DNA of 64,000 nt from Spirosoma aerolatum (lineage in GTDB: Bacteria; Bacteroidota; Bacteroidia; Cytophagales; Spirosomataceae). Location of the stretch: positions 3,111,001-3,175,000 of the forward strand of contig NZ_CP020104.1 in the NCBI RefSeq assembly GCF_002056795.1, in the 5' to 3' direction. Each line of letters starts with the position of its first letter. The stretch's first letter is position 1. Position numbers and translations under genes: made by a program. Below, in pieces: positions 1 to 64,000 of the stretch. The notes beneath the pieces were generated by a model. That model ran no database searches, was not told where the DNA came from, and was given only the letters and a program-made list of their open reading frames with translations.

Positions 1-448
1 CCAGATCATCATTTTTCTGCAATACGAGTAAACCGCCCGAAAATTCACCACTTAGCGCTTTGCAGGTGTCTAGAATGGGTTTAAGCGAGGCATAGGCGTC
101 CATAATTTCGGTCTCCCGAAGGAGCCACCGTTTGAACAGCCGACTGTTACTTAGGTTAGTCGATTTGCCAATCAACAATAAAAAGCGCCGGATTTCGTGC
201 TGAAAAATGATAATCAGCGCCAGGGCACCCACACTGATGAAATACTCCAGAATGGTAGTCATCAGGTTGAGGCCAAGTGCCTTTACCAGTAAATAGGCAA
301 GGTAAACCAGCAGATACCCGACAAAGACGCGGCTGGCGACACTCCCACGAACAAGATGATAAATCTGGTAAATAAGTAGGGTGACGAGCCCAATATCCAA
401 TAAATCGAGCCACCCGATTTCTAAAAAACCCAGGCGAAAAGCCAGCAT
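1..448 (-). CDS. cdaA: Diadenylate cyclase CdaA, N-terminal part (cut by window edge)
   Basis: Membrane diadenylate cyclase that makes the second messenger c-di-AMP from two ATP. About 149 codons are visible on the minus strand from an ATG at 448. The protein starts MLAFRLGFLEIGWLDLLDIG and has three hydrophobic segments in the first ~95 residues. After these come an IIIFQHEIRR stretch and the beginning of the DAC (DisA_N) domain, GEFSGGLLVLQKNDDL. This is the CdaA family layout of three membrane helices followed by a cytosolic cyclase. The DGA and RHR catalytic motifs would lie beyond position 1 and cannot be checked. c-di-AMP is a known regulator of osmolyte and ion transport, which is of interest given the osmotic-stress island at 45-64 kb, but no link is shown here. 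Confidence 0.88.
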   Translation of the reverse strand, partial: MLAFRLGFLEIGWLDLLDIGLVTLLIYQIYHLVRGSVASRVFVGYLLVYLAYLLVKALGLNLMTTILEYFISVGALALIIIFQHEIRRFLLLIGKSTNLSNSRLFKRWLLRETEIMDAYASLKPILDTCKALSGEFSGGLLVLQKNDDL

Positions 449-603
449 GAACCAATAAAGAAAGTTTACGGGCTAAAGATAAACAGAATAATGTACTTGG
501 ATAGGCTGAATTATTATCGGCTGTTTCAGAGGATAGGATAGAAACTCGGGTTCATTGCCTTGAGCCCTGAAACGTATGATCGATATGAAGCCAGATTAAG
601 TGG

Positions 604-1551
604 CTATATATCAATTGTTTGTCCTTCCGTTGCCAGGTAGGTTTCAGGGAAAATAGCTCTGGCTTCCTCCAGAAATAGCTCGAATTGCTTGTAGCGCGAC
701 GAAAAATGACCAATTAGCAAACGGCCAGCCTGTGCTTTAGAGGCAATCATAGCCGCCTGCCCAGCCGTCGAATGATACACCTCTGCTGCTCGCTGACTGT
801 TGTCCTGCAAAAAAGTGGCTTCATGGTATAACACGTTGACGCCCTGCAATTGGGTAGTCAGTTCTTCCACGTAGCGCGTATCGGAGCAGAATGCGTAGGA
901 GCGGGGAGACGGGGCCGGTTCAGTATAATCAGCAGCAGCGTAGAGTAGCCGACCGTCGGCATCCAGAATATCCCTGCCTTCTTTCAACTGCTTTAGGTAG
1001 GCAATAGGGACCTCGGCTGGTAGTTTTTCCCGCAGTAGGTGAGGCTTAGCCTGTTTCTCACGAAAGAGGTAGCCGGTACAGTCGATCCGGTGCTGCAATG
1101 GAATCGACTGTACAGTCATCAGAGGATGATCGAGTAAGAGCGCTGACTGGTCTGGATCGACAGCCTGAAAATGAAGGCGAAAGCCAAGCCGGGAATCCGA
1201 CACCCGGAAAATGGTTGTCAACACCTCATCGAGCCCGCGTGGACCGAACAGGTGTAAGTCTTCGGTCCGTCCTGCCATGTTCAGTGACGATAGGAGTGGA
1301 GCCAACCCAAAATAGTGATCGCCGTGCAAGTGACTGATAAAAATGTAGCGAAGCCTGCCCGGACGAATCCGTTGTTCGAGCAGACGGTATTGGGTACCTT
1401 CGCCACAATCGATCAGAATGTATTCGTTACCGATGGTCAGCAAATGAGCGGTCTGATGGAGTCGAAGTGAGGGAGTGGCCGAACCGGCCCCGAGTACAGT
1501 CAACGTAAATGGGGTATGGTTCGGACGATGGGTTTCCGATTCATGGGGCAT
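604..1551 (-). CDS. rnz: Ribonuclease Z
   Basis: Metallo-beta-lactamase-fold endonuclease that matures tRNA 3' ends; relevant because two of the three tRNAs here lack an encoded CCA. From the Met at 1551 (315 residues) the protein has an LTVLGAGSATPS N-terminus and the zinc motif SHLHGDHYFGL (H74, H76, D78, H79). Further on come LYHEAT and a late LIGHFSSRY motif, as in the ElaC/RNase Z family. The reading frame opens as far as 1632, but that start would overlap the upstream STAS gene by 59 bases and add residues with no family counterpart. The Met at 1551 lies 22 bases after the STAS stop and gives the usual length. The two genes are probably co-transcribed. Confidence 0.9.
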   Translation of the reverse strand: MPHESETHRPNHTPFTLTVLGAGSATPSLRLHQTAHLLTIGNEYILIDCGEGTQYRLLEQRIRPGRLRYIFISHLHGDHYFGLAPLLSSLNMAGRTEDLHLFGPRGLDEVLTTIFRVSDSRLGFRLHFQAVDPDQSALLLDHPLMTVQSIPLQHRIDCTGYLFREKQAKPHLLREKLPAEVPIAYLKQLKEGRDILDADGRLLYAAADYTEPAPSPRSYAFCSDTRYVEELTTQLQGVNVLYHEATFLQDNSQRAAEVYHSTAGQAAMIASKAQAGRLLIGHFSSRYKQFELFLEEARAIFPETYLATEGQTIDI

Positions 1552-1573
1552 TTCTACACGCGTTAGGGCTGCG

Positions 1574-1981
1574 TTAGGCCTCGACACTGCCTCCGACATC
1601 ATACTCGTCATCTGCTTCACTACGGAAGTCATTTTCCAATTCGTTCATAAAAACAGCGTCGATGGCTTCTTCCACGGTTGGCAGAATCGTCAGATCGCTG
1701 AGACGAGCTGTATCCAGAAATGAAATCAGATCGTCATTTTTTGTAACAACAATCAATAGACCCTGTTCATTGGTACATTGCCGACTTATTTTTCGAATTG
1801 TCGATACCCCTGCCGGATCGATCGACTGGACAGGGGCCGTATCAATGATGATATTGCTGTAGCCCTCCCGAAAAAGATTACGGCTAAGCGTCTCAAAGTC
1901 AGTTGTTATAGCCTCCCCGAAAACATTCTCTGTTAATCGGATCAGGGCGTATTGTTCGTTTTTCTCGATGCTATAATTCAT
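1574..1981 (-). CDS. STAS-domain protein (anti-sigma-factor-antagonist type)
   Basis: A 135-residue cytosolic protein. Residues 1-110 form a STAS-like alternation of strands and helices (YALIRLTENVFG, NIIIDTAPVQSIDPAGVSTI, GLLIVVTKND). The segment around SIDPAGVSTIRKI is where SpoIIAA-type proteins carry a phosphorylatable Ser/Thr followed by a helix; here Ser and Thr are present nearby. The C-terminus is acidic and probably disordered. The family usually binds anti-sigma kinases or sits in signalling complexes. No partner kinase is adjacent, so the role is unassigned. It is probably transcribed together with rnz, 22 bases downstream. Confidence 0.7.
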   Translation of the reverse strand: MNYSIEKNEQYALIRLTENVFGEAITTDFETLSRNLFREGYSNIIIDTAPVQSIDPAGVSTIRKISRQCTNEQGLLIVVTKNDDLISFLDTARLSDLTILPTVEEAIDAVFMNELENDFRSEADDEYDVGGSVEA

Positions 1982-2010
1982 AGGACTTTAATTTTGAATG
2001 ATAGAATGAT

Positions 2011-2071
2011 TGACTGGTTGAAAGATTGAGTAAGGGTTTCTTATTCAGCCATTCAATCCTTCAACCAGTCA
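2011..2071 (-). terminator. Long inverted repeat after purC
   Basis: Arms at 2011-2029 and 2053-2071 are 19 bases each and complementary except for one position, around a 23-base loop. The element lies directly after the purC stop (2077) and before the STAS gene start (1981), on the minus strand. No strong T-run follows, so it could be a factor-assisted terminator or a dispersed intergenic palindrome. Confidence 0.5.
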
Positions 2072-2076
2072 AAATT

Positions 2077-3009
2077 TTATATGGATCGTAGTATATTGGT
2101 TTCGATTCGGGCCAGCGGGTCGGAGGTTTCATCAGGCTGGAAGCGTTGACCGGTAACGGTTTCAAATAGCTCAATATAGCGTTTCGTAATCTGGCTTATC
2201 CATTCATCCGACATAGCAGGAACGGTTTGCCCCGTTTTCCCCTGAAAACCGTTTGAAATAAGCCATTCTCTAACGAATTCTTTCGATAATTGTTTTTGCG
2301 GTTGTCCGGCCTGCTGGTTTTGTTCATACACATCCGCGTAGAAGTACCGGGATGAGTCGGGGGTATGAACCTCGTCGATCAGGTAAACCTTGCCATCCAG
2401 ATTCCCAAACTCATACTTGGTGTCGACCAGAATAAGCCCCTGTTGGGCGGCCATTTCGGTACCACGGGTAAATAAGGCCAATGCATACTGTTCCAATTGC
2501 ACATACTCACTTTCCGGTACTATTCCCCGACTCAAAATCTCCTCACGGCTAATGTCCTCGTCGTGGCCTTCGTGTGCCTTCGTCGATGGGGTAATTATCG
2601 GAGTGGGCAGCCGGTCGTTTTCCCGCAGCCCTTCGGGTAAAGCCACACCACACAAGGTCCGGTGCCCATCGCGGTATTGGCGCCAGGCGTGGCCCGCCAG
2701 GTAGCCACGAACCACCATTTCAACCGCATAGGGTTCGCATTTCAGGCCAATACTCACATTCGGATCGGGTACGTCAAGGAGCCAGTTGGGAACAATATCA
2801 ACTGTTGCTTCCAGAAAGTAGGCGGCTGTCTGATTCAATACCTGCCCTTTAAACGGAATAGGGCGGGGGAGTACCACATCAAAGGCTGAAATACGATCTG
2901 AGGCAATCATAACCAGCTTGTTTGGGAATGAATAAACGTCCCGTACTTTTCCCCGATAAAATCCCGTCTGGCCGGGAAAATGAAAATTGGTTTCCTGAAT
3001 GGCGTTCAT
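2077..3009 (-). CDS. purC: Phosphoribosylaminoimidazole-succinocarboxamide synthase (SAICAR synthase)
   Basis: Purine biosynthesis enzyme: ligates aspartate to CAIR using ATP. 310 residues, the long SAICAR synthase form. Visible motifs are [11 protein letters not shown] near residue 20, the ATP-binding [34 protein letters not shown], and the family signature [11 protein letters not shown] followed by [13 protein letters not shown]. These are the conserved substrate- and nucleotide-binding elements. It is monocistronic as far as can be seen, with a strong inverted repeat after its stop and no other pur gene nearby. Confidence 0.96.
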
Positions 3010-3095
3010 TTTTTACAGTTTACGGTCTTCGGCTTATAGTAGCAGGCGTATTGGGATTAACAGCCCCAGTTCCTAAACCGAAAACAACAACCCTT

Positions 3096-4271
3096 TTATA
3101 ACTTTTCTATTATAATAGCCGAAGCTCCTCCGCCCCCGTTGCAAATACCAACCGCACCATATCGGCCGTTGTTTTGTTGCAGAACGTTCGTAAGTGTGGT
3201 TACTATTCGTGCTCCCGATGCGCCCAACGGATGCCCAATGGATACAGCTCCGCCAAAAGCATTCAGTTTCTCCTGCGGGATGTTCAATACTTTACTGAAT
3301 GCCAGTGGAACTACGGCAAACGCTTCGTTTACTTCAAAAAAATCAATGTCGTCGGTTGTTAAGCCAGCCCGTTCCAGGGCAAGCGGAACGGCTTTTGTGG
3401 GTGCCGTTGTGAACCATTGGGGCTCCTGTTCTGCATCGGCATAAGCCAGAATCCGGGCAAGCGGTTTTAGGCCAAGTTCATCGGCCTTCCAACGGCTCAT
3501 GACAACAACTGCTGAAGCCCCGTCGCTGATCGGTGACGAACTAGCAGGCGTTACGGTACCGTCAGGCGTAAAGGCCGGTTTGAGAGTTGGGATTTTGTCA
3601 TAAATGACATTTTTAAACTCTTCGTCCTCTGATACGACCGTAACCCCCTTTCGACCTGTTACCTCAACCGGCACAATTTCGGCACTGAACCGACCTGACT
3701 GTGTACTAGCTTCGGCCCGACGGTATGATTGTACGGTATAAGCATCCTGTTCTTCACGTGTAATGGCATAGTGTTTGGCCGTCTGGTCGGCAAAAACGCC
3801 CATAGCACATTGATCGTAAACGTCTACCAGCCCATCCCGAGCCAGGCCATCGACCAGTTCGGCATTTCCATATTTATAGCCAAATCGAGCCTTGGGAACG
3901 TAGTAGGGGGTATTTGACATACTTTCCATACCACCCGCTACGATGACATCAGCCTGCCCAAGCTGAATAGCCTGAGCGGCAAGCATAATGGCTTTCGTTC
4001 CTGAAGCACACACTTTATTGATGGTTGTGCATGGAATATTAGCCGGTAATCCTGCTTTCAGCGCGGCTTGTTTGGCCGGTGCCTGACCTACATTGGCCGA
4101 CACAACATTACCTATATAAACTTCCTGAACCTGCTCAGGTTGCACACCAGCGCGGGCTAATGCACCCCGAATGGCTGCAGCGCCCAGTTCGGTAGCCGAC
4201 AGGGTCGATAAAACACCACCGAAACTACCAATTGGTGTTCGAACCGCTGACACAATAACCACTTCGTTCAT
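3096..4271 (-). CDS. Acetyl-CoA C-acetyltransferase (thiolase)
   Basis: Thiolase II family enzyme of 391 residues, the standard length. It condenses two acetyl-CoA to acetoacetyl-CoA or runs in reverse in fatty-acid or ketone-body breakdown. The acyl-accepting cysteine is C88 in NKVCASG, the catalytic His is H347 in GHPLGASG, and the second cysteine is C377 in GICNGGGGAS. The N-terminus VIVSAVRTPIGSFGG is typical. Neighbours (BatB/TPR and purC) say nothing about direction or pathway. It could be named atoB or phaA; the exact substrate cannot be told from sequence alone. Confidence 0.93.
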   Translation of the reverse strand: MNEVVIVSAVRTPIGSFGGVLSTLSATELGAAAIRGALARAGVQPEQVQEVYIGNVVSANVGQAPAKQAALKAGLPANIPCTTINKVCASGTKAIMLAAQAIQLGQADVIVAGGMESMSNTPYYVPKARFGYKYGNAELVDGLARDGLVDVYDQCAMGVFADQTAKHYAITREEQDAYTVQSYRRAEASTQSGRFSAEIVPVEVTGRKGVTVVSEDEEFKNVIYDKIPTLKPAFTPDGTVTPASSSPISDGASAVVVMSRWKADELGLKPLARILAYADAEQEPQWFTTAPTKAVPLALERAGLTTDDIDFFEVNEAFAVVPLAFSKVLNIPQEKLNAFGGAVSIGHPLGASGARIVTTLTNVLQQNNGRYGAVGICNGGGGASAIIIEKL

Positions 4272-4322
4272 AGATCTGTATTTGTTTAGGGTTTTCGGTC
4301 TTCAGGAAACCGAAGCCCGATT

Positions 4323-5018
4323 CTACCATCGACTCTCTCCCTCTCTGGGCTTCGGACTAGCCTGATGAGCCGAGCGGGTCAACACAAACGGCAAATCATC
4401 GCCACGCATAGCATCCAGCAATTGTAATGCTTGCTCTTCACTTAGGTTCAAACGGCGAAAACGGCGTAATAACTCATCCTGCCGTGTCGACCGCTCAACC
4501 TGCTGACCACCCATAGAGCGAGGCTTATTAACAAGTTGAGGAGAAGGCGTTGATGACTTACGGATTGATCGTTTGTGCGGAGGCTGCCCCGAATAATGTC
4601 GTTTTATTAGTTCAAAATTATACCGGGCCGATTCATTATCTGCGTTTTCGAGCAAAGCCTGGCGAAAAAGGGTTAACGCCAAGGCACTGTCTTTTTCAAG
4701 ACAGGCCATCACCCCTAGCTGAGTAGCTGCAGCTGTCCGTAAATCATGCCGGTCCGTTTGGAGTAGTGTTTCGTACTGCGATTTGGCTTTAGTGTATTGT
4801 TTCAGATGGAAATACGTATGACCAAGGTTTAACCGAACAGCTGCATCGATTGTCGACGTATTTTGGGTTAAATACGTATAAAACGTAAGGGCACGCTGAT
4901 AATGCCCCGACTGATAAGCGAGTTGAGCCTCCTGACGGGCCTGATTGTTACGGGAAATCTGGTTCAGAGAAATCAGTTCGTTCAACCAAATCCAGGCTGC
5001 AATGAGTAAATAGATCAT
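4323..5018 (-). CDS. Tetratricopeptide protein, BatC-like
   Basis: 231 residues. A short hydrophobic N-terminus (MIYLLIAAWIWLNEL) probably anchors it to the membrane. Two to four TPR units follow between about residues 25 and 145 (ARQEAQLAYQSGHYQRALTF, RLNLGHTYFHLKQYTKAKSQYE, LALTLFRQALLENADNESARYN). The C-terminal third is polar, with a region resembling RQDELLRRFRRLNLSEEQALQLLDAM. In Bacteroidota a TPR protein of this kind (BatC) lies next to the VWA protein BatB in the Bat/aerotolerance cluster, and the order here fits. There is a 115-base gap from the VWA gene. Function is inferred from context. Confidence 0.7.
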   Translation of the reverse strand: MIYLLIAAWIWLNELISLNQISRNNQARQEAQLAYQSGHYQRALTFYTYLTQNTSTIDAAVRLNLGHTYFHLKQYTKAKSQYETLLQTDRHDLRTAAATQLGVMACLEKDSALALTLFRQALLENADNESARYNFELIKRHYSGQPPHKRSIRKSSTPSPQLVNKPRSMGGQQVERSTRQDELLRRFRRLNLSEEQALQLLDAMRGDDLPFVLTRSAHQASPKPREGESRW

Positions 5019-5133
5019 CTGTAAGCTTGCCCCAGCGTTTCAATTGGTACTGAATACACGGATGTCAGCAGGGCGTAGTCCATAATGAATCAATAAAACG
5101 AAGCCAAAAATAAGATGAAACGTCGAGACTCGC

Positions 5134-6096
5134 TTATAGTCGGAAGGTTCGAATGGCGATAAGTATATCGAGCGCGATCAGGCTGAGTGCCGCCAGCAGA
5201 AAATAATAATACTTATTAGTCGCTACGGACAGCCGACGCTGATCGCTGGTGCCTCCTTTTAGCGACTGTAAAATACCCGCTAGTTCATTGATATAACGCC
5301 CATTAGCATCGGCTTCGATGTATTGCCCACGGCTATCGCGAGCCAGTTCCTGCAAATAGAGCCGATTGAGTCGACTCCGAACAATCTGATTATTATCATC
5401 CCGAATAAAATCGCGTCCCTGCCGAATCGATGCCCCAGCTTCACTCCCTATACCGACTGTTATAATAGGCATTCCCTGCATACGTAACCGAATCAGCGTA
5501 TTGCGTTCGCAGGGGCTGGCGTTTTCCCCATCACTAAACAGAACCATCGCCTTAACACTTCGACGGGTAGACGGATCGGTAGATAGTTTCTGATAGGCCA
5601 GTTCAACAGCACTACACAGGTCAGTACCACCCGTTGGGTCGATACTGGTGTGTACTTCACGAATAAATTGCTTGAGCGCATCCTGATCGGCCGTTAGGGG
5701 GGCCAATACAAAAGGGGATGACGAAGCCATAATTAGCCCGAACCGATTGGCAGGAAGGGTGTCGCAAAGTTGCTGGATGTCGTACTTCACCCGTTCCAGA
5801 CGCGTGGGCACAACATCGTTGGCATCCATAGACCGGGAAATATCAACGATCAGGAATGTATCGTGACCCGTTGTGGCAAAGTCGACAACGGCTTCACCAA
5901 ACGACGGGCCCAGTAGGGCAATGATGAGTAAAGTGAGGTAACTGCCTCTCAGAAAAAACTTAGGAACGGCACCCCAGGCCGACGTATTTAATTGATGAGC
6001 CAGCCGAAAGGTACGCCATACATAAAGTGTATAGAGCCCTATAAACAGGCAAATGAAAAAAAAATCGGTACGCGTAAGGGGATATAACCAATTCAT
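5134..6096 (-). CDS. BatB-like VWA-domain membrane protein
   Basis: 320 residues. Two membrane helices lie before residue 65 and one near the C-terminus (YYYFLLAALSLIALDILIAI), with a von Willebrand A domain between. The metal-adhesion site is intact: DISRS (D85, S87, S89), with Thr in DPTGGTDL and Asp in FSDGEN. This architecture (TM-TM-VWA-TM) is that of the BatA/BatB proteins of Bacteroidota aerotolerance operons. Only one VWA gene and a TPR gene are present; BatA, the MoxR ATPase and BatD are not adjacent, so the operon is reduced or split. The role in envelope stress is a family-level inference. Confidence 0.8.
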   Translation of the reverse strand: MNWLYPLTRTDFFFICLFIGLYTLYVWRTFRLAHQLNTSAWGAVPKFFLRGSYLTLLIIALLGPSFGEAVVDFATTGHDTFLIVDISRSMDANDVVPTRLERVKYDIQQLCDTLPANRFGLIMASSSPFVLAPLTADQDALKQFIREVHTSIDPTGGTDLCSAVELAYQKLSTDPSTRRSVKAMVLFSDGENASPCERNTLIRLRMQGMPIITVGIGSEAGASIRQGRDFIRDDNNQIVRSRLNRLYLQELARDSRGQYIEADANGRYINELAGILQSLKGGTSDQRRLSVATNKYYYFLLAALSLIALDILIAIRTFRL

Positions 6097-6196
6097 GAAA
6101 TCAAGTATCTGGCTGATGCTGACTAAGTTGAAGCTTGGTACACTCCGCAGCAGATTGGGGCGAAATTAGTGATTATAAAAAGATTTTAAATTTCCT

Positions 6197-6228
6197 CTTG
6201 ACGAAAACATTTAATACCTCTATCTTTG
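6197..6228 (+). promoter_or_regulatory. Promoter of the tRNA-Ser/tRNA-Pro unit
   Basis: CTTG at 6197-6200 and TATCTTTG at 6221-6228 are separated by 20 bases, matching the Bacteroidota -33 TTTG / -7 TAnnTTTG promoter. Transcription would start near 6235, about 30 bases before tRNA-Ser. Confidence 0.65.
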
Positions 6229-6263
6229 TGTCCCAATCGTTCAGGAAAGAACAGATTGGCTAC

Positions 6264-6350
6264 GGAGAGATGCCTGAGAGGCCGAAAGGAACAGTTTGCT
6301 AAACTGTCGTACTGGTAACGGTACCGAGGGTTCGAATCCCTCTCTCTCCG
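6264..6350 (+). tRNA. tRNA-Ser(GCU)
   Basis: 87 bases. The acceptor GGAGAGA pairs with TCTCTCC before a G73 discriminator. The anticodon loop is TTGCTAA within a 5-bp stem (anticodon GCT), a long class II variable arm follows, and the T-arm is GAGGGTTCGAATCCCTC. CCA is not encoded, so it must be added after 3' processing. Confidence 0.95.
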
Positions 6351-6432
6351 CAGGAGATAAAGTGATACAGTTCCCAACCGAAAGTAAATAAGTTAATGTT
6401 ATTTCGGCTGTCGCATTTTATAATACAACATT

Positions 6433-6509
6433 CGGGGTGTAGCGTAGCCCGGTATCGCGCCTGCTTTGGGAGCAGGAGGTCGTAGGTTCGAATCCTGCCA
6501 CCCCGACCA
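6433..6509 (+). tRNA. tRNA-Pro(UGG)
   Basis: The acceptor CGGGGTG pairs with CACCCCG. The anticodon arm is CTGCTTTGGGAGCAG (anticodon TGG), and the T-arm GTAGGTTCGAATCCTGC is intact. The discriminator A at 6506 is followed by an encoded CCA (6507-6509), unlike the other two tRNAs in the window. It lies 82 bases after tRNA-Ser and probably shares its promoter. Confidence 0.95.
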
Positions 6510-6512
6510 CTC

Positions 6513-6553
6513 AAAAACCGTCAAGTCTGCATGATTTGGCGGTTTTTCTTTTT
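6513..6553 (+). terminator. Intrinsic terminator of the tRNA unit
   Basis: Stem 6513-6524 (AAAAACCGTCAA) pairs with 6536-6547 (TTGGCGGTTTTT), giving 12 bp with one wobble. A further T-rich tail follows to 6553. It begins four bases after the CCA of tRNA-Pro. Confidence 0.85.
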
Positions 6554-6588
6554 ATGCCCTGCATATTGGCCGTTTTTTGGGATCAAGG

Positions 6589-6813
6589 TCAAAAGGGGGC
6601 GCTTCGGGATCGGTTGATTCGTATGTTCATGGTCTCCGTCAAATCGGTAACGGTCCCGTCTACAATAAGGACATTGACATGCGTCGCTAAAGTCTGATCG
6701 ATTAGATCGACGCAGCCTAAGGGCATAATGAGCGTGCACAGACGCAGAATAAAGGTTATTAATCGCCTGAATGAGTGCGTTATTATCTCGAAAGAACTAG
6801 CCTTTTTTCTCAC
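6589..6813 (-). pseudogene. N-terminal remnant of a DUF4249-type lipoprotein
   Basis: 74 codons that end in a stop. The N-terminus has a basic start, a hydrophobic run and a lipobox-like LIMPLGC. After it come NVLIVDGTVTDLTETMNIRINRSRS, which resembles the beginning of DUF4249 outer-membrane lipoproteins (C-x-D ... LVVDG-x-I-T-x ... V-x-L-S-R-S). Such proteins are normally several hundred residues long, so about four fifths would be missing. The break lies within 40 bases of the tRNA-Pro terminator, consistent with loss or exchange of DNA at a tRNA. The family match is by eye. It could also be a chance frame. Confidence 0.42.
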
Positions 6814-7053
6814 CTTTGAGCAGCCTGTAGCTGGACAGCAATATACATTCTTCGGGCAATATGCGATTGCTCAAACTGATTAGTAGAAGCGGAAATCCGT
6901 TTGTTTTACTGGCAGCGTAATGAACTTTATAATGGGATAATAGGTGTTATTTCCCAAGACTCGCCACCAGTAGGTTATTTTGCAGAAATACAGTAAAGGA
7001 CAAGAAGACATTGCTTTTTGCTTGCGATCAACAGACTCTTTGTACAGTCTCGT

Positions 7054-7884
7054 ATGCGGCAATTGCTTGTTTCTCTGGCCCTGATTGGCTTGTTCAGTTC
7101 ATTTCGTCACCCAGAAATGAGTTGGGTGGCTATTGGCGATTCGATTACGTATCTTAATGAGCATCTGAATGAAACCGGAAATCGGATAACCAAAGGCTAT
7201 ATGACCAGGGTGGTCGAGCAGTTACCCTATATTCATTACACCAATCAGGGGCATAATGGGTGGACGGCGGTGCGAATCGCGCAGCAAATAGAAACCCTAG
7301 GCCTGACGAAAGCGGATCTGTATTCGGTATTTCTGGGTACCAACGATTGGTGGGGTGGTAAGCCATTAGGACGGCTCGCTGATTATCAGAATAATACAGG
7401 GACGAACACCGTTTATGGCTCGTTCCGGGTGATTATGAATAAGTTGAAAAGCCTGAATCCGAAAGCGCCGATTATACTGATCACACCGATGCAACGGGTC
7501 GATTTTGTGTATCTGGCTAATTTCAAGAATAATGCATACGGGTCATATAAGGCCAAAAATGGGCAGCTTCTTGAATCATTTGCGTTGGCTATTGATTCGA
7601 TAGCCCGTTATGAACAGTTACCAATTGTAGACTTATACCATCTGAAAGGGCTGGATTTAAAACGGTTGGTAAAATACAAACGATTGAAGAATCCGCAGAC
7701 GGGAGCTTATATGAACTACAAATATCCGGCGTTTATCGATGTACCGTTCAATCCTGAAACCGACGAATATCCATATCCTGTTGAGGCCATCAATAAAACG
7801 TATGATGGGCTTCATCCTTCCGATAAAGGATATGCGTTAATTAGCCGCCAGTTGGTCAAAGTAATCAAAAAAGTAGTTGATTAG
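7054..7884 (+). CDS. Secreted SGNH/GDSL-type hydrolase
   Basis: 276 residues from the ATG at 7054; an upstream TTG at 7018 would only put a non-signal stretch in front of the signal peptide. The N-terminus MRQLLVSLALIGLFSSF is a signal peptide. The SGNH blocks are present: nucleophile S30 in AIGDSIT (block I), GHNGW (block II, Gly), GTNDWW with N97 (block III), and DGLHPSDKGY near the C-terminus with the Asp-His pair (block V). The catalytic apparatus is complete. The substrate could be a carbohydrate ester or lipid. It converges on the unknown gene at 7889, with only four bases between stops. Confidence 0.85.
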   Translation: MRQLLVSLALIGLFSSFRHPEMSWVAIGDSITYLNEHLNETGNRITKGYMTRVVEQLPYIHYTNQGHNGWTAVRIAQQIETLGLTKADLYSVFLGTNDWWGGKPLGRLADYQNNTGTNTVYGSFRVIMNKLKSLNPKAPIILITPMQRVDFVYLANFKNNAYGSYKAKNGQLLESFALAIDSIARYEQLPIVDLYHLKGLDLKRLVKYKRLKNPQTGAYMNYKYPAFIDVPFNPETDEYPYPVEAINKTYDGLHPSDKGYALISRQLVKVIKKVVD

Positions 7885-7888
7885 TCAG

Positions 7889-8575
7889 TCAGCGATAGCT
7901 TCGATAGGCTTCCTGCTTGTAGGCAGATAAACGCCCTCGGGCGGCAACGGTTGCCTGGTTCAATGATTTAAACAGGTAGTTTCTGGCGAGTTGAAGATTC
8001 TTGAGCTTTTCCGCTTCTTCCATGATCTGCGTTGTCTGTCGATTGAACTCATGGGCCTGATGGCGAAGGTTATTTAGACAGACCGTTTCATGGAGCGGAC
8101 TAAAATTTACCACTGAGAGAAGGTCAATAAACCAGCTATAGTACTGACCCAGCAATGCGTATGAATCTTCATACAGGCGAATTTCCTTGTAAAAGAAGGG
8201 TTTACGGCTATTAATCGGAAAGCCAGGAAGAGTGAACCGTTGAATTTTCTGATGCAGGTTTTTTAATAGTGAGGTGGCGACGCTATCGCTGGTCGATTGA
8301 TGACAGAGATCGGCCCAAACAGTATCAATTACCTGTCGTATGCCGGGGGTCGAACCATTCGCTACCTCTTTACGGGCTTCTGTAAGGGTTTGGTACTCGT
8401 GAAGTTGTTCGTTGAATTGCTGATTGATCTGGTCAATCCGGTTGATGATCGACTCCAGAATTAATTCTTCGGGGAAAGCTTCCTGTTTGGCTCGTTGCCG
8501 CCACTTCGCCATCACTTGGCCCAGCTCGAAAGCCTGGGTCAGTTTTTTGGCCAGCGTGCCTTCGTAAGGTGTCAT
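7889..8575 (-). CDS. Hypothetical helical protein
   Basis: 228 residues, not recognised. There is no signal peptide or membrane segment. It is mostly predicted alpha-helical and rich in Gln, Glu, Lys and Leu, with coiled-coil-like runs around residues 45-70 (IINRIDQINQQFNEQLHEY) and 175-205 (FNRQTTQIMEEAEKLKNL). A central segment carries aromatic residues (FFYKEIRLYEDSYALLGQYYSWF). It stands alone between convergent and divergent neighbours. Normal codon use and length suggest a real gene. Confidence 0.6.
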   Translation of the reverse strand: MTPYEGTLAKKLTQAFELGQVMAKWRQRAKQEAFPEELILESIINRIDQINQQFNEQLHEYQTLTEARKEVANGSTPGIRQVIDTVWADLCHQSTSDSVATSLLKNLHQKIQRFTLPGFPINSRKPFFYKEIRLYEDSYALLGQYYSWFIDLLSVVNFSPLHETVCLNNLRHQAHEFNRQTTQIMEEAEKLKNLQLARNYLFKSLNQATVAARGRLSAYKQEAYRSYR

Positions 8576-8888
8576 GAATCGTCTCGCTCTGAATACATAC
8601 GTTTACACCACCACTCGAAACTGATTTCCGGCAGTTGGTATGAAAAACATTTTGTTATCCGCTAAACCCCGCTCATAATACGTTCCTAATATTCACAATA
8701 GAGGATAAGTGTCAGAATATTAGATAGTTAACTTAATAACGTGAGTTTGCTGGTTAATCGGTGGAACAAATAAACAAAAACCACTCTGGGATTAAAAACA
8801 CGTTAAACAATGATAATATTGGCTTAATCCTGGGGTAACATTAGCCAGATAGTTTTGCGCTGCAAAAAGCGACACCCAAACTATCTTT
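8576..8888. other. Divergent intergenic region upstream of the TonB receptor
   Basis: 313 bases between divergent genes. The right half is AT-rich. TAGTTTTG at 8850-8857 fits the -7 consensus, but no TTTG lies at the expected distance upstream, so the receptor promoter is only tentative. I see no operator or RNA structure. Confidence 0.4.
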
Positions 8889-11786
8889 ATGAACCGCAAG
8901 CTAGTTCTTCTTTTTTTCTCTCTTGTTTTAACAATACAAACCACCAGGGCACAGGTAAATGTTGGTACCATTCGCGGCACCATTCGGGATGGACAAACCA
9001 AGGAAGCCTTAATTGGCTGTACGATCCGAGTCGACGGGACGCAGTTGGGGGTAACCACCGACGTGGAGGGCAACTTTTTAATCGCCAACGTACCCGTCGG
9101 AAACCAGAAGGTGATTATCTCCTACATCTCGTACCAGACGAAGGAAATTCCGAATGTTCGGGTTGAATCAGGAAACACAACGGCCATTGAAACGGAGCTG
9201 CTCACCGAAGGAAAAGCGCTTCAGGAAGTAGTCGTTCGGGGTAGCCGGGCTACTAATACCGAAGTGGCCGTTATTACCGAGATCAAGCAGATGAAGCCGA
9301 TAGCCGTAGGGATTTCGGCTCAGCAGATTGTAAAATCGCAGGACCGTGATGCGGCTGCCGCTATTCGTCGGGTTCCGGGCGTGAGTATTGTCGATAACCG
9401 ATTTGTACTGATCCGGGGATTGGCCGCCCGGTATAACTCGGTGCTTATCAACGATGTGATTACACCATCGACCGAGGTAGACACCCGTTCGTTCTCGTTC
9501 GATCTGGTGCCCAGCAACATCATCGACCGGATGATCGTATTCAAATCCGGATCGGCTGAATTACCCGGTGATTTCGCTGGGGGTGTTATTAAGATTTATA
9601 CCAAGCGTCGGCCCGACCAGAATTTTACGGATGCGGGCCTAACGCTGGGGTATCGCGCCAATACGACGTTTCAGACGGTACAGACCCAGACCCGAAGCGG
9701 CTTGAACTGGCTGGGGCTCTGGGGAGCCGATCAGCAGATTCCGAGCAGCTTTCCTACAAAATTTGGTGAGTTCAATTCACTGAATCCACTTCAACGGGCT
9801 GCCTATGCACAGTTGCTGCCCAATTCCTGGGGATTGAAAAATTATTCGGTATCGCCGGATATCCGGTTTGCTTTGAACCTGGGTCGTCGGTTCGATGTGG
9901 GATCTATTCGGTTTAGTAATTTGACCAGTATCAACTACGCTTCGACCAATCAGTTTTCGAACATCGATCTCAAATTGTACGATAACGGTACTATTGCCAA
10001 CGCCGTAGCTGAACAATATAATGATGCCAATTACGCACGGCAGTCACGGCTGGGGGTACTGCATAACTGGACGGCCCGGTTCGCGTCCGGCTTTACGCTG
10101 GAGTGGAAAACACTCTTCAACCAGTTGAGTACTACCGAAACCGTGGTGCGTAGCGGTCAGCGTATTCAGGATGGATTTGACGTTCGGAGTTTCTCGGAGC
10201 GGTTCGAAAACCGGAGTATTCTAACGTCGCAAGTGTCGGGTGAACATTCGATTAGTGAACTGACCAAGTTCAACTGGATTGCCAGCTTTGGGTATACGGG
10301 GCGCTGGGAGCCCGATTGGAAACGGGTTCGCTATCAGCGGGTAACGGGCGCTAGTGGTACCGACGGACAACTTCAACCCTTCTCTATTGCCACACCGAAC
10401 GACCCAAACCCTATTGACGTGGGTCGATTCTACTCGAAGTTACATGAGTATGTGGTATCGGCAATCGGCAATGGTGAACACACTTTTGGCAACCCGACCG
10501 ATCGGGAACCGAATCGGATTCGGTTTGGGGTGTATGCCGAACAAAAAAATCGGGATTATTCGGCCCGTTTCTATGGCTATCAAAGCGTCGGTAATAGCTC
10601 AGTCGCCAAATCCAGTGATATTAACAATGCCTTTAGTCCGGCTAACGTAAACGGTCAAAATGGGTTCTCGCTGCTGGATGGCACGAAACCGCTGGATTCA
10701 TACAAAGGGATCAATACTTATCTGTCTGGCTATGTTACGGGTGATGTTTACTTTGGACCGAAGGCCAATTTGACGCTTGGTTTCCGTGGCGAATACAATG
10801 ATCAGGGTATTCGGGCTACCCGGACAACGGTTGAAGAACAACTGGTTTCCAATAAAGTATTTAGCCCGCTGCCTTCGCTGAATTTCACCTATAAGCTTAG
10901 CGATCGGACCAATCTCCGGCTGGCATATTCATCCTCTGTAAACCGACCTGAGTTTCGTGAGTTAGCCCCCTTCAGCTATTTCGACTTTAATCTGCTGGCC
11001 GATATTCGTGGGAACACGGCATTGAAAACCGCCAACATTCAGAATATCGACGCCAAATGGGAGTTTTACCCAACGCCAAACGAGTTGATTTCGGTGACGG
11101 GTTTTTACAAGCATTTTACAAACCCCATCGAATCGTTCCTGCTGATCCAGGCGAATGGGCTGGCTTATACGTTTGCCAATGCCAATTCTGCTCAGAATTA
11201 CGGCGTTGAACTGGAAGTACGCAAAGGATTCTCAAATTCATCGAGTGTCTTTCTGCAAAATCTGTCGGTAGTCGGTAACGTATCGCTCATTAAAAGCCAG
11301 GTTAATGTGGGCGATATTGTCCGGGCTCCAGATTTGAGTGGCGAAGTTCGGGAATATGATATTCGGGGTATTGCCGATACCCAGCGCCCACTGGCAGGCC
11401 AGTCGCCTTACCTGATCAATGCCGGTCTGTATTATGCGGCTCCAAACTCCGGCTGGCAGGCCAATATTCTCTACAACGTTTTTGGTCAGCGGATTTTCGC
11501 CGTAGGCAACCGAAACAACCCCACTATTTACGAGATGCCGCGTAACGTAGTGGATCTGAATGTAACCAAACTGGTCAATAAAAAGCTGGAACTGCGGCTG
11601 GGTATTCAGGACCTGCTGAACCAATACGTCCGGTTTGTACAGGATTTCAGTCATGATGGCAAAATCGGTAGCGATGTTACTTCGCAAACTGCTGATGCTG
11701 ACCAAACGATTCGTCGATTCAAACGGGGTAGCTACTACACCCTTAGTGCCGTGTACACCTTTGGTCGCCGAACGATAATTCCTTAA
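8889..11786 (+). CDS. TonB-dependent outer-membrane receptor with CarboxypepD_reg-like domain
   Basis: 965 residues. A signal peptide (MNRKLVLLFFSLVLTIQTTRAQ) is followed by a CarboxypepD_reg-like/CNA-B-type domain at about 25-110 (IRGTIRDGQTKEALIGCTIRVDGT). The plug domain follows at about 135-240 (KSQDRDAAAAIRRVPGVSIVDNRFVLIRGLAARYNSVLIND), and a long TonB-dependent barrel ends in an aromatic C-terminus (YYTLSAVYTFGRRTIIP). It takes up a ligand across the outer membrane using TonB energy. No SusD follows. Instead the next gene, 36 bases on, is an IPT/TIG lipoprotein, so this is not a classical Sus pair. The substrate is unknown. Confidence 0.92.
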   Translation: MNRKLVLLFFSLVLTIQTTRAQVNVGTIRGTIRDGQTKEALIGCTIRVDGTQLGVTTDVEGNFLIANVPVGNQKVIISYISYQTKEIPNVRVESGNTTAIETELLTEGKALQEVVVRGSRATNTEVAVITEIKQMKPIAVGISAQQIVKSQDRDAAAAIRRVPGVSIVDNRFVLIRGLAARYNSVLINDVITPSTEVDTRSFSFDLVPSNIIDRMIVFKSGSAELPGDFAGGVIKIYTKRRPDQNFTDAGLTLGYRANTTFQTVQTQTRSGLNWLGLWGADQQIPSSFPTKFGEFNSLNPLQRAAYAQLLPNSWGLKNYSVSPDIRFALNLGRRFDVGSIRFSNLTSINYASTNQFSNIDLKLYDNGTIANAVAEQYNDANYARQSRLGVLHNWTARFASGFTLEWKTLFNQLSTTETVVRSGQRIQDGFDVRSFSERFENRSILTSQVSGEHSISELTKFNWIASFGYTGRWEPDWKRVRYQRVTGASGTDGQLQPFSIATPNDPNPIDVGRFYSKLHEYVVSAIGNGEHTFGNPTDREPNRIRFGVYAEQKNRDYSARFYGYQSVGNSSVAKSSDINNAFSPANVNGQNGFSLLDGTKPLDSYKGINTYLSGYVTGDVYFGPKANLTLGFRGEYNDQGIRATRTTVEEQLVSNKVFSPLPSLNFTYKLSDRTNLRLAYSSSVNRPEFRELAPFSYFDFNLLADIRGNTALKTANIQNIDAKWEFYPTPNELISVTGFYKHFTNPIESFLLIQANGLAYTFANANSAQNYGVELEVRKGFSNSSSVFLQNLSVVGNVSLIKSQVNVGDIVRAPDLSGEVREYDIRGIADTQRPLAGQSPYLINAGLYYAAPNSGWQANILYNVFGQRIFAVGNRNNPTIYEMPRNVVDLNVTKLVNKKLELRLGIQDLLNQYVRFVQDFSHDGKIGSDVTSQTADADQTIRRFKRGSYYTLSAVYTFGRRTIIP

Positions 11787-11822
11787 GTGTTTACCAATCC
11801 AATTCAACTAAATTAACTGTTT

Positions 11823-13517
11823 ATGCAAATGCATCAAGTGCGCCGTCGAATGGCTGGCTGGGCTTATCTGCTACTGACGGGTGTCGGACTGTTTGCTGCC
11901 GTTTCGGCCTGTAAGAATGATGATACCCCGGCTCCGGTACTGAGTATTACGTCTATTTCGCCTACGTCGGCACCGGTTGGGTCTAGTGTAGTGATTACCG
12001 GTACAGCTTTCAATGCCACGCCATCCAGCAACACGGTAACCTTCGGTACAGTGCCCGCACAGGTAACCGGTGCTAACACGACGTCATTAACTGTAATTGT
12101 TCCGGCGAATGCAGGTACACCTATTGCCGTAACTACAGGCGGAGCAACGGTAAGCAGCACAACGGCCTTCCAACTGGGTAACAAACCCGTAATTACTGTT
12201 GCGAGCAACATTACAGCCACAACAAACTGGACGGCGGGTAATATTTACGTTATTCAGGGCTTTGTGAGTGTTACGTCAGGAGCGACGCTAAATATTGAAA
12301 AGGGAACGATTATCAAAGGGGCTCCCAAAGAGCAGGACCCTTCAGGACAGGGCAAAGGCGGAACGCTGATCATTCAGGCGGGGGCTAAGATCAACGCGGT
12401 AGGTACGGTTGATTCGCCCATCATTTTCACTTCCAGCAAAGCCGCCGGTTCCCGTAATTATGGCGACTGGGGTGGTGTTGTTCTTATTGGGAAAGCTCCC
12501 CATAACCAGCCCAGCGTAACGGCATTTGAAGGCGGCATTCCGGGTACGATTGGTGCCTATACGGATGTGAATGACAACTCGGGTGTCATGCAGTATTGCC
12601 GGATCGAATTTGGCGGTATTGCCCTGAGTAACCTGGCAAACAGCGAAATCAACGGCCTTACTTTATATGGAGTAGGTGCTGGTACCACGATTGACCACAT
12701 CCAGGTTTCATATAGCGGTGATGATTCCTACGAATGGTTCGGTGGTACAGTAAATATGAAGAACCTGATCGCTTTCCGGGGGTGGGACGACGATTGGGAT
12801 ACCGACTGGGGTTATGTGGGTAAAGTACAGTATGGTGTATCGCTGCGCGACCCAGACGTAGCCGACCAATCGGGTTCTAATGGATTTGAGTCAGATAACT
12901 TTAACCCAGGTGCCCCAGCAACGGCTGCTAACAACGGATTGCCTCTTACTGCGCCTGTGTTTGCCAACATGAGCAATTTTGTAACAACTGGTACACCTTC
13001 GAATGCCGCGTCGGCCAAAGGTAGTGGTCCCTTCCAGTCGGGTATGCACCTGCGTCGGAATACGTCGATCAGCATTTTCAATTCACTGTTAGTTGGTTAC
13101 CCAGAAGGCTTACGGTTAGACGCTCAGACAGGTACAACCAACACGCTCGATAACGCCACGGCTGGCAACCTGCAACTGCGTGGTATTGTGATTGCAAACT
13201 GCACGACGCCAGTTCGGGGGGCTCAGTCGATTACGAACGATCAGGCGACGGCTTTCTTTGGTACGGCTGCCTACCAGAACCAGATCATTGCCAGCACGGA
13301 TTTGAGCAAGCTGCTGCTCAACTCGGCTACCTTCAACCTGACCACTCCCAACTTCCTGCCCCAGTCGGGTTCTCCACTGCTGACAGGAGCTATCTGGGAC
13401 GGTAAGGGAGCGGATGCTTTCTTCACCAAAGAAACGTTCAAGGGTGCTTTTGGGACCACCGACTGGACGAAAGGCTGGACCAACTGGGACCCACAAAACG
13501 CAAACTACGACAAATAA
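11823..13517 (+). CDS. IPT/TIG-domain surface lipoprotein, partner of the TonB receptor
   Basis: 564 residues. The signal peptide ends in a lipobox (AVSAC) followed by KNDD, which favours surface display in Bacteroidota. An IPT/TIG domain lies at about 35-120 (ITSISPTSAPVGSSVVITGTAF). The rest is a Gly/Asn/Thr-rich, beta-helix-like region (WGGVVLIGKAP, MQYCRIEFGGIALS, IDHIQVSYSGDDSYEWFGG) that resembles right-handed parallel beta-helix proteins. It lies 36 bases after the TonB receptor and is followed by a good terminator, so the two form an operon. It may capture the receptor's ligand, by analogy with SusD. That role is inferred from position. Confidence 0.75.
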   Translation: MQMHQVRRRMAGWAYLLLTGVGLFAAVSACKNDDTPAPVLSITSISPTSAPVGSSVVITGTAFNATPSSNTVTFGTVPAQVTGANTTSLTVIVPANAGTPIAVTTGGATVSSTTAFQLGNKPVITVASNITATTNWTAGNIYVIQGFVSVTSGATLNIEKGTIIKGAPKEQDPSGQGKGGTLIIQAGAKINAVGTVDSPIIFTSSKAAGSRNYGDWGGVVLIGKAPHNQPSVTAFEGGIPGTIGAYTDVNDNSGVMQYCRIEFGGIALSNLANSEINGLTLYGVGAGTTIDHIQVSYSGDDSYEWFGGTVNMKNLIAFRGWDDDWDTDWGYVGKVQYGVSLRDPDVADQSGSNGFESDNFNPGAPATAANNGLPLTAPVFANMSNFVTTGTPSNAASAKGSGPFQSGMHLRRNTSISIFNSLLVGYPEGLRLDAQTGTTNTLDNATAGNLQLRGIVIANCTTPVRGAQSITNDQATAFFGTAAYQNQIIASTDLSKLLLNSATFNLTTPNFLPQSGSPLLTGAIWDGKGADAFFTKETFKGAFGTTDWTKGWTNWDPQNANYDK

Positions 13518-13547
13518 GCCTTCAGTTGCCACATAGGTGTCGATCAG

Positions 13548-13578
13548 ATAGCCAGGGTTTTTACTCTGGCTATTTTTT
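13548..13578 (+). terminator. Intrinsic terminator of the TonB receptor operon
   Basis: ATAGCCAG (13548-13555) pairs with CTGGCTAT (13566-13573), and a run of T follows to 13578. It starts 31 bases after the lipoprotein stop. Confidence 0.85.
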
Positions 13579-13604
13579 ATGGCTGCTGGCTAATTGAAAG
13601 CGGT

Positions 13605-13883
13605 TTATCTGGATGAGCAGCTAATAGCCTGCGTGACTGTCGTGCTGAAACCACCGGGGCCGTAATCGGAAGTCCCGTTTCGCTTGATCAGCGAATCACG
13701 ATCAGCCATGCCACATACTTCGTAGGTTACCGAATTCGAAGTAGGAACATAAACCCCAGCTGCGCCTTTGTAGCTATATCGAATGGAACAATCATAGCAC
13801 TGACTAGCCTCAATATCTTCCTTTTTTTTGCAGGCTGTAAACAGGGCCGAGAGACCAATAAAGATCAGTGTAGATTTATTCAT
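13605..13883 (-). CDS. Small hypothetical lipoprotein
   Basis: 92 residues from the Met at 13883. The N-terminus MNKSTLIFIGLSALFTACKKK is a lipoprotein signal with lipobox FTAC, and this decides the start over an in-frame Met at 13952. The mature part is short and holds a CYDCSIRY motif and two more cysteines (YEVCGM, ISCSSR), possibly forming disulphides in the periplasm or at the surface. Not recognised. It is transcribed convergently towards the TonB operon terminator, which could serve both. Confidence 0.65.
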   Translation of the reverse strand: MNKSTLIFIGLSALFTACKKKEDIEASQCYDCSIRYSYKGAAGVYVPTSNSVTYEVCGMADRDSLIKRNGTSDYGPGGFSTTVTQAISCSSR

Positions 13884-14200
13884 GGATGAGCAGAACAGGT
13901 AAAAGGCTAAATAAATCAATGAAATTTTGTCATACTTCGACTGAATCGACAACTTTTACGAAAATATACGACTTTGTGCGATCTGAAGAAGCAACGGGTT
14001 TATATCTGGCTGACTACTTTCTCGAATGGTAATGAAAGAGGTATAAGGCTTTCATTACCATATAGTTATTCAACGCAAAAAAAATGCCAATCATAACGGT
14101 ATTGCATCCAAACGTTTGGTCAGAGGTGAGGTTTCCCACTACAGGCACGATCACTCAAAGATTAAGGAAAGATACCGACAAAAAATTACAGCATCGATAC
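13884..14200. other. Intergenic region with a 13-bp hairpin
   Basis: 317 bases with no credible gene. The only structure seen is the perfect inverted repeat at 14026-14061, listed separately. Confidence 0.5.
14026..14061. terminator. Perfect 13-bp hairpin downstream of the CpsB-like gene
   Basis: ATGGTAATGAAAG (14026-14038) and CTTTCATTACCAT (14049-14061) are exact complements around a 10-base loop. The hairpin is 140 bases beyond the stop of the minus-strand CpsB-like gene. There is no T-run on either side, so it could be a factor-dependent terminator, an RNA stabiliser, or a binding palindrome for the gene starting at 13883. Confidence 0.45.
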
Positions 14201-14956
14201 CTACGAAAGCTGGCTGTTGAGCAAGGGTTGCTGGCTAAGTAGATCGAGTGTGTCTTGGTCGAAGACCTGCTCAAGGGTTGTTAAATGAGTCAGACGATGC
14301 AAATCGCTTCCGATAAAATCAATATCCTTTGATTGGAGGAGTTTATGCGCAAGCTGCTGAGCCCGTTTGCCATAGTGACCCGCTAAAGACATTAAATTGA
14401 GTTGAAACAAACACCCTTTATCTTTCAGAGCCATTAGTTGCTCGGGCGAACTCTGGTAATAGTGGTAGCGTTCGGGGTGGGCCAATACAGGTTTATAGCC
14501 CTTTAGCTGCATCAGGAACAAATACTGATCCAATTGCCGGGGAGAGTTTGCCCAGCCAGTCTCAAAGAGAACAAACCGATCTTTTCCGAAACAGAGTACC
14601 TCATCTTGTTCCAGCAAGGTGTAATACCATTCATCGACAAGATATTCAGCGGCTAACGAGAATTGAATGGGGAGGTTAGCATCTGCAATGGCCTGTTGCA
14701 CAGTGAGGGTGACCTGTTTTAACCGTTGTACCTCATTCGGATAATAATCCTGACTAATGTGGGGAGTGCAGATAACGCCTTTTATGCCCCAGTCCACATA
14801 TTTCTGAAGACAGGCCAGGGTATCCTCCAGCGTAGGTAAGCCATCATCTACGCCAGGTAAAATGTGGTTGTGTAAGTCAACGGGCCAAATGTCTGCAAAG
14901 CTTTTCTGAACAGTTGAGTGTTTATTGGTAAGCCAATTTGTGAAGTCTTTCCACAT
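14201..14956 (-). CDS. CpsB/CapC-type tyrosine-protein phosphatase (PHP fold)
   Basis: 251 residues. Metal-dependent PHP-family phosphatase that removes phosphate from the tyrosine-rich tail of Wzc-type kinases and so tunes polysaccharide export. Visible motifs are DLHNHILPGVDDG (metal ligands H-x-H and DD), GVICTPHISQDYYPN, PVLAHPERYHYY and FIGSDLHRL. These are the four conserved PHP metal-binding blocks, all intact. A Wzc-like kinase with a tyrosine-rich tail is encoded 10 kb downstream at 24712, and is a likely substrate. The enzyme is cytosolic. The 277-base upstream region is AT-rich and divergent from the GT9 gene. Confidence 0.88.
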   Translation of the reverse strand: MWKDFTNWLTNKHSTVQKSFADIWPVDLHNHILPGVDDGLPTLEDTLACLQKYVDWGIKGVICTPHISQDYYPNEVQRLKQVTLTVQQAIADANLPIQFSLAAEYLVDEWYYTLLEQDEVLCFGKDRFVLFETGWANSPRQLDQYLFLMQLKGYKPVLAHPERYHYYQSSPEQLMALKDKGCLFQLNLMSLAGHYGKRAQQLAHKLLQSKDIDFIGSDLHRLTHLTTLEQVFDQDTLDLLSQQPLLNSQLS

Positions 14957-15236
14957 AAAGTGTGCAAATACTCTTTATAATAAAGAAATAATTTATATTT
15001 TTGATAATAAGTAAACTAAATATAAGTGACAATTTCTTTTATTCCGAAATATGTCTACTTAATATAAGTCAACAAATTACTTGTTTTAATTCAAAGTTAA
15101 CAATCGTTGGGCGTAAATGAAACCTGACCGGATGCCGACGGCTGCGATTGAGTAGAATATGATGGAATGGATTTGAAAGACTTGTAGGTAAACGATTGAT
15201 CGCTAAAGTTATAATTAACGTAGATGGGCAGGGTTG

Positions 15237-16241
15237 ATGAAAGTACTGATACTACGGTTTTCCTCGATAGGTGATATTATTCTGACAACCCCCGTTGTCA
15301 GGGGCCTGAAACAGCAACTACCAGGGGCGGAAATTCATTTCTGTACCAAACGAGCTTATGCTCCGCTGATTGAACACAATCCCTTTATTGATCGGTGTCA
15401 TTATCTGGACAGCAGTTTGTGGGTGTTGGTTCGACGGTTACAGGCTGAACGATTCGACCTGATTATTGATCTGCACAATAATGTACGTACCACTCTTATC
15501 AAGGCGGCTTTATTGACGAAAGCCCATACAGTCAATAAATTGAATATCCGAAAATGGGTATACGTGCGCTGGAAATGGAATGTTATGCCCGATGAGCACA
15601 TTGTCAATCGGTATATGGCGACTGTTGAGCCGCTTGGCGTTGCTGAAGATGGTTCTGGGCTGGATTATTTTGTGCCAGATCGGGACCAGATCAGTAAAAC
15701 GGAGTTGCCCTTAACGCACCAGTCAGGGTATGTAGCCTATGCCATTGGCGGACAGCATGCAACCAAGCGGTTGCCAGTGGGGCCTATGATTGAACTTTGT
15801 AAAAAAATTGATGCCCCCATCGTCTTACTGGGTGATGCCGAAGATCGGGTTGTAGGTGATCAGATCGTGCAGGCACTGGGTGACCGGTTAATTTATAATG
15901 CCTGCGGACGGTATTCGCTGAATCAATCGGCATCCCTGCTGCGACAAGCTCGAGTTGTGTTTAGCCACGATACGGGGCTGATGCATATGGCAGCCGCGCT
16001 GAAAAAAACAGTGTACTCCATCTGGGGAAGTACAACGCCCCAATTGGGGATGTATCCCTATAAAACTCGTTACGTGCTGATCGAAAACAAAGGGCTGGCC
16101 TGTCGGCCCTGTTCGAAGATTGGACATAATCAGTGCCCAAAACAACATTTTCGATGTATGAATGATCTGTCGTTCGATTCGGTGGAATCCGTTCATTCAT
16201 CGGTTTGGTCGGAGACAGAAAACTTGGTTCAGACTCCTTAG
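15237..16241 (+). CDS. Glycosyltransferase family 9 (heptosyltransferase-like)
   Basis: 334 residues from the ATG at 15237; a TTG one codon earlier is less likely. The N-terminus KVLILRFSSIGDIILTTPVV is the GT9 signature, and the C-terminal block DTGLMHMAAALKKTVYSIWGSTTP holds the nucleotide-sugar binding motif. A cysteine-rich tail (CRPCSKIGHNQCP) is common in this family. The family adds heptose or related sugars to the LPS inner core from ADP-sugar donors, at the inner face of the cytoplasmic membrane. It is followed 39 bases on by an ArnT-like transferase, probably in one operon for envelope glycan modification. Confidence 0.88.
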   Translation: MKVLILRFSSIGDIILTTPVVRGLKQQLPGAEIHFCTKRAYAPLIEHNPFIDRCHYLDSSLWVLVRRLQAERFDLIIDLHNNVRTTLIKAALLTKAHTVNKLNIRKWVYVRWKWNVMPDEHIVNRYMATVEPLGVAEDGSGLDYFVPDRDQISKTELPLTHQSGYVAYAIGGQHATKRLPVGPMIELCKKIDAPIVLLGDAEDRVVGDQIVQALGDRLIYNACGRYSLNQSASLLRQARVVFSHDTGLMHMAAALKKTVYSIWGSTTPQLGMYPYKTRYVLIENKGLACRPCSKIGHNQCPKQHFRCMNDLSFDSVESVHSSVWSETENLVQTP

Positions 16242-16280
16242 TGACTGGCGAACAATCGTAGATCAATTAGCACCCTTACT

Positions 16281-17906
16281 ATGCTTGCAACTCCTTCCCG
16301 GCAAACGCTGAAACTACATGATCGCAATTTTTTTTCGACCAGCTGGACGAGCGTGCTGGTTGCCGGGCTGGTCGTGGTGCTCGTCTCGCACCTGGGCTTA
16401 ATTCCGCTCGATATGGGAGATGAGTCGCGTAGGGCGCTCGTTTCGCTGGAAATGATTTTATCGGGCGATTATATCACGCCTACCCTAAACGGCGAGCGGT
16501 ATTTTAATAAACCACCCCTTTTTAACTGGCTGATTATTGGATCGTACAGCCTGTTTGGCAACTATTCGTCGTTTGCGCTCCGATTCCCCATGCTTGTTTC
16601 ATTGCTGCTTTTCGGGCTAACGATTGGCGCTTTTGTACGACGATACACTACCCCAACTATTGCCATTGCTGCCTCACTGATGACGCTGACGACGGGTCGG
16701 GTACTGCTCTATGATTCTATGCTGGGGCTGATCGAGATTACGTTTGCCTGGATCACCTACACGGCCATGATGCTTGTGTATCATTTCGATCAGAAACGCC
16801 AGTATTGGTGGCTGTATCTGTCGACCTATACGCTCACAGCGGTTGGTTTTTTATTGAAAGGATTGCCGCCGATTGCGTTTCAGGGGTTAACCCTGGTCGG
16901 ATGGTTTTTGTATACACGTCAGCTAAAGCGACTTATACACCCGGCTCATTTGGCGGGAATCGCACTCTTTTTGCTGATAACAGGTAGTTATTATCTGGCG
17001 TATCTGAACCGAAACGCCATTCCGTTTAGTGATATCGCTACGGTATTGTTCAGAGAAAGTGCGAAACGAACCGGCCTGAAATTTGGACTTGCCGAAACGC
17101 TGCTTCACCTGGTTACCTTTCCAGTTGAGGCTATCTATCATTTTTTGCCCTATCTGTTACTGGTTGTGCTTCTGATCCGTCGCAACTTGCTGAGGGTATT
17201 GAAAGCGAATTCGTTTGTCCTGTTTAACGCACTCACATTCAGTACGACAGTCTTGATCTACTGGTCGTCGCCACAAGTGTATGGGCGTTACCTTATTGGG
17301 TTGGTACCGTTGTTGTTGACGGTGCTGGCGTATCTGTATTACAACTACTCGTCCCCAACGGATCGTCCACGCTGGTGGATAGAACGGATCTGGCTGGTGG
17401 CTACAGGCATCGTTGCGGTGGGAGTTTGGACGGCCGTGTTCTATCCTGCCACGCGGGCATTGCCGGGAGTAATCTGGAAAACGACCCTTGTATCGGGATT
17501 GCTGGCGGCTCTGACCTGGCTACTGTACCGGCCTTCGCCGAATCGGTTAGGGCTAATGTTGGCTGTGATGGTCGTCGTACGTTTAGGATTCAACTGGCTG
17601 GTTTTGCCAGGGCGGGTGGCCAAGCGTCAATTTTATCAGGACACTTCGGAGCAGGCAGCCAGATTAACGCGCGGGTATCCCCTATACAGCTACGGTACAA
17701 CAATCGGCAACGATTCGCCAACCGATGCTAATTCGTTTCATATTGCGGCTTTGCGTGGTGATATTCTTCGGATAACCAAACGCAAACAGCCCAACGCCTA
17801 TTACATCGCCGATTCGCTGAACCTAGTGGGGCAACGCTACCAGGTTGTTGGACAGATCGTTCTATTTGACCGGCATCCGGCCTATGTTGTTCGATTCTTG
17901 AACTAG
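16281..17906 (+). CDS. ArnT-like membrane glycosyltransferase (GT-C, PMT_2 type)
   Basis: 541 residues with about eleven hydrophobic segments. The first periplasmic loop carries DMGDESRRALVSLEMI, the D-E-x-R-x-x acidic motif of ArnT/PMT GT-C enzymes. NGERYFNKPPLFNWLI follows and is very like the ArnT family. These enzymes transfer a sugar from a polyprenyl-phosphate donor to lipid A, protein or glycan on the periplasmic side. The GT2 gene just downstream on the other strand resembles those that make such donors. The acceptor is not known. Confidence 0.85.
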   Translation: MLATPSRQTLKLHDRNFFSTSWTSVLVAGLVVVLVSHLGLIPLDMGDESRRALVSLEMILSGDYITPTLNGERYFNKPPLFNWLIIGSYSLFGNYSSFALRFPMLVSLLLFGLTIGAFVRRYTTPTIAIAASLMTLTTGRVLLYDSMLGLIEITFAWITYTAMMLVYHFDQKRQYWWLYLSTYTLTAVGFLLKGLPPIAFQGLTLVGWFLYTRQLKRLIHPAHLAGIALFLLITGSYYLAYLNRNAIPFSDIATVLFRESAKRTGLKFGLAETLLHLVTFPVEAIYHFLPYLLLVVLLIRRNLLRVLKANSFVLFNALTFSTTVLIYWSSPQVYGRYLIGLVPLLLTVLAYLYYNYSSPTDRPRWWIERIWLVATGIVAVGVWTAVFYPATRALPGVIWKTTLVSGLLAALTWLLYRPSPNRLGLMLAVMVVVRLGFNWLVLPGRVAKRQFYQDTSEQAARLTRGYPLYSYGTTIGNDSPTDANSFHIAALRGDILRITKRKQPNAYYIADSLNLVGQRYQVVGQIVLFDRHPAYVVRFLN

Positions 17907-17915
17907 GACCGATTA

Positions 17916-18908
17916 TTAGCCGGCCTGGCTATGAAAGACAGTTGATATGGAAGGAAGAACAGCCACCTCATTCGAATAGATCTTTCGTACCGTGTAGGGC
18001 TTTTTATGCTGTGACTCAAAGTATGTGCGCATCTGAAGCTCAGCCATGATCCCAAAGCCTATAAATTGCAACCCTGCCAGAAAGCAGACTATCCCAATGA
18101 CCAGGGGTGAGTTCCCCGTTTCGCTATGGCCGAAAGCTGTCTGAATCAGCCAATAACTTAATAGGCCAAGGCCTGACAATGAGCTTAGGACACCCCAACC
18201 GCCAAACAGGTGCATGGGTTTCTGAAGGTATTTTTTCAGGAAAAGTATAAGCATCAGGTCACTTATTACTTTCAGGGTACGGTTCATGCCATACTTCGAC
18301 TTGCCAGCCTGACGGGCGTGGTGCCGGACAGGTACCTGCATCATCCGGGCTCCTTCCAGATGAGCCAGAATCGGGATAAAGCGGTGCAACTCGCCATAAA
18401 TTTTCAGCCGCTTTGCCAGATCGGCCCGGAATACTTTCAGCGTGCATCCATAATCGGTCCAGCGTATACCGGTTGTGCGGGTTATCAAGCCATTCGCGAG
18501 CCGACTGGGCCATTTTCGCAGAATAGCATGGTCCTGCCGGTGTGCACGGATACCCGCTACCAGATCGTAATCACCTTCAATAGCCAGTGTCAGCATCTGC
18601 GGAATATCGGCGGGATCGTTCTGCAAATCACCATCCATCGTGACAACATATTCCCCACGGGCCGCGTCGATTCCGGCCTGGAGCGCTGCACTCTGCCCGT
18701 AATTTTTCTGTAAGTCTAGAATGCGCAGTCGATCCTGTGCCAGGGCTCGCAGTTCGAGTAAGGTTTGATCCGTAGAGCCATCGTTCACATAGATTAATTC
18801 ATAATCAAATACCGATAAAGCCTGCTGAATTTGCCGAACTAGTGGCTGGCAGTTGCCCGCTTCATTGAACACGCAAACAACAATCGATAGATAGGGGGAG
18901 GCCTGCAT
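17916..18908 (-). CDS. GT2 polyprenyl-phosphate glycosyltransferase (GtrB/DPM1-like)
   Basis: 330 residues. The domain begins with YLSIVVCVFNEAGNCQPLV and has the donor motif VTMDGDLQNDP (D-x-D-like), GYDLVAGIRAHRQD, and two membrane helices near the C-terminus (about 240-310). This is the GtrB/DPM1 layout, which loads a sugar onto a polyprenyl phosphate. The start is the Met at 18908: the frame is open to 19052, but that would overlap the upstream lipoprotein by about 130 bases. It probably supplies the lipid-linked donor for the ArnT-like enzyme that ends nine bases away on the opposite strand. Confidence 0.88.
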   Translation of the reverse strand: MQASPYLSIVVCVFNEAGNCQPLVRQIQQALSVFDYELIYVNDGSTDQTLLELRALAQDRLRILDLQKNYGQSAALQAGIDAARGEYVVTMDGDLQNDPADIPQMLTLAIEGDYDLVAGIRAHRQDHAILRKWPSRLANGLITRTTGIRWTDYGCTLKVFRADLAKRLKIYGELHRFIPILAHLEGARMMQVPVRHHARQAGKSKYGMNRTLKVISDLMLILFLKKYLQKPMHLFGGWGVLSSLSGLGLLSYWLIQTAFGHSETGNSPLVIGIVCFLAGLQFIGFGIMAELQMRTYFESQHKKPYTVRKIYSNEVAVLPSISTVFHSQAG

Positions 18909-18924
18909 AAGTAGGAATGTTGGC

Positions 18925-20550
18925 TTATTTACAATACATTTCGGCTTTGATTTTAAGCGTCCAGTCGGGCTTATCAACCAGGTAGTTATCCTGACGAAGT
19001 GGCCAGGTTGCTCCGCCATCGGTACTGGCCCGGAAATCATAATATCGGCCAATTTGCAGTTTATATGATGTTACTTTTCGCTGGTAACGAGTTGCCGTAA
19101 TCAGATCGTGCCAGTTTTCCTTTCCGACCTCGCTGTACTGGGTTTTGATCAAAGATGGCAGCGAGGATTCGTCCAGTTTAGTGCCGCCCGGGCAGGAAAA
19201 GGTAAATTCTAAATCCATAACCGGAGGCACTGGGAGGGGGGCCAGGTTAATAGCCACTGGGGTCGGATCGCAGGTTGAGCCAGGACCTGATTCCGCTATC
19301 AATCCCCCTTTGGCACCTTTGCCCCAGGCATCGGTTTCATCGAATACTTGCAGCTTCAGCCGTCGGTTTCGTGACTGATTGTAAATGCTGATGACCGACC
19401 CATTATTGACATTCGCGTAAAAACTGGCTGTCTGCTGACCCGTCGACACATCGATCAGTTTGCAGAGATAATTTACATCGACATTCGCCAGTTTGCTGCT
19501 CACCTTAAAGACAGGTCCTACTGAACAGATCGATTCGCCCCAACCTACGACATACCCGGCTGTGTAAGGGGCAGTAGCCTGATATTCAAGCCGATTGGTT
19601 TGTGGATTCCGTTTTATGACGCCCGGTTTTTCTTCCTGCCATCGGTACGTAAAGTCGTCAAAGCTATACAATGGGATGGAGTCACCTGCCTGGATCGCCC
19701 GCCCAGCCGTTACGTTATACGTGCCGGGATTCAGTTCCATAGTCAAGGGGAGCGGTTGCGAGCTGGTTCGGACCAGATCATAGCGGTTGTTATACAGTTG
19801 TATTGTTACCGAACCGGCAATGGATAAAACGCGAATGTTACCAAGCGATGGCCCACCATTACGGCCGTTAACGTTCGTCATCACGCCACCTCCGGGAATG
19901 TAAGCCGTAGCGTAATCGCTGCGAGCATTTGTATGGATAACCGCCAGGGTTAGGTCGCCACCTATGGGTTGTCCATCACGATCGGTTAGTTTCGCTCCGG
20001 TTGGGATTGTTACTGTAGCATGGTCGGCATCGCTGGTTCGCTGCGTGGTGGTAGTGGTAAAGGCCGCCTTAACAGTTCCGTCGGAATTGGCCGATCCAGT
20101 GGTTCGGGCGGCTGCAAGGGTGGGTGGTGGGTTTTGCAAGCTTATCCAGCGTAGCGAACGGGATTGCCGGTTCAGGTTGGTTAGTACGAAAGGCTGTATA
20201 ATCGTTAAGTAATCGGGAGCTTCGGCCACCACCGAAAAGCGGAAAGGATGCTGGGAAGAAACCGCACCCGCAGCATCGGGCGATACGGCGGCCAGCAAAA
20301 TACCATCGCTGTTGATTTTGTAGCGGGTCGTATTTACGGTTGTTACAACCTGGCCTGCATCTGGTCCTGCCATCTTCACCTGAGTATTGGTTGGAAGCGG
20401 TTTATTGGCCGGATCGTAAAAGCGACATTCGATCACACCAGCATCAATAGGATCTTTCAAACCAAGTTTAACGCCATCGAGTGGGTTTTTACAAGCCTCA
20501 AGGCTCATCAGGCCTACCAGCAGACAATAAAGGAGATATCGAATGTACAT
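18925..20550 (-). CDS. Hypothetical large lipoprotein
   Basis: 541 residues, not recognised. The signal peptide MYIRYLLYCLLVGLMSLEACKN has a lipobox (SLEAC). The mature part looks like a chain of beta-sandwich modules: the start of module one (GVIECRFYDPANKPLPTNTQVKM), a ZU5/peptidase-regulatory-like stretch (ATVTIPTGAKLTDRDGQPI) at about 185, and a C-terminal repeat ending YYDFRASTDGGATWPL. Cysteines are scattered through the second half. It lies 54 bases upstream of nothing on its strand but 16 bases before the GT2 gene, so the two may be co-transcribed. It is probably surface-exposed and followed the barrel gene at 20605 in the same direction. Confidence 0.65.
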   Translation of the reverse strand: MYIRYLLYCLLVGLMSLEACKNPLDGVKLGLKDPIDAGVIECRFYDPANKPLPTNTQVKMAGPDAGQVVTTVNTTRYKINSDGILLAAVSPDAAGAVSSQHPFRFSVVAEAPDYLTIIQPFVLTNLNRQSRSLRWISLQNPPPTLAAARTTGSANSDGTVKAAFTTTTTQRTSDADHATVTIPTGAKLTDRDGQPIGGDLTLAVIHTNARSDYATAYIPGGGVMTNVNGRNGGPSLGNIRVLSIAGSVTIQLYNNRYDLVRTSSQPLPLTMELNPGTYNVTAGRAIQAGDSIPLYSFDDFTYRWQEEKPGVIKRNPQTNRLEYQATAPYTAGYVVGWGESICSVGPVFKVSSKLANVDVNYLCKLIDVSTGQQTASFYANVNNGSVISIYNQSRNRRLKLQVFDETDAWGKGAKGGLIAESGPGSTCDPTPVAINLAPLPVPPVMDLEFTFSCPGGTKLDESSLPSLIKTQYSEVGKENWHDLITATRYQRKVTSYKLQIGRYYDFRASTDGGATWPLRQDNYLVDKPDWTLKIKAEMYCK

Positions 20551-20604
20551 GGATAAAGCGAGCAGGATAGTATGAACGATCTGATACGCAAGGTCTAATG
20601 TGAT

Positions 20605-21330
20605 CTAATTAACCGATTGAGTACGCTTCCGTGCGTTGGTAAGGGTATACGAAAGGGTCAGGTTGATTGTGGGGAGATAGCGATAGTTCGATAAATTGCG
20701 CTCCACGATGGGGACTTGTTCATCGATTGTGGTAGTTTCCAGGAAGCCCTCATAGTCAAGGCTAACCGATGGCTTACCCAGGTAAAAGACGCCCATTTCG
20801 ATTCCTGCACCAAACCGTTTATTAGGTAGACTACGACCAAATCCCCAGCCTAAGTAACCCACTACCGGGTGCCAGCGAAAACCAATATTGACAGTGCCCA
20901 CATCCTCAGGCGTCATTACGAGCCCATCCAAGTCCAGTTTGTTTTCTGCGCTAAGTATAAAGCGCATGTCAGGATGCCAGGTATAACCCACGCCACCCGT
21001 AACGAAAAACGAACTTTTCTGAAAAGGATGCCATTTCAACGAGGCTAGTGCCATGCCAATCGTAATGTCGGGGTTGATCTGTATATAGGAATCGGACGAG
21101 GCTTTCAAACGGACTGTTTGCCGATACGCAGCATATTGGCCTCCAACACGCAGGATCAACCGATTAGACTGACTGAGTACCCGGTTGTATAAAATACCTG
21201 GTCCCGTTGTGCCTAAGTACCCGCTAATGGCTTGTTGAGGCTGGTCTCGGCGCAACGAGTCTGGAGGAGTCGCAGATACTGGTTGGCCTAGCCCCAATAA
21301 ATAGGTCATTACTACTATAGATAAAGGCAT
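20605..21330 (-). CDS. Hypothetical outer-membrane beta-barrel protein
   Basis: 241 residues. A signal peptide (MPLSIVVMTYLLGLGQPVSA) is followed by alternating amphipathic strands with aromatic edges (RLILRVGGQYAAYRQTV, SSFFVTGGVGYTWHPDM, VNIGFRWHPVVGYLGWGFGR, FGAGIEMGVFYLGKPSVSLDYEGF). The end, TINLTLSYTLTNARKRTQSVN, is a final strand plus a tail. About eight to ten strands are expected. It lies 54 bases upstream of the unknown lipoprotein and runs in the same direction, suggesting an outer-membrane pair. No enzyme motif is seen. Confidence 0.65.
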   Translation of the reverse strand: MPLSIVVMTYLLGLGQPVSATPPDSLRRDQPQQAISGYLGTTGPGILYNRVLSQSNRLILRVGGQYAAYRQTVRLKASSDSYIQINPDITIGMALASLKWHPFQKSSFFVTGGVGYTWHPDMRFILSAENKLDLDGLVMTPEDVGTVNIGFRWHPVVGYLGWGFGRSLPNKRFGAGIEMGVFYLGKPSVSLDYEGFLETTTIDEQVPIVERNLSNYRYLPTINLTLSYTLTNARKRTQSVN

Positions 21331-21631
21331 AGTCTATTGGTTAAATACGAACTGAATTTATGTTACTAAATTTGATATTAGTTAATAAATAATAGATTAA
21401 AAATTTGATTTGTTAACTATTTGTTCGAATATAGCAAAGAATATTCAAAAACGGTTCTCTATTATGTACCTTCAAGTATGAAAAAATGTATTTTCTTCAA
21501 CTATTTCATGAGTAAGTCCAGTTTAGTGGTTTAAAGTACATCTTCAAAAAAATTGAGCCCTGTATTGCAGCTTTCGCGCTCCCAGTTACAGGGCAGATAA
21601 TCTAAATAAGTAGTCAGAGTCTTCCTTAACG
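21331..21631. other. Divergent AT-rich intergenic region
   Basis: 301 bases between the barrel gene and the PagL-like gene. The left 150 bases are strongly AT-rich and should hold both promoters. The right part holds an 8-bp inverted repeat, listed separately. Confidence 0.45.
21557..21594 (+). promoter_or_regulatory. Leader hairpin upstream of the PagL-like gene
   Basis: GCCCTGTA (21557-21564) and TACAGGGC (21587-21594) are perfect complements with a 22-base loop. The structure ends 38 bases before the first possible start codon, so it is likely in the 5' leader or is an operator. Confidence 0.4.
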
Positions 21632-22753
21632 ATGCGATTTCAGCGAAATGCATACATGCGTAGGCTGGCCTTTATTGGGGTCAATGCGGCCTTGTATAGC
21701 TTGTATATACCTGTAGCGTTAGGCCAGATGAATCAAGCGTCGGATGAACGTGAAGTAGGGCTCAATCTATTGGCTGGCCTGTATGCCTCCAATCGAATCG
21801 TTCCTGTGTCTACGCAGGCACCGGTTGGGTTTGAGGTACGCTATAACCGGATGCACACGAGCCAGCAGGCATGGGAGCAGTGTCATTGCCTGTACCGATC
21901 CGGTGTTTTTCTGAACGCCTATTCATTTCGGAACCCTGTAGCACTAGGCCAGTCGATTGGAGCAGGATTATTTTTTGAACCAATACTGCTTCATCGCACG
22001 CGATGGGATGTGTCGGTGCGAGCCCTGGCTGGGATTGCGTATGTTTCTCGTTTTTACGATGAAGTAACAAATCCGGGTAATAGAGCATTTGGAACACCCG
22101 TCAATGGCCTTATTGGCACGGGCCTATATGGCCGCTATGCTATTTCTACTCACTGGAAGCTACTAGCCGGGTTCGATTACAAACACATATCAAATGCAGG
22201 GGTGAGGCTGCCCAATGAAGGGTTGAATATTCCATCGGCAACGGTTGGGCTGACGTACTACACAGGTAAAATAGTACGTCCCCCTCACTATAAACAGGTT
22301 TCGGAGCCGGTTAAGCGCTGGATGGTTCGAGGCCTTGCTCTGGCATCGGTTAAGGTACTTGAAGCGACCGATAAAGAACCGGAGAGAGGCTACCCAATCT
22401 TTGGCCTGAATCTGATAGGAGGCTACCATCTGACACGCACACATGTTATCTCAGGAGGTGTCGAGCTACTGGATGATCGGTACTTTAAAGAGCAGATTTT
22501 ACGTTGGTCAGGCCATTATCAGCCTTATCGACAGGTCACCGTGTTGGGGGGGTACGAATTCTGGCAAGGGCATTTTGCCTTTACGGCCCATATGGGATGG
22601 AATCTAGTTCGGCCCTTTGGGTATAAACCCGCTACCTATCAGAAGTATGGATTGCTCTATCGGTTTGCTAACGGGTTGACCACAGGAGTAGCTGTTAAAG
22701 CGTATGGCGAAAACACTAAAAATTTCCAGGCATTAGTAGGTATGACACTATAA
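21632..22753 (+). CDS. PagL/acyloxyacyl-hydrolase-like outer-membrane barrel
   Basis: 373 residues; an alternative start at 21656 gives a cleaner signal peptide (MRRLAFIGVNAALYSLYIPVALGQ). The barrel core resembles PagL-type lipid A 3-O-deacylases and their Bacteroidota relatives annotated as acyloxyacyl hydrolases. The diagnostic segment is DYKHISNAGVRLPNEGLN, with H185 and S187 in the H-x-S-N arrangement. In Pseudomonas PagL the third triad residue is a Glu about 14 residues after the His; here that place appears to be Asn199. The C-terminal ~150 residues are extra barrel or domain. It lies upstream of the exopolysaccharide cluster and may remodel lipid A. Confidence 0.68.
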   Translation: MRFQRNAYMRRLAFIGVNAALYSLYIPVALGQMNQASDEREVGLNLLAGLYASNRIVPVSTQAPVGFEVRYNRMHTSQQAWEQCHCLYRSGVFLNAYSFRNPVALGQSIGAGLFFEPILLHRTRWDVSVRALAGIAYVSRFYDEVTNPGNRAFGTPVNGLIGTGLYGRYAISTHWKLLAGFDYKHISNAGVRLPNEGLNIPSATVGLTYYTGKIVRPPHYKQVSEPVKRWMVRGLALASVKVLEATDKEPERGYPIFGLNLIGGYHLTRTHVISGGVELLDDRYFKEQILRWSGHYQPYRQVTVLGGYEFWQGHFAFTAHMGWNLVRPFGYKPATYQKYGLLYRFANGLTTGVAVKAYGENTKNFQALVGMTL

Positions 22754-23070
22754 TTCGCCCCAAAATCGGTTGCCTGAAGTAGCCGTAATGAGTGTCATTT
22801 ATGTTTACGAAGTATGGAAATTGTAAATATTTAATAAAAAATAAGTTTATATTAATTAAAAACATTTATATTATAATTAATTTTAATTTGCATTTTAAAT
22901 CAGTATAATATTTTATATATTTAGATATAGTTAGAATTATATTCTTAATTTTACTGATAAAACCATTGTAAATTATTTTTTATTAAAAATATATTCAAGA
23001 AAACTTTTTTTATATTTGGTAACAAATTATCTTTGAACTGTACATCCACATAAACAAATAGAAATTATGA
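22754..23070 (+). promoter_or_regulatory. Very AT-rich leader and promoter region of the exopolysaccharide cluster
   Basis: 317 bases, of which roughly 22810-23030 is nearly all A and T. No gene is visible. TATATTTG (23011-23018) and TATCTTTG (23029-23036) both fit the -7 consensus. The second has a TTTT at the -33 distance (23005-23008) and would start transcription near 23043, 28 bases before the first gene. The extreme AT content suggests bending or binding by a nucleoid protein. Confidence 0.55.
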
Positions 23071-23928
23071 ATGCATCCTTTTTCAACCTTACTCTCGCTT
23101 GTGATGAAAAGACTGTACACGCTTCCTGATTTTAAAGGGAGCTCTGTTATTTTTCCAGCCCGACTAATCGCCTTTTTCGTACTGGTTTCGCTAGTAAGTT
23201 GTGTAACACCGAAGAAACTAGCCTACTTTCAGGGGGAGTCAACATTGGCTGATAGTGTGCTTGCCAAACCATATGTAACGACTATTCAGGTGGGCGATTT
23301 ACTATCGGTTCAGGTAAACAGCTTAAATCCAGAAGCCACTACGTTTTTCAACCCTTATGCGCCTATTACGGCTTCTGATCGTACCGGAACCTACGGTTAC
23401 CAACAGACAACCCCGTTACCAGCTAATGCAGGATATCTGGTAGCTGCCGACGGAACTATCGTATTGCCCATGGTCGGGCCGGTACTGGTAGCCGGTAAGA
23501 CGAATGCCCTGGCCGCCGATATGATTCAGGAAAAGCTTAAGATTTACCTCAAAGAGCCAACGGTCAGTATTCGAAACCTGAACTTCCGCATAACCGTATT
23601 AGGTGAGGTAAGCAGACCATCACTGTATAATATTACCAATGAGCAGATTACCTTACCCGAAGCGCTGGGACTGGCTGGCGATCTGACCATATTTGGTCGC
23701 CGAAACAGCGTTCTGGTAATTCGTCAGGAGAACGGGAAGCGCACCTATAATAAACTTGATTTAACCAAACGAAGCGTTCTTCAGTCTCCTTATTATTACC
23801 TGCATCCCAACGATGTGGTCTATGTAGAGCCGGGTCAATCGCGAGCTGCTTCAGCCGATCGGACTTACCAGATTATTCCCATGGCTCTGAGTGCGCTTTC
23901 TTTTATCGCAATTATCGTTACGCGTTAA
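23071..23928 (+). CDS. Polysaccharide export outer-membrane lipoprotein (Wza-like)
   Basis: 285 residues; a later Met at 23104 is also possible. The lipobox is LVSLVSC. It is followed by the Bacteroidota Wza start TPKKLAYFQGESTLADS, a Poly_export domain (TIQVGDLLSVQVNSLNPEA, GYLVAADGTIVLPMVGPV), and an SLBB-like second domain (NFRITVLGEVSRPSLYNIT, NDVVYVEPGQ). A C-terminal hydrophobic helix (IIPMALSALSFIAIIVTR) would anchor it, as in shorter homologues. It forms the outer-membrane end of the export channel. First gene of the exopolysaccharide operon. Confidence 0.92.
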   Translation: MHPFSTLLSLVMKRLYTLPDFKGSSVIFPARLIAFFVLVSLVSCVTPKKLAYFQGESTLADSVLAKPYVTTIQVGDLLSVQVNSLNPEATTFFNPYAPITASDRTGTYGYQQTTPLPANAGYLVAADGTIVLPMVGPVLVAGKTNALAADMIQEKLKIYLKEPTVSIRNLNFRITVLGEVSRPSLYNITNEQITLPEALGLAGDLTIFGRRNSVLVIRQENGKRTYNKLDLTKRSVLQSPYYYLHPNDVVYVEPGQSRAASADRTYQIIPMALSALSFIAIIVTR

Positions 23929-23984
23929 TAAGAGTTGTACTTGAAGGTATTGATAGTATATCTCCATGCTAATTCAACCTATAC

Positions 23985-24671
23985 ATGATTTCGTTAGACT
24001 CCTCTATTTTTCCAAAAGTAGATCCCGAACAGGTCGGAGATCGTGTGATCGGGATGACAGACCAAACCTGGTATGCCCAGTACGGTAAACGGGTTTTTGA
24101 TATTGTTGTAGCGCTGTTGGTCTGCATGTTTGTTCTTTCCTGGCTAATTCCCGTGCTTGGCCTCATTATCTGGGCAACATCGCCGGGCCCCGGTTTATAT
24201 ATCCAACTCCGTACAGGGCGCAATGGTCGGGTTTTTCGGTGTGTGAAATTTCGAACGATGTATTTCAAGAAGAATTCGGAATTCGAGCAGGCTAAAATGG
24301 GCGATCCCCGCGTAACTCCAATGGGTGCTTTTCTGCGTCGAACGAACCTGGACGAGATGCCGCAATTCTGGAATGTACTGATGGGGGATATGAGTGTAGT
24401 AGGGCCCAGGCCGCACCCGATTCAATTAGACAATATGTTCTGGCGGGAGATCGATAAGTATCCGCAACGGTATGCCATCCGCCCCGGCATTACGGGATTG
24501 GCGCAAGTACGTGGTGCCCGTGGTCAGACTGAGGCCATAATCAAGATGAGACATCGGGTTCGCTACGACCTGCATTATGCAAAACGGCAATCGCTGCTGG
24601 TCGATTTAAAACTGTGCTGGCTGACTGTCAAACCCATGCTGAGTGGCAGTGAAAACGTGAATGCATGGTGA
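23985..24671 (+). CDS. Initiating undecaprenyl-phosphate sugar phosphotransferase
   Basis: 228 residues. Bacterial sugar transferase (WcaJ/WbaP C-terminal type). It transfers a sugar-1-phosphate from a UDP-sugar to undecaprenyl phosphate, the first step of repeat-unit assembly. One membrane hairpin lies at about 35-65, followed by KFRTMYF, the catalytic-core motifs FLRRTNLDEMPQFWNVLMGDMS and VVGPRPHP, then YAIRPGITGLAQV. This is the short form, without the extra N-terminal membrane domain. It lies 57 bases after wza and 41 bases before wzc. The sugar (Glc or Gal) cannot be told. Confidence 0.93.
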   Translation: MISLDSSIFPKVDPEQVGDRVIGMTDQTWYAQYGKRVFDIVVALLVCMFVLSWLIPVLGLIIWATSPGPGLYIQLRTGRNGRVFRCVKFRTMYFKKNSEFEQAKMGDPRVTPMGAFLRRTNLDEMPQFWNVLMGDMSVVGPRPHPIQLDNMFWREIDKYPQRYAIRPGITGLAQVRGARGQTEAIIKMRHRVRYDLHYAKRQSLLVDLKLCWLTVKPMLSGSENVNAW

Positions 24672-24711
24672 TCTTATTCATAATACTGTTATCTAAAAAT
24701 ATTCAACGCCA

Positions 24712-27048
24712 ATGAACAATCCAGTCAATAATTACTCATACGTATCGTATCAGAACGTTGATAGTGATGCTATTAACTTACGAGCGATTGTTTTTCGTTA
24801 TCTGCGCAACTGGTATTGGTTTGTACTGTCTATTGGCTTGATGCTGGCTGGTGCGTATATATACCTACGTTATCAGGCTCCCAGTTATAAAAGCCAGTCC
24901 AGTTTGTTGATCAAGGACGAAAAGAAAGGGCTTGATCAGGAAAACATTCTGAAAGAGCTGGAGATCTTCGCCCCCAAAAAGGTAGTCGAAAATGAAATTG
25001 AGATTCTAAAATCGTATACCCTGATGGACCGGGTTGCTAAACAATTGAATCTTAATGTTTTTTACTATCAGGACACACCCTATGGGAAGCGTGAGATCTA
25101 CGAAAAATCACCGATACGGTTCATTATAGAACAGGCAACACCATCGCTTTATAACGACGACTATCTGACGATCCGTTTTAACGATAATCAGACGTTTACG
25201 CTGAACGACAAGCCATATCCTCTGAATAGCAGTGTACAGACGCCTTATGGTCGAATTCGTCTTTTTACCCGCCGACCCGTATCCAGTAAGAGCGAGCCCG
25301 TATATGTATCAGTAGTGGGACAGACGAAGCTGGTGAGTGATCTGGTCAAGAAACTCAAGGCTGAACCCACCAGTAAAGCATCGACCGTAATCATGCTGAC
25401 TCTGGAAACGGCTGTTCCTGATAAAGGCGAAGCGATACTGAATCGGTTAATCGAAGTGTATAACGAAGCTGCCATTTTGGATAAAAACCGGGTTGCAGCT
25501 AATACCCTGAATTTCATTGATGAGCGGCTGAAGCTTATCTCAAGCGAACTGCAATCCGTTGAACGTGGCGTAGAAGCCTATAAATCGGCGCAGGGTATTA
25601 CCGACCTGGGGGTACAGGCAGAAGAATTTTTGAAAACAGTGCAGGAAAATGACGCTCAGCTCAATCAGGTAACCATTCAATTAGGTGCCTTAAACGATCT
25701 GGAGCATTATATAAAGCAACAACCAGGCAATAGAGCAGGTACGCCAGCTACACTGGGCCTTAGCGATCCTACGCTACTGGCATTGATCGAAAACGTTACC
25801 AAACTGGAAGCGCAACGGGATATGTTGGCACGGACGACTTCGGATCAAAACCCTGTACTGCAAACAATTGATAGCCAGATACACGCTACCAAAAACAGTA
25901 TTCTTGACAACGTGGCTACGATGAAAGCCATGCTGACAACAGCCAAGCAGCAATATGCAGCAACGAATTCCAAAATGGAAGGCGTCATTCGGAGTATTCC
26001 GACAAAAGAACGGGCCCTAATGGATATTACCCGTCAGCAGGCCATCAAGAACAACTTGTATACGTATCTGCTCCAAAAGCGGGAAGAAACGGCTGTATCG
26101 TTTGCATCGACCATTTCAGACTCGCGCACTGTAGATGTGGCCCGTAGCGATGCAAAACCCGTTAAGCCCGATCGGCCGAGTACCTACGTTCTGTTCGCTT
26201 TTCTTGGTTTATTATTGCCCGTAGGTGTACTTGCCACCAGCGATGCCATGAATAATCGCATCATGCGCCGGAAAGACGTAGAAGAAGGAACGAACGTGCC
26301 GATTCTTGGCGAGGTGATCAAGAATAAAAACACTCAGGCAATAATCGTAGAAGCACGAAATCAGTCGGTTATTGCCGAACAGATTCGAGCTTTACGAACC
26401 AACCTTCAGTTTTTGCGGGAGAGTCGGGAAGGAAGTCAGGCCCTCTTATTTACGTCGAGTATTAGTGGCGAAGGCAAGTCATTCATTTCCTTAAATCTGG
26501 GTGCCAGTCTGGCTTTGGTTGGCCGACGCACCGTTATTCTTGAAATGGACTTACGGAAACCCCGTCTGCGCCATTCCCTGGAAAACTTCCCGGTCGGAAC
26601 AGGCATCAGTAATTATTTGATTGGTGAGGCTGGGATCGAGGATATCATACAGCCAATTCCCAACACAGAAAACTATTACATCATCACGTCGGGGCCGATA
26701 CCGCCTAATCCATCTGAATTATTGAGCAGCCCACGTCTGGAAACGCTCATTCAGGAGTTGCGTCAGCATTTCGATTATGTGATTATCGATGCGCCACCAA
26801 TTGGGCTGGTAACGGATGCACAGTTGATTGCTCCATTTGCAGATGCTACGCTATTTATTGTTCGCCATGATTTAACGCCCAAAAGCTATATGAAAATGGT
26901 GGAGACCATTCACCAGGAGAAGCGCTTTAACAAACTCAACATTGTGTTAAATGCAGTCGGTGGGGGCGATGAAGAATACTACAGTTATAGCTATGGCTAT
27001 AATTATGCCTACGGCGAGAAAAAAAGCTCTAAAAAATGGCTGAGTTAA
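24712..27048 (+). CDS. Wzc-like chain-length regulator and tyrosine autokinase
   Basis: 778 residues. A Wzz domain flanked by two membrane helices (about 40-60 and 485-510) has a long coiled coil between. A cytosolic BY-kinase domain follows, with Walker A GEGKSFISLNLG (K589), Walker A' VILEMDLRKPRL and Walker B VIIDAPPIG. The C-terminus is a tyrosine cluster (EEYYSYSYGYNYAYGEKK), the usual autophosphorylation tail. It controls export and chain length through cycles of phosphorylation. The CpsB-like phosphatase at 14201 is the likely counter-enzyme. Confidence 0.95.
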   Translation: MNNPVNNYSYVSYQNVDSDAINLRAIVFRYLRNWYWFVLSIGLMLAGAYIYLRYQAPSYKSQSSLLIKDEKKGLDQENILKELEIFAPKKVVENEIEILKSYTLMDRVAKQLNLNVFYYQDTPYGKREIYEKSPIRFIIEQATPSLYNDDYLTIRFNDNQTFTLNDKPYPLNSSVQTPYGRIRLFTRRPVSSKSEPVYVSVVGQTKLVSDLVKKLKAEPTSKASTVIMLTLETAVPDKGEAILNRLIEVYNEAAILDKNRVAANTLNFIDERLKLISSELQSVERGVEAYKSAQGITDLGVQAEEFLKTVQENDAQLNQVTIQLGALNDLEHYIKQQPGNRAGTPATLGLSDPTLLALIENVTKLEAQRDMLARTTSDQNPVLQTIDSQIHATKNSILDNVATMKAMLTTAKQQYAATNSKMEGVIRSIPTKERALMDITRQQAIKNNLYTYLLQKREETAVSFASTISDSRTVDVARSDAKPVKPDRPSTYVLFAFLGLLLPVGVLATSDAMNNRIMRRKDVEEGTNVPILGEVIKNKNTQAIIVEARNQSVIAEQIRALRTNLQFLRESREGSQALLFTSSISGEGKSFISLNLGASLALVGRRTVILEMDLRKPRLRHSLENFPVGTGISNYLIGEAGIEDIIQPIPNTENYYIITSGPIPPNPSELLSSPRLETLIQELRQHFDYVIIDAPPIGLVTDAQLIAPFADATLFIVRHDLTPKSYMKMVETIHQEKRFNKLNIVLNAVGGGDEEYYSYSYGYNYAYGEKKSSKKWLS

Positions 27049-27194
27049 AGAATCTAAAATGACCTGCCAGCTTAAAGCCAACTTCTTATAATACGTGCTC
27101 AGACTGTATAAAATAGCAGGTTTGGAGTAGTTGGTTGTTGGGTATTATCGCCCGGAAAAGCCAATTCTTATTAGCCTATAATTTATTAAGGACA

Positions 27195-28550
27195 ATGTCT
27201 GTTAAAGGAAGTATTCTAAAAAATATAGGCGCTGGTACCTGGAGTAAACTGTCAAATGTACTATTTAGATTAGTGCAGGTGCCGCTACTTATTTCAGCGT
27301 TAGGGGTAGAAGATTATGGTCGCTGGTTAGTGCTGGCATCTCTTCCGGCCTGGATACGGTTAGCAAATTTTGGATTTGGTAATGTAGCAGCGAATGAAAT
27401 GTCGATGCTACTGGCAGCGAATGAAGTTGATAACGCCAGAAAAGTCTATTCGACAACGTTGACGTTAACAACGATAATTGGTATAGTTGGAGGTATACTG
27501 GCAACCATATTGGTGCCAATGATTCCATGGGAAGGTTTCATAGGGCAAAAAAGCCAAAGTGAAATATCAAAAGCGGTATACTGGTTAGCTATTTCTGTCT
27601 TTGTCTCATTTCTGATTGATGTAAGTTATAGTCGATTTCGAGCTGCCCGGAAAGCCCATTTATCGGTATTGATCGGAAGTTTTATGCCGTGGGTGGAATT
27701 GCTGTTGATGGTCATTGTTTTACGATACACAACCCGATTCGATTATCTTGGTTTGGCAGTGTTGGGATCTACGGTGCTTTTTCTGGGACTGTATCAGTTT
27801 TTAAGCAGAAAAAGTATGCCGCTCCTAACATTTTCCTTAAAGGATGTGCAACCATCCCGATTCAGGGATTTATTCTGGAAAGGCATGGCATTTCAGGCTT
27901 TTCCATTAGGAAATGCGCTCGTATTTCAAGGTAACCTGTTGATCATACAAGCTATTCTGGGGCCTTATGCGGTTACGGTTTTTGGCACGACCCGAACCTT
28001 AATACGTACCATTAATCAGGCCATGGAATTGGTTAATCAGGCCATATGGCCTGAAATGAGCCACTTATTTGGAAGTAATGACATGGGTAGGGCCTCTAAA
28101 CTGCATCGATTGGGTGTAGGAGTTTCTATAATTGGGGCTTGTATTGGTACTATCTTTTTGATGCTTTTTGGAAAAGATCTGTATGGGCTGTGGGTAGGAA
28201 AAAATATAACGATTTCCAATCACTTGTTAATTATTTTCCTTATTCCAATTCCATTTAATGCCGTATGGTTTACGAGCAGCGTTGTCCATCTTGCCAGTAA
28301 TAAACATGAAGGATTAGCGATCCGATACTTACTATCTACGTTAGTCGGCTTCATTGCCTGTATTGTTTTATGCTATTTTCAAGGAATTGAAGGAGCAGCC
28401 TTATCGACTATTGTAGCTGATCTTGTTTTAATCCCTTATGTATTAAAGAATTCACTCATACTGACAGAAGACACCTGGAAGTCATTTTCCCGAGGTATAC
28501 TTCTTGAAATAAATTCCATTAAAAACCTACTAGTAAAACGAATGGCATAA
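27195..28550 (+). CDS. Oligosaccharide flippase (Wzx-type, MOP superfamily)
   Basis: 451 residues with about twelve to fourteen hydrophobic segments. It has the typical N-terminus GAGTWSKLSNVLFRLVQVPLLIS followed by EDYGRWLVLASLPAW. It flips undecaprenyl-linked repeat units to the periplasm. The start is the ATG at 27195, which has an AAGGA Shine-Dalgarno five bases upstream; an upstream TTG (27135) would add about 20 residues that do not resemble the family. From here on the codon use becomes more AT-rich than in the flanking wza-wzc genes. Confidence 0.9.
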   Translation: MSVKGSILKNIGAGTWSKLSNVLFRLVQVPLLISALGVEDYGRWLVLASLPAWIRLANFGFGNVAANEMSMLLAANEVDNARKVYSTTLTLTTIIGIVGGILATILVPMIPWEGFIGQKSQSEISKAVYWLAISVFVSFLIDVSYSRFRAARKAHLSVLIGSFMPWVELLLMVIVLRYTTRFDYLGLAVLGSTVLFLGLYQFLSRKSMPLLTFSLKDVQPSRFRDLFWKGMAFQAFPLGNALVFQGNLLIIQAILGPYAVTVFGTTRTLIRTINQAMELVNQAIWPEMSHLFGSNDMGRASKLHRLGVGVSIIGACIGTIFLMLFGKDLYGLWVGKNITISNHLLIIFLIPIPFNAVWFTSSVVHLASNKHEGLAIRYLLSTLVGFIACIVLCYFQGIEGAALSTIVADLVLIPYVLKNSLILTEDTWKSFSRGILLEINSIKNLLVKRMA

Positions 28551-28697
28551 CTACGATTGATCTTGCTATATAACGCACTAATGGATTAAGCGTAGTAAAC
28601 CTGATAAAAATTTATTTCAACTCCACCTTAGAGAGTCAGGTACGAATTGTATACAATTTAGTTGGCTTTATTTCCCTTGCTTTTAACTCTATATAAG

Positions 28698-29579
28698 ATG
28701 AATAAGAGAAATTTCATCGATCTTGATACACTTAGTAACGGCGAAGGTAAGGTTGTTTATGGAAATCGCTTAGACGCTATTTCGTTTTATGAGACAACCT
28801 GCGAGGCTTGGTTTTCTGACTTTATTGAAGAGATTTCTTCTGCAATTGGTGAAAGATACTTCCCAGTTTACAGAATTGCCGATGGTGAAATGCGGTTCTT
28901 ATTTGGCTATCAGATAAACTGGAAAAATAAGCCCTTCCTGAGTTTGCTAAAATATGTAAAATACGAATTGTTTAAATCACCCTGGAAAACTTCCTGGGGA
29001 GAGAGTTACTCCCGTGCAGAGAAAAAACAGCTACAGACTATTCTAGAGAAATGCATTAAAACTGTATCAGAAGAAGGGAAGCTGGCTATATACTGGAATA
29101 ATAATGGATTAAATGCTTTTATCGAATATAATAAGAATATGGAGGACCTATTTAATAAAATAGGTGTCAGCTTAAATCGAAATAATTATATTCCTTTTCA
29201 CTTCGCTCAGGCTATTATTGCTAATCATAGTGAGCAATTATTAAGCGGTAAAAATGTATTGGTAATATCCGGGCTAGACACTCGTGAAAAGGATGCATTA
29301 GGTGAAAGGTTATATAGAATTGGCGTTGCTAATTATGATTTTTATAGATGCTCTCCAACCGCTGCGTTAAAAGATGATTATACATTAATAAAGCCTCGTA
29401 TACAGCCTGACATTGTATTGGTGGCAGCCGGTATTGGTGCTGCAAGAGTGGTCGCTGATTTGAAACATTTGAACTGCCCAGTCATCGATATTGGAAGCTA
29501 TTTGAATGTGTTGAGCGGTAAGTACGAGAATGCGCACGCCGGATTTTTTGTACAGCCGAAAGTTCTGGAAAACTGCTAA
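28698..29579 (+). CDS. GT-D-fold glycosyltransferase-like protein
   Basis: 293 residues from the ATG at 28698 (an upstream TTG at 28662 is unlikely). Cytosolic, no membrane segment. The motif PVYRIADGEMRFLFG resembles the R-x-x-DGE signature of the GT-D (DUF1792/SP_1767) glycosyltransferase domain. A second half (NVLVISGLDTREKDALGERL, IQPDIVLVAAGIGAARVVADL, CPVIDIGSYLNVLSG) looks like the Rossmann-like part of that fold. It lies inside the exopolysaccharide core, four bases before wzy. AT-rich. The assignment is by motif and context. Confidence 0.6.
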   Translation: MNKRNFIDLDTLSNGEGKVVYGNRLDAISFYETTCEAWFSDFIEEISSAIGERYFPVYRIADGEMRFLFGYQINWKNKPFLSLLKYVKYELFKSPWKTSWGESYSRAEKKQLQTILEKCIKTVSEEGKLAIYWNNNGLNAFIEYNKNMEDLFNKIGVSLNRNNYIPFHFAQAIIANHSEQLLSGKNVLVISGLDTREKDALGERLYRIGVANYDFYRCSPTAALKDDYTLIKPRIQPDIVLVAAGIGAARVVADLKHLNCPVIDIGSYLNVLSGKYENAHAGFFVQPKVLENC

Positions 29580-29583
29580 AAAT

Positions 29584-30897
29584 ATGAGAAGAGAAAATAA
29601 ATCAATCTATTATTTCTTAATCAGCATTTTGTTGTGCTCAGTGTTCACATGGATTGGTGTTATTCTGAGTATTAATACGTTGAAGTATATAGCGGCCGTT
29701 GGTATTATTATAATAACTATTATCTCTTCTGTAAATATTTATAAATATAAAAATGTAATAACGTGGCCCAAAGCCCTTCCATTACTTTTGATTACGCTGG
29801 GTTATCCAATAATCAGAATAACAATGGACGTATTTGTTGACTTTCAGTTTAAAACATTCACAGATGGGTTCATTCTTGAGGGAAGCTATTACCTTTTGTT
29901 ATTATATGGGTTGAATATGGCGCTCGCTACGCGGATGGGAGCTTCATTTAGACAATTATTTAAATTTTCAATTATTGCACTTCCAGCAGGTGTGGTGCTA
30001 ATCTATACAAGTTTAGTGCTTATACCAGACTATAATATCTGGATTGGTCATCTGTCATTAAATAATTGCCTGATACCAATTTCAATGCTGGCGCTTTATC
30101 CCAGAAATGAAAAATATTTGCTTTGGGGTTGGTCAGCTATATTTCTTTTACTATTTACGGCCGCCAAAATTTGGTCTCGCTCGTACACGTTGGTGGGATT
30201 TTATATTGCTTTATTTGCTTATCGATCTATTTTTCATTTAGGTAAACGCAAATTAGGCGTAACTCTATTTGTACTTCTCGTTGTTGGCTATTCAATCGGT
30301 GCATTCTCTTTTTTTACTGAGAATTCCGAAGTTCGTGATCAATCGGTGGCTGAGAAGTATCAAATCGAATCATTGATGAAAACGTTTGATGACTTTCTTA
30401 CAGATTTTGATGTTACAAAGCTGTTTTATTGGGAAGGTAATTCAAGGTCTACCTTATTGGTCGACGCATTTGGGAAAGCAAATTATATAGACTGGCTCAT
30501 AGGTCATGGCTTATTTGGTACCTACGATTCAACTATTGAAGTAAGTAGCAATATGCTGGTTCGACGAAGCACCATCGAAATTGGGTGGGCTCAGGAAGTT
30601 TTTCGCTGGGGATTGCCCTATGTTCTGTTCTTTTTATATTCCCTCATGCGAGCCCGTAGCTATTTGAAAGATTTGTATTTGCAAACAAATGACCCGATTT
30701 ATAAATCGCTTTCAGAAATAATACTTGTAAAAGTATTGGATGGTTTTATTTTTGGCTTACCCTATTTTCATGTATATAGTTTGTTGGTATTTTGGGGATT
30801 GATGATAACCTGTGTTAAAGTCAATTTAGTGCCGGTGCTTATTGATACTAAAAATAGATATGTAGAGAAGCCAACGGAATTACAGGTTGCCAATTAA
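29584..30897 (+). CDS. O-antigen/exopolysaccharide polymerase, Wzy-like
   Basis: 437 residues from the Met at 29584, four bases after the previous stop (the frame opens further up, overlapping that gene). About ten to eleven membrane helices, with a larger periplasmic loop around residues 260-330 (FTENSEVRDQSVAEKYQIES, WEGNSRSTLLVDAFGKAN). This is a typical Wzy layout. Sequence is poorly conserved in this family, so the call rests on topology, size and position between wzx and the transferases. It would polymerise repeat units in the periplasm. AT-rich codon use. Confidence 0.72.
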   Translation: MRRENKSIYYFLISILLCSVFTWIGVILSINTLKYIAAVGIIIITIISSVNIYKYKNVITWPKALPLLLITLGYPIIRITMDVFVDFQFKTFTDGFILEGSYYLLLLYGLNMALATRMGASFRQLFKFSIIALPAGVVLIYTSLVLIPDYNIWIGHLSLNNCLIPISMLALYPRNEKYLLWGWSAIFLLLFTAAKIWSRSYTLVGFYIALFAYRSIFHLGKRKLGVTLFVLLVVGYSIGAFSFFTENSEVRDQSVAEKYQIESLMKTFDDFLTDFDVTKLFYWEGNSRSTLLVDAFGKANYIDWLIGHGLFGTYDSTIEVSSNMLVRRSTIEIGWAQEVFRWGLPYVLFFLYSLMRARSYLKDLYLQTNDPIYKSLSEIILVKVLDGFIFGLPYFHVYSLLVFWGLMITCVKVNLVPVLIDTKNRYVEKPTELQVAN

Positions 30898-30933
30898 ATA
30901 GAGCCTACGAGATAAATCTAATTGGTGAGATTG

Positions 30934-31590
30934 ATGAAAACTATCTTAAAACGCTTCGTTCGCTACGTTTATTTAAATTATAAATATCCGAAAGCCCAGA
31001 TTGCCTTTTCGGCAACTGTTTCATTGGATAGTGTGCTGGCAAATGGTGTAAAAATATTACCAGGTAGTATGGTAGGCGATTGCAAGATTGACCGGCATAC
31101 TTACGTTGGAAATAACTGTCAATTTTCTCGAACGCAGATTGGAGCTTTTACCAGTATCGGCCCTGAGGTTATTTGTGGGTTAGGTTCGCATCCAGTCGAT
31201 TTTGTATCTACTTATCCTGGTTTTTATTCTTCTGAATCATCAGGCGCAAATTGGTTTGGAAGTGTCCATGCATTTGCAGATAAACCCACCGTTCAAATTG
31301 GGTCTGATGTGTGGATTGGGGCACGAGCGATCATTTTAGGAGGGGTTAAAATTGGGCATGGGGCTATTATTGCTGCCGGGGCTGTCGTCACTAAAGATGT
31401 ACCCGCCTATTCAATTGTAGGGGGCGTTCCGGGTAAGGTAATTCGTTATCGGTTTGAGCCAACTTTATTGAACAAATTACTGGATTCCAATTGGTGGAAT
31501 ATGCCGGATGATAAACTCCGTACCCTAGCAAAATATGTAGCAGAACCATCTGTTTTTGTTGAAAAATTAGCAGAAAGTCATGGCTATTAG
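30934..31590 (+). CDS. Left-handed beta-helix acyltransferase (CatB-like)
   Basis: 218 residues from the ATG at 30934. Hexapeptide repeats ([66 protein letters not shown] split over two blocks) are followed by the usual [14 protein letters not shown] tail. H-x-x-D-F-V-S-T after GLGSHPVD is typical of the xenobiotic/CatB acetyltransferase branch. It probably acetylates a sugar of the repeat unit using acetyl-CoA. Its end overlaps the next acyltransferase by 11 bases, so translation is coupled. Confidence 0.85.
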
Positions 31591-32212
31591 CGACAACGCC
31601 AAAGAAAAAATAAGGACAATTCTTTATGCCTGGCGATTTCCAAGGGACATTATGTATTGTTACTGGAAATTGAATGCTTGGCATTCTTCCTGGAGGATAT
31701 ATGGTACACCATTGATTCAGGCACATAGAAAAGCCAAAATAACTATAGGTAAAAACTGGATTGCCTGTAGTGATCCCAGATACAATTCTTTGGGCGTATC
31801 GCAAAAAGTTATTATCAAAGCCGTTCGGCCAGGAGCTACTATTACCATTGGAAATGGAGTAGGTATGTCGGGCGCTACAATTTCATGCGGCCATACAATT
31901 ACGATTGGTAACCAGGTTTTATTGGGTAGTGGTGTTCTAATTACCGACAATGATTCACATGCCATTCATCCTGATTTACGACATTCCCGCTATCATATCT
32001 CAGAAGCTCCGGTAACTATTGAAGATCAGGTATTTATTGGAGCAAGATCAATTATTTTGAAAGGTGTAACAATAGGCTATGGCGCTGTAGTAGGAGCGGG
32101 CTCTATCGTAACAAAAAATGTACCTGCTTTTAGTATTGTAGCTGGAAATCCAGCCCGTGTTGTCGGTAGTGTACTAGACGAAAAATATGCGGGCGAGCTT
32201 GTACTAAAATAG
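31580..32212 (+). CDS. Second hexapeptide-repeat acyltransferase (WcaF/maa-like)
   Basis: 210 residues. Left-handed beta-helix with [36 protein letters not shown], the catalytic-type SHAIHP histidine region, [18 protein letters not shown] and the closing [14 protein letters not shown]. It starts 11 bases before the preceding acyltransferase stops. It probably modifies another hydroxyl of the same repeat unit. It is diverged from its neighbour, so it is not a recent tandem duplicate. Confidence 0.85.
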
Positions 32213-32221
32213 AAATTGACA

Positions 32222-33352
32222 ATGAAGAAACCTCTGATTTTTTGGTGTGGATCGATCCTGAATTATGAAGGGTTAAAACATTATGTTGGTGAATCGGCAG
32301 CAGCAACTCAATGGTCGTATGGGCTTCTGTCGGCTTTATCAGCAAATAATGTTGATGTAAAGACATATGCACCTATCTGGGATTCAGCCTTTCCCAAAGG
32401 AAAATTGTTTCCCGGAAAATCGACCTATCTGGAACAGAGTTTTGACCAAACCTTGGTTCGCTATGTAAACCTGCCCTGGATTCGCCCGAAATCAATTGCG
32501 TTTTCTTTGGAAAAAGCCATTAAAGATGAGCTTCGAAAAGGAACAAGGCCAATAGCTATATTAAATTATAATCCACTCTCTTATTATTCTGAAGCCTTAG
32601 ATAAAATTAGCCGGAAGTATCCAGATATTCCTTGGGTTAATATTGTACTGGATCTTAATGACCCAACAGTGGATAACTGGGCTACATTTCTTCAGGCTAC
32701 CCGACGGTCAAAAGGTAGTGTTTTTCTTTCTTGGTGGGGCTATTGTAATGCGCCTTTAGAGAATAAGCTTCATTTGGATGCCGGTTGGAGCGGTACGTTG
32801 CCCAATACAGTTAAAGCATCGGAAAAAGTCTTTATCTACGCAGGCAAGCTTGAAGAATACGGCGGCATTAATCAGTTGATTGAGGCCATAAAAATTATGC
32901 CTGATAAAGATGTTTATTTTGATTTTTATGGCAAGCGTAGTAACACGGCATTAGACAAACTGGCTGCCGAAGATAGCAGAGTTCGCTTTCATGGCTTTGT
33001 TCCTGATGAGCAACTGGATGAAGCCTGTAGTAAAGCTACCGCTTTCCTGAATCCCCGGGATCTGAGCCATCAAACTAATAACATGATTTTCCCTTCTAAA
33101 CTCTTGTTCTACATAAAATACCGTAAGCCAATTATTGGTCCTACTATGCCAGGTATTGCACCAGAATACAATAGTTTATTAGTTCAACCAGCCGATTCAT
33201 CGCCAGAAAGTTGGGTTACAGTAATGCAAAATACCTTGCGGTTGACTGAGAAAGAAACGAAAAAAATTGCTTCTGACTGTACCAAAATTCTTCAGAAAAA
33301 AACCTGGGATAGCCAGGCGAGTAATTTAATAAAATTTTTAGAGGCTTTATAA
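32222..33352 (+). CDS. Glycosyltransferase, GT4-like GT-B fold
   Basis: 376 residues from the ATG at 32222. N-terminal domain begins KPLIFWCGSILNYEGL. The C-terminal domain has KVFIYAGKLEEYGGINQLIEAI, VRFHGFVPDEQLDEACSKATAFLNPRD and FPSKLLFYIKYRKPIIG, the usual donor-binding half of GT4 enzymes, though the E-x7-E motif is altered. Cytosolic. It adds a sugar to the lipid-linked repeat unit. Nine bases after the acyltransferase, in the same operon. Confidence 0.8.
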   Translation: MKKPLIFWCGSILNYEGLKHYVGESAAATQWSYGLLSALSANNVDVKTYAPIWDSAFPKGKLFPGKSTYLEQSFDQTLVRYVNLPWIRPKSIAFSLEKAIKDELRKGTRPIAILNYNPLSYYSEALDKISRKYPDIPWVNIVLDLNDPTVDNWATFLQATRRSKGSVFLSWWGYCNAPLENKLHLDAGWSGTLPNTVKASEKVFIYAGKLEEYGGINQLIEAIKIMPDKDVYFDFYGKRSNTALDKLAAEDSRVRFHGFVPDEQLDEACSKATAFLNPRDLSHQTNNMIFPSKLLFYIKYRKPIIGPTMPGIAPEYNSLLVQPADSSPESWVTVMQNTLRLTEKETKKIASDCTKILQKKTWDSQASNLIKFLEAL

Positions 33353-33487
33353 AGGTAAGCCCTACACTTAGCAAGTACAGGAAAAGATCCAATTTAAGCA
33401 ATCCTGACAGGTTTTGAACTAGTCTAAGCTAGATAAATTAATAGGAAGCATTATTCGTAATGCATGGCATTTACCATTGACCAGACT

Positions 33488-34684
33488 ATGAAACTTCTCC
33501 ATGTAATTAATAGTATGGACCCGGCGATGGGAGGACCCTGCCAGGGAATTCGAAATGTTATTGAAGAATCGGAGCGATTAGGGATTTTTAGAGAGGTTGC
33601 CTGTCTTGACGACCCTTCGGCCGATTACCTCGGAAAAGATTCATTCCGGATTCATGCGCTTGGTCCTAAAGTGGGCCGCTGGCAATATGGTTCCCGACTG
33701 ATTCCGTGGTTAAAAGAAAACCTCGATCGTTTTGATGCGGTAATTATAAATGGTTTATGGTTGTATCCGAGTTATGGTGCCTGGAAGGCAATTAAAAGCT
33801 ATAAGAAATCGACCAATAAGGAGTTAAAAACATTTGTAATGCCGCATGGGATGCTTGATCCCTATTTTCAAAAAGCATCGAGCCGAAAATTAAAGGCGAT
33901 CCGTAACTGGTTTTATTGGGAGTTTTTGGAGAAAAATGTCGTAAATGATGCCGACTGCCTATTGTTTACCTGTGAGGAGGAGCTTCGATTAGCGAGAGAC
34001 ACATTTAACTCATATCAGCCTAAAAATACAAAAAATGTAGGCTACGGAATAGAAGAACCTCCTGCTTTTTCAGACAGTATGGCAGCTGCCTTTTATAACA
34101 AATGCCCTGAAGTTAAAAATAAACCTTATCTACTTTTTCTGAGCCGTATTAATTATAAAAAAGGTATTGATCTATTGATTAAATCGTATTCGGCGATGGT
34201 TGACGAATATTCGTCAAAGAAGAAAGATATTCCTAAGCTGGTTATTGCTGGTCCGGGCTTAGATACGGCCTATGGAGAAAAAATGATGAACCTGGTTTCG
34301 GAAGACGTTCGTTTGAAAGGGCAGGTTTTTTTTCCAGGTATGCTTTCTGGGGCAGCTAAATGGGGCGCTTTTTATGGATGCGAAGCCTTTGTACTACCCA
34401 GTCACCAGGAAAATTTCGGCATCGCTTTGGTTGAGGCATTAGCTTGTAGTAAGCCTGTTCTAACGACAAATCAGGTGAATATATGGCGGGAAATTGCTGA
34501 AGGTATTGCTGGTTTTATTGATGAAGATACACTACAAGGGACACAGCAACTGTTGAGTAACTTTTTAGCCCTTGATGATTTGGCCAGACGAGCGATGGGA
34601 AGAAATGCCCGTAGTACGTTTGAGAAAAACTTTTCCATTAAAAATTCAGTCCGGCGTTTTACGGATGTTATTACCGCTTTCTAA
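33488..34684 (+). CDS. Glycosyltransferase family 4
   Basis: 398 residues from the Met at 33488 (an in-frame Met at 33464 is possible). N-terminus MKLLHVINSMDPAMGGPCQG is the GT4 acceptor domain start. In the donor domain the motif EAFVLPSHQENFGIALVEALAC carries E-x7-E, and LLFLSRINYKKGIDLLI is the typical linker. Related to WcaL/RfaB-type enzymes. It adds a sugar to the repeat unit. A 135-base gap before it suggests a break or weak internal promoter. Confidence 0.9.
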   Translation: MKLLHVINSMDPAMGGPCQGIRNVIEESERLGIFREVACLDDPSADYLGKDSFRIHALGPKVGRWQYGSRLIPWLKENLDRFDAVIINGLWLYPSYGAWKAIKSYKKSTNKELKTFVMPHGMLDPYFQKASSRKLKAIRNWFYWEFLEKNVVNDADCLLFTCEEELRLARDTFNSYQPKNTKNVGYGIEEPPAFSDSMAAAFYNKCPEVKNKPYLLFLSRINYKKGIDLLIKSYSAMVDEYSSKKKDIPKLVIAGPGLDTAYGEKMMNLVSEDVRLKGQVFFPGMLSGAAKWGAFYGCEAFVLPSHQENFGIALVEALACSKPVLTTNQVNIWREIAEGIAGFIDEDTLQGTQQLLSNFLALDDLARRAMGRNARSTFEKNFSIKNSVRRFTDVITAF

Positions 34685-34830
34685 TCCACTCCCAGCCTGT
34701 TTTATTTTCTAGCCTGACTATCCTTCATTTATCAGGAATCACTTAGCAGGCTTGTTTTAGAAACTGGTTAACCTAGTACTAAACTTAATTAAGATATTTT
34801 TCGCCTGATAAATTTCATAAACTCTTATTT

Positions 34831-36093
34831 ATGCGAATACTAATTTATGGAATCTTATATGCACCTGAGCTGACGGGTGTTGGTAAATATACGGGCGAAA
34901 TGGCTGCCTGGATGGTACAGCAGGGCCACGAGGTCGATGCTATTATGCCAATGCCCTATTATCCTGAATGGAAAGTACGTTCCGACTATAAAAATAAGGG
35001 CTGGTTTACGGAAGTAGTCGATGGGGTCAAGGTACATCGGTGCCCGGTTTATGTCCCTAAAAAAGTAACGGCATCTGGCAGGATGCTGCTCGATTTTTCT
35101 TTTCTGATGAGCAGTTTTTTTTACTGGATTCGTCTGTTTTTTTCGAAACGTTATGATGTAGTTATTTGTGTAGCTCCTCCGTTTCATATTGGTTTTTTTC
35201 CTGTGCTCTATTCAATGGTACGAAATGTACCCGTCTGGCTTCATATTCAGGATTTGCAGGTTGATATTGCCAAAGAAATGGGGATGATAAAAAGTGAAAA
35301 ATTCCTGAATGTATTATTTAAGGCAGAACGCTTTATTTTAAAACGTTGTAAGGTCGTATCGACTATAAGTGAGGGAATGATTCGGAAAGTAACCGAAAAA
35401 AAGAGTACGCAACTGGATTGTGTTATGTTCCCTAATTGGGTAGATGAAGGTTTTGTTAAACCATTGCCAGTACACGAATCGTTGCGGGATGAATTAGGCT
35501 TAACGGAAACGGATAAGGTGATTTTGTATTCGGGAAGTATTGGCGAAAAACAGGGGCTGGAGTTAATCGTTGAAGCGGCTAAGCATTTTGCTCATAAGCC
35601 AGAAATGAAATTTCTGATCTTTGGGTCGGGTGGGGGTAAGGGACGTTTGGAAGTGTTGGTACAGCAGTACAAACTGACCAACGTATTTTTCTATCCGTTA
35701 CAGCCTTATGAGAAATTGTCGGCCCTTTTAGCGACCGCCGATATTCACCTGGTGCTTCAGAAAAAATCGGCTTCCGACCTGGTGTTGCCTTCTAAATTGA
35801 CTGGAATACTGGCGGCTGGTGGCTGTGCCTTAGTTTCGGCTGTGCCAGGAACCACCCTGCACGAGGTAGTAGCCAGTGAGCAGATGGGCATACTGATTGA
35901 GCCTGATTCGCTGGAGGCTTTGATTGAAGGGATCGACCGGGCCTTTCGTTCTGATTTGACAGTCTACCGGAAAAACGCCAGGGCGTATGCCCGAAGAAAT
36001 CTTAGCAAAAACGAGATTCTTCAGCAATTTGAAGCTCAGATGATCAATATCGTCAACCCGGTATCTGAACAACTCATTGTCGAGCAAGTGTAG
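34831..36093 (+). CDS. wcaI: WcaI-like glycosyltransferase
   Basis: 420 residues. The N-terminus MRILIYGILYAPELTGVGKY with GHEVDAIMPMPYYPEWKV is characteristic of the colanic-acid WcaI branch of GT4. A hydrophobic stretch near residues 85-125 could associate with the membrane. The C-terminal half has VILYSGSIGEKQGLELIVEAA and VLPSKLTGILAAGGCALVSA. In enterobacteria WcaI adds fucose or glucose in colanic acid; the donor here is unknown. Base composition returns toward the flanking norm from this gene on. Confidence 0.85.
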   Translation: MRILIYGILYAPELTGVGKYTGEMAAWMVQQGHEVDAIMPMPYYPEWKVRSDYKNKGWFTEVVDGVKVHRCPVYVPKKVTASGRMLLDFSFLMSSFFYWIRLFFSKRYDVVICVAPPFHIGFFPVLYSMVRNVPVWLHIQDLQVDIAKEMGMIKSEKFLNVLFKAERFILKRCKVVSTISEGMIRKVTEKKSTQLDCVMFPNWVDEGFVKPLPVHESLRDELGLTETDKVILYSGSIGEKQGLELIVEAAKHFAHKPEMKFLIFGSGGGKGRLEVLVQQYKLTNVFFYPLQPYEKLSALLATADIHLVLQKKSASDLVLPSKLTGILAAGGCALVSAVPGTTLHEVVASEQMGILIEPDSLEALIEGIDRAFRSDLTVYRKNARAYARRNLSKNEILQQFEAQMINIVNPVSEQLIVEQV

Positions 36094-36152
36094 GTGGCCA
36101 CGACCGCGAGTCCATTTGTCGAAATGAACCAATAACCAGTGTATCAAGCCTC

Positions 36153-37709
36153 ATGATGAATCGGCAGCATTTTCTTATTCGGGCAGTTCATCTCGCTTGT
36201 ATATTACTGGGTGTTATGCCTTCGGTTGTAGTGGCTCAGTTCCAGAATCGACCGACGTACGATACAACGACAACTAGTGGAATTCAATATCGGGCTGAAC
36301 TCAGTGGTGTGGCTTCCACAAATGGAAGTACGCCCTTCTGGATGCGGTCGAATCAGTTTGGGACAATTCCCTGGCAATTACCCGCTGGAATTGGGACAAT
36401 AGGTGCTACGGGTCTATGGGGCAATGCTCAACAGACTCGAAAACCCTATATTAAAGCAGGTATTGAGGTTGTTGGTAATCTGAATTCGGCTTCGCGACTG
36501 GTGTTGCCGGAAGCCTATGTCGCTGTTCGTCTGGGGCATGGGGAGCTTTATATTGGCCGGCAGAAAGAGATTCATGGACTGGTCGATACCCTGCTCACGT
36601 CTGGGTCTATTGCCTGGTCGGGTAATGCCGTACCAATTACACAAATCCGACTGGGAACCCGTGATTTTGCTCCGCTGAAATTTACGAGAGGCCTGATCGC
36701 CGTTAATGCTTTTTTCAGTCATGGCTGGTTCTCGGATACCGATTCGATGCAACATGTCATGCTACACGCCAAAGCCGTATTTGTGCGGGTGGGGAAACCC
36801 AACTGGAAAGTCCGATTCTATGGAGGGATTAATCATTTTGCTCAATGGGGAGGTTACTCAAAAGCCCTCGCCGATGGCCCTGTCTCCAAGTTCTTGTCAG
36901 CTAATGGCTATTTGCCCAGTTCGCTAAAAGCCTATAAATCGGTAGTATGGCCGATTGGTCAGCCAGGAAGTGATGATCAATTCTCAACAATTGACACCAT
37001 CAATCAGGTTGGCAATCACCTGGGCTCTATTGATGCGGGCCTTGATATTCAGCTTAAAAACGCATCGCTATTACTGTACACCCAGCATATTTTTGACGAT
37101 AACTCGGGCTTGACATTCAAGAATTTTCCGGATGGTCTTTTTGGTATCCGGTGGAAAGCTGGCGTGTTGAATGCAGGGGCGGTGGTTCAGCTAAAGCAAT
37201 TGACGGCTGAACTCATAACCACACGCAACCGAAGCGGCACCAAACTGCCTTACGGACGGGATGACTATTTCTTTCATGGTCAGTATCTGGACGGATGGAC
37301 ACACCAGGGCGCTATTATTGGTACCCCAATTTTTACCCGCACGGCCGATATACCGGCTGCATTATTGAAAAAGAGTGCCTGGCTAAGCCGGAGTTTTGCC
37401 TATAGGCGGTTGCCCATCAACAACAATGATGTTCAGTCGGTGCATGTGGGGGCATATGCCGTATTGTTTCAACGAATTTCGGCTGTGCTCCTGGCGACGG
37501 GTAGTCGGTATTATGAGTTTGATTACTCAACCAGAACCTACGACCAGCTTTCCATGAGCCTGGAACTAACTAATCTTCTCGTGACGGGCAGTGTAACTAT
37601 GGGCCTTAAACTGGCGTATGATACTGGAGCTATTTTCGCTAACAACCTCGGTGGAATGCTCACGATTCGTAAGACGGGTTTATTGCCCCGAAAGCTAACC
37701 AGCAGGTGA
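36153..37709 (+). CDS. wzi: Capsule assembly protein, Wzi family
   Basis: 518 residues with a signal peptide (ending PSVVVAQFQ). Outer-membrane barrel of the Wzi family, which attaches or organises polysaccharide at the cell surface. Typical sequences: IQYRAELSGVASTNGSTPFW, MRSNQFGTIP, GELYIGRQKEIHGLVDTLLTSGSIAW and ITQIRLGTRDFAPLKF. These correspond to conserved early strands of the family. It follows wcaI by 59 bases and precedes wcaF by 45. Its presence suggests that the polymer is held as a capsule and not only released as slime. Confidence 0.9.
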   Translation: MMNRQHFLIRAVHLACILLGVMPSVVVAQFQNRPTYDTTTTSGIQYRAELSGVASTNGSTPFWMRSNQFGTIPWQLPAGIGTIGATGLWGNAQQTRKPYIKAGIEVVGNLNSASRLVLPEAYVAVRLGHGELYIGRQKEIHGLVDTLLTSGSIAWSGNAVPITQIRLGTRDFAPLKFTRGLIAVNAFFSHGWFSDTDSMQHVMLHAKAVFVRVGKPNWKVRFYGGINHFAQWGGYSKALADGPVSKFLSANGYLPSSLKAYKSVVWPIGQPGSDDQFSTIDTINQVGNHLGSIDAGLDIQLKNASLLLYTQHIFDDNSGLTFKNFPDGLFGIRWKAGVLNAGAVVQLKQLTAELITTRNRSGTKLPYGRDDYFFHGQYLDGWTHQGAIIGTPIFTRTADIPAALLKKSAWLSRSFAYRRLPINNNDVQSVHVGAYAVLFQRISAVLLATGSRYYEFDYSTRTYDQLSMSLELTNLLVTGSVTMGLKLAYDTGAIFANNLGGMLTIRKTGLLPRKLTSR

Positions 37710-37754
37710 AGCCGACGCAATAACTGATGTATTACTAAGTGAATAGACAATATT

Positions 37755-38342
37755 ATGTATCAACAGATCGATAATTTTAAATTGCCTCCTGGCTTCCGAG
37801 GGAGACCCGGTTGGTATGTACAGCTATGGTGGATAGTTGAATCCTTATTTTTCAGGACTTCCCCTCAGTTTATGTATGGATGGCGTCGGTTTCTGCTTCG
37901 AATTTTTGGGGCTAATATAGGCCAGCGGGTTCAGGTCAGACCTTCCGTACATACGCAGTTTCCGTGGAAAGTAACCATTGGCGATTCGAGCCGCATCGGT
38001 GATGATGTCGTACTATACAGTTTAGGACCTATTACGATTGGAGCTAATGTAATTATCTCGCAAAAGAGCTATATCTGCACCGGTTCGCACGACTATTTGA
38101 ATGCTGATTTTGCCATTTTTACCGAACCCGTCGTTATTGAAGATGAATGCTGGCTGGCAACCGATGTGTACGTGGCACCCGGTGTAACGATTGGAAAAGG
38201 TACGGTCGTTGGGGCCAGATCATCCGTATTGAAGTCGTTACCAGCCAATAAAGTATGTGTTGGTACCCCAGCCAAACCGCTCAAAGACCGCAAACAACTG
38301 GCCACTTATCCGGAAGAGATTCAAAAAGCCTGGGTTGTTTAG
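37755..38342 (+). CDS. wcaF: Putative colanic acid biosynthesis acetyltransferase WcaF
   Basis: 195 residues. WcaF-type hexapeptide-repeat enzyme: FKLPPGFRGRPGWYVQLWWIVESLF N-terminus (split hydrophobic start), FGANIGQRVQVRPSVHTQFPW, then IGDDVVLYSLGPITIGANVIISQKS, a GSHDY catalytic-type His, VIEDECWLATDVYVAPG and VCVGTPAKPL. Third predicted O-acetyltransferase of the cluster. Its stop codon overlaps the stop of the convergent epimerase by 4 bases. Confidence 0.9.
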   Translation: MYQQIDNFKLPPGFRGRPGWYVQLWWIVESLFFRTSPQFMYGWRRFLLRIFGANIGQRVQVRPSVHTQFPWKVTIGDSSRIGDDVVLYSLGPITIGANVIISQKSYICTGSHDYLNADFAIFTEPVVIEDECWLATDVYVAPGVTIGKGTVVGARSSVLKSLPANKVCVGTPAKPLKDRKQLATYPEEIQKAWVV

Positions 38343-39310
38343 CTACTATAACTTAGTGTAGCCTGTGCATTTCGGCTGGCTAACCAGTCGACCATTTGCT
38401 GGAGACCATCAGACAGGCTCGTGGTAGGCTGATAAGTCAGATTTTGCTTCGATAGCGTTAAATCGGCCCAGGTATGGGCTACGTCGCCAGGTCTGTCTGG
38501 TTTTTGAATGATAAGCGCTTTTTGATTGGACACGCTTTCCATTAAGGTAATCAACTGACGTAACGATACATAGCTCCCGCTGCCAATGTTATAGATCGCA
38601 AAACCATCGATCCGAAACATGGCTTTACTGATTCCCTGTACAATATCGGCTACATAGGTATAATCACGGCTAGTACCTTTACCATAAATGGTCAGCGGAT
38701 GCTGCTGGCGGATGGCTTCTAAAAACTGGTAAATAGCCATGTCAGGACGCTGGCGGGGGCCATAGACAGTAAAAAAACGTAGACAGGTGATCTCCATGCC
38801 ATATTGTTCGTGATACTGTCGGCAGAGCTGCTCCCCTTTATATTTGGTGAGCGCATAAGGCGAAATCGGGAACAGATGCTGGCAGTCTTCCTGAAGGGGC
38901 ATAGCGGGATGATCGCCATAAACCGACGATGAAGAGCCAAAGATTAGTTTCCGAACACCAAACTGATGCATGACGTTCAGTAGGGTACGGGTGCCATTGA
39001 TGTTTACATCCGTGTACACGTCCGGGCGCTGGAGCGAAGCCTGAACACCGGGTAAAGCCGCTAAATGGACCACTACATCGAACGGATTCTGCCGAAACAG
39101 ATCAGTCAGACGAGTGGCGTCCCGTATGTCGCCCTCGTGCAGATAATAGGCCGGATGGCTCATTCCTGAGCGAATGTTCAGGAGTTTCTGTTCACGCGAA
39201 TAATTCGAATGAAAATTATCCAGTACGTGCACCCGGCAACCCATAGCGAGTAAATGATCGGCTACATGCGACCCTATAAACCCCGCCCCCCCCGTAATCA
39301 GTACATTCAT
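38339..39310 (-). CDS. NAD-dependent sugar-nucleotide epimerase/dehydratase (SDR)
   Basis: 323 residues. Extended short-chain dehydrogenase: NAD-binding GGAGFIGSHVAD at the N-terminus, LAALPGVQASLQRPDVYTDVN, SSSSVYGD, and the catalytic Y-x3-K in SPYALTKYKGEQ. TVYGPRQRPDMAI is characteristic of UDP-glucuronate/UDP-glucose 4-epimerases. It supplies an activated sugar, probably UDP-galacturonate or UDP-galactose type, for the cluster. Transcribed toward the cluster, from the AT-rich region at 39311-39675. Confidence 0.9.
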   Translation of the reverse strand: MNVLITGGAGFIGSHVADHLLAMGCRVHVLDNFHSNYSREQKLLNIRSGMSHPAYYLHEGDIRDATRLTDLFRQNPFDVVVHLAALPGVQASLQRPDVYTDVNINGTRTLLNVMHQFGVRKLIFGSSSSVYGDHPAMPLQEDCQHLFPISPYALTKYKGEQLCRQYHEQYGMEITCLRFFTVYGPRQRPDMAIYQFLEAIRQQHPLTIYGKGTSRDYTYVADIVQGISKAMFRIDGFAIYNIGSGSYVSLRQLITLMESVSNQKALIIQKPDRPGDVAHTWADLTLSKQNLTYQPTTSLSDGLQQMVDWLASRNAQATLSYSS

Positions 39311-39675
39311 AAGTGAAATTGACCGACCCTGCGGTCCTCCGAAACGTAACTACTAGCCAGATGGGAATATTTATCTTTATTAAAAAATATATCTTATTAG
39401 ATACCATAAAGCAATATTCTTAAATAAATATAGTGTTTTTATTTTCAATAGACTGTAAAACAAAAATAAATTTTACCCCTAGATAGGAGTTTTTATGGAA
39501 GTAGGTTTAGGAGTCTACAATGAAGTATCTTCGGCGTTTTAATAAGGCAAATAAATGCCTGTTTCTGCATTGACTTAGGGAATAGCCTGTCACGAAGTTG
39601 TGTAACCTGCTAATTAATGCCTTGAAAAAACATACCCGTTGGTACAAGGGTTTATGACTCAACGACATCTGTACT
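39311..39675. other. Divergent intergenic region, AT-rich
   Basis: 365 bases between the epimerase and the PAS kinase. The left 170 bases are AT-rich and should contain both promoters. I see no RNA gene, repeat or convincing operator. Confidence 0.4.
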
Positions 39676-42168
39676 GTGAATAAATTGAATTCTGAACATA
39701 AATGGGCCTTTTGGCAGGGTGGAGGAGAAATGGGGGCGCTCACCCGGACTTATGACTGGCCTCAAACAGCCATAGGCTCCCCTGATCGGTGGCCCCAGAG
39801 TTTGCGTACTACCTTGGGTATTGTCTTGCATTCGGCATTCCCAATGTTTCTTTTTTGGGGCGACGAGCACATCTGTTTCTATAACGACGCTTACCGGCCC
39901 AGCTTTGGCCATGAAGGAAAACACCCGGCGTTGGGTAAACGGGGCGAAGACGTTTGGGGAGAAATCTGGCCCTTTATCGGTCCATTGATCGATCAGGTGA
40001 TGACAACTGGCGACGCGGTTTGGTACGAAGATCAACTGGTTCCGTTCTATCGAAACGGAAAACTCGAAGATATTTACTGGACATTCAGTTACAGCCCGGT
40101 TTATGGCGATGAGGGCCACATTGATGGCGTTCTTGTAACCTGCACCGAAACCACTGAGAACGTTCAAACCATCCACAAACTCAAAGAAACCAACGACCAG
40201 CTTGCTTTTGCTATTGATGCCACCGAACTGGGAACCTGGGATCTGGACCCGGCTTCGAATGCCTTTTCGGCCAATGAACGTCTGAAGGAATGGTTTGGAT
40301 TACCTGCTGATGGGCAGGTTGCCTTACCATTGGCGACCAGCGTTGTTGCCGAAAAAGATCGACAGCGCGTCGACGAAGCCATTCAGTGGGCCTTACAATA
40401 TGCATCAGGAGGGCACTACGATATAGACTACACGCTGGTCCATCCCGTCACGAAAGACGAACGGATTGTACGGGCAAAAGGGAAAGCCTGGTTTACACCT
40501 GATCGGGTAGCCTACCGATTTAATGGAACCTTGCAGGATATTACAGATCGTAAAAAAGCGGAGCAGGAAGTAGCCGCTAGTGCGCAGGCGTTACGGAGTA
40601 TAATCGAAAGTGCCCCTTTTCCGATCGGTATTTATGTAGGGCCACAGATGCAGATTCAGTTTGCTAATTCTGCTATTATTACCATTTGGGGAAAGGGCCC
40701 TGATGTAGTGGGGAAGCGTTACGCCGACCTATTGCCCGAATTGGAAAGCCAGGGTATCTATGCTCAGCTAGACCGCGTCTATGAAACAGGTATTCCGTTT
40801 CACGCCCGACATCAGCGCGTCGATCTGGACGTAGATGGTAGGTTACAGCCTTTTTATTTCAACTACAGTTTTACACCCTTGTACAATGCCGAAGGGCAGA
40901 TATATGGGGTCATGAATACGGGTGCCGAGGTGACAGATCTGATTGAGGCCAAACAAAAGTTAGAGGATACAGAAGCTACTCTACTGGGAGCAATTGAACT
41001 GGCCAAGCTGGCTACCTGGCGTTTGGATGCATCTACCCGGGCGTTTTCATGTTCCGAACGATTTATGGACTGGCTGGGCCTCTCCGACAAGGCAAAAGTG
41101 CAAAATGAGGACTTTAACCCGCTACCTGCCCGCTACCGACAGCAGGTAATTGAGGCCATTGAAGAGGCTATACAGCCTGGATCATCAGGTTATTACGAGA
41201 ATGAACACCCGATCATCAACCAACTCACCGGCCAGGTTCGGATTATTCATGCACAGGGCCGTGTATTTTATGATGCCGACGGAAATCCGGCCGTACTGAG
41301 CGGTACTGCACAGGACATTACCCAGCAACGGGAGGTTCAACTTACGCTGGAGCGACAGGTACAGGAGCGTACAGAAGAACTGGAATCGACCAATGAAGAA
41401 TTAACCGCCATCAACGAAGAACTTACCGAAGCCAACCAGCTTTTGATCCGTTCGAACGATAATCTGCAACAGTTTGCGTATGTGGCCAGCCATGATTTGC
41501 AGGAACCGCTTCGCAAAATTCAGCAGTTCAGTACGCTCCTCAAACAGGAATATGCTGCGTCGCTGGACGATAAAGGAAAAGACTTTCTGGATCGGCTAAC
41601 GTCGGCCAGTTCGCGGATGTCGATGCTCATAAAAGATCTGCTTACCTTCTCCCGTATTTCGACTCAGCAGGTTACGCACCGACGAGTCGATTTGAACGAT
41701 GTACTTCGCGAAGTTCTGGAAAACCTGTCGATTGCGGTCGATGAATCAAAAGCAGTTATTCAGATTGATCCGTTACCCGTAATTGAGGGGGATGCCTTAC
41801 AGCTGGGACAATTATTTCAGAACTTACTTTCCAATGCGATTAAGTTTCATCAGCCGGGTGTCAGGCCAGTTGTTCAGATACGGATCAGCCAGTTATTGGC
41901 CAGAGATTTACCACTTTCGTTGCCTGTACTGCGGCAGTCGAAAGCCTATTATTGCCTTGATATAGCCGATAATGGGATTGGCTTTGATGAGAAATACAAA
42001 GACCGAATTTTTCAGGTCTTTCAACGATTGCACAGCAAGCGGGAGTTTGTGGGTACTGGAATAGGTTTGGCTATTTGTCAGAAAGTAGCTGCTAATCATG
42101 GAGGGGCAATTACCGCTACCAGTGAGCCTAACCGGGGGGCTACATTTAGTGTCTATCTGCCGGTTTAA
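39676..42168 (+). CDS. Cytosolic multi-PAS sensor histidine kinase
   Basis: 830 residues from a GTG at 39676, kept because the motif WAFWQGGGEMGALTRTYDW plus TAIGSPDRWPQSL, found at the start of many soluble PAS kinases, begins right after it. There are no membrane segments. Four PAS-like units follow (about 20-160, 165-300, 305-430, 435-560), then a coiled coil, HisKA with H606 in VASHDLQEPLRKIQQF, and HATPase with N-box FQNLLSNAIKFH, G1 DNGIGFD and G2 GTGIGLAICQK. It has the phytochrome-like HWE-free kinase core. No receiver gene is adjacent, so it is an orphan. Ligand unknown. Confidence 0.9.
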   Translation: MNKLNSEHKWAFWQGGGEMGALTRTYDWPQTAIGSPDRWPQSLRTTLGIVLHSAFPMFLFWGDEHICFYNDAYRPSFGHEGKHPALGKRGEDVWGEIWPFIGPLIDQVMTTGDAVWYEDQLVPFYRNGKLEDIYWTFSYSPVYGDEGHIDGVLVTCTETTENVQTIHKLKETNDQLAFAIDATELGTWDLDPASNAFSANERLKEWFGLPADGQVALPLATSVVAEKDRQRVDEAIQWALQYASGGHYDIDYTLVHPVTKDERIVRAKGKAWFTPDRVAYRFNGTLQDITDRKKAEQEVAASAQALRSIIESAPFPIGIYVGPQMQIQFANSAIITIWGKGPDVVGKRYADLLPELESQGIYAQLDRVYETGIPFHARHQRVDLDVDGRLQPFYFNYSFTPLYNAEGQIYGVMNTGAEVTDLIEAKQKLEDTEATLLGAIELAKLATWRLDASTRAFSCSERFMDWLGLSDKAKVQNEDFNPLPARYRQQVIEAIEEAIQPGSSGYYENEHPIINQLTGQVRIIHAQGRVFYDADGNPAVLSGTAQDITQQREVQLTLERQVQERTEELESTNEELTAINEELTEANQLLIRSNDNLQQFAYVASHDLQEPLRKIQQFSTLLKQEYAASLDDKGKDFLDRLTSASSRMSMLIKDLLTFSRISTQQVTHRRVDLNDVLREVLENLSIAVDESKAVIQIDPLPVIEGDALQLGQLFQNLLSNAIKFHQPGVRPVVQIRISQLLARDLPLSLPVLRQSKAYYCLDIADNGIGFDEKYKDRIFQVFQRLHSKREFVGTGIGLAICQKVAANHGGAITATSEPNRGATFSVYLPV

Positions 42169-42364
42169 TGTAACACCGTATCGCACAGGATTAAGAAACG
42201 ACGAACCACCTGGCTTTCCTGTCGTATTTAGGTTGTATAATTGCCTGTATATTCAATGTTTGTAGGTCGAAGTAGTAGGGTATACTGGAATCTGCCGAGT
42301 CGCTGAATGCGATGGTAGGGTGTCTATACGGGTTGCTTTTACTGCTCTTTTGGTTAATTTCCCT

Positions 42365-43702
42365 ATGACTTTTCATAGCTGGGGGTTTGTGTTTGCCGGG
42401 ATGGTTACGGCCATCCTGTTGTTGAATATTATCCAGTGGATTACCTATCGTACGCGCATATATGGGTTATACACCTTATATATGCTGGCGTGGCTGTTGC
42501 GGGTGCAAACGTTCGATAACGGCGTATTTCCACAACTACACCTATTCATCCGGGCTACAGCTTCGATGATTGCCTTCTATATCTACTTCGATTTTGGCGA
42601 TGCATTTCTGAATATTCGACAGCGGTTACCGGCTTTGTATAAGTTGTTCCCTATAGCCCGAGCCGTGATCATTCTGTACGTGCTCATTCAGTTGATAATC
42701 TGTTTTGTACTACCCCAATGGCATCCCCAATGGTATGAGGCAGCGTTTTCGTTGATTCGGGCTTTATTGGCAATAGGTGGCTTTTATGCCGTATATCAGT
42801 TGCTGAAACTAAAAGACGTGGTAGCCCGCTATTTTCTGGCCGGTACCCTGTTCATGCAGATCGGCTCGTTGATAAGCCAGGGGTTAACCTTTGGGCATCC
42901 CGCAGATGATATATCGGGGCCTTTCTGGACGATTTCCCTGGTGTACCTACAGGTAGGGCTTATTCTAGAGTTGATCTGTTTTTCGCTGGGGATGAACTAT
43001 GGGCAACGACAACTTGCCGTACGTCATGCGTTGGTGGAGCAGGAATTTACACGGGCTCGTGAACAGCATCATCGCGAGCAACTGGAGGCAGAATTGTCAT
43101 TACAACGACTGGAGCAGGAAAAGGCCTTAATGCGAATTCAGGCATTACAAGGGCAGGTAAATCCCCATTTTTTGTTCAATAGCCTGAATGTGCTGGACAC
43201 CTTAATTGAGGAAGACCCTGATCGGGCTCGAGTCTTTCTGGAAGAAATGAGTACCGTTTATCGGTATTTATTACGGGCCAATGAGCAGCCCTTAACTGAT
43301 CTGGCTACTGAACTTTCGTTCATTCAGTCCTACTATCACTTGTTACGTACGCGTCACGGTCATGGAATACAGCTAATGACTACTATTTCGGAGCGTTACC
43401 AAACTTATCAATTGCCACCACTGACCCTACAGTTGCTAGTCGAAAATGCAGTAAAACACAATAGCGCTTTACCAGATCACCCCCTTTTTATTGACATTTC
43501 AACCGACGAAAAGGGTCGATTGCTGGTAAGTAATACGATTCAACGAAAAACCAGCCGTGTCGTATCCAACGGGGTGGGGCTGTCAAATATTCTCTCTAAA
43601 TATCAAATGCTGGGCCAACCTGCCCCCGTCATTCAGGAGGCAGATGGGAAGTTCTGGGTTGTACTTCCACTCATACAGCCGTCAGCTATAGAGCGTGCCT
43701 GA
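42365..43702 (+). CDS. LytS/YehU-type membrane sensor histidine kinase
   Basis: 445 residues from the ATG at 42365; a GTG at 42320 is less likely. About seven membrane helices occupy residues 1-215, followed by a coiled coil and the His_kinase (LytS family) domain with H268 in QVNPHFLFNSLNVLD, and a HATPase with LLVENAVKHN and VSNGVGLSNI. The family almost always pairs with a LytTR response regulator, and none is encoded in the window. It ends at 43702, next to a stem-loop. Signal unknown. Confidence 0.88.
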   Translation: MTFHSWGFVFAGMVTAILLLNIIQWITYRTRIYGLYTLYMLAWLLRVQTFDNGVFPQLHLFIRATASMIAFYIYFDFGDAFLNIRQRLPALYKLFPIARAVIILYVLIQLIICFVLPQWHPQWYEAAFSLIRALLAIGGFYAVYQLLKLKDVVARYFLAGTLFMQIGSLISQGLTFGHPADDISGPFWTISLVYLQVGLILELICFSLGMNYGQRQLAVRHALVEQEFTRAREQHHREQLEAELSLQRLEQEKALMRIQALQGQVNPHFLFNSLNVLDTLIEEDPDRARVFLEEMSTVYRYLLRANEQPLTDLATELSFIQSYYHLLRTRHGHGIQLMTTISERYQTYQLPPLTLQLLVENAVKHNSALPDHPLFIDISTDEKGRLLVSNTIQRKTSRVVSNGVGLSNILSKYQMLGQPAPVIQEADGKFWVVLPLIQPSAIERA

Positions 43703-43751
43703 AGGCAGGCTATAGAACAGGATAGGGGCGATCTCCAAATGAGGGGACAAA

Positions 43752-43782
43752 AAACGCTGACCTCATGGCGAGCCCAGCGTTT
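43752..43782 (+). terminator. Stem-loop after the LytS-type kinase
   Basis: AAACGCTG (43752-43759) pairs exactly with CAGCGTTT (43775-43782) around a 15-base loop. It is 49 bases beyond the stop. There is a short A-run before it but no long T-run after it. Confidence 0.5.
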
Positions 43783-43998
43783 AAATCTAACCCATAAGAG
43801 CTTGCTAGCTATTGAACCAATAGTTTGCAATCGGGGCCATTTTAGTTAATAATTGTCTCAATCGTTAACTTATTGATTGGACGGCAATCCAAAAGTCGCT
43901 GTTACGGCCTACTTTATAAGGCCGAACAGGATGATTAATAAGCGGTTGAGATGAGCCAGTAGGCCTGACTAAAAATATATCCCAGACGAATCGACAGA

Positions 43999-44385
43999 TT
44001 AGGCCGATTGGCCATCGCGTGTGTTTTTCTGTACGGCAATGGCACCAAACAACGCGAGTAAAAACGCAAAGGCATAAAACCCTTTTTCGCTGGGTAATAG
44101 GGTCGCGTTCCAAAGCCCGACGGTCAGCAGCACGATGGCTAAAATTGTAGAGAACCAACTTAATCCGTAATAAATATCCGTTACCGGTACCCCTTCCAAT
44201 CGATCCCGTACACTCTTCTGTACCGATACGACTGAAAATAAACCGTACATGAGTACGGTGAAGTAAAATCCTTTTTCATTGAGCAGCATGTCGGATCGCC
44301 AAAGGCCAATTAAGAAACCAAACATACCGGCGCCCAGCGCTACCCAGGAAGCGCCAACAAAGGCCATTGAGGGTTTTTGAGTCAT
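43999..44385 (-). CDS. yiaA: YiaA/YiaB-family inner-membrane protein
   Basis: 128 residues with four membrane helices arranged as two similar halves: GLWRSDMLLNEKGFYFTVLM and GLWNATLLPSEKGFYAFAFL, each followed by a V-Q-K-x-x-R-D cap (VQKSVRD, VQKNTRD). This internal duplication is the YiaAB two-helix domain. In Escherichia coli the yiaA/yiaB function is not settled. It stands alone, without a partner gene. Confidence 0.85.
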   Translation of the reverse strand: MTQKPSMAFVGASWVALGAGMFGFLIGLWRSDMLLNEKGFYFTVLMYGLFSVVSVQKSVRDRLEGVPVTDIYYGLSWFSTILAIVLLTVGLWNATLLPSEKGFYAFAFLLALFGAIAVQKNTRDGQSA

Positions 44386-44742
44386 TTTCGTAGTGATTTA
44401 ATGGTGAATACGTTGCAAAGTAAATAGCTATCAGGCTAGTTTAGAATAGGCTGGTTTTTAGGGTTTTATTAAAAGTGATGGGCCGGATGTATGGGGCTAA
44501 AATTGACCATGAGCAGGTATGTCGTTTCCAACCGGTGCCACCAGGAGAGGTGTTGCCGGAGGAATCAATAGATAATCACTTTGTTGTAGCATAAAACCAC
44601 CTTGTTTTACTGGTGCAAAGTTGGAAAGGACGGACTACGAAAGATAGGACTAATCAACAATCGGTAGGAATGGGTAAATAAATGACGCGCTGGATGAATG
44701 ATTCCCGAAAATGACTCCCAGCAGCATAATCATATAGGCATT
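44386..44742. other. Intergenic region before tRNA-Arg
   Basis: 357 bases without a credible gene. I see no repeat array or RNA structure beyond the promoter listed at 44743. Confidence 0.4.
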
Positions 44743-44774
44743 TTTGTAAAATAATAGAAATGCACGTATTTTTG
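44743..44774 (+). promoter_or_regulatory. Promoter of tRNA-Arg
   Basis: TTTG at 44743-44746 and TATTTTTG at 44767-44774 are separated by 20 bases, the same geometry as the tRNA-Ser promoter. Start of transcription near 44781. This pair of tRNA promoters sets the local promoter consensus used to judge the arrays further on. Confidence 0.65.
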
Positions 44775-44865
44775 ACGCATCTAATAAATGAGTTACAACC
44801 GCAACGATACGTTAGCGTCTACTTCGAACCTTTCGGATAGTGCTCGTTCGCAGGTTGGCTATAAG

Positions 44866-44939
44866 GGTCCTGTAGCTCAGTTGGATAGAGCATCTGCCTT
44901 CTAAGCAGACGGTCAAGCGTTCGAGTCGCTTCGGGATCA
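44866..44939 (+). tRNA. tRNA-Arg(UCU)
   Basis: 74 bases. The acceptor GGTCCTG pairs with CGGGATC (two G-U wobbles) and A73 follows. D-arm AGCTCAGTTGGATAGAGC, anticodon arm CTGCCTTCTAAGCAG (anticodon TCT), and T-arm AGCGTTCGAGTCGCT. CCA not encoded. Confidence 0.94.
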
Positions 44940-44946
44940 CTCAGGT

Positions 44947-44987
44947 AATCAGCCAGTTAACTTTAATGTTGACTGGCTGATTTGCTT
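44947..44987 (+). terminator. Terminator of tRNA-Arg
   Basis: Arms 44947-44961 and 44968-44982 form a 15-bp stem with one wobble and a 6-base loop, followed by a T-rich tail. Confidence 0.8.
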
Positions 44988-45079
44988 TTGGGTACAACAA
45001 CGCAAGTGTTCAGTCGCGTGTGAATGGTATTATCTCGCACAAAAGGCATATCTGTTTTGAAGCTATGTTGCTATTGTTT

Positions 45080-45135
45080 CTAAGAAGTTTCTAAGATCTG
45101 GTTAAGGCGATTCTAAGCTGTTGGGGTGTTATTTG
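45080..45135 (+). promoter_or_regulatory. Array A: four 11-bp direct repeats plus -7 element, upstream of the TreZ-like gene
   Basis: Half-site cores CTAAG at 45080, CTAAG at 45091, TTAAG at 45102 and CTAAG at 45113, exactly 11 bp apart on the plus strand. TTTG at 45132-45135 follows 15 bases after the last core. The wider repeats are nearly TTTCTAAG with four-base spacers. Start of transcription would be near 45142, leaving a leader of about 145-187 bases. See findings. Confidence 0.8.
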
Positions 45136-45328
45136 CTTTGTTCGTAACGAGCCGACATCGGATGGGGCAAGGTTGAAAACACTCAAATTGTCATTCATAT
45201 TGAGTTGTGTCAATGCCATGATGCCGGGTGTATCGACACCCGGTCTACCGGTAGCTGTGCGGTGGTTAGGAAGAATTTGCCAGTAGATGGTTGGAAGGCT
45301 TCTCCAGCATCTCGTAACATCTTTTTCT

Positions 45329-47092
45329 ATGAGTAACACGATAGATTATCAGCAACGATCGCTTGGCCTTACCTTCACCCCAGAGCATACGGCCCGGATA
45401 TATGTATGGGCACCTTTTGCCACCAAGGTAGCCGTTACCAGCCCTGCGAATTTATCGGAATTACCGTTACAAAAGGATACTGACGGGTACTGGTATACCG
45501 AAACCGATCAGATCAAGCCCGGTGATTTATACACGTTTGTTATTAACGACGAGCAGGAATTCGCTGACCCAGCGTCGCTCATACAACCCCAGGGGGTTTA
45601 TGGCCCATCTGAGGCTTTTGATACCTCAGCTTTTTACTGGGAAGATGCGCACTGGATCAATCCGCCTATCGACGAATACATCATTTACGAACTCGATATC
45701 TGTACCTTTACGCCGGAAGGTACTTTGAAGGCGCTGATCCGTAAACTGAATCACCTGAAGAAGCTGGGCGTTACGGCTATTCTGCTCAGGCCGGTTACCC
45801 CGTTTCTGAATCCTAACAATCGACAGCAGGGAGCGCCTTTTTTATACGCTATTCAGACGTCCTGCGGTGGCCCGGCTCATCTGCAACAACTGGTAAATGC
45901 CTGCCATTTTGAAGGAATTGCGGTTATTCTGGATCTGGTGTATCATCGGGTCGAACAACCTGCAAAAGAGTTTGGAAACTTTGGCTTGCTGGCCAATTCG
46001 CAGGCCCGTTTGCCTAATCGTAAACCGGCTTTGTCCTATGAGGCTCATGAGCGCTATCTCATCGAAAATATGCTCATGTGGTTCCGGGAGTTTCATATCG
46101 ACGCGCTCCAGTTGACTGGTAGTCAAACCTTGTCCAATGCTGACCAATTGCTCCATCAGATGCGAACACATACGAGTGCGTTGACCCGCATTACCGGACG
46201 GCAATACTACCTGTTGGCTGAACACGATATGACGCAACGTCTGTCGGTTAACGATCTACAGACTTGGGATCTGCCTGTAGAGCAGGTATCGCCCGAAAAA
46301 ATGGCTGAGGCAACCGGTATATCCTTTGATCTGGAGATGGTCGCCAAGCGGTGTCAAACCCGACATTATCAGGAATCGTATCTGTATGATTCACACTTTT
46401 CGGAGGCACTCAACGAGTTATTTGATCAGGGTGATGGAGTAGGAGAAGGGCTGAAGTCTGTTTCGCAGAAAGGCCATAAAGCACAGCATAGCCTGCTGGA
46501 GGCCTATGCTGGTCAGTCACTTTCTACGGAATTCGTGAAGCTGATGGCTGGCTATATTTTGGTCAGTCCCTGTATACCTACCCTGTTTATGGGTGAAGAA
46601 TGGGGGGCTATGAATCCATTTCAGACACTGGCTCCTGGCGAGCCGGTTCCAATGGATTCGGCTCCTGAATCGCTGCTCATCGATCAGGAAAGTCAGTCGG
46701 TTTCTGCGTTGCCCTGGGAAATGCTGAGCGAACAACCCTGCCGCACCCTGTATCAGTATTATCAGTCGCTTACGGCGCTCCGGCGACAGCAACCAGCCCT
46801 GTATCACCTCAATCCGAAGCAAACCCGGACAATTCACAAGGAGGGAGAGCCAACCATTCGTATGCACCGGTCATTTAAGGCCAATGAGGTGGTGTGTCTG
46901 ATGAATTTTTCGCCTGAAAAGCAGATTGTTACGTTGCCTGATCTGGGCAACGGCTGGCAGAAACTGCTCGATTCGGCCGATCCGGTCTGGGGTGGTCCGG
47001 GCCCGTCGCCCGAGTTGGTGACGAATACTACAACGCTGACACTACAGCCCGAATCAATCGTAATTTATAAAGTGCTGCCCCAAAACTGTTAA
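45329..47092 (+). CDS. TreZ-like GH13 protein lacking catalytic residues
   Basis: 587 residues from the Met at 45329; an in-frame ATG at 45287 is possible. Layout follows malto-oligosyltrehalose trehalohydrolase: CBM48-like N-domain (LTFTPEHTARIYVWAPFA), LIQPQGVYGPSEAFD, IYELDICTFTPEGTL, a TIM barrel, and LFMGEEWGAMNPF. Residues numbered from 45329: region I is ILDLVYHR (D202 kept, but the N-H pair is H-R). Region II is IDALQLTGSQTL, with Thr263 where the nucleophile Asp should be and Gln for Arg. Region III keeps E298 (LLAEHD). Region IV, normally QNHDQ, is QKGHK (Asp to His383). It is probably not a glycosidase. No TreY is adjacent. Confidence 0.8.
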   Translation: MSNTIDYQQRSLGLTFTPEHTARIYVWAPFATKVAVTSPANLSELPLQKDTDGYWYTETDQIKPGDLYTFVINDEQEFADPASLIQPQGVYGPSEAFDTSAFYWEDAHWINPPIDEYIIYELDICTFTPEGTLKALIRKLNHLKKLGVTAILLRPVTPFLNPNNRQQGAPFLYAIQTSCGGPAHLQQLVNACHFEGIAVILDLVYHRVEQPAKEFGNFGLLANSQARLPNRKPALSYEAHERYLIENMLMWFREFHIDALQLTGSQTLSNADQLLHQMRTHTSALTRITGRQYYLLAEHDMTQRLSVNDLQTWDLPVEQVSPEKMAEATGISFDLEMVAKRCQTRHYQESYLYDSHFSEALNELFDQGDGVGEGLKSVSQKGHKAQHSLLEAYAGQSLSTEFVKLMAGYILVSPCIPTLFMGEEWGAMNPFQTLAPGEPVPMDSAPESLLIDQESQSVSALPWEMLSEQPCRTLYQYYQSLTALRRQQPALYHLNPKQTRTIHKEGEPTIRMHRSFKANEVVCLMNFSPEKQIVTLPDLGNGWQKLLDSADPVWGGPGPSPELVTNTTTLTLQPESIVIYKVLPQNC

Positions 47093-47151
47093 GGGAATAC
47101 CATGTACGGAAGCCACCCATCCGGCCATAGTCGTTTGGGGTATAGGCCAAT

Positions 47152-47206
47152 CTAAGCAGTTTCTAAGTAGGTATTAAGCCGTCGTTAAGGGTGAGGCAGC
47201 ATATTG
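47152..47206 (+). promoter_or_regulatory. Array B: four 11-bp direct repeats upstream of the universal stress protein
   Basis: Cores CTAAG at 47152, CTAAG at 47163, TTAAG at 47174 and TTAAG at 47185, all 11 bp apart. ATTG at 47203-47206 stands in the -7 position (14 bases after the last core). The gene starts 46 bases after the array. Confidence 0.8.
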
Positions 47207-47234
47207 TCAATAGTACCTAATTACGTCTATACGT

Positions 47235-48170
47235 ATGAAAGATTTAACTATAAAGCGAATACTGGTTCCCATCGATCTGGATCATAGTTCTCAGGAAATC
47301 ATGAATCTGGCTGTCGCCATGAGCCAACGACACAACGCTCACATCCGGCTACTGTATGTCATTAGCCCTGAGCATTACACTTTTCCTTCTACAAATAGCT
47401 TCATGGTATCGATGCCCCGTGAGGATATAGTTGATAGAGAAACCCGGCGATTACAGGAACAGGCCGATGCCCTACTGAGTGAGTTTTCGATTGAGTACTC
47501 TGTCGAATGCCGTATCGGAGCTATCGCTGAGCGAATTGTAGAAGCGGCTACCGAATTTAAGGCAGACCTGATCGTAATGGGTACACATGGCCCTGCAGGT
47601 TTGTTACACTACGTCATGGGCTCCGAAGCCTTTCATGTGATCAATCAGAGCGCTTGTCCTGTGCTAACCATACCCGAGCAGGCCAGTGTAGGTGAGTTTA
47701 AAGAACTACTTTTTCCAGTTCGACCTATTCCTGAGGCTATTGTGAAATATGAATTTGCCCGGGCTATTGCGCTTGAAAATCAGGCGCATATTACCGTTCT
47801 AGGCATAGCCGACGGATTGGATACCGAAGCGGGTAAAGCCATTGATGTTGATATGGCATTGTTGACAAGTCAGATCGTAGACGACGCTCTTGAGACAGAT
47901 TCACTACTGGCACAAACCAATGCCGTAGAGGCCGTTTTGCAGCATGCTGAGGAACAGAATGCCGATTTAATCGTTATCACGGCTGATCGGGCCGCCGACA
48001 TTCGACACCTGTTCGTCGGGCCTTTCTTTAAACAGATTATCAGTCAGTCCAAACGACCTGTGTTATGCGTGAAACCAGAAACCCCAGTTCCTGGTCAACC
48101 GGTCCGTGGCGCAACCATACCACTATTCCCGATAATGGATCAATTGAGTTTCCCCCTAAACCCCGCTTAG
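47235..48170 (+). CDS. Universal stress protein with two UspA domains
   Basis: 311 residues. Two Usp domains: residues 1-150 (KRILVPIDLDHSSQEIM, VMGTHGPAGLLHYVMGSEA, CPVLTIP) and 155-295 (ELLFPVRPIPEAIVKYEFA, DLIVITADRAADIRHL, RPVLCVKP). The first keeps an ATP-binding-like G-x2-G-x9-G motif (GTHGPAGLLHYVMGS); the second lacks it. Tandem Usp proteins are common in stressed or starved Bacteroidota. It is directly under array B, so it belongs to the proposed regulon. Confidence 0.9.
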   Translation: MKDLTIKRILVPIDLDHSSQEIMNLAVAMSQRHNAHIRLLYVISPEHYTFPSTNSFMVSMPREDIVDRETRRLQEQADALLSEFSIEYSVECRIGAIAERIVEAATEFKADLIVMGTHGPAGLLHYVMGSEAFHVINQSACPVLTIPEQASVGEFKELLFPVRPIPEAIVKYEFARAIALENQAHITVLGIADGLDTEAGKAIDVDMALLTSQIVDDALETDSLLAQTNAVEAVLQHAEEQNADLIVITADRAADIRHLFVGPFFKQIISQSKRPVLCVKPETPVPGQPVRGATIPLFPIMDQLSFPLNPA

Positions 48171-48172
48171 TG

Positions 48173-48230
48173 GTCAGGTCGATACAGGCCTGTAGCTTAT
48201 TCCTAAGTAATACTCCTACATCGACCTGAC
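48173..48230. terminator. Bidirectional terminator between convergent genes
   Basis: GTCAGGTCGAT (48173-48183) and ATCGACCTGAC (48220-48230) are exact 11-base complements. They lie between the stress-protein stop (48170) and the trehalase stop (48237), with a small palindrome TACAGGCCTGTA inside the loop. Confidence 0.6.
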
Positions 48231-48236
48231 GGCCTC

Positions 48237-49850
48237 CTATTTCTCACTGAGTAACTTGACTAACACGCCGTTAGTCCAGCCGAAACCGTCCTGATTGGGA
48301 TATTCTCCGCCTTTGGCCGCTGCTGTACTAATCACATCGTATTTTTCGACCATCTTGCCCGACGCTCTGTAGACGCGCAGATTTTCGGCCACCCAATACG
48401 TCTTGATCTTGTTGGCGAGCGGAACCTGATGATACGTGCGAAGTCCCTGAATGGTTATCCATTGCAGCGGTGCCCAGCCGTTGGGGGCATCCCACTGCTG
48501 CCCCGTAGTTTGCAGTGTCGTCGTTAGGCCGCCTGGCTTCAGAAACGATTGTTCCAGTCTGCGGGCCACCGCTACAGCCTGGGCCGACGTAGCAATTTTT
48601 ACAAAAAGAGGGTACACGCCTGCCAGCGAATAAACCGACGATGGTTTGCGGGTAACGAAATCATAATCGAAGAAGAATCCGCTTTTAGGATTCCAGCAAT
48701 AGCGTTGGATGGCCATACGACGCTGCTGGGCCAGTTGCTCATAGGCTTTCGAACGAGTCAGATCGCCTTTTAGCCGGTACCCATCTGCCAATGTTTGCTC
48801 CAGATTGACCAGTAGCGCATTTAAATCGACAGGAATAAAATCGGTCGTATGAATCGTGCGTAGATTTTTACCATCGCGAAACCACCGACTGCTGAAATCC
48901 CAACCCGACTCAGCCGCAGCCCGAAGATGTCGGAAAAGAACCGATGGGTTTTTGGCATGCCGGGCCAGTTGAACATCCTCCCGATACGATTCCGGGCGCG
49001 GGGTCGATTGGTCGTCATAGTAACGATTCAGATACACACCTTCGGCCAATTGTACCACCCGTCGGTAAACCGGTTGTTGCGTTGTTAACTGGTCTTTGCC
49101 ATCCATCCAGAAAGCATACTCCTGCTGGAGTTCAGGCAAATAGGTGAGTAACGCCCGACGCCCTTGAATTTCTGTGAGCAGATTGACCATGAACGAGAAA
49201 AACGGCGGTTGTGACCGACTCAGAAAATACGTTCGGTTTCCGTTGGGAATAAAACCAAACGTACGGATCAGGTGGGCGAAGTTATCGACCATATTTCTGA
49301 TAAGTGCAGTTTTGCCCGAAGCCCGAAGGCCCATCATCGTAAAATAGCTATCCCAGTAATAAATCTCCCCAAAACGCCCACCGGGCACGACGTACGGATT
49401 AGGTAAGGGAATCAGCGATCCTACCTGTTCCCCTGATTTAGACCGGGGCGTGGCCGGGCGAGTGAGTACAGGCCATAAATCCGTTATGTGCTGACTCGCT
49501 GATTGACCAATACGACTTGTGTAGCCCGATGCGGGCTTGGTAGGTAGCGTAAACTGCTGTAAAACAAACGTTTTTAAGTTGAAGTCGTTACGCTGCCGGG
49601 CTTTCTCGTAGCTGGCCAGAATGGCTTCTGGCGGGTAGTTGGGAATGCAGTCGGCAAATGTTTTCGAATCGGGGAAAACCGCTTTTAGCTGAACGGCTTC
49701 AAATAACTTACCGAATTGCTCGTCGGGACCTGGTAAGGATCGTTGCTCTAGACTGGAGTTTTTGAGGACCTGCTGCCCCTGACTGGCGGGTAGACCACCA
49801 AAAAAGAAAACAAGTAATAAAAAGTATTGAATCCGATGGTATTGTTTCAT
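48237..49850 (-). CDS. treA: Periplasmic alpha,alpha-trehalase (GH37)
   Basis: 537 residues from the Met at 49850, which starts a signal peptide (MKQYHRIQYFLLLVFFFGG then ASQGQQ). GH37 signature 1 is PGGRFGEIYYWDSYFTMMGL and signature 2 is QWDAPNGWAPLQWITIQGLR; both are complete. The C-terminus has KYDVISTAAAKGGEYPNQDGFGWTNG, with the conserved E-Y-x-x-Q-x-G-F-G-W-x-N-G motif. It splits trehalose to two glucose outside the cytoplasm. It lies directly after the TreS-maltokinase gene on the same strand, so it is likely in the operon controlled by array C. Confidence 0.95.
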   Translation of the reverse strand: MKQYHRIQYFLLLVFFFGGLPASQGQQVLKNSSLEQRSLPGPDEQFGKLFEAVQLKAVFPDSKTFADCIPNYPPEAILASYEKARQRNDFNLKTFVLQQFTLPTKPASGYTSRIGQSASQHITDLWPVLTRPATPRSKSGEQVGSLIPLPNPYVVPGGRFGEIYYWDSYFTMMGLRASGKTALIRNMVDNFAHLIRTFGFIPNGNRTYFLSRSQPPFFSFMVNLLTEIQGRRALLTYLPELQQEYAFWMDGKDQLTTQQPVYRRVVQLAEGVYLNRYYDDQSTPRPESYREDVQLARHAKNPSVLFRHLRAAAESGWDFSSRWFRDGKNLRTIHTTDFIPVDLNALLVNLEQTLADGYRLKGDLTRSKAYEQLAQQRRMAIQRYCWNPKSGFFFDYDFVTRKPSSVYSLAGVYPLFVKIATSAQAVAVARRLEQSFLKPGGLTTTLQTTGQQWDAPNGWAPLQWITIQGLRTYHQVPLANKIKTYWVAENLRVYRASGKMVEKYDVISTAAAKGGEYPNQDGFGWTNGVLVKLLSEK

Positions 49851-49880
49851 GAAGTTCCGTTTATGGATAGGGGCGTTCAA

Positions 49881-52800
49881 TTAGAACGACCCTATCCCAT
49901 CAACTGTCTCAGGCACAAACTCTTTCGTTGGCGTGCCCGACCGGTCTATAATCGATTGAATAAGCTGCAACGGCACGCGTACCCAATCGGGACGATGACT
50001 CAACTCCCGATTTAAATCCGAGATGGCTTTTTCGAGCAGATAGGTATCCAGCATCATTTGCAAATCGTCGGGATCGTCAGGAATGAACGAGCTGCCCCGA
50101 ACTGTATCCAGATACGCTTCCATGAAAAACCGGCTCATGCAACGCGCCCAGAATTCGGCATAGGGTAGTAGGGGAACCGTGTCTTTGGCCGTAACCTGAT
50201 TTGTCTGTAAAAAACCTTCGTAGCCTACGTAGTAAAACGAGCGAATCAGGGATGCTACATCGCGCAGGGGCGACCGCTTCAATCGACGTTCGCTGTAACT
50301 CCGGCCCGACTCGCCACCGAAGTCCTGAATAGCGATGTCTTTTCCTGTCAGCAGAATCTTTTCCAATTGCAGATCGCCATGAATACGAATTTTTGTGCTG
50401 ACCAGTTTTTTACCATAAATGCGTTTGAACAGGGCTAAAACCTCTTCTTTTCGGCCTAGTATTCGTTCCACATCCTGCCGTACATCTTCCGGAAGGCGTT
50501 GAAGATTCCGTTTCTGCGTCTGGTAGCTTTCGCGAACCAGCGATTGAAAACCGGCATATAAAGAGCGCTGATAATGCAGGGAAAACTCTTCCGGGGCAAA
50601 ATCTCCCAGTGTCTTGTCAGACGCCAGTGCCCGGTGCATCTGTCCGATTCGTTTCCCTAAAAGGCGCACCTGCTCGGCGGCACGATGCCCGATCAACTCC
50701 TGGGTTTCATGCCCAAGCTCAGCGAAGGAGACGGGCTGACTCAATGTACCCAGGCTGGCATTCACCGCATCGGCCAACTGTGCTGAATTGCGGGCCAGAA
50801 TCCGCTCAATGAAATTGTTGATGCGTTCCAGTACGTACTGTTTGCCATCGCCATGCTGCGCTACCAGTTTCTGCATAACGGCCAGCATGATTGGTTCGCC
50901 AGAAACAAGCATTTCAAGCATCCCCGCGAACGGAGGGACATTTGAAAAACCAGCCTTTTCTGAAAGGAACCAGCTCATCTCGGCATCCGGGTTGATGGAT
51001 CGGTCTACTTTCCGGTATACTTTCAGAACGTAACAGTGGTCGTAGACAATAGAGGCATAGGCTGGGCCAGAAGCCGCCAGTTTCGACTTTATTGCGTTGT
51101 GCTGCACTACGTAATCCGTTAGCATTGGCTTACTCTGGCGTACCAGGTTACCTTCTGCAGGCCTGTTTTCCCCAGCTATCTTCTGGAGTAATGCCTGCTG
51201 CACGTCAGGTAAGTACAGCCCATCACAGAGTACGCCCGACTCATGACCCAGATGCAGATCGGCCAGTACAGCCTGAGGGCAGCTATGCAGCAGAAGAGCG
51301 GACTGTAATTCATCGGCAAAGGCAACGACCAACTGGAAAATTTCGGGCAGATCGCGCTCGTACGACACTTCAAGCAACAGGATATAGGCCGATCCAACCG
51401 GCAACATCAGTGGGGCATGGTTCAGGATCGAAACACTTCGCATGGTTACGCTCTTTTCCTGGAACCAGTCGGTTCGGAGCAGGTAGTCGGGTAACACTTT
51501 CGTTTCCAGTCGTTCGCGGGTATTATGATTCAGAATTTGGCCCCAGAGAGCAACGTGTAGTTCGGGCAACTGGAGCGGGTTAGTCTGATTTACAGGTGCT
51601 TTTTCCAGTACAAACCATTGGTAGTCATGAGGAGCTAATGTGAAGAAATACATTTCCCGTTCAGAAACGGCCGGGAACGCATTACGGCTGAATAACTCGA
51701 CGGGTATATACCCACCGAACCCATCCAGCTCAATTTCGGCAGGTTGTGCATACTTCGACAGGTTGATGATAATCAGCAGAGTCTGCTCTTCGTAGGTGCG
51801 GGTAAACGCCAGCACTTTCGGATTTTCGACGTTCAGGAACCTCAAATCCCCTCGGCCAAATGCTTTGTATTTCTTCCGCAGCGTCATCATCCGCTTCATA
51901 AACCAGAACAGCGACGAGGTATTCTGACGCTGGGTTTCAACGTTAACGGACTCGTAATGGTACTCCGAATCGAGAATAGTGGGTAAATACAGCTTATGCG
52001 GATTGGCAGCCGAAAAGCCCGCATTCCGATCAGGTGACCATTGCATGGGCGTGCGAACCCCATCGCGGTCGCCCAGATACACGTTGTCGCCCATTCCGAT
52101 TTCGTCACCGTAATACAGAACGGGTGTACCGGGTAACGAGAAGAGCAGAGAATTCATCAGTTCGATTTTCTTCCGGTTGTTGCTCAGAAGGGGAGCCAGT
52201 CGATGGCGGAGACCGAGGTTAATACGGGATCGGGGATCTTTGATGTACGTTTTGTACATATAGTCCCGTTCTTCGTCGGTAACCATTTCCAGTGTCAGCT
52301 CATCGTGGTTGCGGAGAAAGATAGCCCACTGGCAGTTTTCGGGGATAGCGGGGGTTTGATCGAAAATGTCGGTGATGGGGTATCGATCTTCCATCTGCAA
52401 CGCCATAAACAGACGCGGCATGACCGGGAAGTGATAATTCATGTGGCATTCATCGCCATCACCAAAGTAAGACGCGGCATCTTCGGGCCACATGTTGGCT
52501 TCGGCCAGAAACACTACCCCCGGAAAATGATCATCGACGTGCTGGCGTAGCTGTTTTAGGAAAGCGTGTGTTTCGGGCAGGTTTTCGCCATTGGTGCCTT
52601 CCCGCTCGAACAGATACGGAACGGCATCGAGCCGGAAGCCATCCACACCCATTTCGCACCAGTAGTCGATGATGTTAAAAATCTCGCTTTGAACAAGCGG
52701 GTTATCGTAATTCAGATCCGGCTGGTGATGAAAAAAGCGGTGCCAGTAGTATTGCTGCGCTTCGTGATCCCAGGTCCAGTTTGAGTGTTCGAAATCCTGG

Positions 52801-53255
52801 AAAATAATGCGGACATCGTTGTATTGCGTAGGGTTGTCGGTCCACACATAGTAATCGCGTTCAGGCGATCCTTTTGGCGCTTTTCGGGCGCGTTGAAACC
52901 AGGGGTGCTGATCGGAGGTGTGGTTAATGACCAGCTCTGTAATAACTTTCAGATTCCGCTGATGGGCTTCGTGAAGTAGCGTTTTAAACTGGTCGATAGT
53001 ACCATACGACGGGTTAATGGTGTAGTAATCCGCAATGTCGTAGCCGTCATCGCGCAGGGGCGACGGATAGAAGGGCAACAGCCAGATCGCCGTAACGCCT
53101 AATTCCTGAAGGTAGTCCAGTTTCTGAAGCAGACCCTGAAAATCACCGATGCCGTCGCCATTGCCATCGCAAAAGGCTTTAATGTGCAATTCGTAAATAA
53201 TGGCATCCTTATACCACTGGAGATTGCCCTGAAGATCTATGTTCGTTTCTGTCAT
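49881..53255 (-). CDS. treS: Trehalose synthase (TreS) fused to maltokinase
   Basis: 1124 residues. N-terminal GH13 TreS (about 1-555) isomerises maltose and trehalose. Catalytic residues are D210 in VDGFRLDAVPYLFE, E252 in LAEANMWPEDAASYFGDG and D318 in FLRNHDE, all intact. The C-terminal half (about 600-1110) is a Pep2/Mak-type maltokinase with the HGDLQLEKILL catalytic loop and IQDFGGESGRSYSERR (D-F-G-like). It makes maltose-1-phosphate from maltose and ATP. This fusion usually feeds GlgE, but no GlgE is in the window. Transcribed from array C, with the trehalase 30 bases downstream. Confidence 0.94.
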   Translation of the reverse strand: MTETNIDLQGNLQWYKDAIIYELHIKAFCDGNGDGIGDFQGLLQKLDYLQELGVTAIWLLPFYPSPLRDDGYDIADYYTINPSYGTIDQFKTLLHEAHQRNLKVITELVINHTSDQHPWFQRARKAPKGSPERDYYVWTDNPTQYNDVRIIFQDFEHSNWTWDHEAQQYYWHRFFHHQPDLNYDNPLVQSEIFNIIDYWCEMGVDGFRLDAVPYLFEREGTNGENLPETHAFLKQLRQHVDDHFPGVVFLAEANMWPEDAASYFGDGDECHMNYHFPVMPRLFMALQMEDRYPITDIFDQTPAIPENCQWAIFLRNHDELTLEMVTDEERDYMYKTYIKDPRSRINLGLRHRLAPLLSNNRKKIELMNSLLFSLPGTPVLYYGDEIGMGDNVYLGDRDGVRTPMQWSPDRNAGFSAANPHKLYLPTILDSEYHYESVNVETQRQNTSSLFWFMKRMMTLRKKYKAFGRGDLRFLNVENPKVLAFTRTYEEQTLLIIINLSKYAQPAEIELDGFGGYIPVELFSRNAFPAVSEREMYFFTLAPHDYQWFVLEKAPVNQTNPLQLPELHVALWGQILNHNTRERLETKVLPDYLLRTDWFQEKSVTMRSVSILNHAPLMLPVGSAYILLLEVSYERDLPEIFQLVVAFADELQSALLLHSCPQAVLADLHLGHESGVLCDGLYLPDVQQALLQKIAGENRPAEGNLVRQSKPMLTDYVVQHNAIKSKLAASGPAYASIVYDHCYVLKVYRKVDRSINPDAEMSWFLSEKAGFSNVPPFAGMLEMLVSGEPIMLAVMQKLVAQHGDGKQYVLERINNFIERILARNSAQLADAVNASLGTLSQPVSFAELGHETQELIGHRAAEQVRLLGKRIGQMHRALASDKTLGDFAPEEFSLHYQRSLYAGFQSLVRESYQTQKRNLQRLPEDVRQDVERILGRKEEVLALFKRIYGKKLVSTKIRIHGDLQLEKILLTGKDIAIQDFGGESGRSYSERRLKRSPLRDVASLIRSFYYVGYEGFLQTNQVTAKDTVPLLPYAEFWARCMSRFFMEAYLDTVRGSSFIPDDPDDLQMMLDTYLLEKAISDLNRELSHRPDWVRVPLQLIQSIIDRSGTPTKEFVPETVDGIGSF

Positions 53256-53341
53256 GATTTCTGGAAGTAAACGATTCGAATGGTCGATAGCGCTAGCCAG
53301 ACTGGGGCTGAATCTAGCTCTATCGGCAAACAGTATTTTGG

Positions 53342-53396
53342 CAACTTCTTGATTCGAGCTAAGAATCTGCTTATAGACCGCTTAGAAATTACTTAG
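53342..53396 (-). promoter_or_regulatory. Array C: four 11-bp direct repeats upstream of treS (minus strand)
   Basis: Read on the minus strand: CTAAG (53396-53392), CTAAG (53385-53381), ATAAG (53374-53370), CTTAG (53363-53359), spaced 11 bp. TTG follows at 53344-53342, 15 bases on. The gene starts 104 bases after the array. It is back-to-back with array D. Confidence 0.75.
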
Positions 53397-53451
53397 AACG
53401 CTTTTGAGGCTTTGTTGTTTAGCAGGAAAGCAAACTTGTGATAGAACCTCT

Positions 53452-53507
53452 CTAAGAAGTTTCTAAGATTTACTTAAGTCGGTTCTAAGCCTGATAGACG
53501 TCTTTTG
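53452..53507 (+). promoter_or_regulatory. Array D: four 11-bp direct repeats upstream of otsAB
   Basis: CTAAG at 53452, CTAAG at 53463, TTAAG at 53474, CTAAG at 53485, all 11 bp apart. TTTG at 53504-53507, 15 bases after the last core. The same half-site order as array A; the first two repeats are nearly identical to array A (TCTAAGAAGTTTCTAAGAT). Confidence 0.82.
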
Positions 53508-53545
53508 TAGTACACACTGCGCGTTCAGTAACGCAACAAGCCTAC

Positions 53546-55765
53546 ATGACAACATCTAAAACTCCGTTTAAACGCCTGATTATTGTTTCCTATCGATTAC
53601 CGTTTACCGTCAGGGAAAAGCAGGAAGGTTATGAACTGGTCCAGAATTCGGGAGGTCTGGTATCGGCCGTTTTGTCGATGGCCGGGCAGATGGGTCAGTC
53701 GTCCGATGGCTTACCGACCAAAATTCACTGGGTAGGCCATGCCGATTCGGCCTTTCAGGATGTGGATGCGTCGGTTTTTGAGAACGAAACGTTTGTGGCT
53801 CATCCGGTTTTTATCGATGAAACGGTTCACACGGGCTTTTACTACGGATTTAGCAATGATCTTGTCTGGCCCTTATTCCATTATTTTCCGTCGTATGCTT
53901 CCTTTCGGGAAAGTGATTTCGAGCACTACCAACAGGCCAACACTTGTTTTATGGATGTTCTGAATAACCTGATCGAACCCGGCGACCTAATCTGGATTCA
54001 CGATTTTCAACTGATGCTATTGCCTGATAAGGTGCGTCAGGCAATTCCCGACGCGTCGATTGGGTATTTTTTCCACATCCCATTTCCAACGTATGAAATC
54101 ATCAAGCTCCTACCTCGTGCCTGGCGACAGGAGTTGTTAAGAGGGGTTCTGGGTGCCGATGTCGTTGGGTTTCATACGGCCGATTATGTGCAGCACTTTA
54201 TGCAGAGCGTAGCCGAAGTGCTGGAGCTGCCCATTATTGGTCAACGGATTGTGTTAGCCGATCGATCGCTGCTGGTCAAAGAGTTTCCCATCAGTATCGA
54301 TTTCAATAAGTTCGATCAAAGCAGCCAGGATGACGATGTTATCCAGACCCGGTTGCGCGACCAGGCTATGCTTCGTCATAACCGCCTTATTTTTTCGGTT
54401 GATCGGCTCGATTATACGAAAGGAATCATGTATCGATTGCGGGGCTTTGAGCGGTTTCTGGTCCAGCATCCCGAATGGCATGACCAGGTTACGTTTGTGA
54501 TGACGGTGGTGCCCTCGCGCGATAAAATCGGTCAATACCAGGAACTTAAACGCGAAATCGAGGAAACAGTTGGCCGGATCAATGGGCTATTTGGTACCAT
54601 AGGCTGGCGACCTATTGTCTATATGTATTCGTCGCTCTCGTTTACCGAACTAATGGCGCTCTATACTGCCTGTGACGTTGCCCTGATTACCCCTCTTCGC
54701 GACGGAATGAATCTGGTCTGCAAAGAATTCATTGCCAGTCGGCACGACCATCGGGGTGTACTGATTCTGAGCGAGCTGGCTGGAGCAGCACAGGAGCTTC
54801 GGGAGGCTATCATTATCAATCCGACCGATACACAGGAAGTCGCTGATGCCATTCAGCAGGGGCTTACCATGCCCGAAGCCGAGCAGGAGCAGCGGCTGAT
54901 AATCATGCGTAAGCACCTGCAAAATAATAATGTGTTCCGCTGGAGTCATGATTTTCTATCGGCGTTTCAGAGTGCTCGCGAAAGTGAGTCTGAGCTGGAA
55001 ACGGATCTGCCAATTGCTTCATTTGTCAGTTCGTTCGAACAGGCTCAGCAGCGTCTGCTCCTGTTCGATTTCGATGGTACCCTGGCACCCATTGTAAATG
55101 ATCCAGCGCTGGCTTGTCCTTCTGATGCCTTAAAGAAAACCATTCAGCGCTTGGCCGAAACCAGCGATGTGGTTGTTATCAGTGGTCGTAATCGGGCGTT
55201 TCTGGAAAAAACATTCGCGGGTATTCCAGTTTACCTGGTTGCCGAACACGGCGCTTTTCTTCAAAAACCAGACCAGCCCTGGGAACGACTTGATTTATCA
55301 AGTGATGACTGGGTCGCTTCGGTTCGGGCGATGATGGCTCCCTATGTTGAACGAGCCCCCGGCTCATTCATCGAGGAAAAAGAAACTTCTATTGCCTGGC
55401 ATTATCGAAAAAGTGAACTTGATGATATTGAAAATCAGGCGGTTGATTTGGTTACTCAATTGCGAAGTGCTTCCTATTCAATACCATTGACGATTATTCA
55501 GGGGAGTAAAGTGGTAGAGGTTAAAACCGCACAACATAGCAAGGGCACCGTTGCCAATGCCATTTTTGAGCAAAAACCCTATGATTTTATCGTGAGTATT
55601 GGCGACGATACCACCGATGAGGATATGTTTCGGCAGTTACCCAACTGGGCGTATACCGTAAAAGTAGGCGCTGGAATTTCATTTGCCCGTTACCGCCTGG
55701 CACGGCAACGCGATGTCGAAATGCTGTTGGAGCGAATGAGTGAGGTTGTAGTCGAAATGCCCTAA
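53546..55765 (+). CDS. Bifunctional trehalose-6-phosphate synthase/phosphatase (OtsA-OtsB fusion)
   Basis: 739 residues. GT20 domain (about 8-470): [46 protein letters not shown] and [17 protein letters not shown]-type TPP domain (about 500-735): [13 protein letters not shown] (nucleophile Asp near 508), [14 protein letters not shown] and [13 protein letters not shown]. It makes trehalose-6-phosphate from UDP-glucose and glucose-6-phosphate, then dephosphorylates it. Array D lies 39-94 bases upstream. The stop is two bases from the stop of the convergent small gene. Confidence 0.95.
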
Positions 55766-55767
55766 AA

Positions 55768-56007
55768 TCAGTTATTTACCTGGTTGGAGTCATCAACTCG
55801 ATTTTCTATCGTATGCGATTCATTTAGTTTTTGGCGTAAATGCCTGTAGTGCGGTGGAAGCTTATCGAGAGTTGAGCTTCTGAGTCCGTACCAGGCGCTG
55901 GCAAAATAGCTAAGAACGCCTATAGCCAATATGACTAGGGTTACGATCAAAAATAGCAGCATAGGATAGCTAACGTTAAGGTGAACAACCCAAACAACAT
56001 TGACCAT
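55768..56007 (-). CDS. Small single-helix membrane protein, unknown function
   Basis: 79 residues from the ATG at 56007. One long hydrophobic helix (residues 15-40: MLLFLIVTLVILAIGVLSYF), then a basic, polar tail (RHLRQKLNESHTIENR). Not recognised. The frame opens up to a TTG at 56079, but that TTG overlaps the -7 element of array E, so the ATG is chosen; the leader would be about 60 bases. Control by array E puts it in the proposed regulon. Confidence 0.6.
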   Translation of the reverse strand: MVNVVWVVHLNVSYPMLLFLIVTLVILAIGVLSYFASAWYGLRSSTLDKLPPHYRHLRQKLNESHTIENRVDDSNQVNN

Positions 56008-56076
56008 ACCCTGCCAGTAAAAAAACAGGGTATGGATCAATGCATGGGAAAGCGCATGTTCACCGCTTTGTAGGGG

Positions 56077-56131
56077 CAAAGTGGTGGCAACGAATAAGGA
56101 ATTACTTAAACAGACCTTAGAATTTAATTAG
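56077..56131 (-). promoter_or_regulatory. Array E: four 11-bp repeats upstream of the small membrane gene (minus strand)
   Basis: On the minus strand: CTAAT (56131-56127), CTAAG (56120-56116), TTAAG (56109-56105), CTTAT (56098-56094), 11 bp apart. TTTG at 56080-56077, 14 bases on. It also lies 112-149 bases upstream of the divergent response-regulator gene, so it could influence that gene too. Confidence 0.68.
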
Positions 56132-56242
56132 AATTGTGTAAGCTATTGTTAGTCAGTGAATTAAATGGAAGAGTTTTAACCAATGAATTCGTTTCGTGGT
56201 TTACTACTTCATACAGGCTGCTCATCGGTGGTCTATTGAGCT

Positions 56243-56920
56243 ATGAAACTATTAGTAGTAGAAGATGAGGCCAAGACACTTCAGGCCATTCAACAGGGAC
56301 TGGAAGAAAGCCAGTTTGAGGTCGATATTGCCTATGATGGATTGATTGCCAAACGGTTGGCGTTAAAAAACAACTATGCCGCCATAATTACAGATCTGAT
56401 TTTGCCTGGTCTTAATGGCTATGAACTCTGTCGTCAGCTTCGGGCTGAAGGACTTACTACACCCATTCTGATTCTGACGGCACTGGGCGAAACGGATGAT
56501 AAGGTTATGGGCTTCGATGCCGGAGCCGATCAATACCTAACCAAGCCCTTCCAGTTTACTGAGTTACTGGCCCGAGTTCGGGCACTGACCAAGCGGGGTA
56601 CGCAGGTTGCCATGACCGCCCAGACCTTACGCTATGGAGGTATCGAAATGAATCTGGATGCTAAAACCGTTACCCGCGACGACAAACCGATTGATCTGAC
56701 GGCGAGGGAGTTTGCGTTGCTGGAGTTTCTGATGCGTAACCAGGGACGGGTACTTTCCAAACCGGCCATTGCCGAACACGTCTGGGATTTGAATTTCGAC
56801 ACGGGGACCAATGTCGTCGAAGTTTATATCAACTACCTCCGCAAAAAAATCGATAAAGACTTCCCTAAGAAGCTGATCCATACCCAGTTTGGCATGGGTT
56901 ACATGTTTAAGGAAGAATGA
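56243..56920 (+). CDS. OmpR/PhoB-family response regulator
   Basis: 225 residues. Receiver domain 1-118 with acidic pocket EDE, phospho-acceptor D51 in IITDLILPG, and K101 in YLTKPF. OmpR-type winged-helix domain 128-225 (LTAREFALLEFLMRNQGRVLSK, TNVVEVYINYLRKKIDKDF, QFGMGYMF). Proteins of this family bind tandem direct repeats with 10-11 bp spacing. It is followed after 85 bases by its kinase. As the only DNA-binding regulator in the island, it is the best candidate to bind arrays A-G. Confidence 0.95.
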   Translation: MKLLVVEDEAKTLQAIQQGLEESQFEVDIAYDGLIAKRLALKNNYAAIITDLILPGLNGYELCRQLRAEGLTTPILILTALGETDDKVMGFDAGADQYLTKPFQFTELLARVRALTKRGTQVAMTAQTLRYGGIEMNLDAKTVTRDDKPIDLTAREFALLEFLMRNQGRVLSKPAIAEHVWDLNFDTGTNVVEVYINYLRKKIDKDFPKKLIHTQFGMGYMFKEE

Positions 56921-57001
56921 GCAGGGAGGTTGGGGCGTGGAGCGAGGTGGCGTTTGAGGGCCGTAATACCTTGCTCCTCGCTCCCTGCCCCACGCCCCAC
57001 G
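56921..57001 (+). repeat. G/C-rich imperfect inverted repeat between regulator and kinase
   Basis: GCAGGGAG (56921-56928) pairs with CTCCCTGC (56981-56988), and GGAGCGAGG (56939-56947) pairs with CCTCGCTCC (56976-56984). The two pairings exclude each other. The strand is purine-rich then pyrimidine-rich (GGGGCGTGG ... CCACGCCCC), unlike neighbouring DNA. It fills nearly the whole 85-base gap. Confidence 0.55.
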
Positions 57002-57005
57002 CCCT

Positions 57006-58373
57006 ATGACTATTCGAAACCGTTTGACGATACGCTTTACCGGACTGGTTTCCAGTATTTTATTGCTGGCATTTGTGAGTATATACGCCTTTTGCTGGTA
57101 TTTCATTTCGTCGGACTTTTACCGTCGACTCGATCGGAAAGCCAACACAATTGGTGATATGCTGATTCGGCATCGGTTGAATACTGATCTGATTCGGCAA
57201 TTGACCCGAATTCGGAAAGATCAGCTACCCAACCAAAAGATCATTGCGTTCGACCAGCGGGATTCCATTATTTTATCGACTAACGAAGCGATTACACTAC
57301 CCCTTCCTCAAGCTATACTGAGCGATATTCGTCAGGTTCGGGAGAAGGCATTCCGCCAGGATAAGTACTATGTGGTTGGTACCCGGTTCATGACGGCATC
57401 TGGCCAATTTGTAGTCATTGCCAGTGCGGAGAACATGTACGGCGATGAATTTTTACGGCGGTTACTCTGGTCGCTGACGGGCCTTTTCTGCCTGATTGTA
57501 GCTATTACGGCTTTTTCAGGCTGGTTTTTTGCCGACGATGCTTTACGCCCGGTGCAGGCTATGGACCGCACACTCAATGCCATTTTTCCCAAAAACCGCG
57601 ACGAACGATTGCCGTTGCACCACGACAATGACGAAATAAGCCGTTTATCGCAAACCATCAATCAACTGCTGGACCGAGTCAACGAATCGTTTCGACTGCA
57701 ACGGATGTTTGTCGCCAATGTGTCGCATGAACTTAAAAACCCGCTTACCCTCATCAGTTCACAACTGGAAGTTAGCCTGCTGAATGAGCGAGGCCCTGAA
57801 GCCTATCGGCAGACCATTCGCTCCGTGTTGCAGGATGTTACTGAGTTGGCCAGTTTAACGCATGAACTGCTTCGACTCTCACAGCTAAACCAAAATGATG
57901 CTGTTAGCTTACTGACCGATCGAGTTCGCGTTGATGAAATTGTTTGGGATGTGCGTGCCCAGGTAAAAACCATCAATCCATTGTATGCTGTCACGGTTCA
58001 ACTCGGCGCATTGCCCGAAGAGCCTGATCAATTATCCGTTCAGGGCAATAAAACGTTGCTGGAAACAGCCCTGAAAAACCTGACTGAAAACGCCTGTAAA
58101 TTCTCGGATGATGGTAGGGCAGAGGTAAATGTAGATTTCCAGGATGCCGCTGTTACCATCCGCATCCAGAACCAGGGGAAGCCAATCCCTACGGCTGATT
58201 TGCCGTATATTTTTGAGCCCTTTTACCGAAGCAGCAAAACGGCTGAGGTGCGCGGGTATGGGATTGGTCTGTCGCTTGTAGAACGTATCGTTCGGTTGCA
58301 TCGGGGGCATGTGCAGGTCAGTTCATCGGCAGGTCAACCGACCGTATTCAGTATTATTCTTCCCCGGCAATAG
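57006..58373 (+). CDS. Membrane sensor histidine kinase, partner of the response regulator
   Basis: 455 residues. TM1 at about 12-35, a periplasmic domain of about 120 residues, TM2 at about 155-180 (LLWSLTGLFCLIVAITAF), HAMP, HisKA with H241 in VANVSHELKNPLTLISSQLE, and HATPase with N-box LTENACKFS and G2 RGYGIGLSLVERI. EnvZ/ArlS-type layout. It phosphorylates the adjacent regulator. The periplasmic domain has no known sensor motif. Confidence 0.93.
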   Translation: MTIRNRLTIRFTGLVSSILLLAFVSIYAFCWYFISSDFYRRLDRKANTIGDMLIRHRLNTDLIRQLTRIRKDQLPNQKIIAFDQRDSIILSTNEAITLPLPQAILSDIRQVREKAFRQDKYYVVGTRFMTASGQFVVIASAENMYGDEFLRRLLWSLTGLFCLIVAITAFSGWFFADDALRPVQAMDRTLNAIFPKNRDERLPLHHDNDEISRLSQTINQLLDRVNESFRLQRMFVANVSHELKNPLTLISSQLEVSLLNERGPEAYRQTIRSVLQDVTELASLTHELLRLSQLNQNDAVSLLTDRVRVDEIVWDVRAQVKTINPLYAVTVQLGALPEEPDQLSVQGNKTLLETALKNLTENACKFSDDGRAEVNVDFQDAAVTIRIQNQGKPIPTADLPYIFEPFYRSSKTAEVRGYGIGLSLVERIVRLHRGHVQVSSSAGQPTVFSIILPRQ

Positions 58374-58383
58374 CCACCCGTTT

Positions 58384-58439
58384 CTAAGGATATTCTAAGG
58401 AGTTTATCAGCGAATACTAATTCGAAGAAGGCAGATTTG
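58384..58439 (+). promoter_or_regulatory. Array F: 11-bp repeats upstream of the small proline-rich membrane gene
   Basis: CTAAG at 58384, CTAAG at 58395, a weak ATCAG at 58406, CTAAT at 58417, 11 bp apart. TTTG at 58436-58439, 15 bases after the last core. The array begins 11 bases after the kinase stop and lies 42-97 bases before the next gene. Confidence 0.7.
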
Positions 58440-58481
58440 GTTGTTTACTAACTTACCCTTAGCTGTAAATAAACCAGACAC

Positions 58482-58682
58482 ATGATCCATACAACACATC
58501 CTTATACCCCTTTTTTCCCACCAGGGCCCGCAACGCCAACCCGAAAACGACCGACGAACGATCCTTTGTTCAACGATGATCGGCCACCTCAGCCCGATTG
58601 GCTGCTTATTCTGATGTGCGCCCTGTTTTTGTTGACCCTGTTTCTGGCCTGGTACGTCGATATTCCGCGCTTATTGCACTAA
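58482..58682 (+). CDS. Small proline-rich single-pass membrane protein
   Basis: 66 residues. An N-terminal polar, Pro-rich half (TPFFPPGPATPTRKRPTND) is followed by one helix (WLLILMCALFLLTLFLAWYV). Not recognised. Gene status is supported by array F just upstream and by the fit between the kinase and the convergent DUF389 gene. Likely an inner-membrane stress peptide, but this is inference. Confidence 0.6.
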   Translation: MIHTTHPYTPFFPPGPATPTRKRPTNDPLFNDDRPPQPDWLLILMCALFLLTLFLAWYVDIPRLLH

Positions 58683-58702
58683 CCGGTTGTCGAACTACTA
58701 CG

Positions 58703-60097
58703 TCATTCGATCAGTAGTTTAACTTTTTTGCTTTTGGTGCGGCTCTGCAGCCAGCGTTCGATTCGGCGTTTTTCGGTAGGTTTATGTTTCCGGGAAAACT
58801 GCGCATAAACAAGGGTAACCGTGTCGGGTCGGCTACTGGATGTGTTCATCACCAGAGCTTTGGTCGCTGTAAACGTGCGTACATCGGGCATAAGTGTTTT
58901 GAGCTCGTTACGAAGGTCAGCTACTGGAAGACCTGCAATCTGATTTCGCCTGATGTAGTTTTGAAGTGAGTCGATGGTTTGATCTTTTCGGGCTATGGCC
59001 CCCTGACTGTATTTGATCATCTGGTCGGCCAGGGTATTTGTAATCGCGTTCATATCGACCTCGGTATCTTTAAAACTCCCCTGTTTAATCACTAGTTGAG
59101 CATCCTGGATTCCATAAGCCACCATTCTGTTCTTCAGTTCATTAATGGAGTCTTTTGGTAGCGGCTCGCCTACTAGGGTTAGTTCCAGCTTACTCTGTTG
59201 GCGATTATACCGGGCTGCATAATTAATGACCTGCCGGTATTGGAATTCACATTCGTTGGACACAAACCGTTTGGCCGATTGCTCGAAGATGGTTTTACGG
59301 ACAATCTGATAGGCGAGGTACGTGCTGGGTACAATAACGATCAGGACGGCTATCCAGATAGTATTTCGAACCCTGCGCTCAACATCGGGGGATAGATACT
59401 CTTTCTTATGGAAATTCAGAAAGCGCACCATCAGGAATGTAGACAGGCTGATACAGATGCAGTTGATCAGAAACAGGTAAAAAGCTCCGGCGAAGTAATA
59501 GAAATTGCCGGTTGCCAGTCCATACCCTGCCGTACAGAGTGGGGGCATCAGGGCCGTAGCAATGGCTACTCCCGGAATCACGTTCGTTACTTTTTCCCGG
59601 CGCGATCCGGCAATAATCCCGGCGAGCCCACCAAAAAAAGCAATAAAGGCGTCCCAAACGGTAGGTGATGTACGAGCCAGCAGTTCGGATTGTGCAATGT
59701 GTAGTGGACTGATTAAAAAGTAGATGGTCGAGGTGAGTAGGCTGATAAAGACGGCAATGCTGATGTTTTTGATAGCTCGCTGGATCAGCGTCAGATCATT
59801 AATGCCAATACCCAGACCGATGCCCATAATCGGGCCCATTAGTGGCGAAATGAGCATGGCTCCGATAATAACAGCCGTCGAATTAACATTCAACCCGATG
59901 GATGCAATAAAAATGGCAAAAATGAGTGTCCAAAGGTTAATTCCGCGAAATTCAATGCCTTTACTGATCGACTGCGTTATGGCTTCTTCGTCAGCTTTAT
60001 CCTCGTCCAGGCTAAATCGTTCACGAAGAATTCGACTAAACTGAGCAGACACGTCAGAGCGGTTTGCTCGGAGGTTGTTTTGATTTTCAGTAATCAT
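58703..60097 (-). CDS. DUF389 (TIGR00341-like) membrane protein
   Basis: 464 residues from the Met at 60097 (MITENQNNLRANRSD); the frame opens to 60148. Five to six membrane helices in the first 270 residues with GLNVNSTAVIIGAMLISPLMGPI and PGVAIATALMPPLCTAGYGL, the hallmark segments of DUF389. A long C-terminal cytosolic or periplasmic domain follows. The family is widespread but its function is not settled. It diverges from the antiporter gene; no clear repeat array is seen between them. Confidence 0.85.
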   Translation of the reverse strand: MITENQNNLRANRSDVSAQFSRILRERFSLDEDKADEEAITQSISKGIEFRGINLWTLIFAIFIASIGLNVNSTAVIIGAMLISPLMGPIMGIGLGIGINDLTLIQRAIKNISIAVFISLLTSTIYFLISPLHIAQSELLARTSPTVWDAFIAFFGGLAGIIAGSRREKVTNVIPGVAIATALMPPLCTAGYGLATGNFYYFAGAFYLFLINCICISLSTFLMVRFLNFHKKEYLSPDVERRVRNTIWIAVLIVIVPSTYLAYQIVRKTIFEQSAKRFVSNECEFQYRQVINYAARYNRQQSKLELTLVGEPLPKDSINELKNRMVAYGIQDAQLVIKQGSFKDTEVDMNAITNTLADQMIKYSQGAIARKDQTIDSLQNYIRRNQIAGLPVADLRNELKTLMPDVRTFTATKALVMNTSSSRPDTVTLVYAQFSRKHKPTEKRRIERWLQSRTKSKKVKLLIE

Positions 60098-60183
60098 TTT
60101 CGTGTAGTGGGTTAAGGGATTAGTTAAATCAACCTGGTTTTTAATCAAAAGTTAATGTATCCTTGTGTAATTCTGCTTTGTCG

Positions 60184-61431
60184 ATGGATCTATTTACCCT
60201 GACTACCTTACTGATTGTTGCTTCGGCGCTCTTTGCTTACCTGAATACCCGGCTGTTGAAATTGCCCGATGCTATTGGCATTATGGTGCTTTCGCTGGCT
60301 TTTTCGGCCTTGCTTATTGGGTTGAATACGATTCGCCCTGTCTGGTTCACCGAGGTCCGGCAAGCAGTGGTTCAAATTGATTTTGGCCGGGTTTTGTTCG
60401 ATGTCATGCTCAGCTTCCTGTTGTTTGCGGGGGCATTTCATACGAATATCGATCAGCTTCGGCAGGTTCGTAGATCGGTTATCTTATTCGCTTTGGTTGG
60501 CGTCCTGATCAGTACTGCCCTCATCGGCCTAGGGCTTTATGGGTTAGCAGGATGGTTTGGCTTTGCGATTTCATGGCCCTTGTGCTTACTGTTCGGTGCG
60601 CTGATTTCTCCCACTGATCCCATTGCCGTTTTGGGCATCCTGGCCAAGTTTAAACTACCAGAGAACGTAAAATACAATATCGTAGGCGAATCGCTATTTA
60701 ACGACGGTGTAGGGGTAGTTGTCTTTGCGTCCATCTATCGGATTGCTGTCGATGGTATGGAAAGCATCAGTGCGGGCACCATCGCTTTGTTGTTTCTGGA
60801 AGAAGCGGGAGGAGGAATCCTGTTTGGCCTGATTCTGGGCTATGGGCTATTTCGGTTAGTACGGTCGATCAATCATTACCAAACAGAAGTACTCATTACA
60901 ATAGCAGGAGTTATGGGGGGCTATCTTTTGGCGCAAAAACTTCATATTTCCGGGCCATTAGCGATGGTCGTAGCGGGCTTACTGATGGGAGGTAAAGCCC
61001 GTGGTGAAGCGATGAGCGATGTCACCGAAGAATATGTTGATAAATTCTGGGAGCTACTGGATTCAATCCTGAATGCCATACTCTTCGTGTTGATGGGTGT
61101 CGAGCTTCTACTAATCGATTTCCGTATGGCCTATTGGCCCCTGTGTGCCGCCGTTATCATACTGGTGCTAAGCGCCCGGTTTTTATCGATCTGGTTCCCC
61201 TTTGTAGTAGCCCATCGATGGCTTAATCTGGACAAATACGCGCCAGTCATGCTTACCTGGGGTGGTTTGCGGGGCGGCTTGTCTATTGCCATGGCGCTTT
61301 CCATTCCTATCAACCTTCCGAACCAGGACTTACTGGTTACCATTACGTATGCGGTTGTGCTTTTCTCCGTAATTGGACAGGGGCTAACGATGGAACGGCT
61401 AATCCGAAGATTATATCCCACGTCTCCCTAG
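60184..61431 (+). CDS. Na+/H+ antiporter, CPA1 family
   Basis: 415 residues from the ATG at 60184, with about twelve membrane helices. FGALISPTDPIAVLGILAKF and GESLFNDGVGVVVFASIYRI are the CPA1 (NhaP/NHE) ion-binding helices, with the S-P-T-D-P and N-D acidic motifs. TWGGLRGGLSIAMALSIP is also typical. It exports Na+ or K+ in exchange for protons. It fits an ionic or osmotic stress island. Confidence 0.93.
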   Translation: MDLFTLTTLLIVASALFAYLNTRLLKLPDAIGIMVLSLAFSALLIGLNTIRPVWFTEVRQAVVQIDFGRVLFDVMLSFLLFAGAFHTNIDQLRQVRRSVILFALVGVLISTALIGLGLYGLAGWFGFAISWPLCLLFGALISPTDPIAVLGILAKFKLPENVKYNIVGESLFNDGVGVVVFASIYRIAVDGMESISAGTIALLFLEEAGGGILFGLILGYGLFRLVRSINHYQTEVLITIAGVMGGYLLAQKLHISGPLAMVVAGLLMGGKARGEAMSDVTEEYVDKFWELLDSILNAILFVLMGVELLLIDFRMAYWPLCAAVIILVLSARFLSIWFPFVVAHRWLNLDKYAPVMLTWGGLRGGLSIAMALSIPINLPNQDLLVTITYAVVLFSVIGQGLTMERLIRRLYPTSP

Positions 61432-61480
61432 TCGTATAATGGATCAGTTTACTCATTAACCTTGGCGAGTAGTCTGGTCG

Positions 61481-62887
61481 TTAGTCTGCCTGGATTTCCT
61501 CGGACGTTTGCTGGGAAGGTTCCGACTCGGGCTGCGCCAGGGCTTCAGTCACGAAACCGGCTTTCAGGTGCTCATAGAACGACACCGGGTCTATCAGTGA
61601 GGCTGCTCCCTGGGCCATAAGTCCACCTAGCAACAACTGGAAAATTGCCGAATGGCGGTCGGTCATTTCCAATACCAGAATGGCGGCCGTAAAGGGTGAT
61701 CGCACAACGCCCGTCAGGAAACTAACCATGCTGACCAGAATCACTAAGTTCGTATCGGAAGGGGGCACGTGAACCAGTCGGGACAAGCCATCGCCAAGGA
61801 TAGCCCCCGCGCTAAGCGATGTAGCAAAGACCCCTCCGGCTGCCCCGCTACAGTAGCTAAGGGTCATACCCGCAAAGCGAACCGGAAACAGATACCAGGG
61901 AGTCAGATGGTCGTTTTGAAACAGTAAACGGTTAATGATAGGCTTTCCGGTGCCAAATGCATCCGTGCCAACCCAGAAGGCCAGTGCGGCTAAGAGCAGC
62001 CCGGAACCAGCTACCCAACCCGCCTGGGCAGGTAGCGTTGTAAACCGTCGGCGGTAGGTATTGGCCCACAACAGCACTTTGGCGAAAGCAGCTCCGGCCA
62101 GCCCACAGAAGATCGCCACAAGTACGACTATCCCTAAAAACCAGCCTGTTGTTGAGGTAATCTTTGGAAAACCAAGGTACAGATAGGGTCCCAGAATCGC
62201 CTGGGCTGTCATTCCGGCAATGATGACGGCCGTAAAAACGGCCGTTCGGAAGCGGGTGATATGCGTTTGGGTGAGTTCTTCGACGACGAATACAATCCCT
62301 CCCAATGGGGTGTTAAACGCAGCCGCCAGCCCGGCCGCTCCTCCGGTGACTAAAGCAATCTGCCGGGATAGTTGCGGCCATCCGGCAGGTTGTAAACGGT
62401 TAATAGCCCGAAAAATAGCCGCCGAAATCTGGATGGTTGGCCCTTCACGGCCGATTACCCCTCCACCAAGTAAAAGCACTACACTGCTCAGTACCTTTAC
62501 GAGAGCAACTCGTAGGCTAAGTAAATACGCAAGACGCCCGTGTGTTTTTGGGGTTGATAATTCGATACCGGCCATTACTTGAGGTATACCGCTTCCCCGT
62601 GCCGCTGGAGCTAATCGGCTAACGGTGAGCCAGGCCATTACGAAGGCCAGGGGCGTCAGGACAAATACCAGATAGGGCTGTCGGCTCAACCACGTAAAGC
62701 TGATTCGTTCGGCCCAAAGAAACAATTCTTCATAGCCAACAGCTACCAGACCAACCAGCAACGACGCCACCCAAAACGGTAAGCTTTGTAAAATGACCCG
62801 ACGAACCCGTTCGGTATACAATCGGCGAATGAGATGCTGGTCCAGCCAGTCCAGCACAAGAGCATACCGAGTTAATTTAGGAAGCAT
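61481..62887 (-). CDS. ClC-family chloride channel or Cl-/H+ antiporter
   Basis: 468 residues, about sixteen helices in the ClC antiparallel fold. Selectivity motifs: GSGIPQVMAG, GREGPTIQISA, and the late GAILGDGLSRL after AAGGVFATSLSAG. The gating Glu is that of GREGP. No CBS domains; the C-terminus is short. A transporter is as likely as a channel. The upstream region holds array G, which points the other way. Confidence 0.92.
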   Translation of the reverse strand: MLPKLTRYALVLDWLDQHLIRRLYTERVRRVILQSLPFWVASLLVGLVAVGYEELFLWAERISFTWLSRQPYLVFVLTPLAFVMAWLTVSRLAPAARGSGIPQVMAGIELSTPKTHGRLAYLLSLRVALVKVLSSVVLLLGGGVIGREGPTIQISAAIFRAINRLQPAGWPQLSRQIALVTGGAAGLAAAFNTPLGGIVFVVEELTQTHITRFRTAVFTAVIIAGMTAQAILGPYLYLGFPKITSTTGWFLGIVVLVAIFCGLAGAAFAKVLLWANTYRRRFTTLPAQAGWVAGSGLLLAALAFWVGTDAFGTGKPIINRLLFQNDHLTPWYLFPVRFAGMTLSYCSGAAGGVFATSLSAGAILGDGLSRLVHVPPSDTNLVILVSMVSFLTGVVRSPFTAAILVLEMTDRHSAIFQLLLGGLMAQGAASLIDPVSFYEHLKAGFVTEALAQPESEPSQQTSEEIQAD

Positions 62888-62956
62888 GCAGCTATAAACA
62901 GGTTTATTGAATAGGTAACGCTGTTTTGATCGAGTTGATTTACGAAACCCACAGGT

Positions 62957-63012
62957 CTAAGCAAATTCTAATATCTCTTTAAGTCGTCTGTAACCAGGCC
63001 AACGGAGCTTTG
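62957..63012 (+). promoter_or_regulatory. Array G: four 11-bp repeats upstream of the coiled-coil gene
   Basis: CTAAG at 62957, CTAAT at 62968, TTAAG at 62979, GTAAC at 62990, 11 bp apart. TTTG at 63009-63012, 15 bases after the last core. The array also lies 70-107 bases upstream of the divergent ClC gene. Confidence 0.72.
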
Positions 63013-63046
63013 AGCATCCATTTATCCATTCTTAAACAACCCACTT

Positions 63047-63964
63047 ATGCAGGAAACTGGACACAATTCAAGTAATCTGGCCTGGACGTTGGCGCTGCTT
63101 ATCGTTGTCGGGTTGGCTGGTGGCCTTTACTGGCGAACCAATCGAGTTTGGGCTACTCATTATAATCAGATTGAATTACGGGCAGACTCTTTACTGTCAG
63201 TCAAATTCCATCTCGAAGATGATATCCGCGATCTGAAGAGTCAGCTTGAAACGGCTGCCGACGATAAAGTCTATTTCGACAAACGGCTGAATCAATTCCA
63301 CAGCATGCTAAGTCGGCAAGATCAACAGCTAGACAAAGTTCAACAAGCCCGACTTAGTCAGACAAACTCGATTCGATTGCTGAAACAGCAAGGCGATTCC
63401 TTAGCCCTTATACGCGATAGTCTGGAGAACCAACTGGCAGCGTCGCGGGATAAGATTGGCTGGTTGACGGATGCCAATAAGCTGCTCATTGGCCAGAATC
63501 AGGATTTGGAGCAGGAAGTAAGGAAATTGACTACCGATATGGCGGGCAAAGTTCCGCGCACAACGCTCACGGGCAACGCCTTTCTGGTTGAACCTCGAAA
63601 AGCCAATACAAAGGTTACGGCCAAAGCCAGGAAAACACGTAGCCTGCTTATTTCGTGTATGGTTCCGGCTGAGCTTCAACTGGAGGGGCGCCAGGAAGTT
63701 TTTTTAAGCCTGACCGATGAAAAAGGGGAAACGATGATACCTGCCATTCGAACAACAACTGTCGAACTGCCTGATCTGAACGATGTTATACCCGTTCATG
63801 CTGCACAAATGGTATCGTTCACCCAGGTTCCCCAGCGTATTGTCTTTCAGATCAGTCCGGCCAACACCTGGCGGGCTGGTCTGTACCGAGCCTCGATCTA
63901 TACCCGGGAAGCTTTCCTGGGCACCGTTGAGTTTCGGTTGCGGGATAGTTTCTGGTTCTTCTGA
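63047..63964 (+). CDS. Membrane-anchored coiled-coil protein, unknown function
   Basis: 305 residues. One N-terminal membrane helix (LAWTLALLIVVGLAGGLYW), then a periplasmic or cytosolic coiled coil at about 45-180 (LSVKFHLEDDIRDLKSQL, NSIRLLKQQGDSLALIRDSL). A C-terminal beta-rich domain follows at about 200-305 (RSLLISCMVPAELQLEGRQE, WRAGLYRASIYTREAFLGTV). Not recognised. Controlled by array G. It might span or sense the envelope under stress; this is inference. Confidence 0.7.
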   Translation: MQETGHNSSNLAWTLALLIVVGLAGGLYWRTNRVWATHYNQIELRADSLLSVKFHLEDDIRDLKSQLETAADDKVYFDKRLNQFHSMLSRQDQQLDKVQQARLSQTNSIRLLKQQGDSLALIRDSLENQLAASRDKIGWLTDANKLLIGQNQDLEQEVRKLTTDMAGKVPRTTLTGNAFLVEPRKANTKVTAKARKTRSLLISCMVPAELQLEGRQEVFLSLTDEKGETMIPAIRTTTVELPDLNDVIPVHAAQMVSFTQVPQRIVFQISPANTWRAGLYRASIYTREAFLGTVEFRLRDSFWFF

Positions 63965-63969
63965 AAGCG

Positions 63970-64000
63970 ATGAGCCGTTCTAAATCAGTCAATACGTCAA
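63970..64000 (+). CDS. Possible start of a further gene (cut by window edge)
   Basis: An ATG six bases after the coiled-coil gene's stop opens a frame (MSRSKSVNTS) to the window end. Too short to identify. Confidence 0.3.
   Translation, partial: MSRSKSVNTS

Follow-up and report, generated by a model that had tools for sequence, protein, structure and literature searches.

Four-heptad arrays with an 11-bp step as candidate operators of a two-component system at trehalose and stress genes of Spirosoma aerolatum

Why should seven intergenic regions within 18 kb of the Spirosoma aerolatum genome carry the same four-part repeat, and which protein would read it? The repeats lie in a stretch of 64,000 nucleotides (contig NZ_CP020104.1, positions 3,111,001 to 3,175,000), hereafter the window, to whose first letter all positions refer. 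The earlier note on this DNA had proposed a single activator of the OmpR/PhoB type, acting on tandem sites with 11-bp spacing.

Arrays in the window and the genes they face

Each array consists of four TTCTAAG-type heptads at 11-bp steps, and all seven were found at the positions and on the strands first reported. Array A (45078..45117, plus strand) lies 5' of a gene for a TreZ-like glycoside hydrolase (45287..47092, plus; Alpha-amylase, DUF3459 and CBM_48), whose best NCBIfam match is TreZ, under the cutoff (262.4 of 538.8), and array B (47150..47189, plus) lies 5' of a universal stress protein gene with two Usp stretches (47235..48170, plus). Array C (53359..53398, minus) precedes the gene of a TreS-maltokinase fusion, TreS-Mak (49881..53255, minus), adjoined by a trehalase gene (48237..49880, minus) that is perhaps cotranscribed with it. 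Array D (53450..53489, plus) stands 5' of OtsAB, a trehalose-6-phosphate synthase/phosphatase fusion (53546..55765, plus), and array G (62955..62994, plus) 5' of the gene for a 305-aa protein (63047..63964, plus), which has a hydrophobic N-terminal segment, a likely coiled coil as judged by eye, and no family above cutoff. The orientation given for the seven arrays was correct; the list of their targets had omitted the genes of arrays E and F. A pairing of array E (56094..56133, minus) with the divergent response regulator gene does not stand, because the array points away from it, at a minus-strand ORF for a putative 79-aa membrane protein with the motif SYxTSAWFG...LPPHY (55768..56007, minus). 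Array F (58382..58421, plus), directly 3' of the kinase stop codon, has as its target not the convergent DUF389 gene but an unlisted 66-aa ORF (58482..58682, plus).

The third half-site is TTAAG in five of the seven arrays (A, B, D, E and G), as had been noticed, the exceptions being ATAAG in array C and ATCAG in array F; a TTTG or TTG begins 14-15 bases past the last heptad in every one of them. With a weight matrix built from 13 arrays of the Spirosoma genome, the seven arrays of the window scored 26.7-44.9 when each was left out in turn, and all other matches listed in the window, at a threshold of 9, were register-shifted readings of these seven, in agreement with the claim that the window holds no further arrays. 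At least six further arrays lie elsewhere in the genome, three of them within 6 kb downstream, and among the copies are ones 0.26 and 3.4 Mb away. The view that such arrays are unlikely to arise by chance is borne out by three controls: among 200 random 64-kb sequences matched to the window in dinucleotide frequencies, one position scored at least 26 (maximum 26.1), none of the 2.77 million positions in 78 reversed loci reached a matrix score of 18, and 38 loci of unrelated kinases (L079-L116), read forward, yielded one score of at least 20 in 1.15 million positions. A simpler two-heptad pattern with up to two mismatches did not discriminate (50 matches against 43 in the reversed control, which covers that full set); only the 11 places with 0-1 mismatches were used from this search.

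The adjacent regulator and the conservation of the arrays

A response regulator gene (RR; 56243..56920, plus) and a histidine kinase gene (57006..58373, plus), a pair absent from the earlier note, lie inside the array cluster. The RR has the domains of the OmpR family, with Response_reg at 91.6 bits (cutoff 30.2) and Trans_reg_C at 88.6 bits (cutoff 26.2), and the targets are preceded by tandem direct repeats at 11-bp steps, as in an OmpR/PhoB-type regulon. The proposed cognate kinase has HisKA and HATPase_c domains and a HAMP match just under the Pfam cutoff. Its predicted structure (mean pLDDT 71.7), for which the best 50 Foldseek matches were mostly to the kinase core, suggests a mixed helix/strand domain at residues ~35-143. 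We consider it highly probable that the arrays are operators of this RR, which would be phosphorylated by the adjacent kinase and switch the genes on.

Arrays are present at all 32 loci of the family that carry the kinase, for a total of 100 scoring at least 25. Among relatives' genes, they precede OtsAB in 13/13, TreZ in 5/5, the 305-aa protein in 11/11, the adaptor (MFP) of an RND pump in 7/7 and a TPR protein in 9/11, and an array above threshold lies 5' of TreS-Mak in only 4 of 10 matches; in the table of relatives' targets, Usp1 had no rows with enough upstream sequence. Control genes were nearly devoid of arrays (RR 0/31, DUF389 0/10, ClC 0/8, RND 0/5, OMF 0/5, the Na/H exchanger NhaP 1/11), and by the counts for DUF389, ClC and the exchanger the ion-transport genes, a group that had been linked to the proposed regulon, are not targets of arrays in relatives. 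Some relatives' arrays have no assigned target (e.g., L045 11780 and L061 13604). Random placement in the genome and absence of conservation upstream of orthologues, the two outcomes that had been named in advance as fatal to the regulon, did not occur.

The occurrence of several copies within 24 kb could also be that of structural or mobile repeats with no regulatory role, a reading to which we give practically no credence. The heptads alone are conserved while the spacers vary, from genus to genus the arrays keep to the promoters of the same genes, and copies also lie 0.26 and 3.4 Mb away; target-specific conservation contradicts such repeats.

The number of arrays also follows the regulator. 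The 29 Spirosoma genomes with the RR have 3-23 arrays each, against 0-3 in the seven without it, which include two at just 71-80% completeness (p=3e-5, a value that, like the other co-occurrence p-values, ignores phylogeny). Across 150 genomes of the family, at least four matches were found in 33/34 with an RR at least 80% identical and in 0/24 with a diverged RR (65-72% identical), and 5/92 without an orthologue had 4-9 matches (nine in G104). The same holds inside two other genera, g3 and g8, in which the three members lacking the RR had no matches and the six possessing it had 1-9. In genome G023, which lacks a close RR, the OtsAB gene is without an array; three matches are nonetheless present in that genome.

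These counts bear on who binds the arrays, which might mainly be one paralogue of the RR or several, or a number of them acting together, with the adjacent pair as only one input. The RR and the five paralogues compared differ hardly at all in the recognition helix, the arrays linked to paralogues share the TAA core and the 11-bp step, and a 54-56% paralogue has CTAAG arrays at a distance of ~3.6-4.8 kb in two genomes (G012 and G018). Four of the five paralogues have 11-bp arrays of their own, with half-sites TTTTAAG, TTCTAAT or TTTTAAC/G; the self-similarity detector was used only for arrays beside paralogues, since reversal keeps tandem repeats and gives it no valid control. Because of the near-identical helices and these separate arrays, cross-binding is possible. 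Nevertheless, array number tracks this very RR orthologue, within g3 and g8 as well as across the family, and in 30 of the 32 loci an array lies directly 3' of this pair's kinase or RR, even where the neighbouring genes differ, so that we regard the paralogues as unlikely main readers. The paralogous systems amount to a readable half-site code in one genome, in which it can be asked how near-identical regulators keep apart.

Promoter geometry and the sign of regulation

In Bacteroidota promoters, a -7 box TAnnTTTG occupies -12 to -5 (PMC7366714, PMC9723704). To judge from sequence, the TTTG of the earlier note is this box, at a fixed distance from the array, as for the putative -7 boxes of arrays A (45132..45135), D (53504..53507), F (58436..58439) and G (63009..63012), all on the plus strand. 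Counting bases after the array in the 100 arrays, A12 occurs in 70, T15 in 98, T16 in 99, T17 in 68 and G18 in 60, so that the core of the sigma-A box is present; its first T is weak (T11 in 29/100). With the box at a fixed distance, the array would therefore stand in for a -33 element.

In the proposed circuit, the kinase would phosphorylate the RR, two head-to-tail RR dimers (four monomers) would sit on all four heptads, between about -62 and -23, with the last heptad at the place of a -33 element, and the bound RR would recruit sigma-A RNA polymerase to the TAnnTTTG-type box, an activation that would be PhoB-like. The predicted targets are OtsAB, TreS-Mak, the TreZ-like enzyme, two Usp proteins, the TPR protein, the RND pump and small envelope proteins. 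OmpR-family proteins can also act as repressors, and repression, alone or together with activation, would be compatible with arrays that overlap the promoter and with array E, which lies ~110 bp 5' of the RR gene and points away from it. However, nearly all arrays keep a fixed spacing to the -7 box, which is expected of contact between an activator and polymerase and is not needed for repression, and we find a repressing role quite improbable. Conservation, co-occurrence and promoter geometry agree with the original proposal of one OmpR/PhoB-type regulator on 11-bp tandem sites for trehalose, Usp and membrane genes. The arrays, the genes they face, their conservation, the constant spacing to the promoter and the joint occurrence with the RR are observations; RR-array binding, the sign of regulation and the signal, and with them the labels "activator" and "stress", we infer. 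The regulon probably answers osmotic, desiccation or envelope stress. What emerges is a candidate complete circuit for trehalose and stress control, with sensor, regulator, operator code, promoter geometry and targets.

Small membrane proteins and comparison with known systems

The same circuit appears, from the position of arrays E and F, to drive two tiny membrane proteins with no assigned function. The 66-aa protein is unannotated, with a single predicted transmembrane helix (PDWLLILM..LFLLTL..WYVDIP). Its gene is under purifying selection and is kept with the kinase in 30/32 loci, with an upstream array and a conserved hydrophobic segment. The family has no Pfam domain, and its profile matched none of the small ORFs (30-150 codons, ATG start) at eight distant kinase loci (L071-L078, 0/8), nor any at five paralogue and eight sister-genus loci; Rfam gave no match at the latter eight.

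Among known systems, the PmrA/BasR box of Enterobacteriaceae has head-to-tail half-sites, for instance CTTAAT and CCTAAG, with five bases between them and hence an 11-bp step; its reader belongs to the OmpR family (PMC3973317). The arrays share this order and step and probably have a reader of that family, and BasR is among the PDB sequence matches of the RR, but the PmrA box has two half-sites, whereas the arrays here have four heptads of the TTCTAAG type and belong to a Bacteroidota promoter, and the RR falls below the NCBIfam PmrA/BasR model (NF007928, 165.2 bits, cutoff 330). The pho box, too, has a period of 11 bp. Its direct repeats are bound head-to-tail by PhoB, which overlaps the -35 region and touches sigma in a model (PMC3348028), and the mode of action proposed here would be alike; half-site and targets differ, and the RR is under the cutoff of both PhoB models (TIGR02154, 166.7 bits, cutoff 296.2; Bacteroidota NF053854, 158.6, cutoff 270). 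The heavy-metal systems CusRS/CzcRS/CopRS provide the best NCBIfam matches of RR and kinase, each again below cutoff (240.6 < 279.2, TIGR01387; 182.8 < 292.55, TIGR01386), and one target operon here is an RND pump, whereas the main targets are trehalose genes. No such regulon for this bacterial group appeared among the matches listed from titles and abstract openings of the open-access PMC literature.

MgrB, the feedback peptide of PhoPQ (PMC2789325), offers a close parallel for the 66-aa protein. MgrB is likewise a tiny membrane protein, and ours is predicted to be induced by the regulator whose kinase its gene adjoins; the two have no apparent sequence relation, and ours differs in length (66 versus 47 aa) and in having its gene inside the two-component locus. 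We tentatively suggest, as an idea more doubtful than the circuit itself, that the 66-aa protein could be a built-in third component, a regulator-induced kinase feedback peptide similar to MgrB but of independent origin, and that in sister genera a conserved structured small RNA may take the same spot, following an array of this kind at the kinase stop codon, protein and RNA having been swapped and the promoter kept. If true, the family would provide a new instance of regulated feedback on a kinase. The whole would be a new example of a gene switch of familiar type, possibly equipped with its own control protein.

Repeat arrays and the genes behind them

The seven repeat arrays (A to G) that the earlier note claimed between 45 and 63 kb are all present in the window as described, and its statement that there are none elsewhere in the window held, the matrix below giving at score 9 only shifted registers of the same arrays. 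The unit is the heptad TTCTAAG with spacers of 4 bases; heptads 1 and 2 are best conserved and heptads 3 and 4 more degenerate. The four-site pattern with at most three mismatches gave 44 matches in the genome, including shifted registers and paralogue arrays, versus 6 in the reversed control, and from these matches were chosen H (genome coordinate 3175207, +), I- (3180255, -), I+ (3180297, +), J (2893779, +), K (2896651, +) and M (6549041, -), which were aligned with the window's seven to derive a 40-bp matrix from 13 arrays. In these coordinates the window runs from 3111001 to 3175000. Leave-one-out scores were 26.7-44.9; none of the 2.77 million positions in 78 loci read in reverse reached 18, one of 1.15 million reached 20 in the forward reading of 38 unrelated-kinase loci, and one reached 26 in 200 random 64-kb sequences with the window's dinucleotide frequencies. 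The two-heptad core, with no or one mismatch, occurs at 11 places in the 7.96-Mb genome, nine of them within 3156-3180 kb.

By Pfam and NCBIfam, the genes behind the arrays encode a TreZ-like hydrolase (A), a Usp (B, Usp1), TreS-maltokinase followed by trehalase (C), OtsAB (D) and a 305-aa protein without family (G, unk305). Between arrays E and F, in the middle of the cluster, lie the genes of an OmpR-family response regulator (RR, 56243-56920 +), the proposed binder of the arrays, which the earlier note had not named, and a histidine kinase (57006-58373 +). Of the arrays outside the window, H stands upstream of a gene for a TPR protein, I- of a Usp gene and I+ of an RND efflux operon, while J, K and M precede genes for a 186-aa, a DUF4136 and a 163-aa lipoprotein-like protein, respectively. 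A tRNA gene (44866-44939 +, Rfam RF00005) lies directly upstream of array A, and a sensor kinase in which 7TMR-DISM and His_kinase domains were identified (42320-43702 +) and a YiaA/B protein (43999-44385 -) adjoin the cluster.

Conservation and co-occurrence with the proposed regulator

Searching named genomes for the kinase yielded 78 loci; the best 40 (L039-L078) were scanned and the other 38 served as background. Arrays were found in all 32 loci L039-L070, from Spirosoma, Fibrella, Fibrivirga, Fibrisoma, Rudanella, Larkinella, Arsenicibacter and two further records, one under the label Flavobacterium sp. SUN052 and the other under Spirosomataceae bacterium, with a total of 100 arrays at a score of at least 25. 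Counting arrays at most 260 bp upstream of matches with at least 35% identity and 300 bases of upstream sequence, the conservation check proposed in the earlier note came out in its favor: OtsAB 13/13, unk305 11/11, MFP (of the RND operon) 7/7 and TreZ 5/5. TPR (9/11) and the second Usp (1/1) also had arrays, as did TreS-maltokinase in 4/10, one locus making up two of these entries, with sub-threshold arrays (20.9 and 23.3) at two more loci; Usp1 had no match meeting the identity and upstream-length conditions. Among control genes in the same table, no array preceded RR (0/31), RND (0/5), OMF (0/5), trehalase (0/3), PAP2 (0/3) or unk186m (0/1). The ion-transport genes, which the earlier note had tied to the arrays, did not follow them in the relatives (DUF389 0/10, ClC 0/8, NhaP 1/11). 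The kinase had an upstream array in 6/32 loci, all from Larkinella with a small-protein gene between RR and kinase. Weaker matches (21.5-28.0) occurred in three of the eight distant loci L071-L078, namely at 9224 minus in a Saprospiraceae MAG (L074, 25.3), 9227 minus in a Bacteroidota MAG (L075, 21.5) and 11374 plus in Flavobacterium sp. SUN052 (L078, 28.0), whose kinase relatives are 33-36% identical, which suggests an operator style older than the family.

Array counts also followed the regulator across genomes. Among 36 Spirosoma genomes, 29 with an RR orthologue (E below 1e-120) had 3-23 matches versus 0-3 in the seven without, two of which are incomplete, G026 at 80% and G028 at 71% (Mann-Whitney 3e-5, uncorrected for phylogeny); the reversed pattern gave 2 matches over all 36. 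OtsAB is also missing (E 1e-100) in six of these seven; G023, which lacks RR, keeps OtsAB with no array there and has 3 matches elsewhere. An array stands at OtsAB in the three genomes with RR examined, and the second OtsAB of G005 (46% identical) is without one. In a family set of 150 genomes, 18 shared with the genus set, at least four matches were found in 33 of 34 genomes with an RR at least 80% identical (the exception, G099, is 71% complete), in 0/24 with a 65-72% RR and in 5/92 without RR, counts uncorrected for phylogeny, with 0-3 matches per genome in the reversed control. Within two genera (g3 and g8), three members without RR had no match and six with RR had 1-9. One genome of genus g22 (G104) carries nine matches without a close RR orthologue, an exception to the co-occurrence.

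Short genes behind the kinase

Array F begins 9 bases 3' of the kinase stop codon and precedes an ORF for a 66-aa single-TM protein (58482-58682 +). Behind F-type arrays, the ATG lies 60-105 bases from the array start and the ORF has 52-78 aa, with a conserved hydrophobic C-terminal helix, PDWLLILM..LFLLTLLIAWLVDIP. The ORF was found in 30/32 loci and the window; the profile used to search for it was made from 29 of these loci and the window, L044 alone being an independent match. In seven Larkinella loci the gene is relocated between RR and kinase and the array retained; L049 and L052 lack both array F and gene. Counted simply over pairs among 22 of the 31 sequences, non-synonymous relative to synonymous change in the helix region was about 0.10 of expectation. 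A database search among the 7,998 best-sharing candidates gave at least 51 proteins at E 0.01, including the window's own, none of the 51 with a Pfam domain and all unnamed or labelled "hypothetical" or "uncharacterized". Array E points to a second small, putative membrane protein (79 aa, minus strand). A reversed array stands upstream of RR in 14/32 loci, with a motif ORF behind it in six and, by eye, in L049; none was recognised in the remaining seven. A search gave 16 relatives, one with the source label DUF3951.

Eight of the 24 loci from sister genera with a 65-72% regulator were fetched, and no homologue of the small protein was found behind their arrays. An array (19.7-35.9) that includes part of the kinase stop codon or all of it, and is followed at the same offset by TTTG, occurs in L161-L165 and L167; a weak match alone (14.2) was seen in L168, and in L166 an array lies on the far side of RR. 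The three loci of genus g2 share a conserved structured stretch behind the array (L161, 2614-2830; L162, 2709-2900; L163, 1598-1400, minus), identical across the three species for 36 bases from TTTG onward and folding at -52 kcal/mol in L161. It is present in 5/5 g2 genomes of the sample, one further genome among the 150 matches it over 35 bases, and it is a candidate regulator-driven small RNA. L164, L165 and L167 share a conserved terminator-like hairpin behind the kinase, a candidate end of an array-driven short transcript; no ATG ORF of at least 25 codons is listed in L164 or L167, and one of 29 codons in L165. Rfam gave no match for the sequences of the eight loci.

Paralogues, promoter geometry and known systems

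The genome holds eight RR paralogues at E 1e-60, and four of the five inspected have their own 11-bp arrays, with half-sites TTTTAAG, TTCTAAT, TTCTAAT/C and TTTTAAC/G. Two arrays lie at the kinase stop codon and one 236 bp 3' of the kinase; the fourth paralogue has one before an RND gene and another before its own RR gene. TTTG trails the arrays behind kinases and before the RND gene. No array was seen at the fifth (RR 1081100). Recognition helices are near-identical among the paralogues compared, and the differing heptads of the four systems (L151, 797 kb; L152, 4206 kb; L153, 1868 kb; L154, 6328 kb) would, as read from sequence, constitute a half-site code among near-identical regulators.

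Counted from the last heptad, the 100 arrays carry T15 in 98, T16 in 99, T17 in 68, G18 in 60 and A12 in 70, with T11 in only 29. This pattern is the predicted -7 box of Bacteroidota sigma-A, given as TAnnTTTG (PMC7366714) at -12 to -5 (PMC9723704), and the heptads would accordingly span about -62 to -23, in the place of the -33 element. In the model case of PhoB, the dimer overlaps the -35 region and contacts sigma (PMC3348028). From the heptads at the -33 place, the fixed distance to the -7 box and the PhoB model, we infer that the arrays activate their promoters.

No description of this regulon was found among the open-access papers listed, judged by titles and abstract openings, and it probably belongs to the OmpR/PhoB kind of regulon. 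Neither RR nor kinase reaches the curated cutoff of its CusR/CusS family, and RR also scores below the PmrA and PhoB cutoffs. For the 66-aa membrane protein, predicted to be under the control of array F, the comparison system is MgrB (PMC2789325), and an MgrB-like role is hypothesized from its position and predicted control only.
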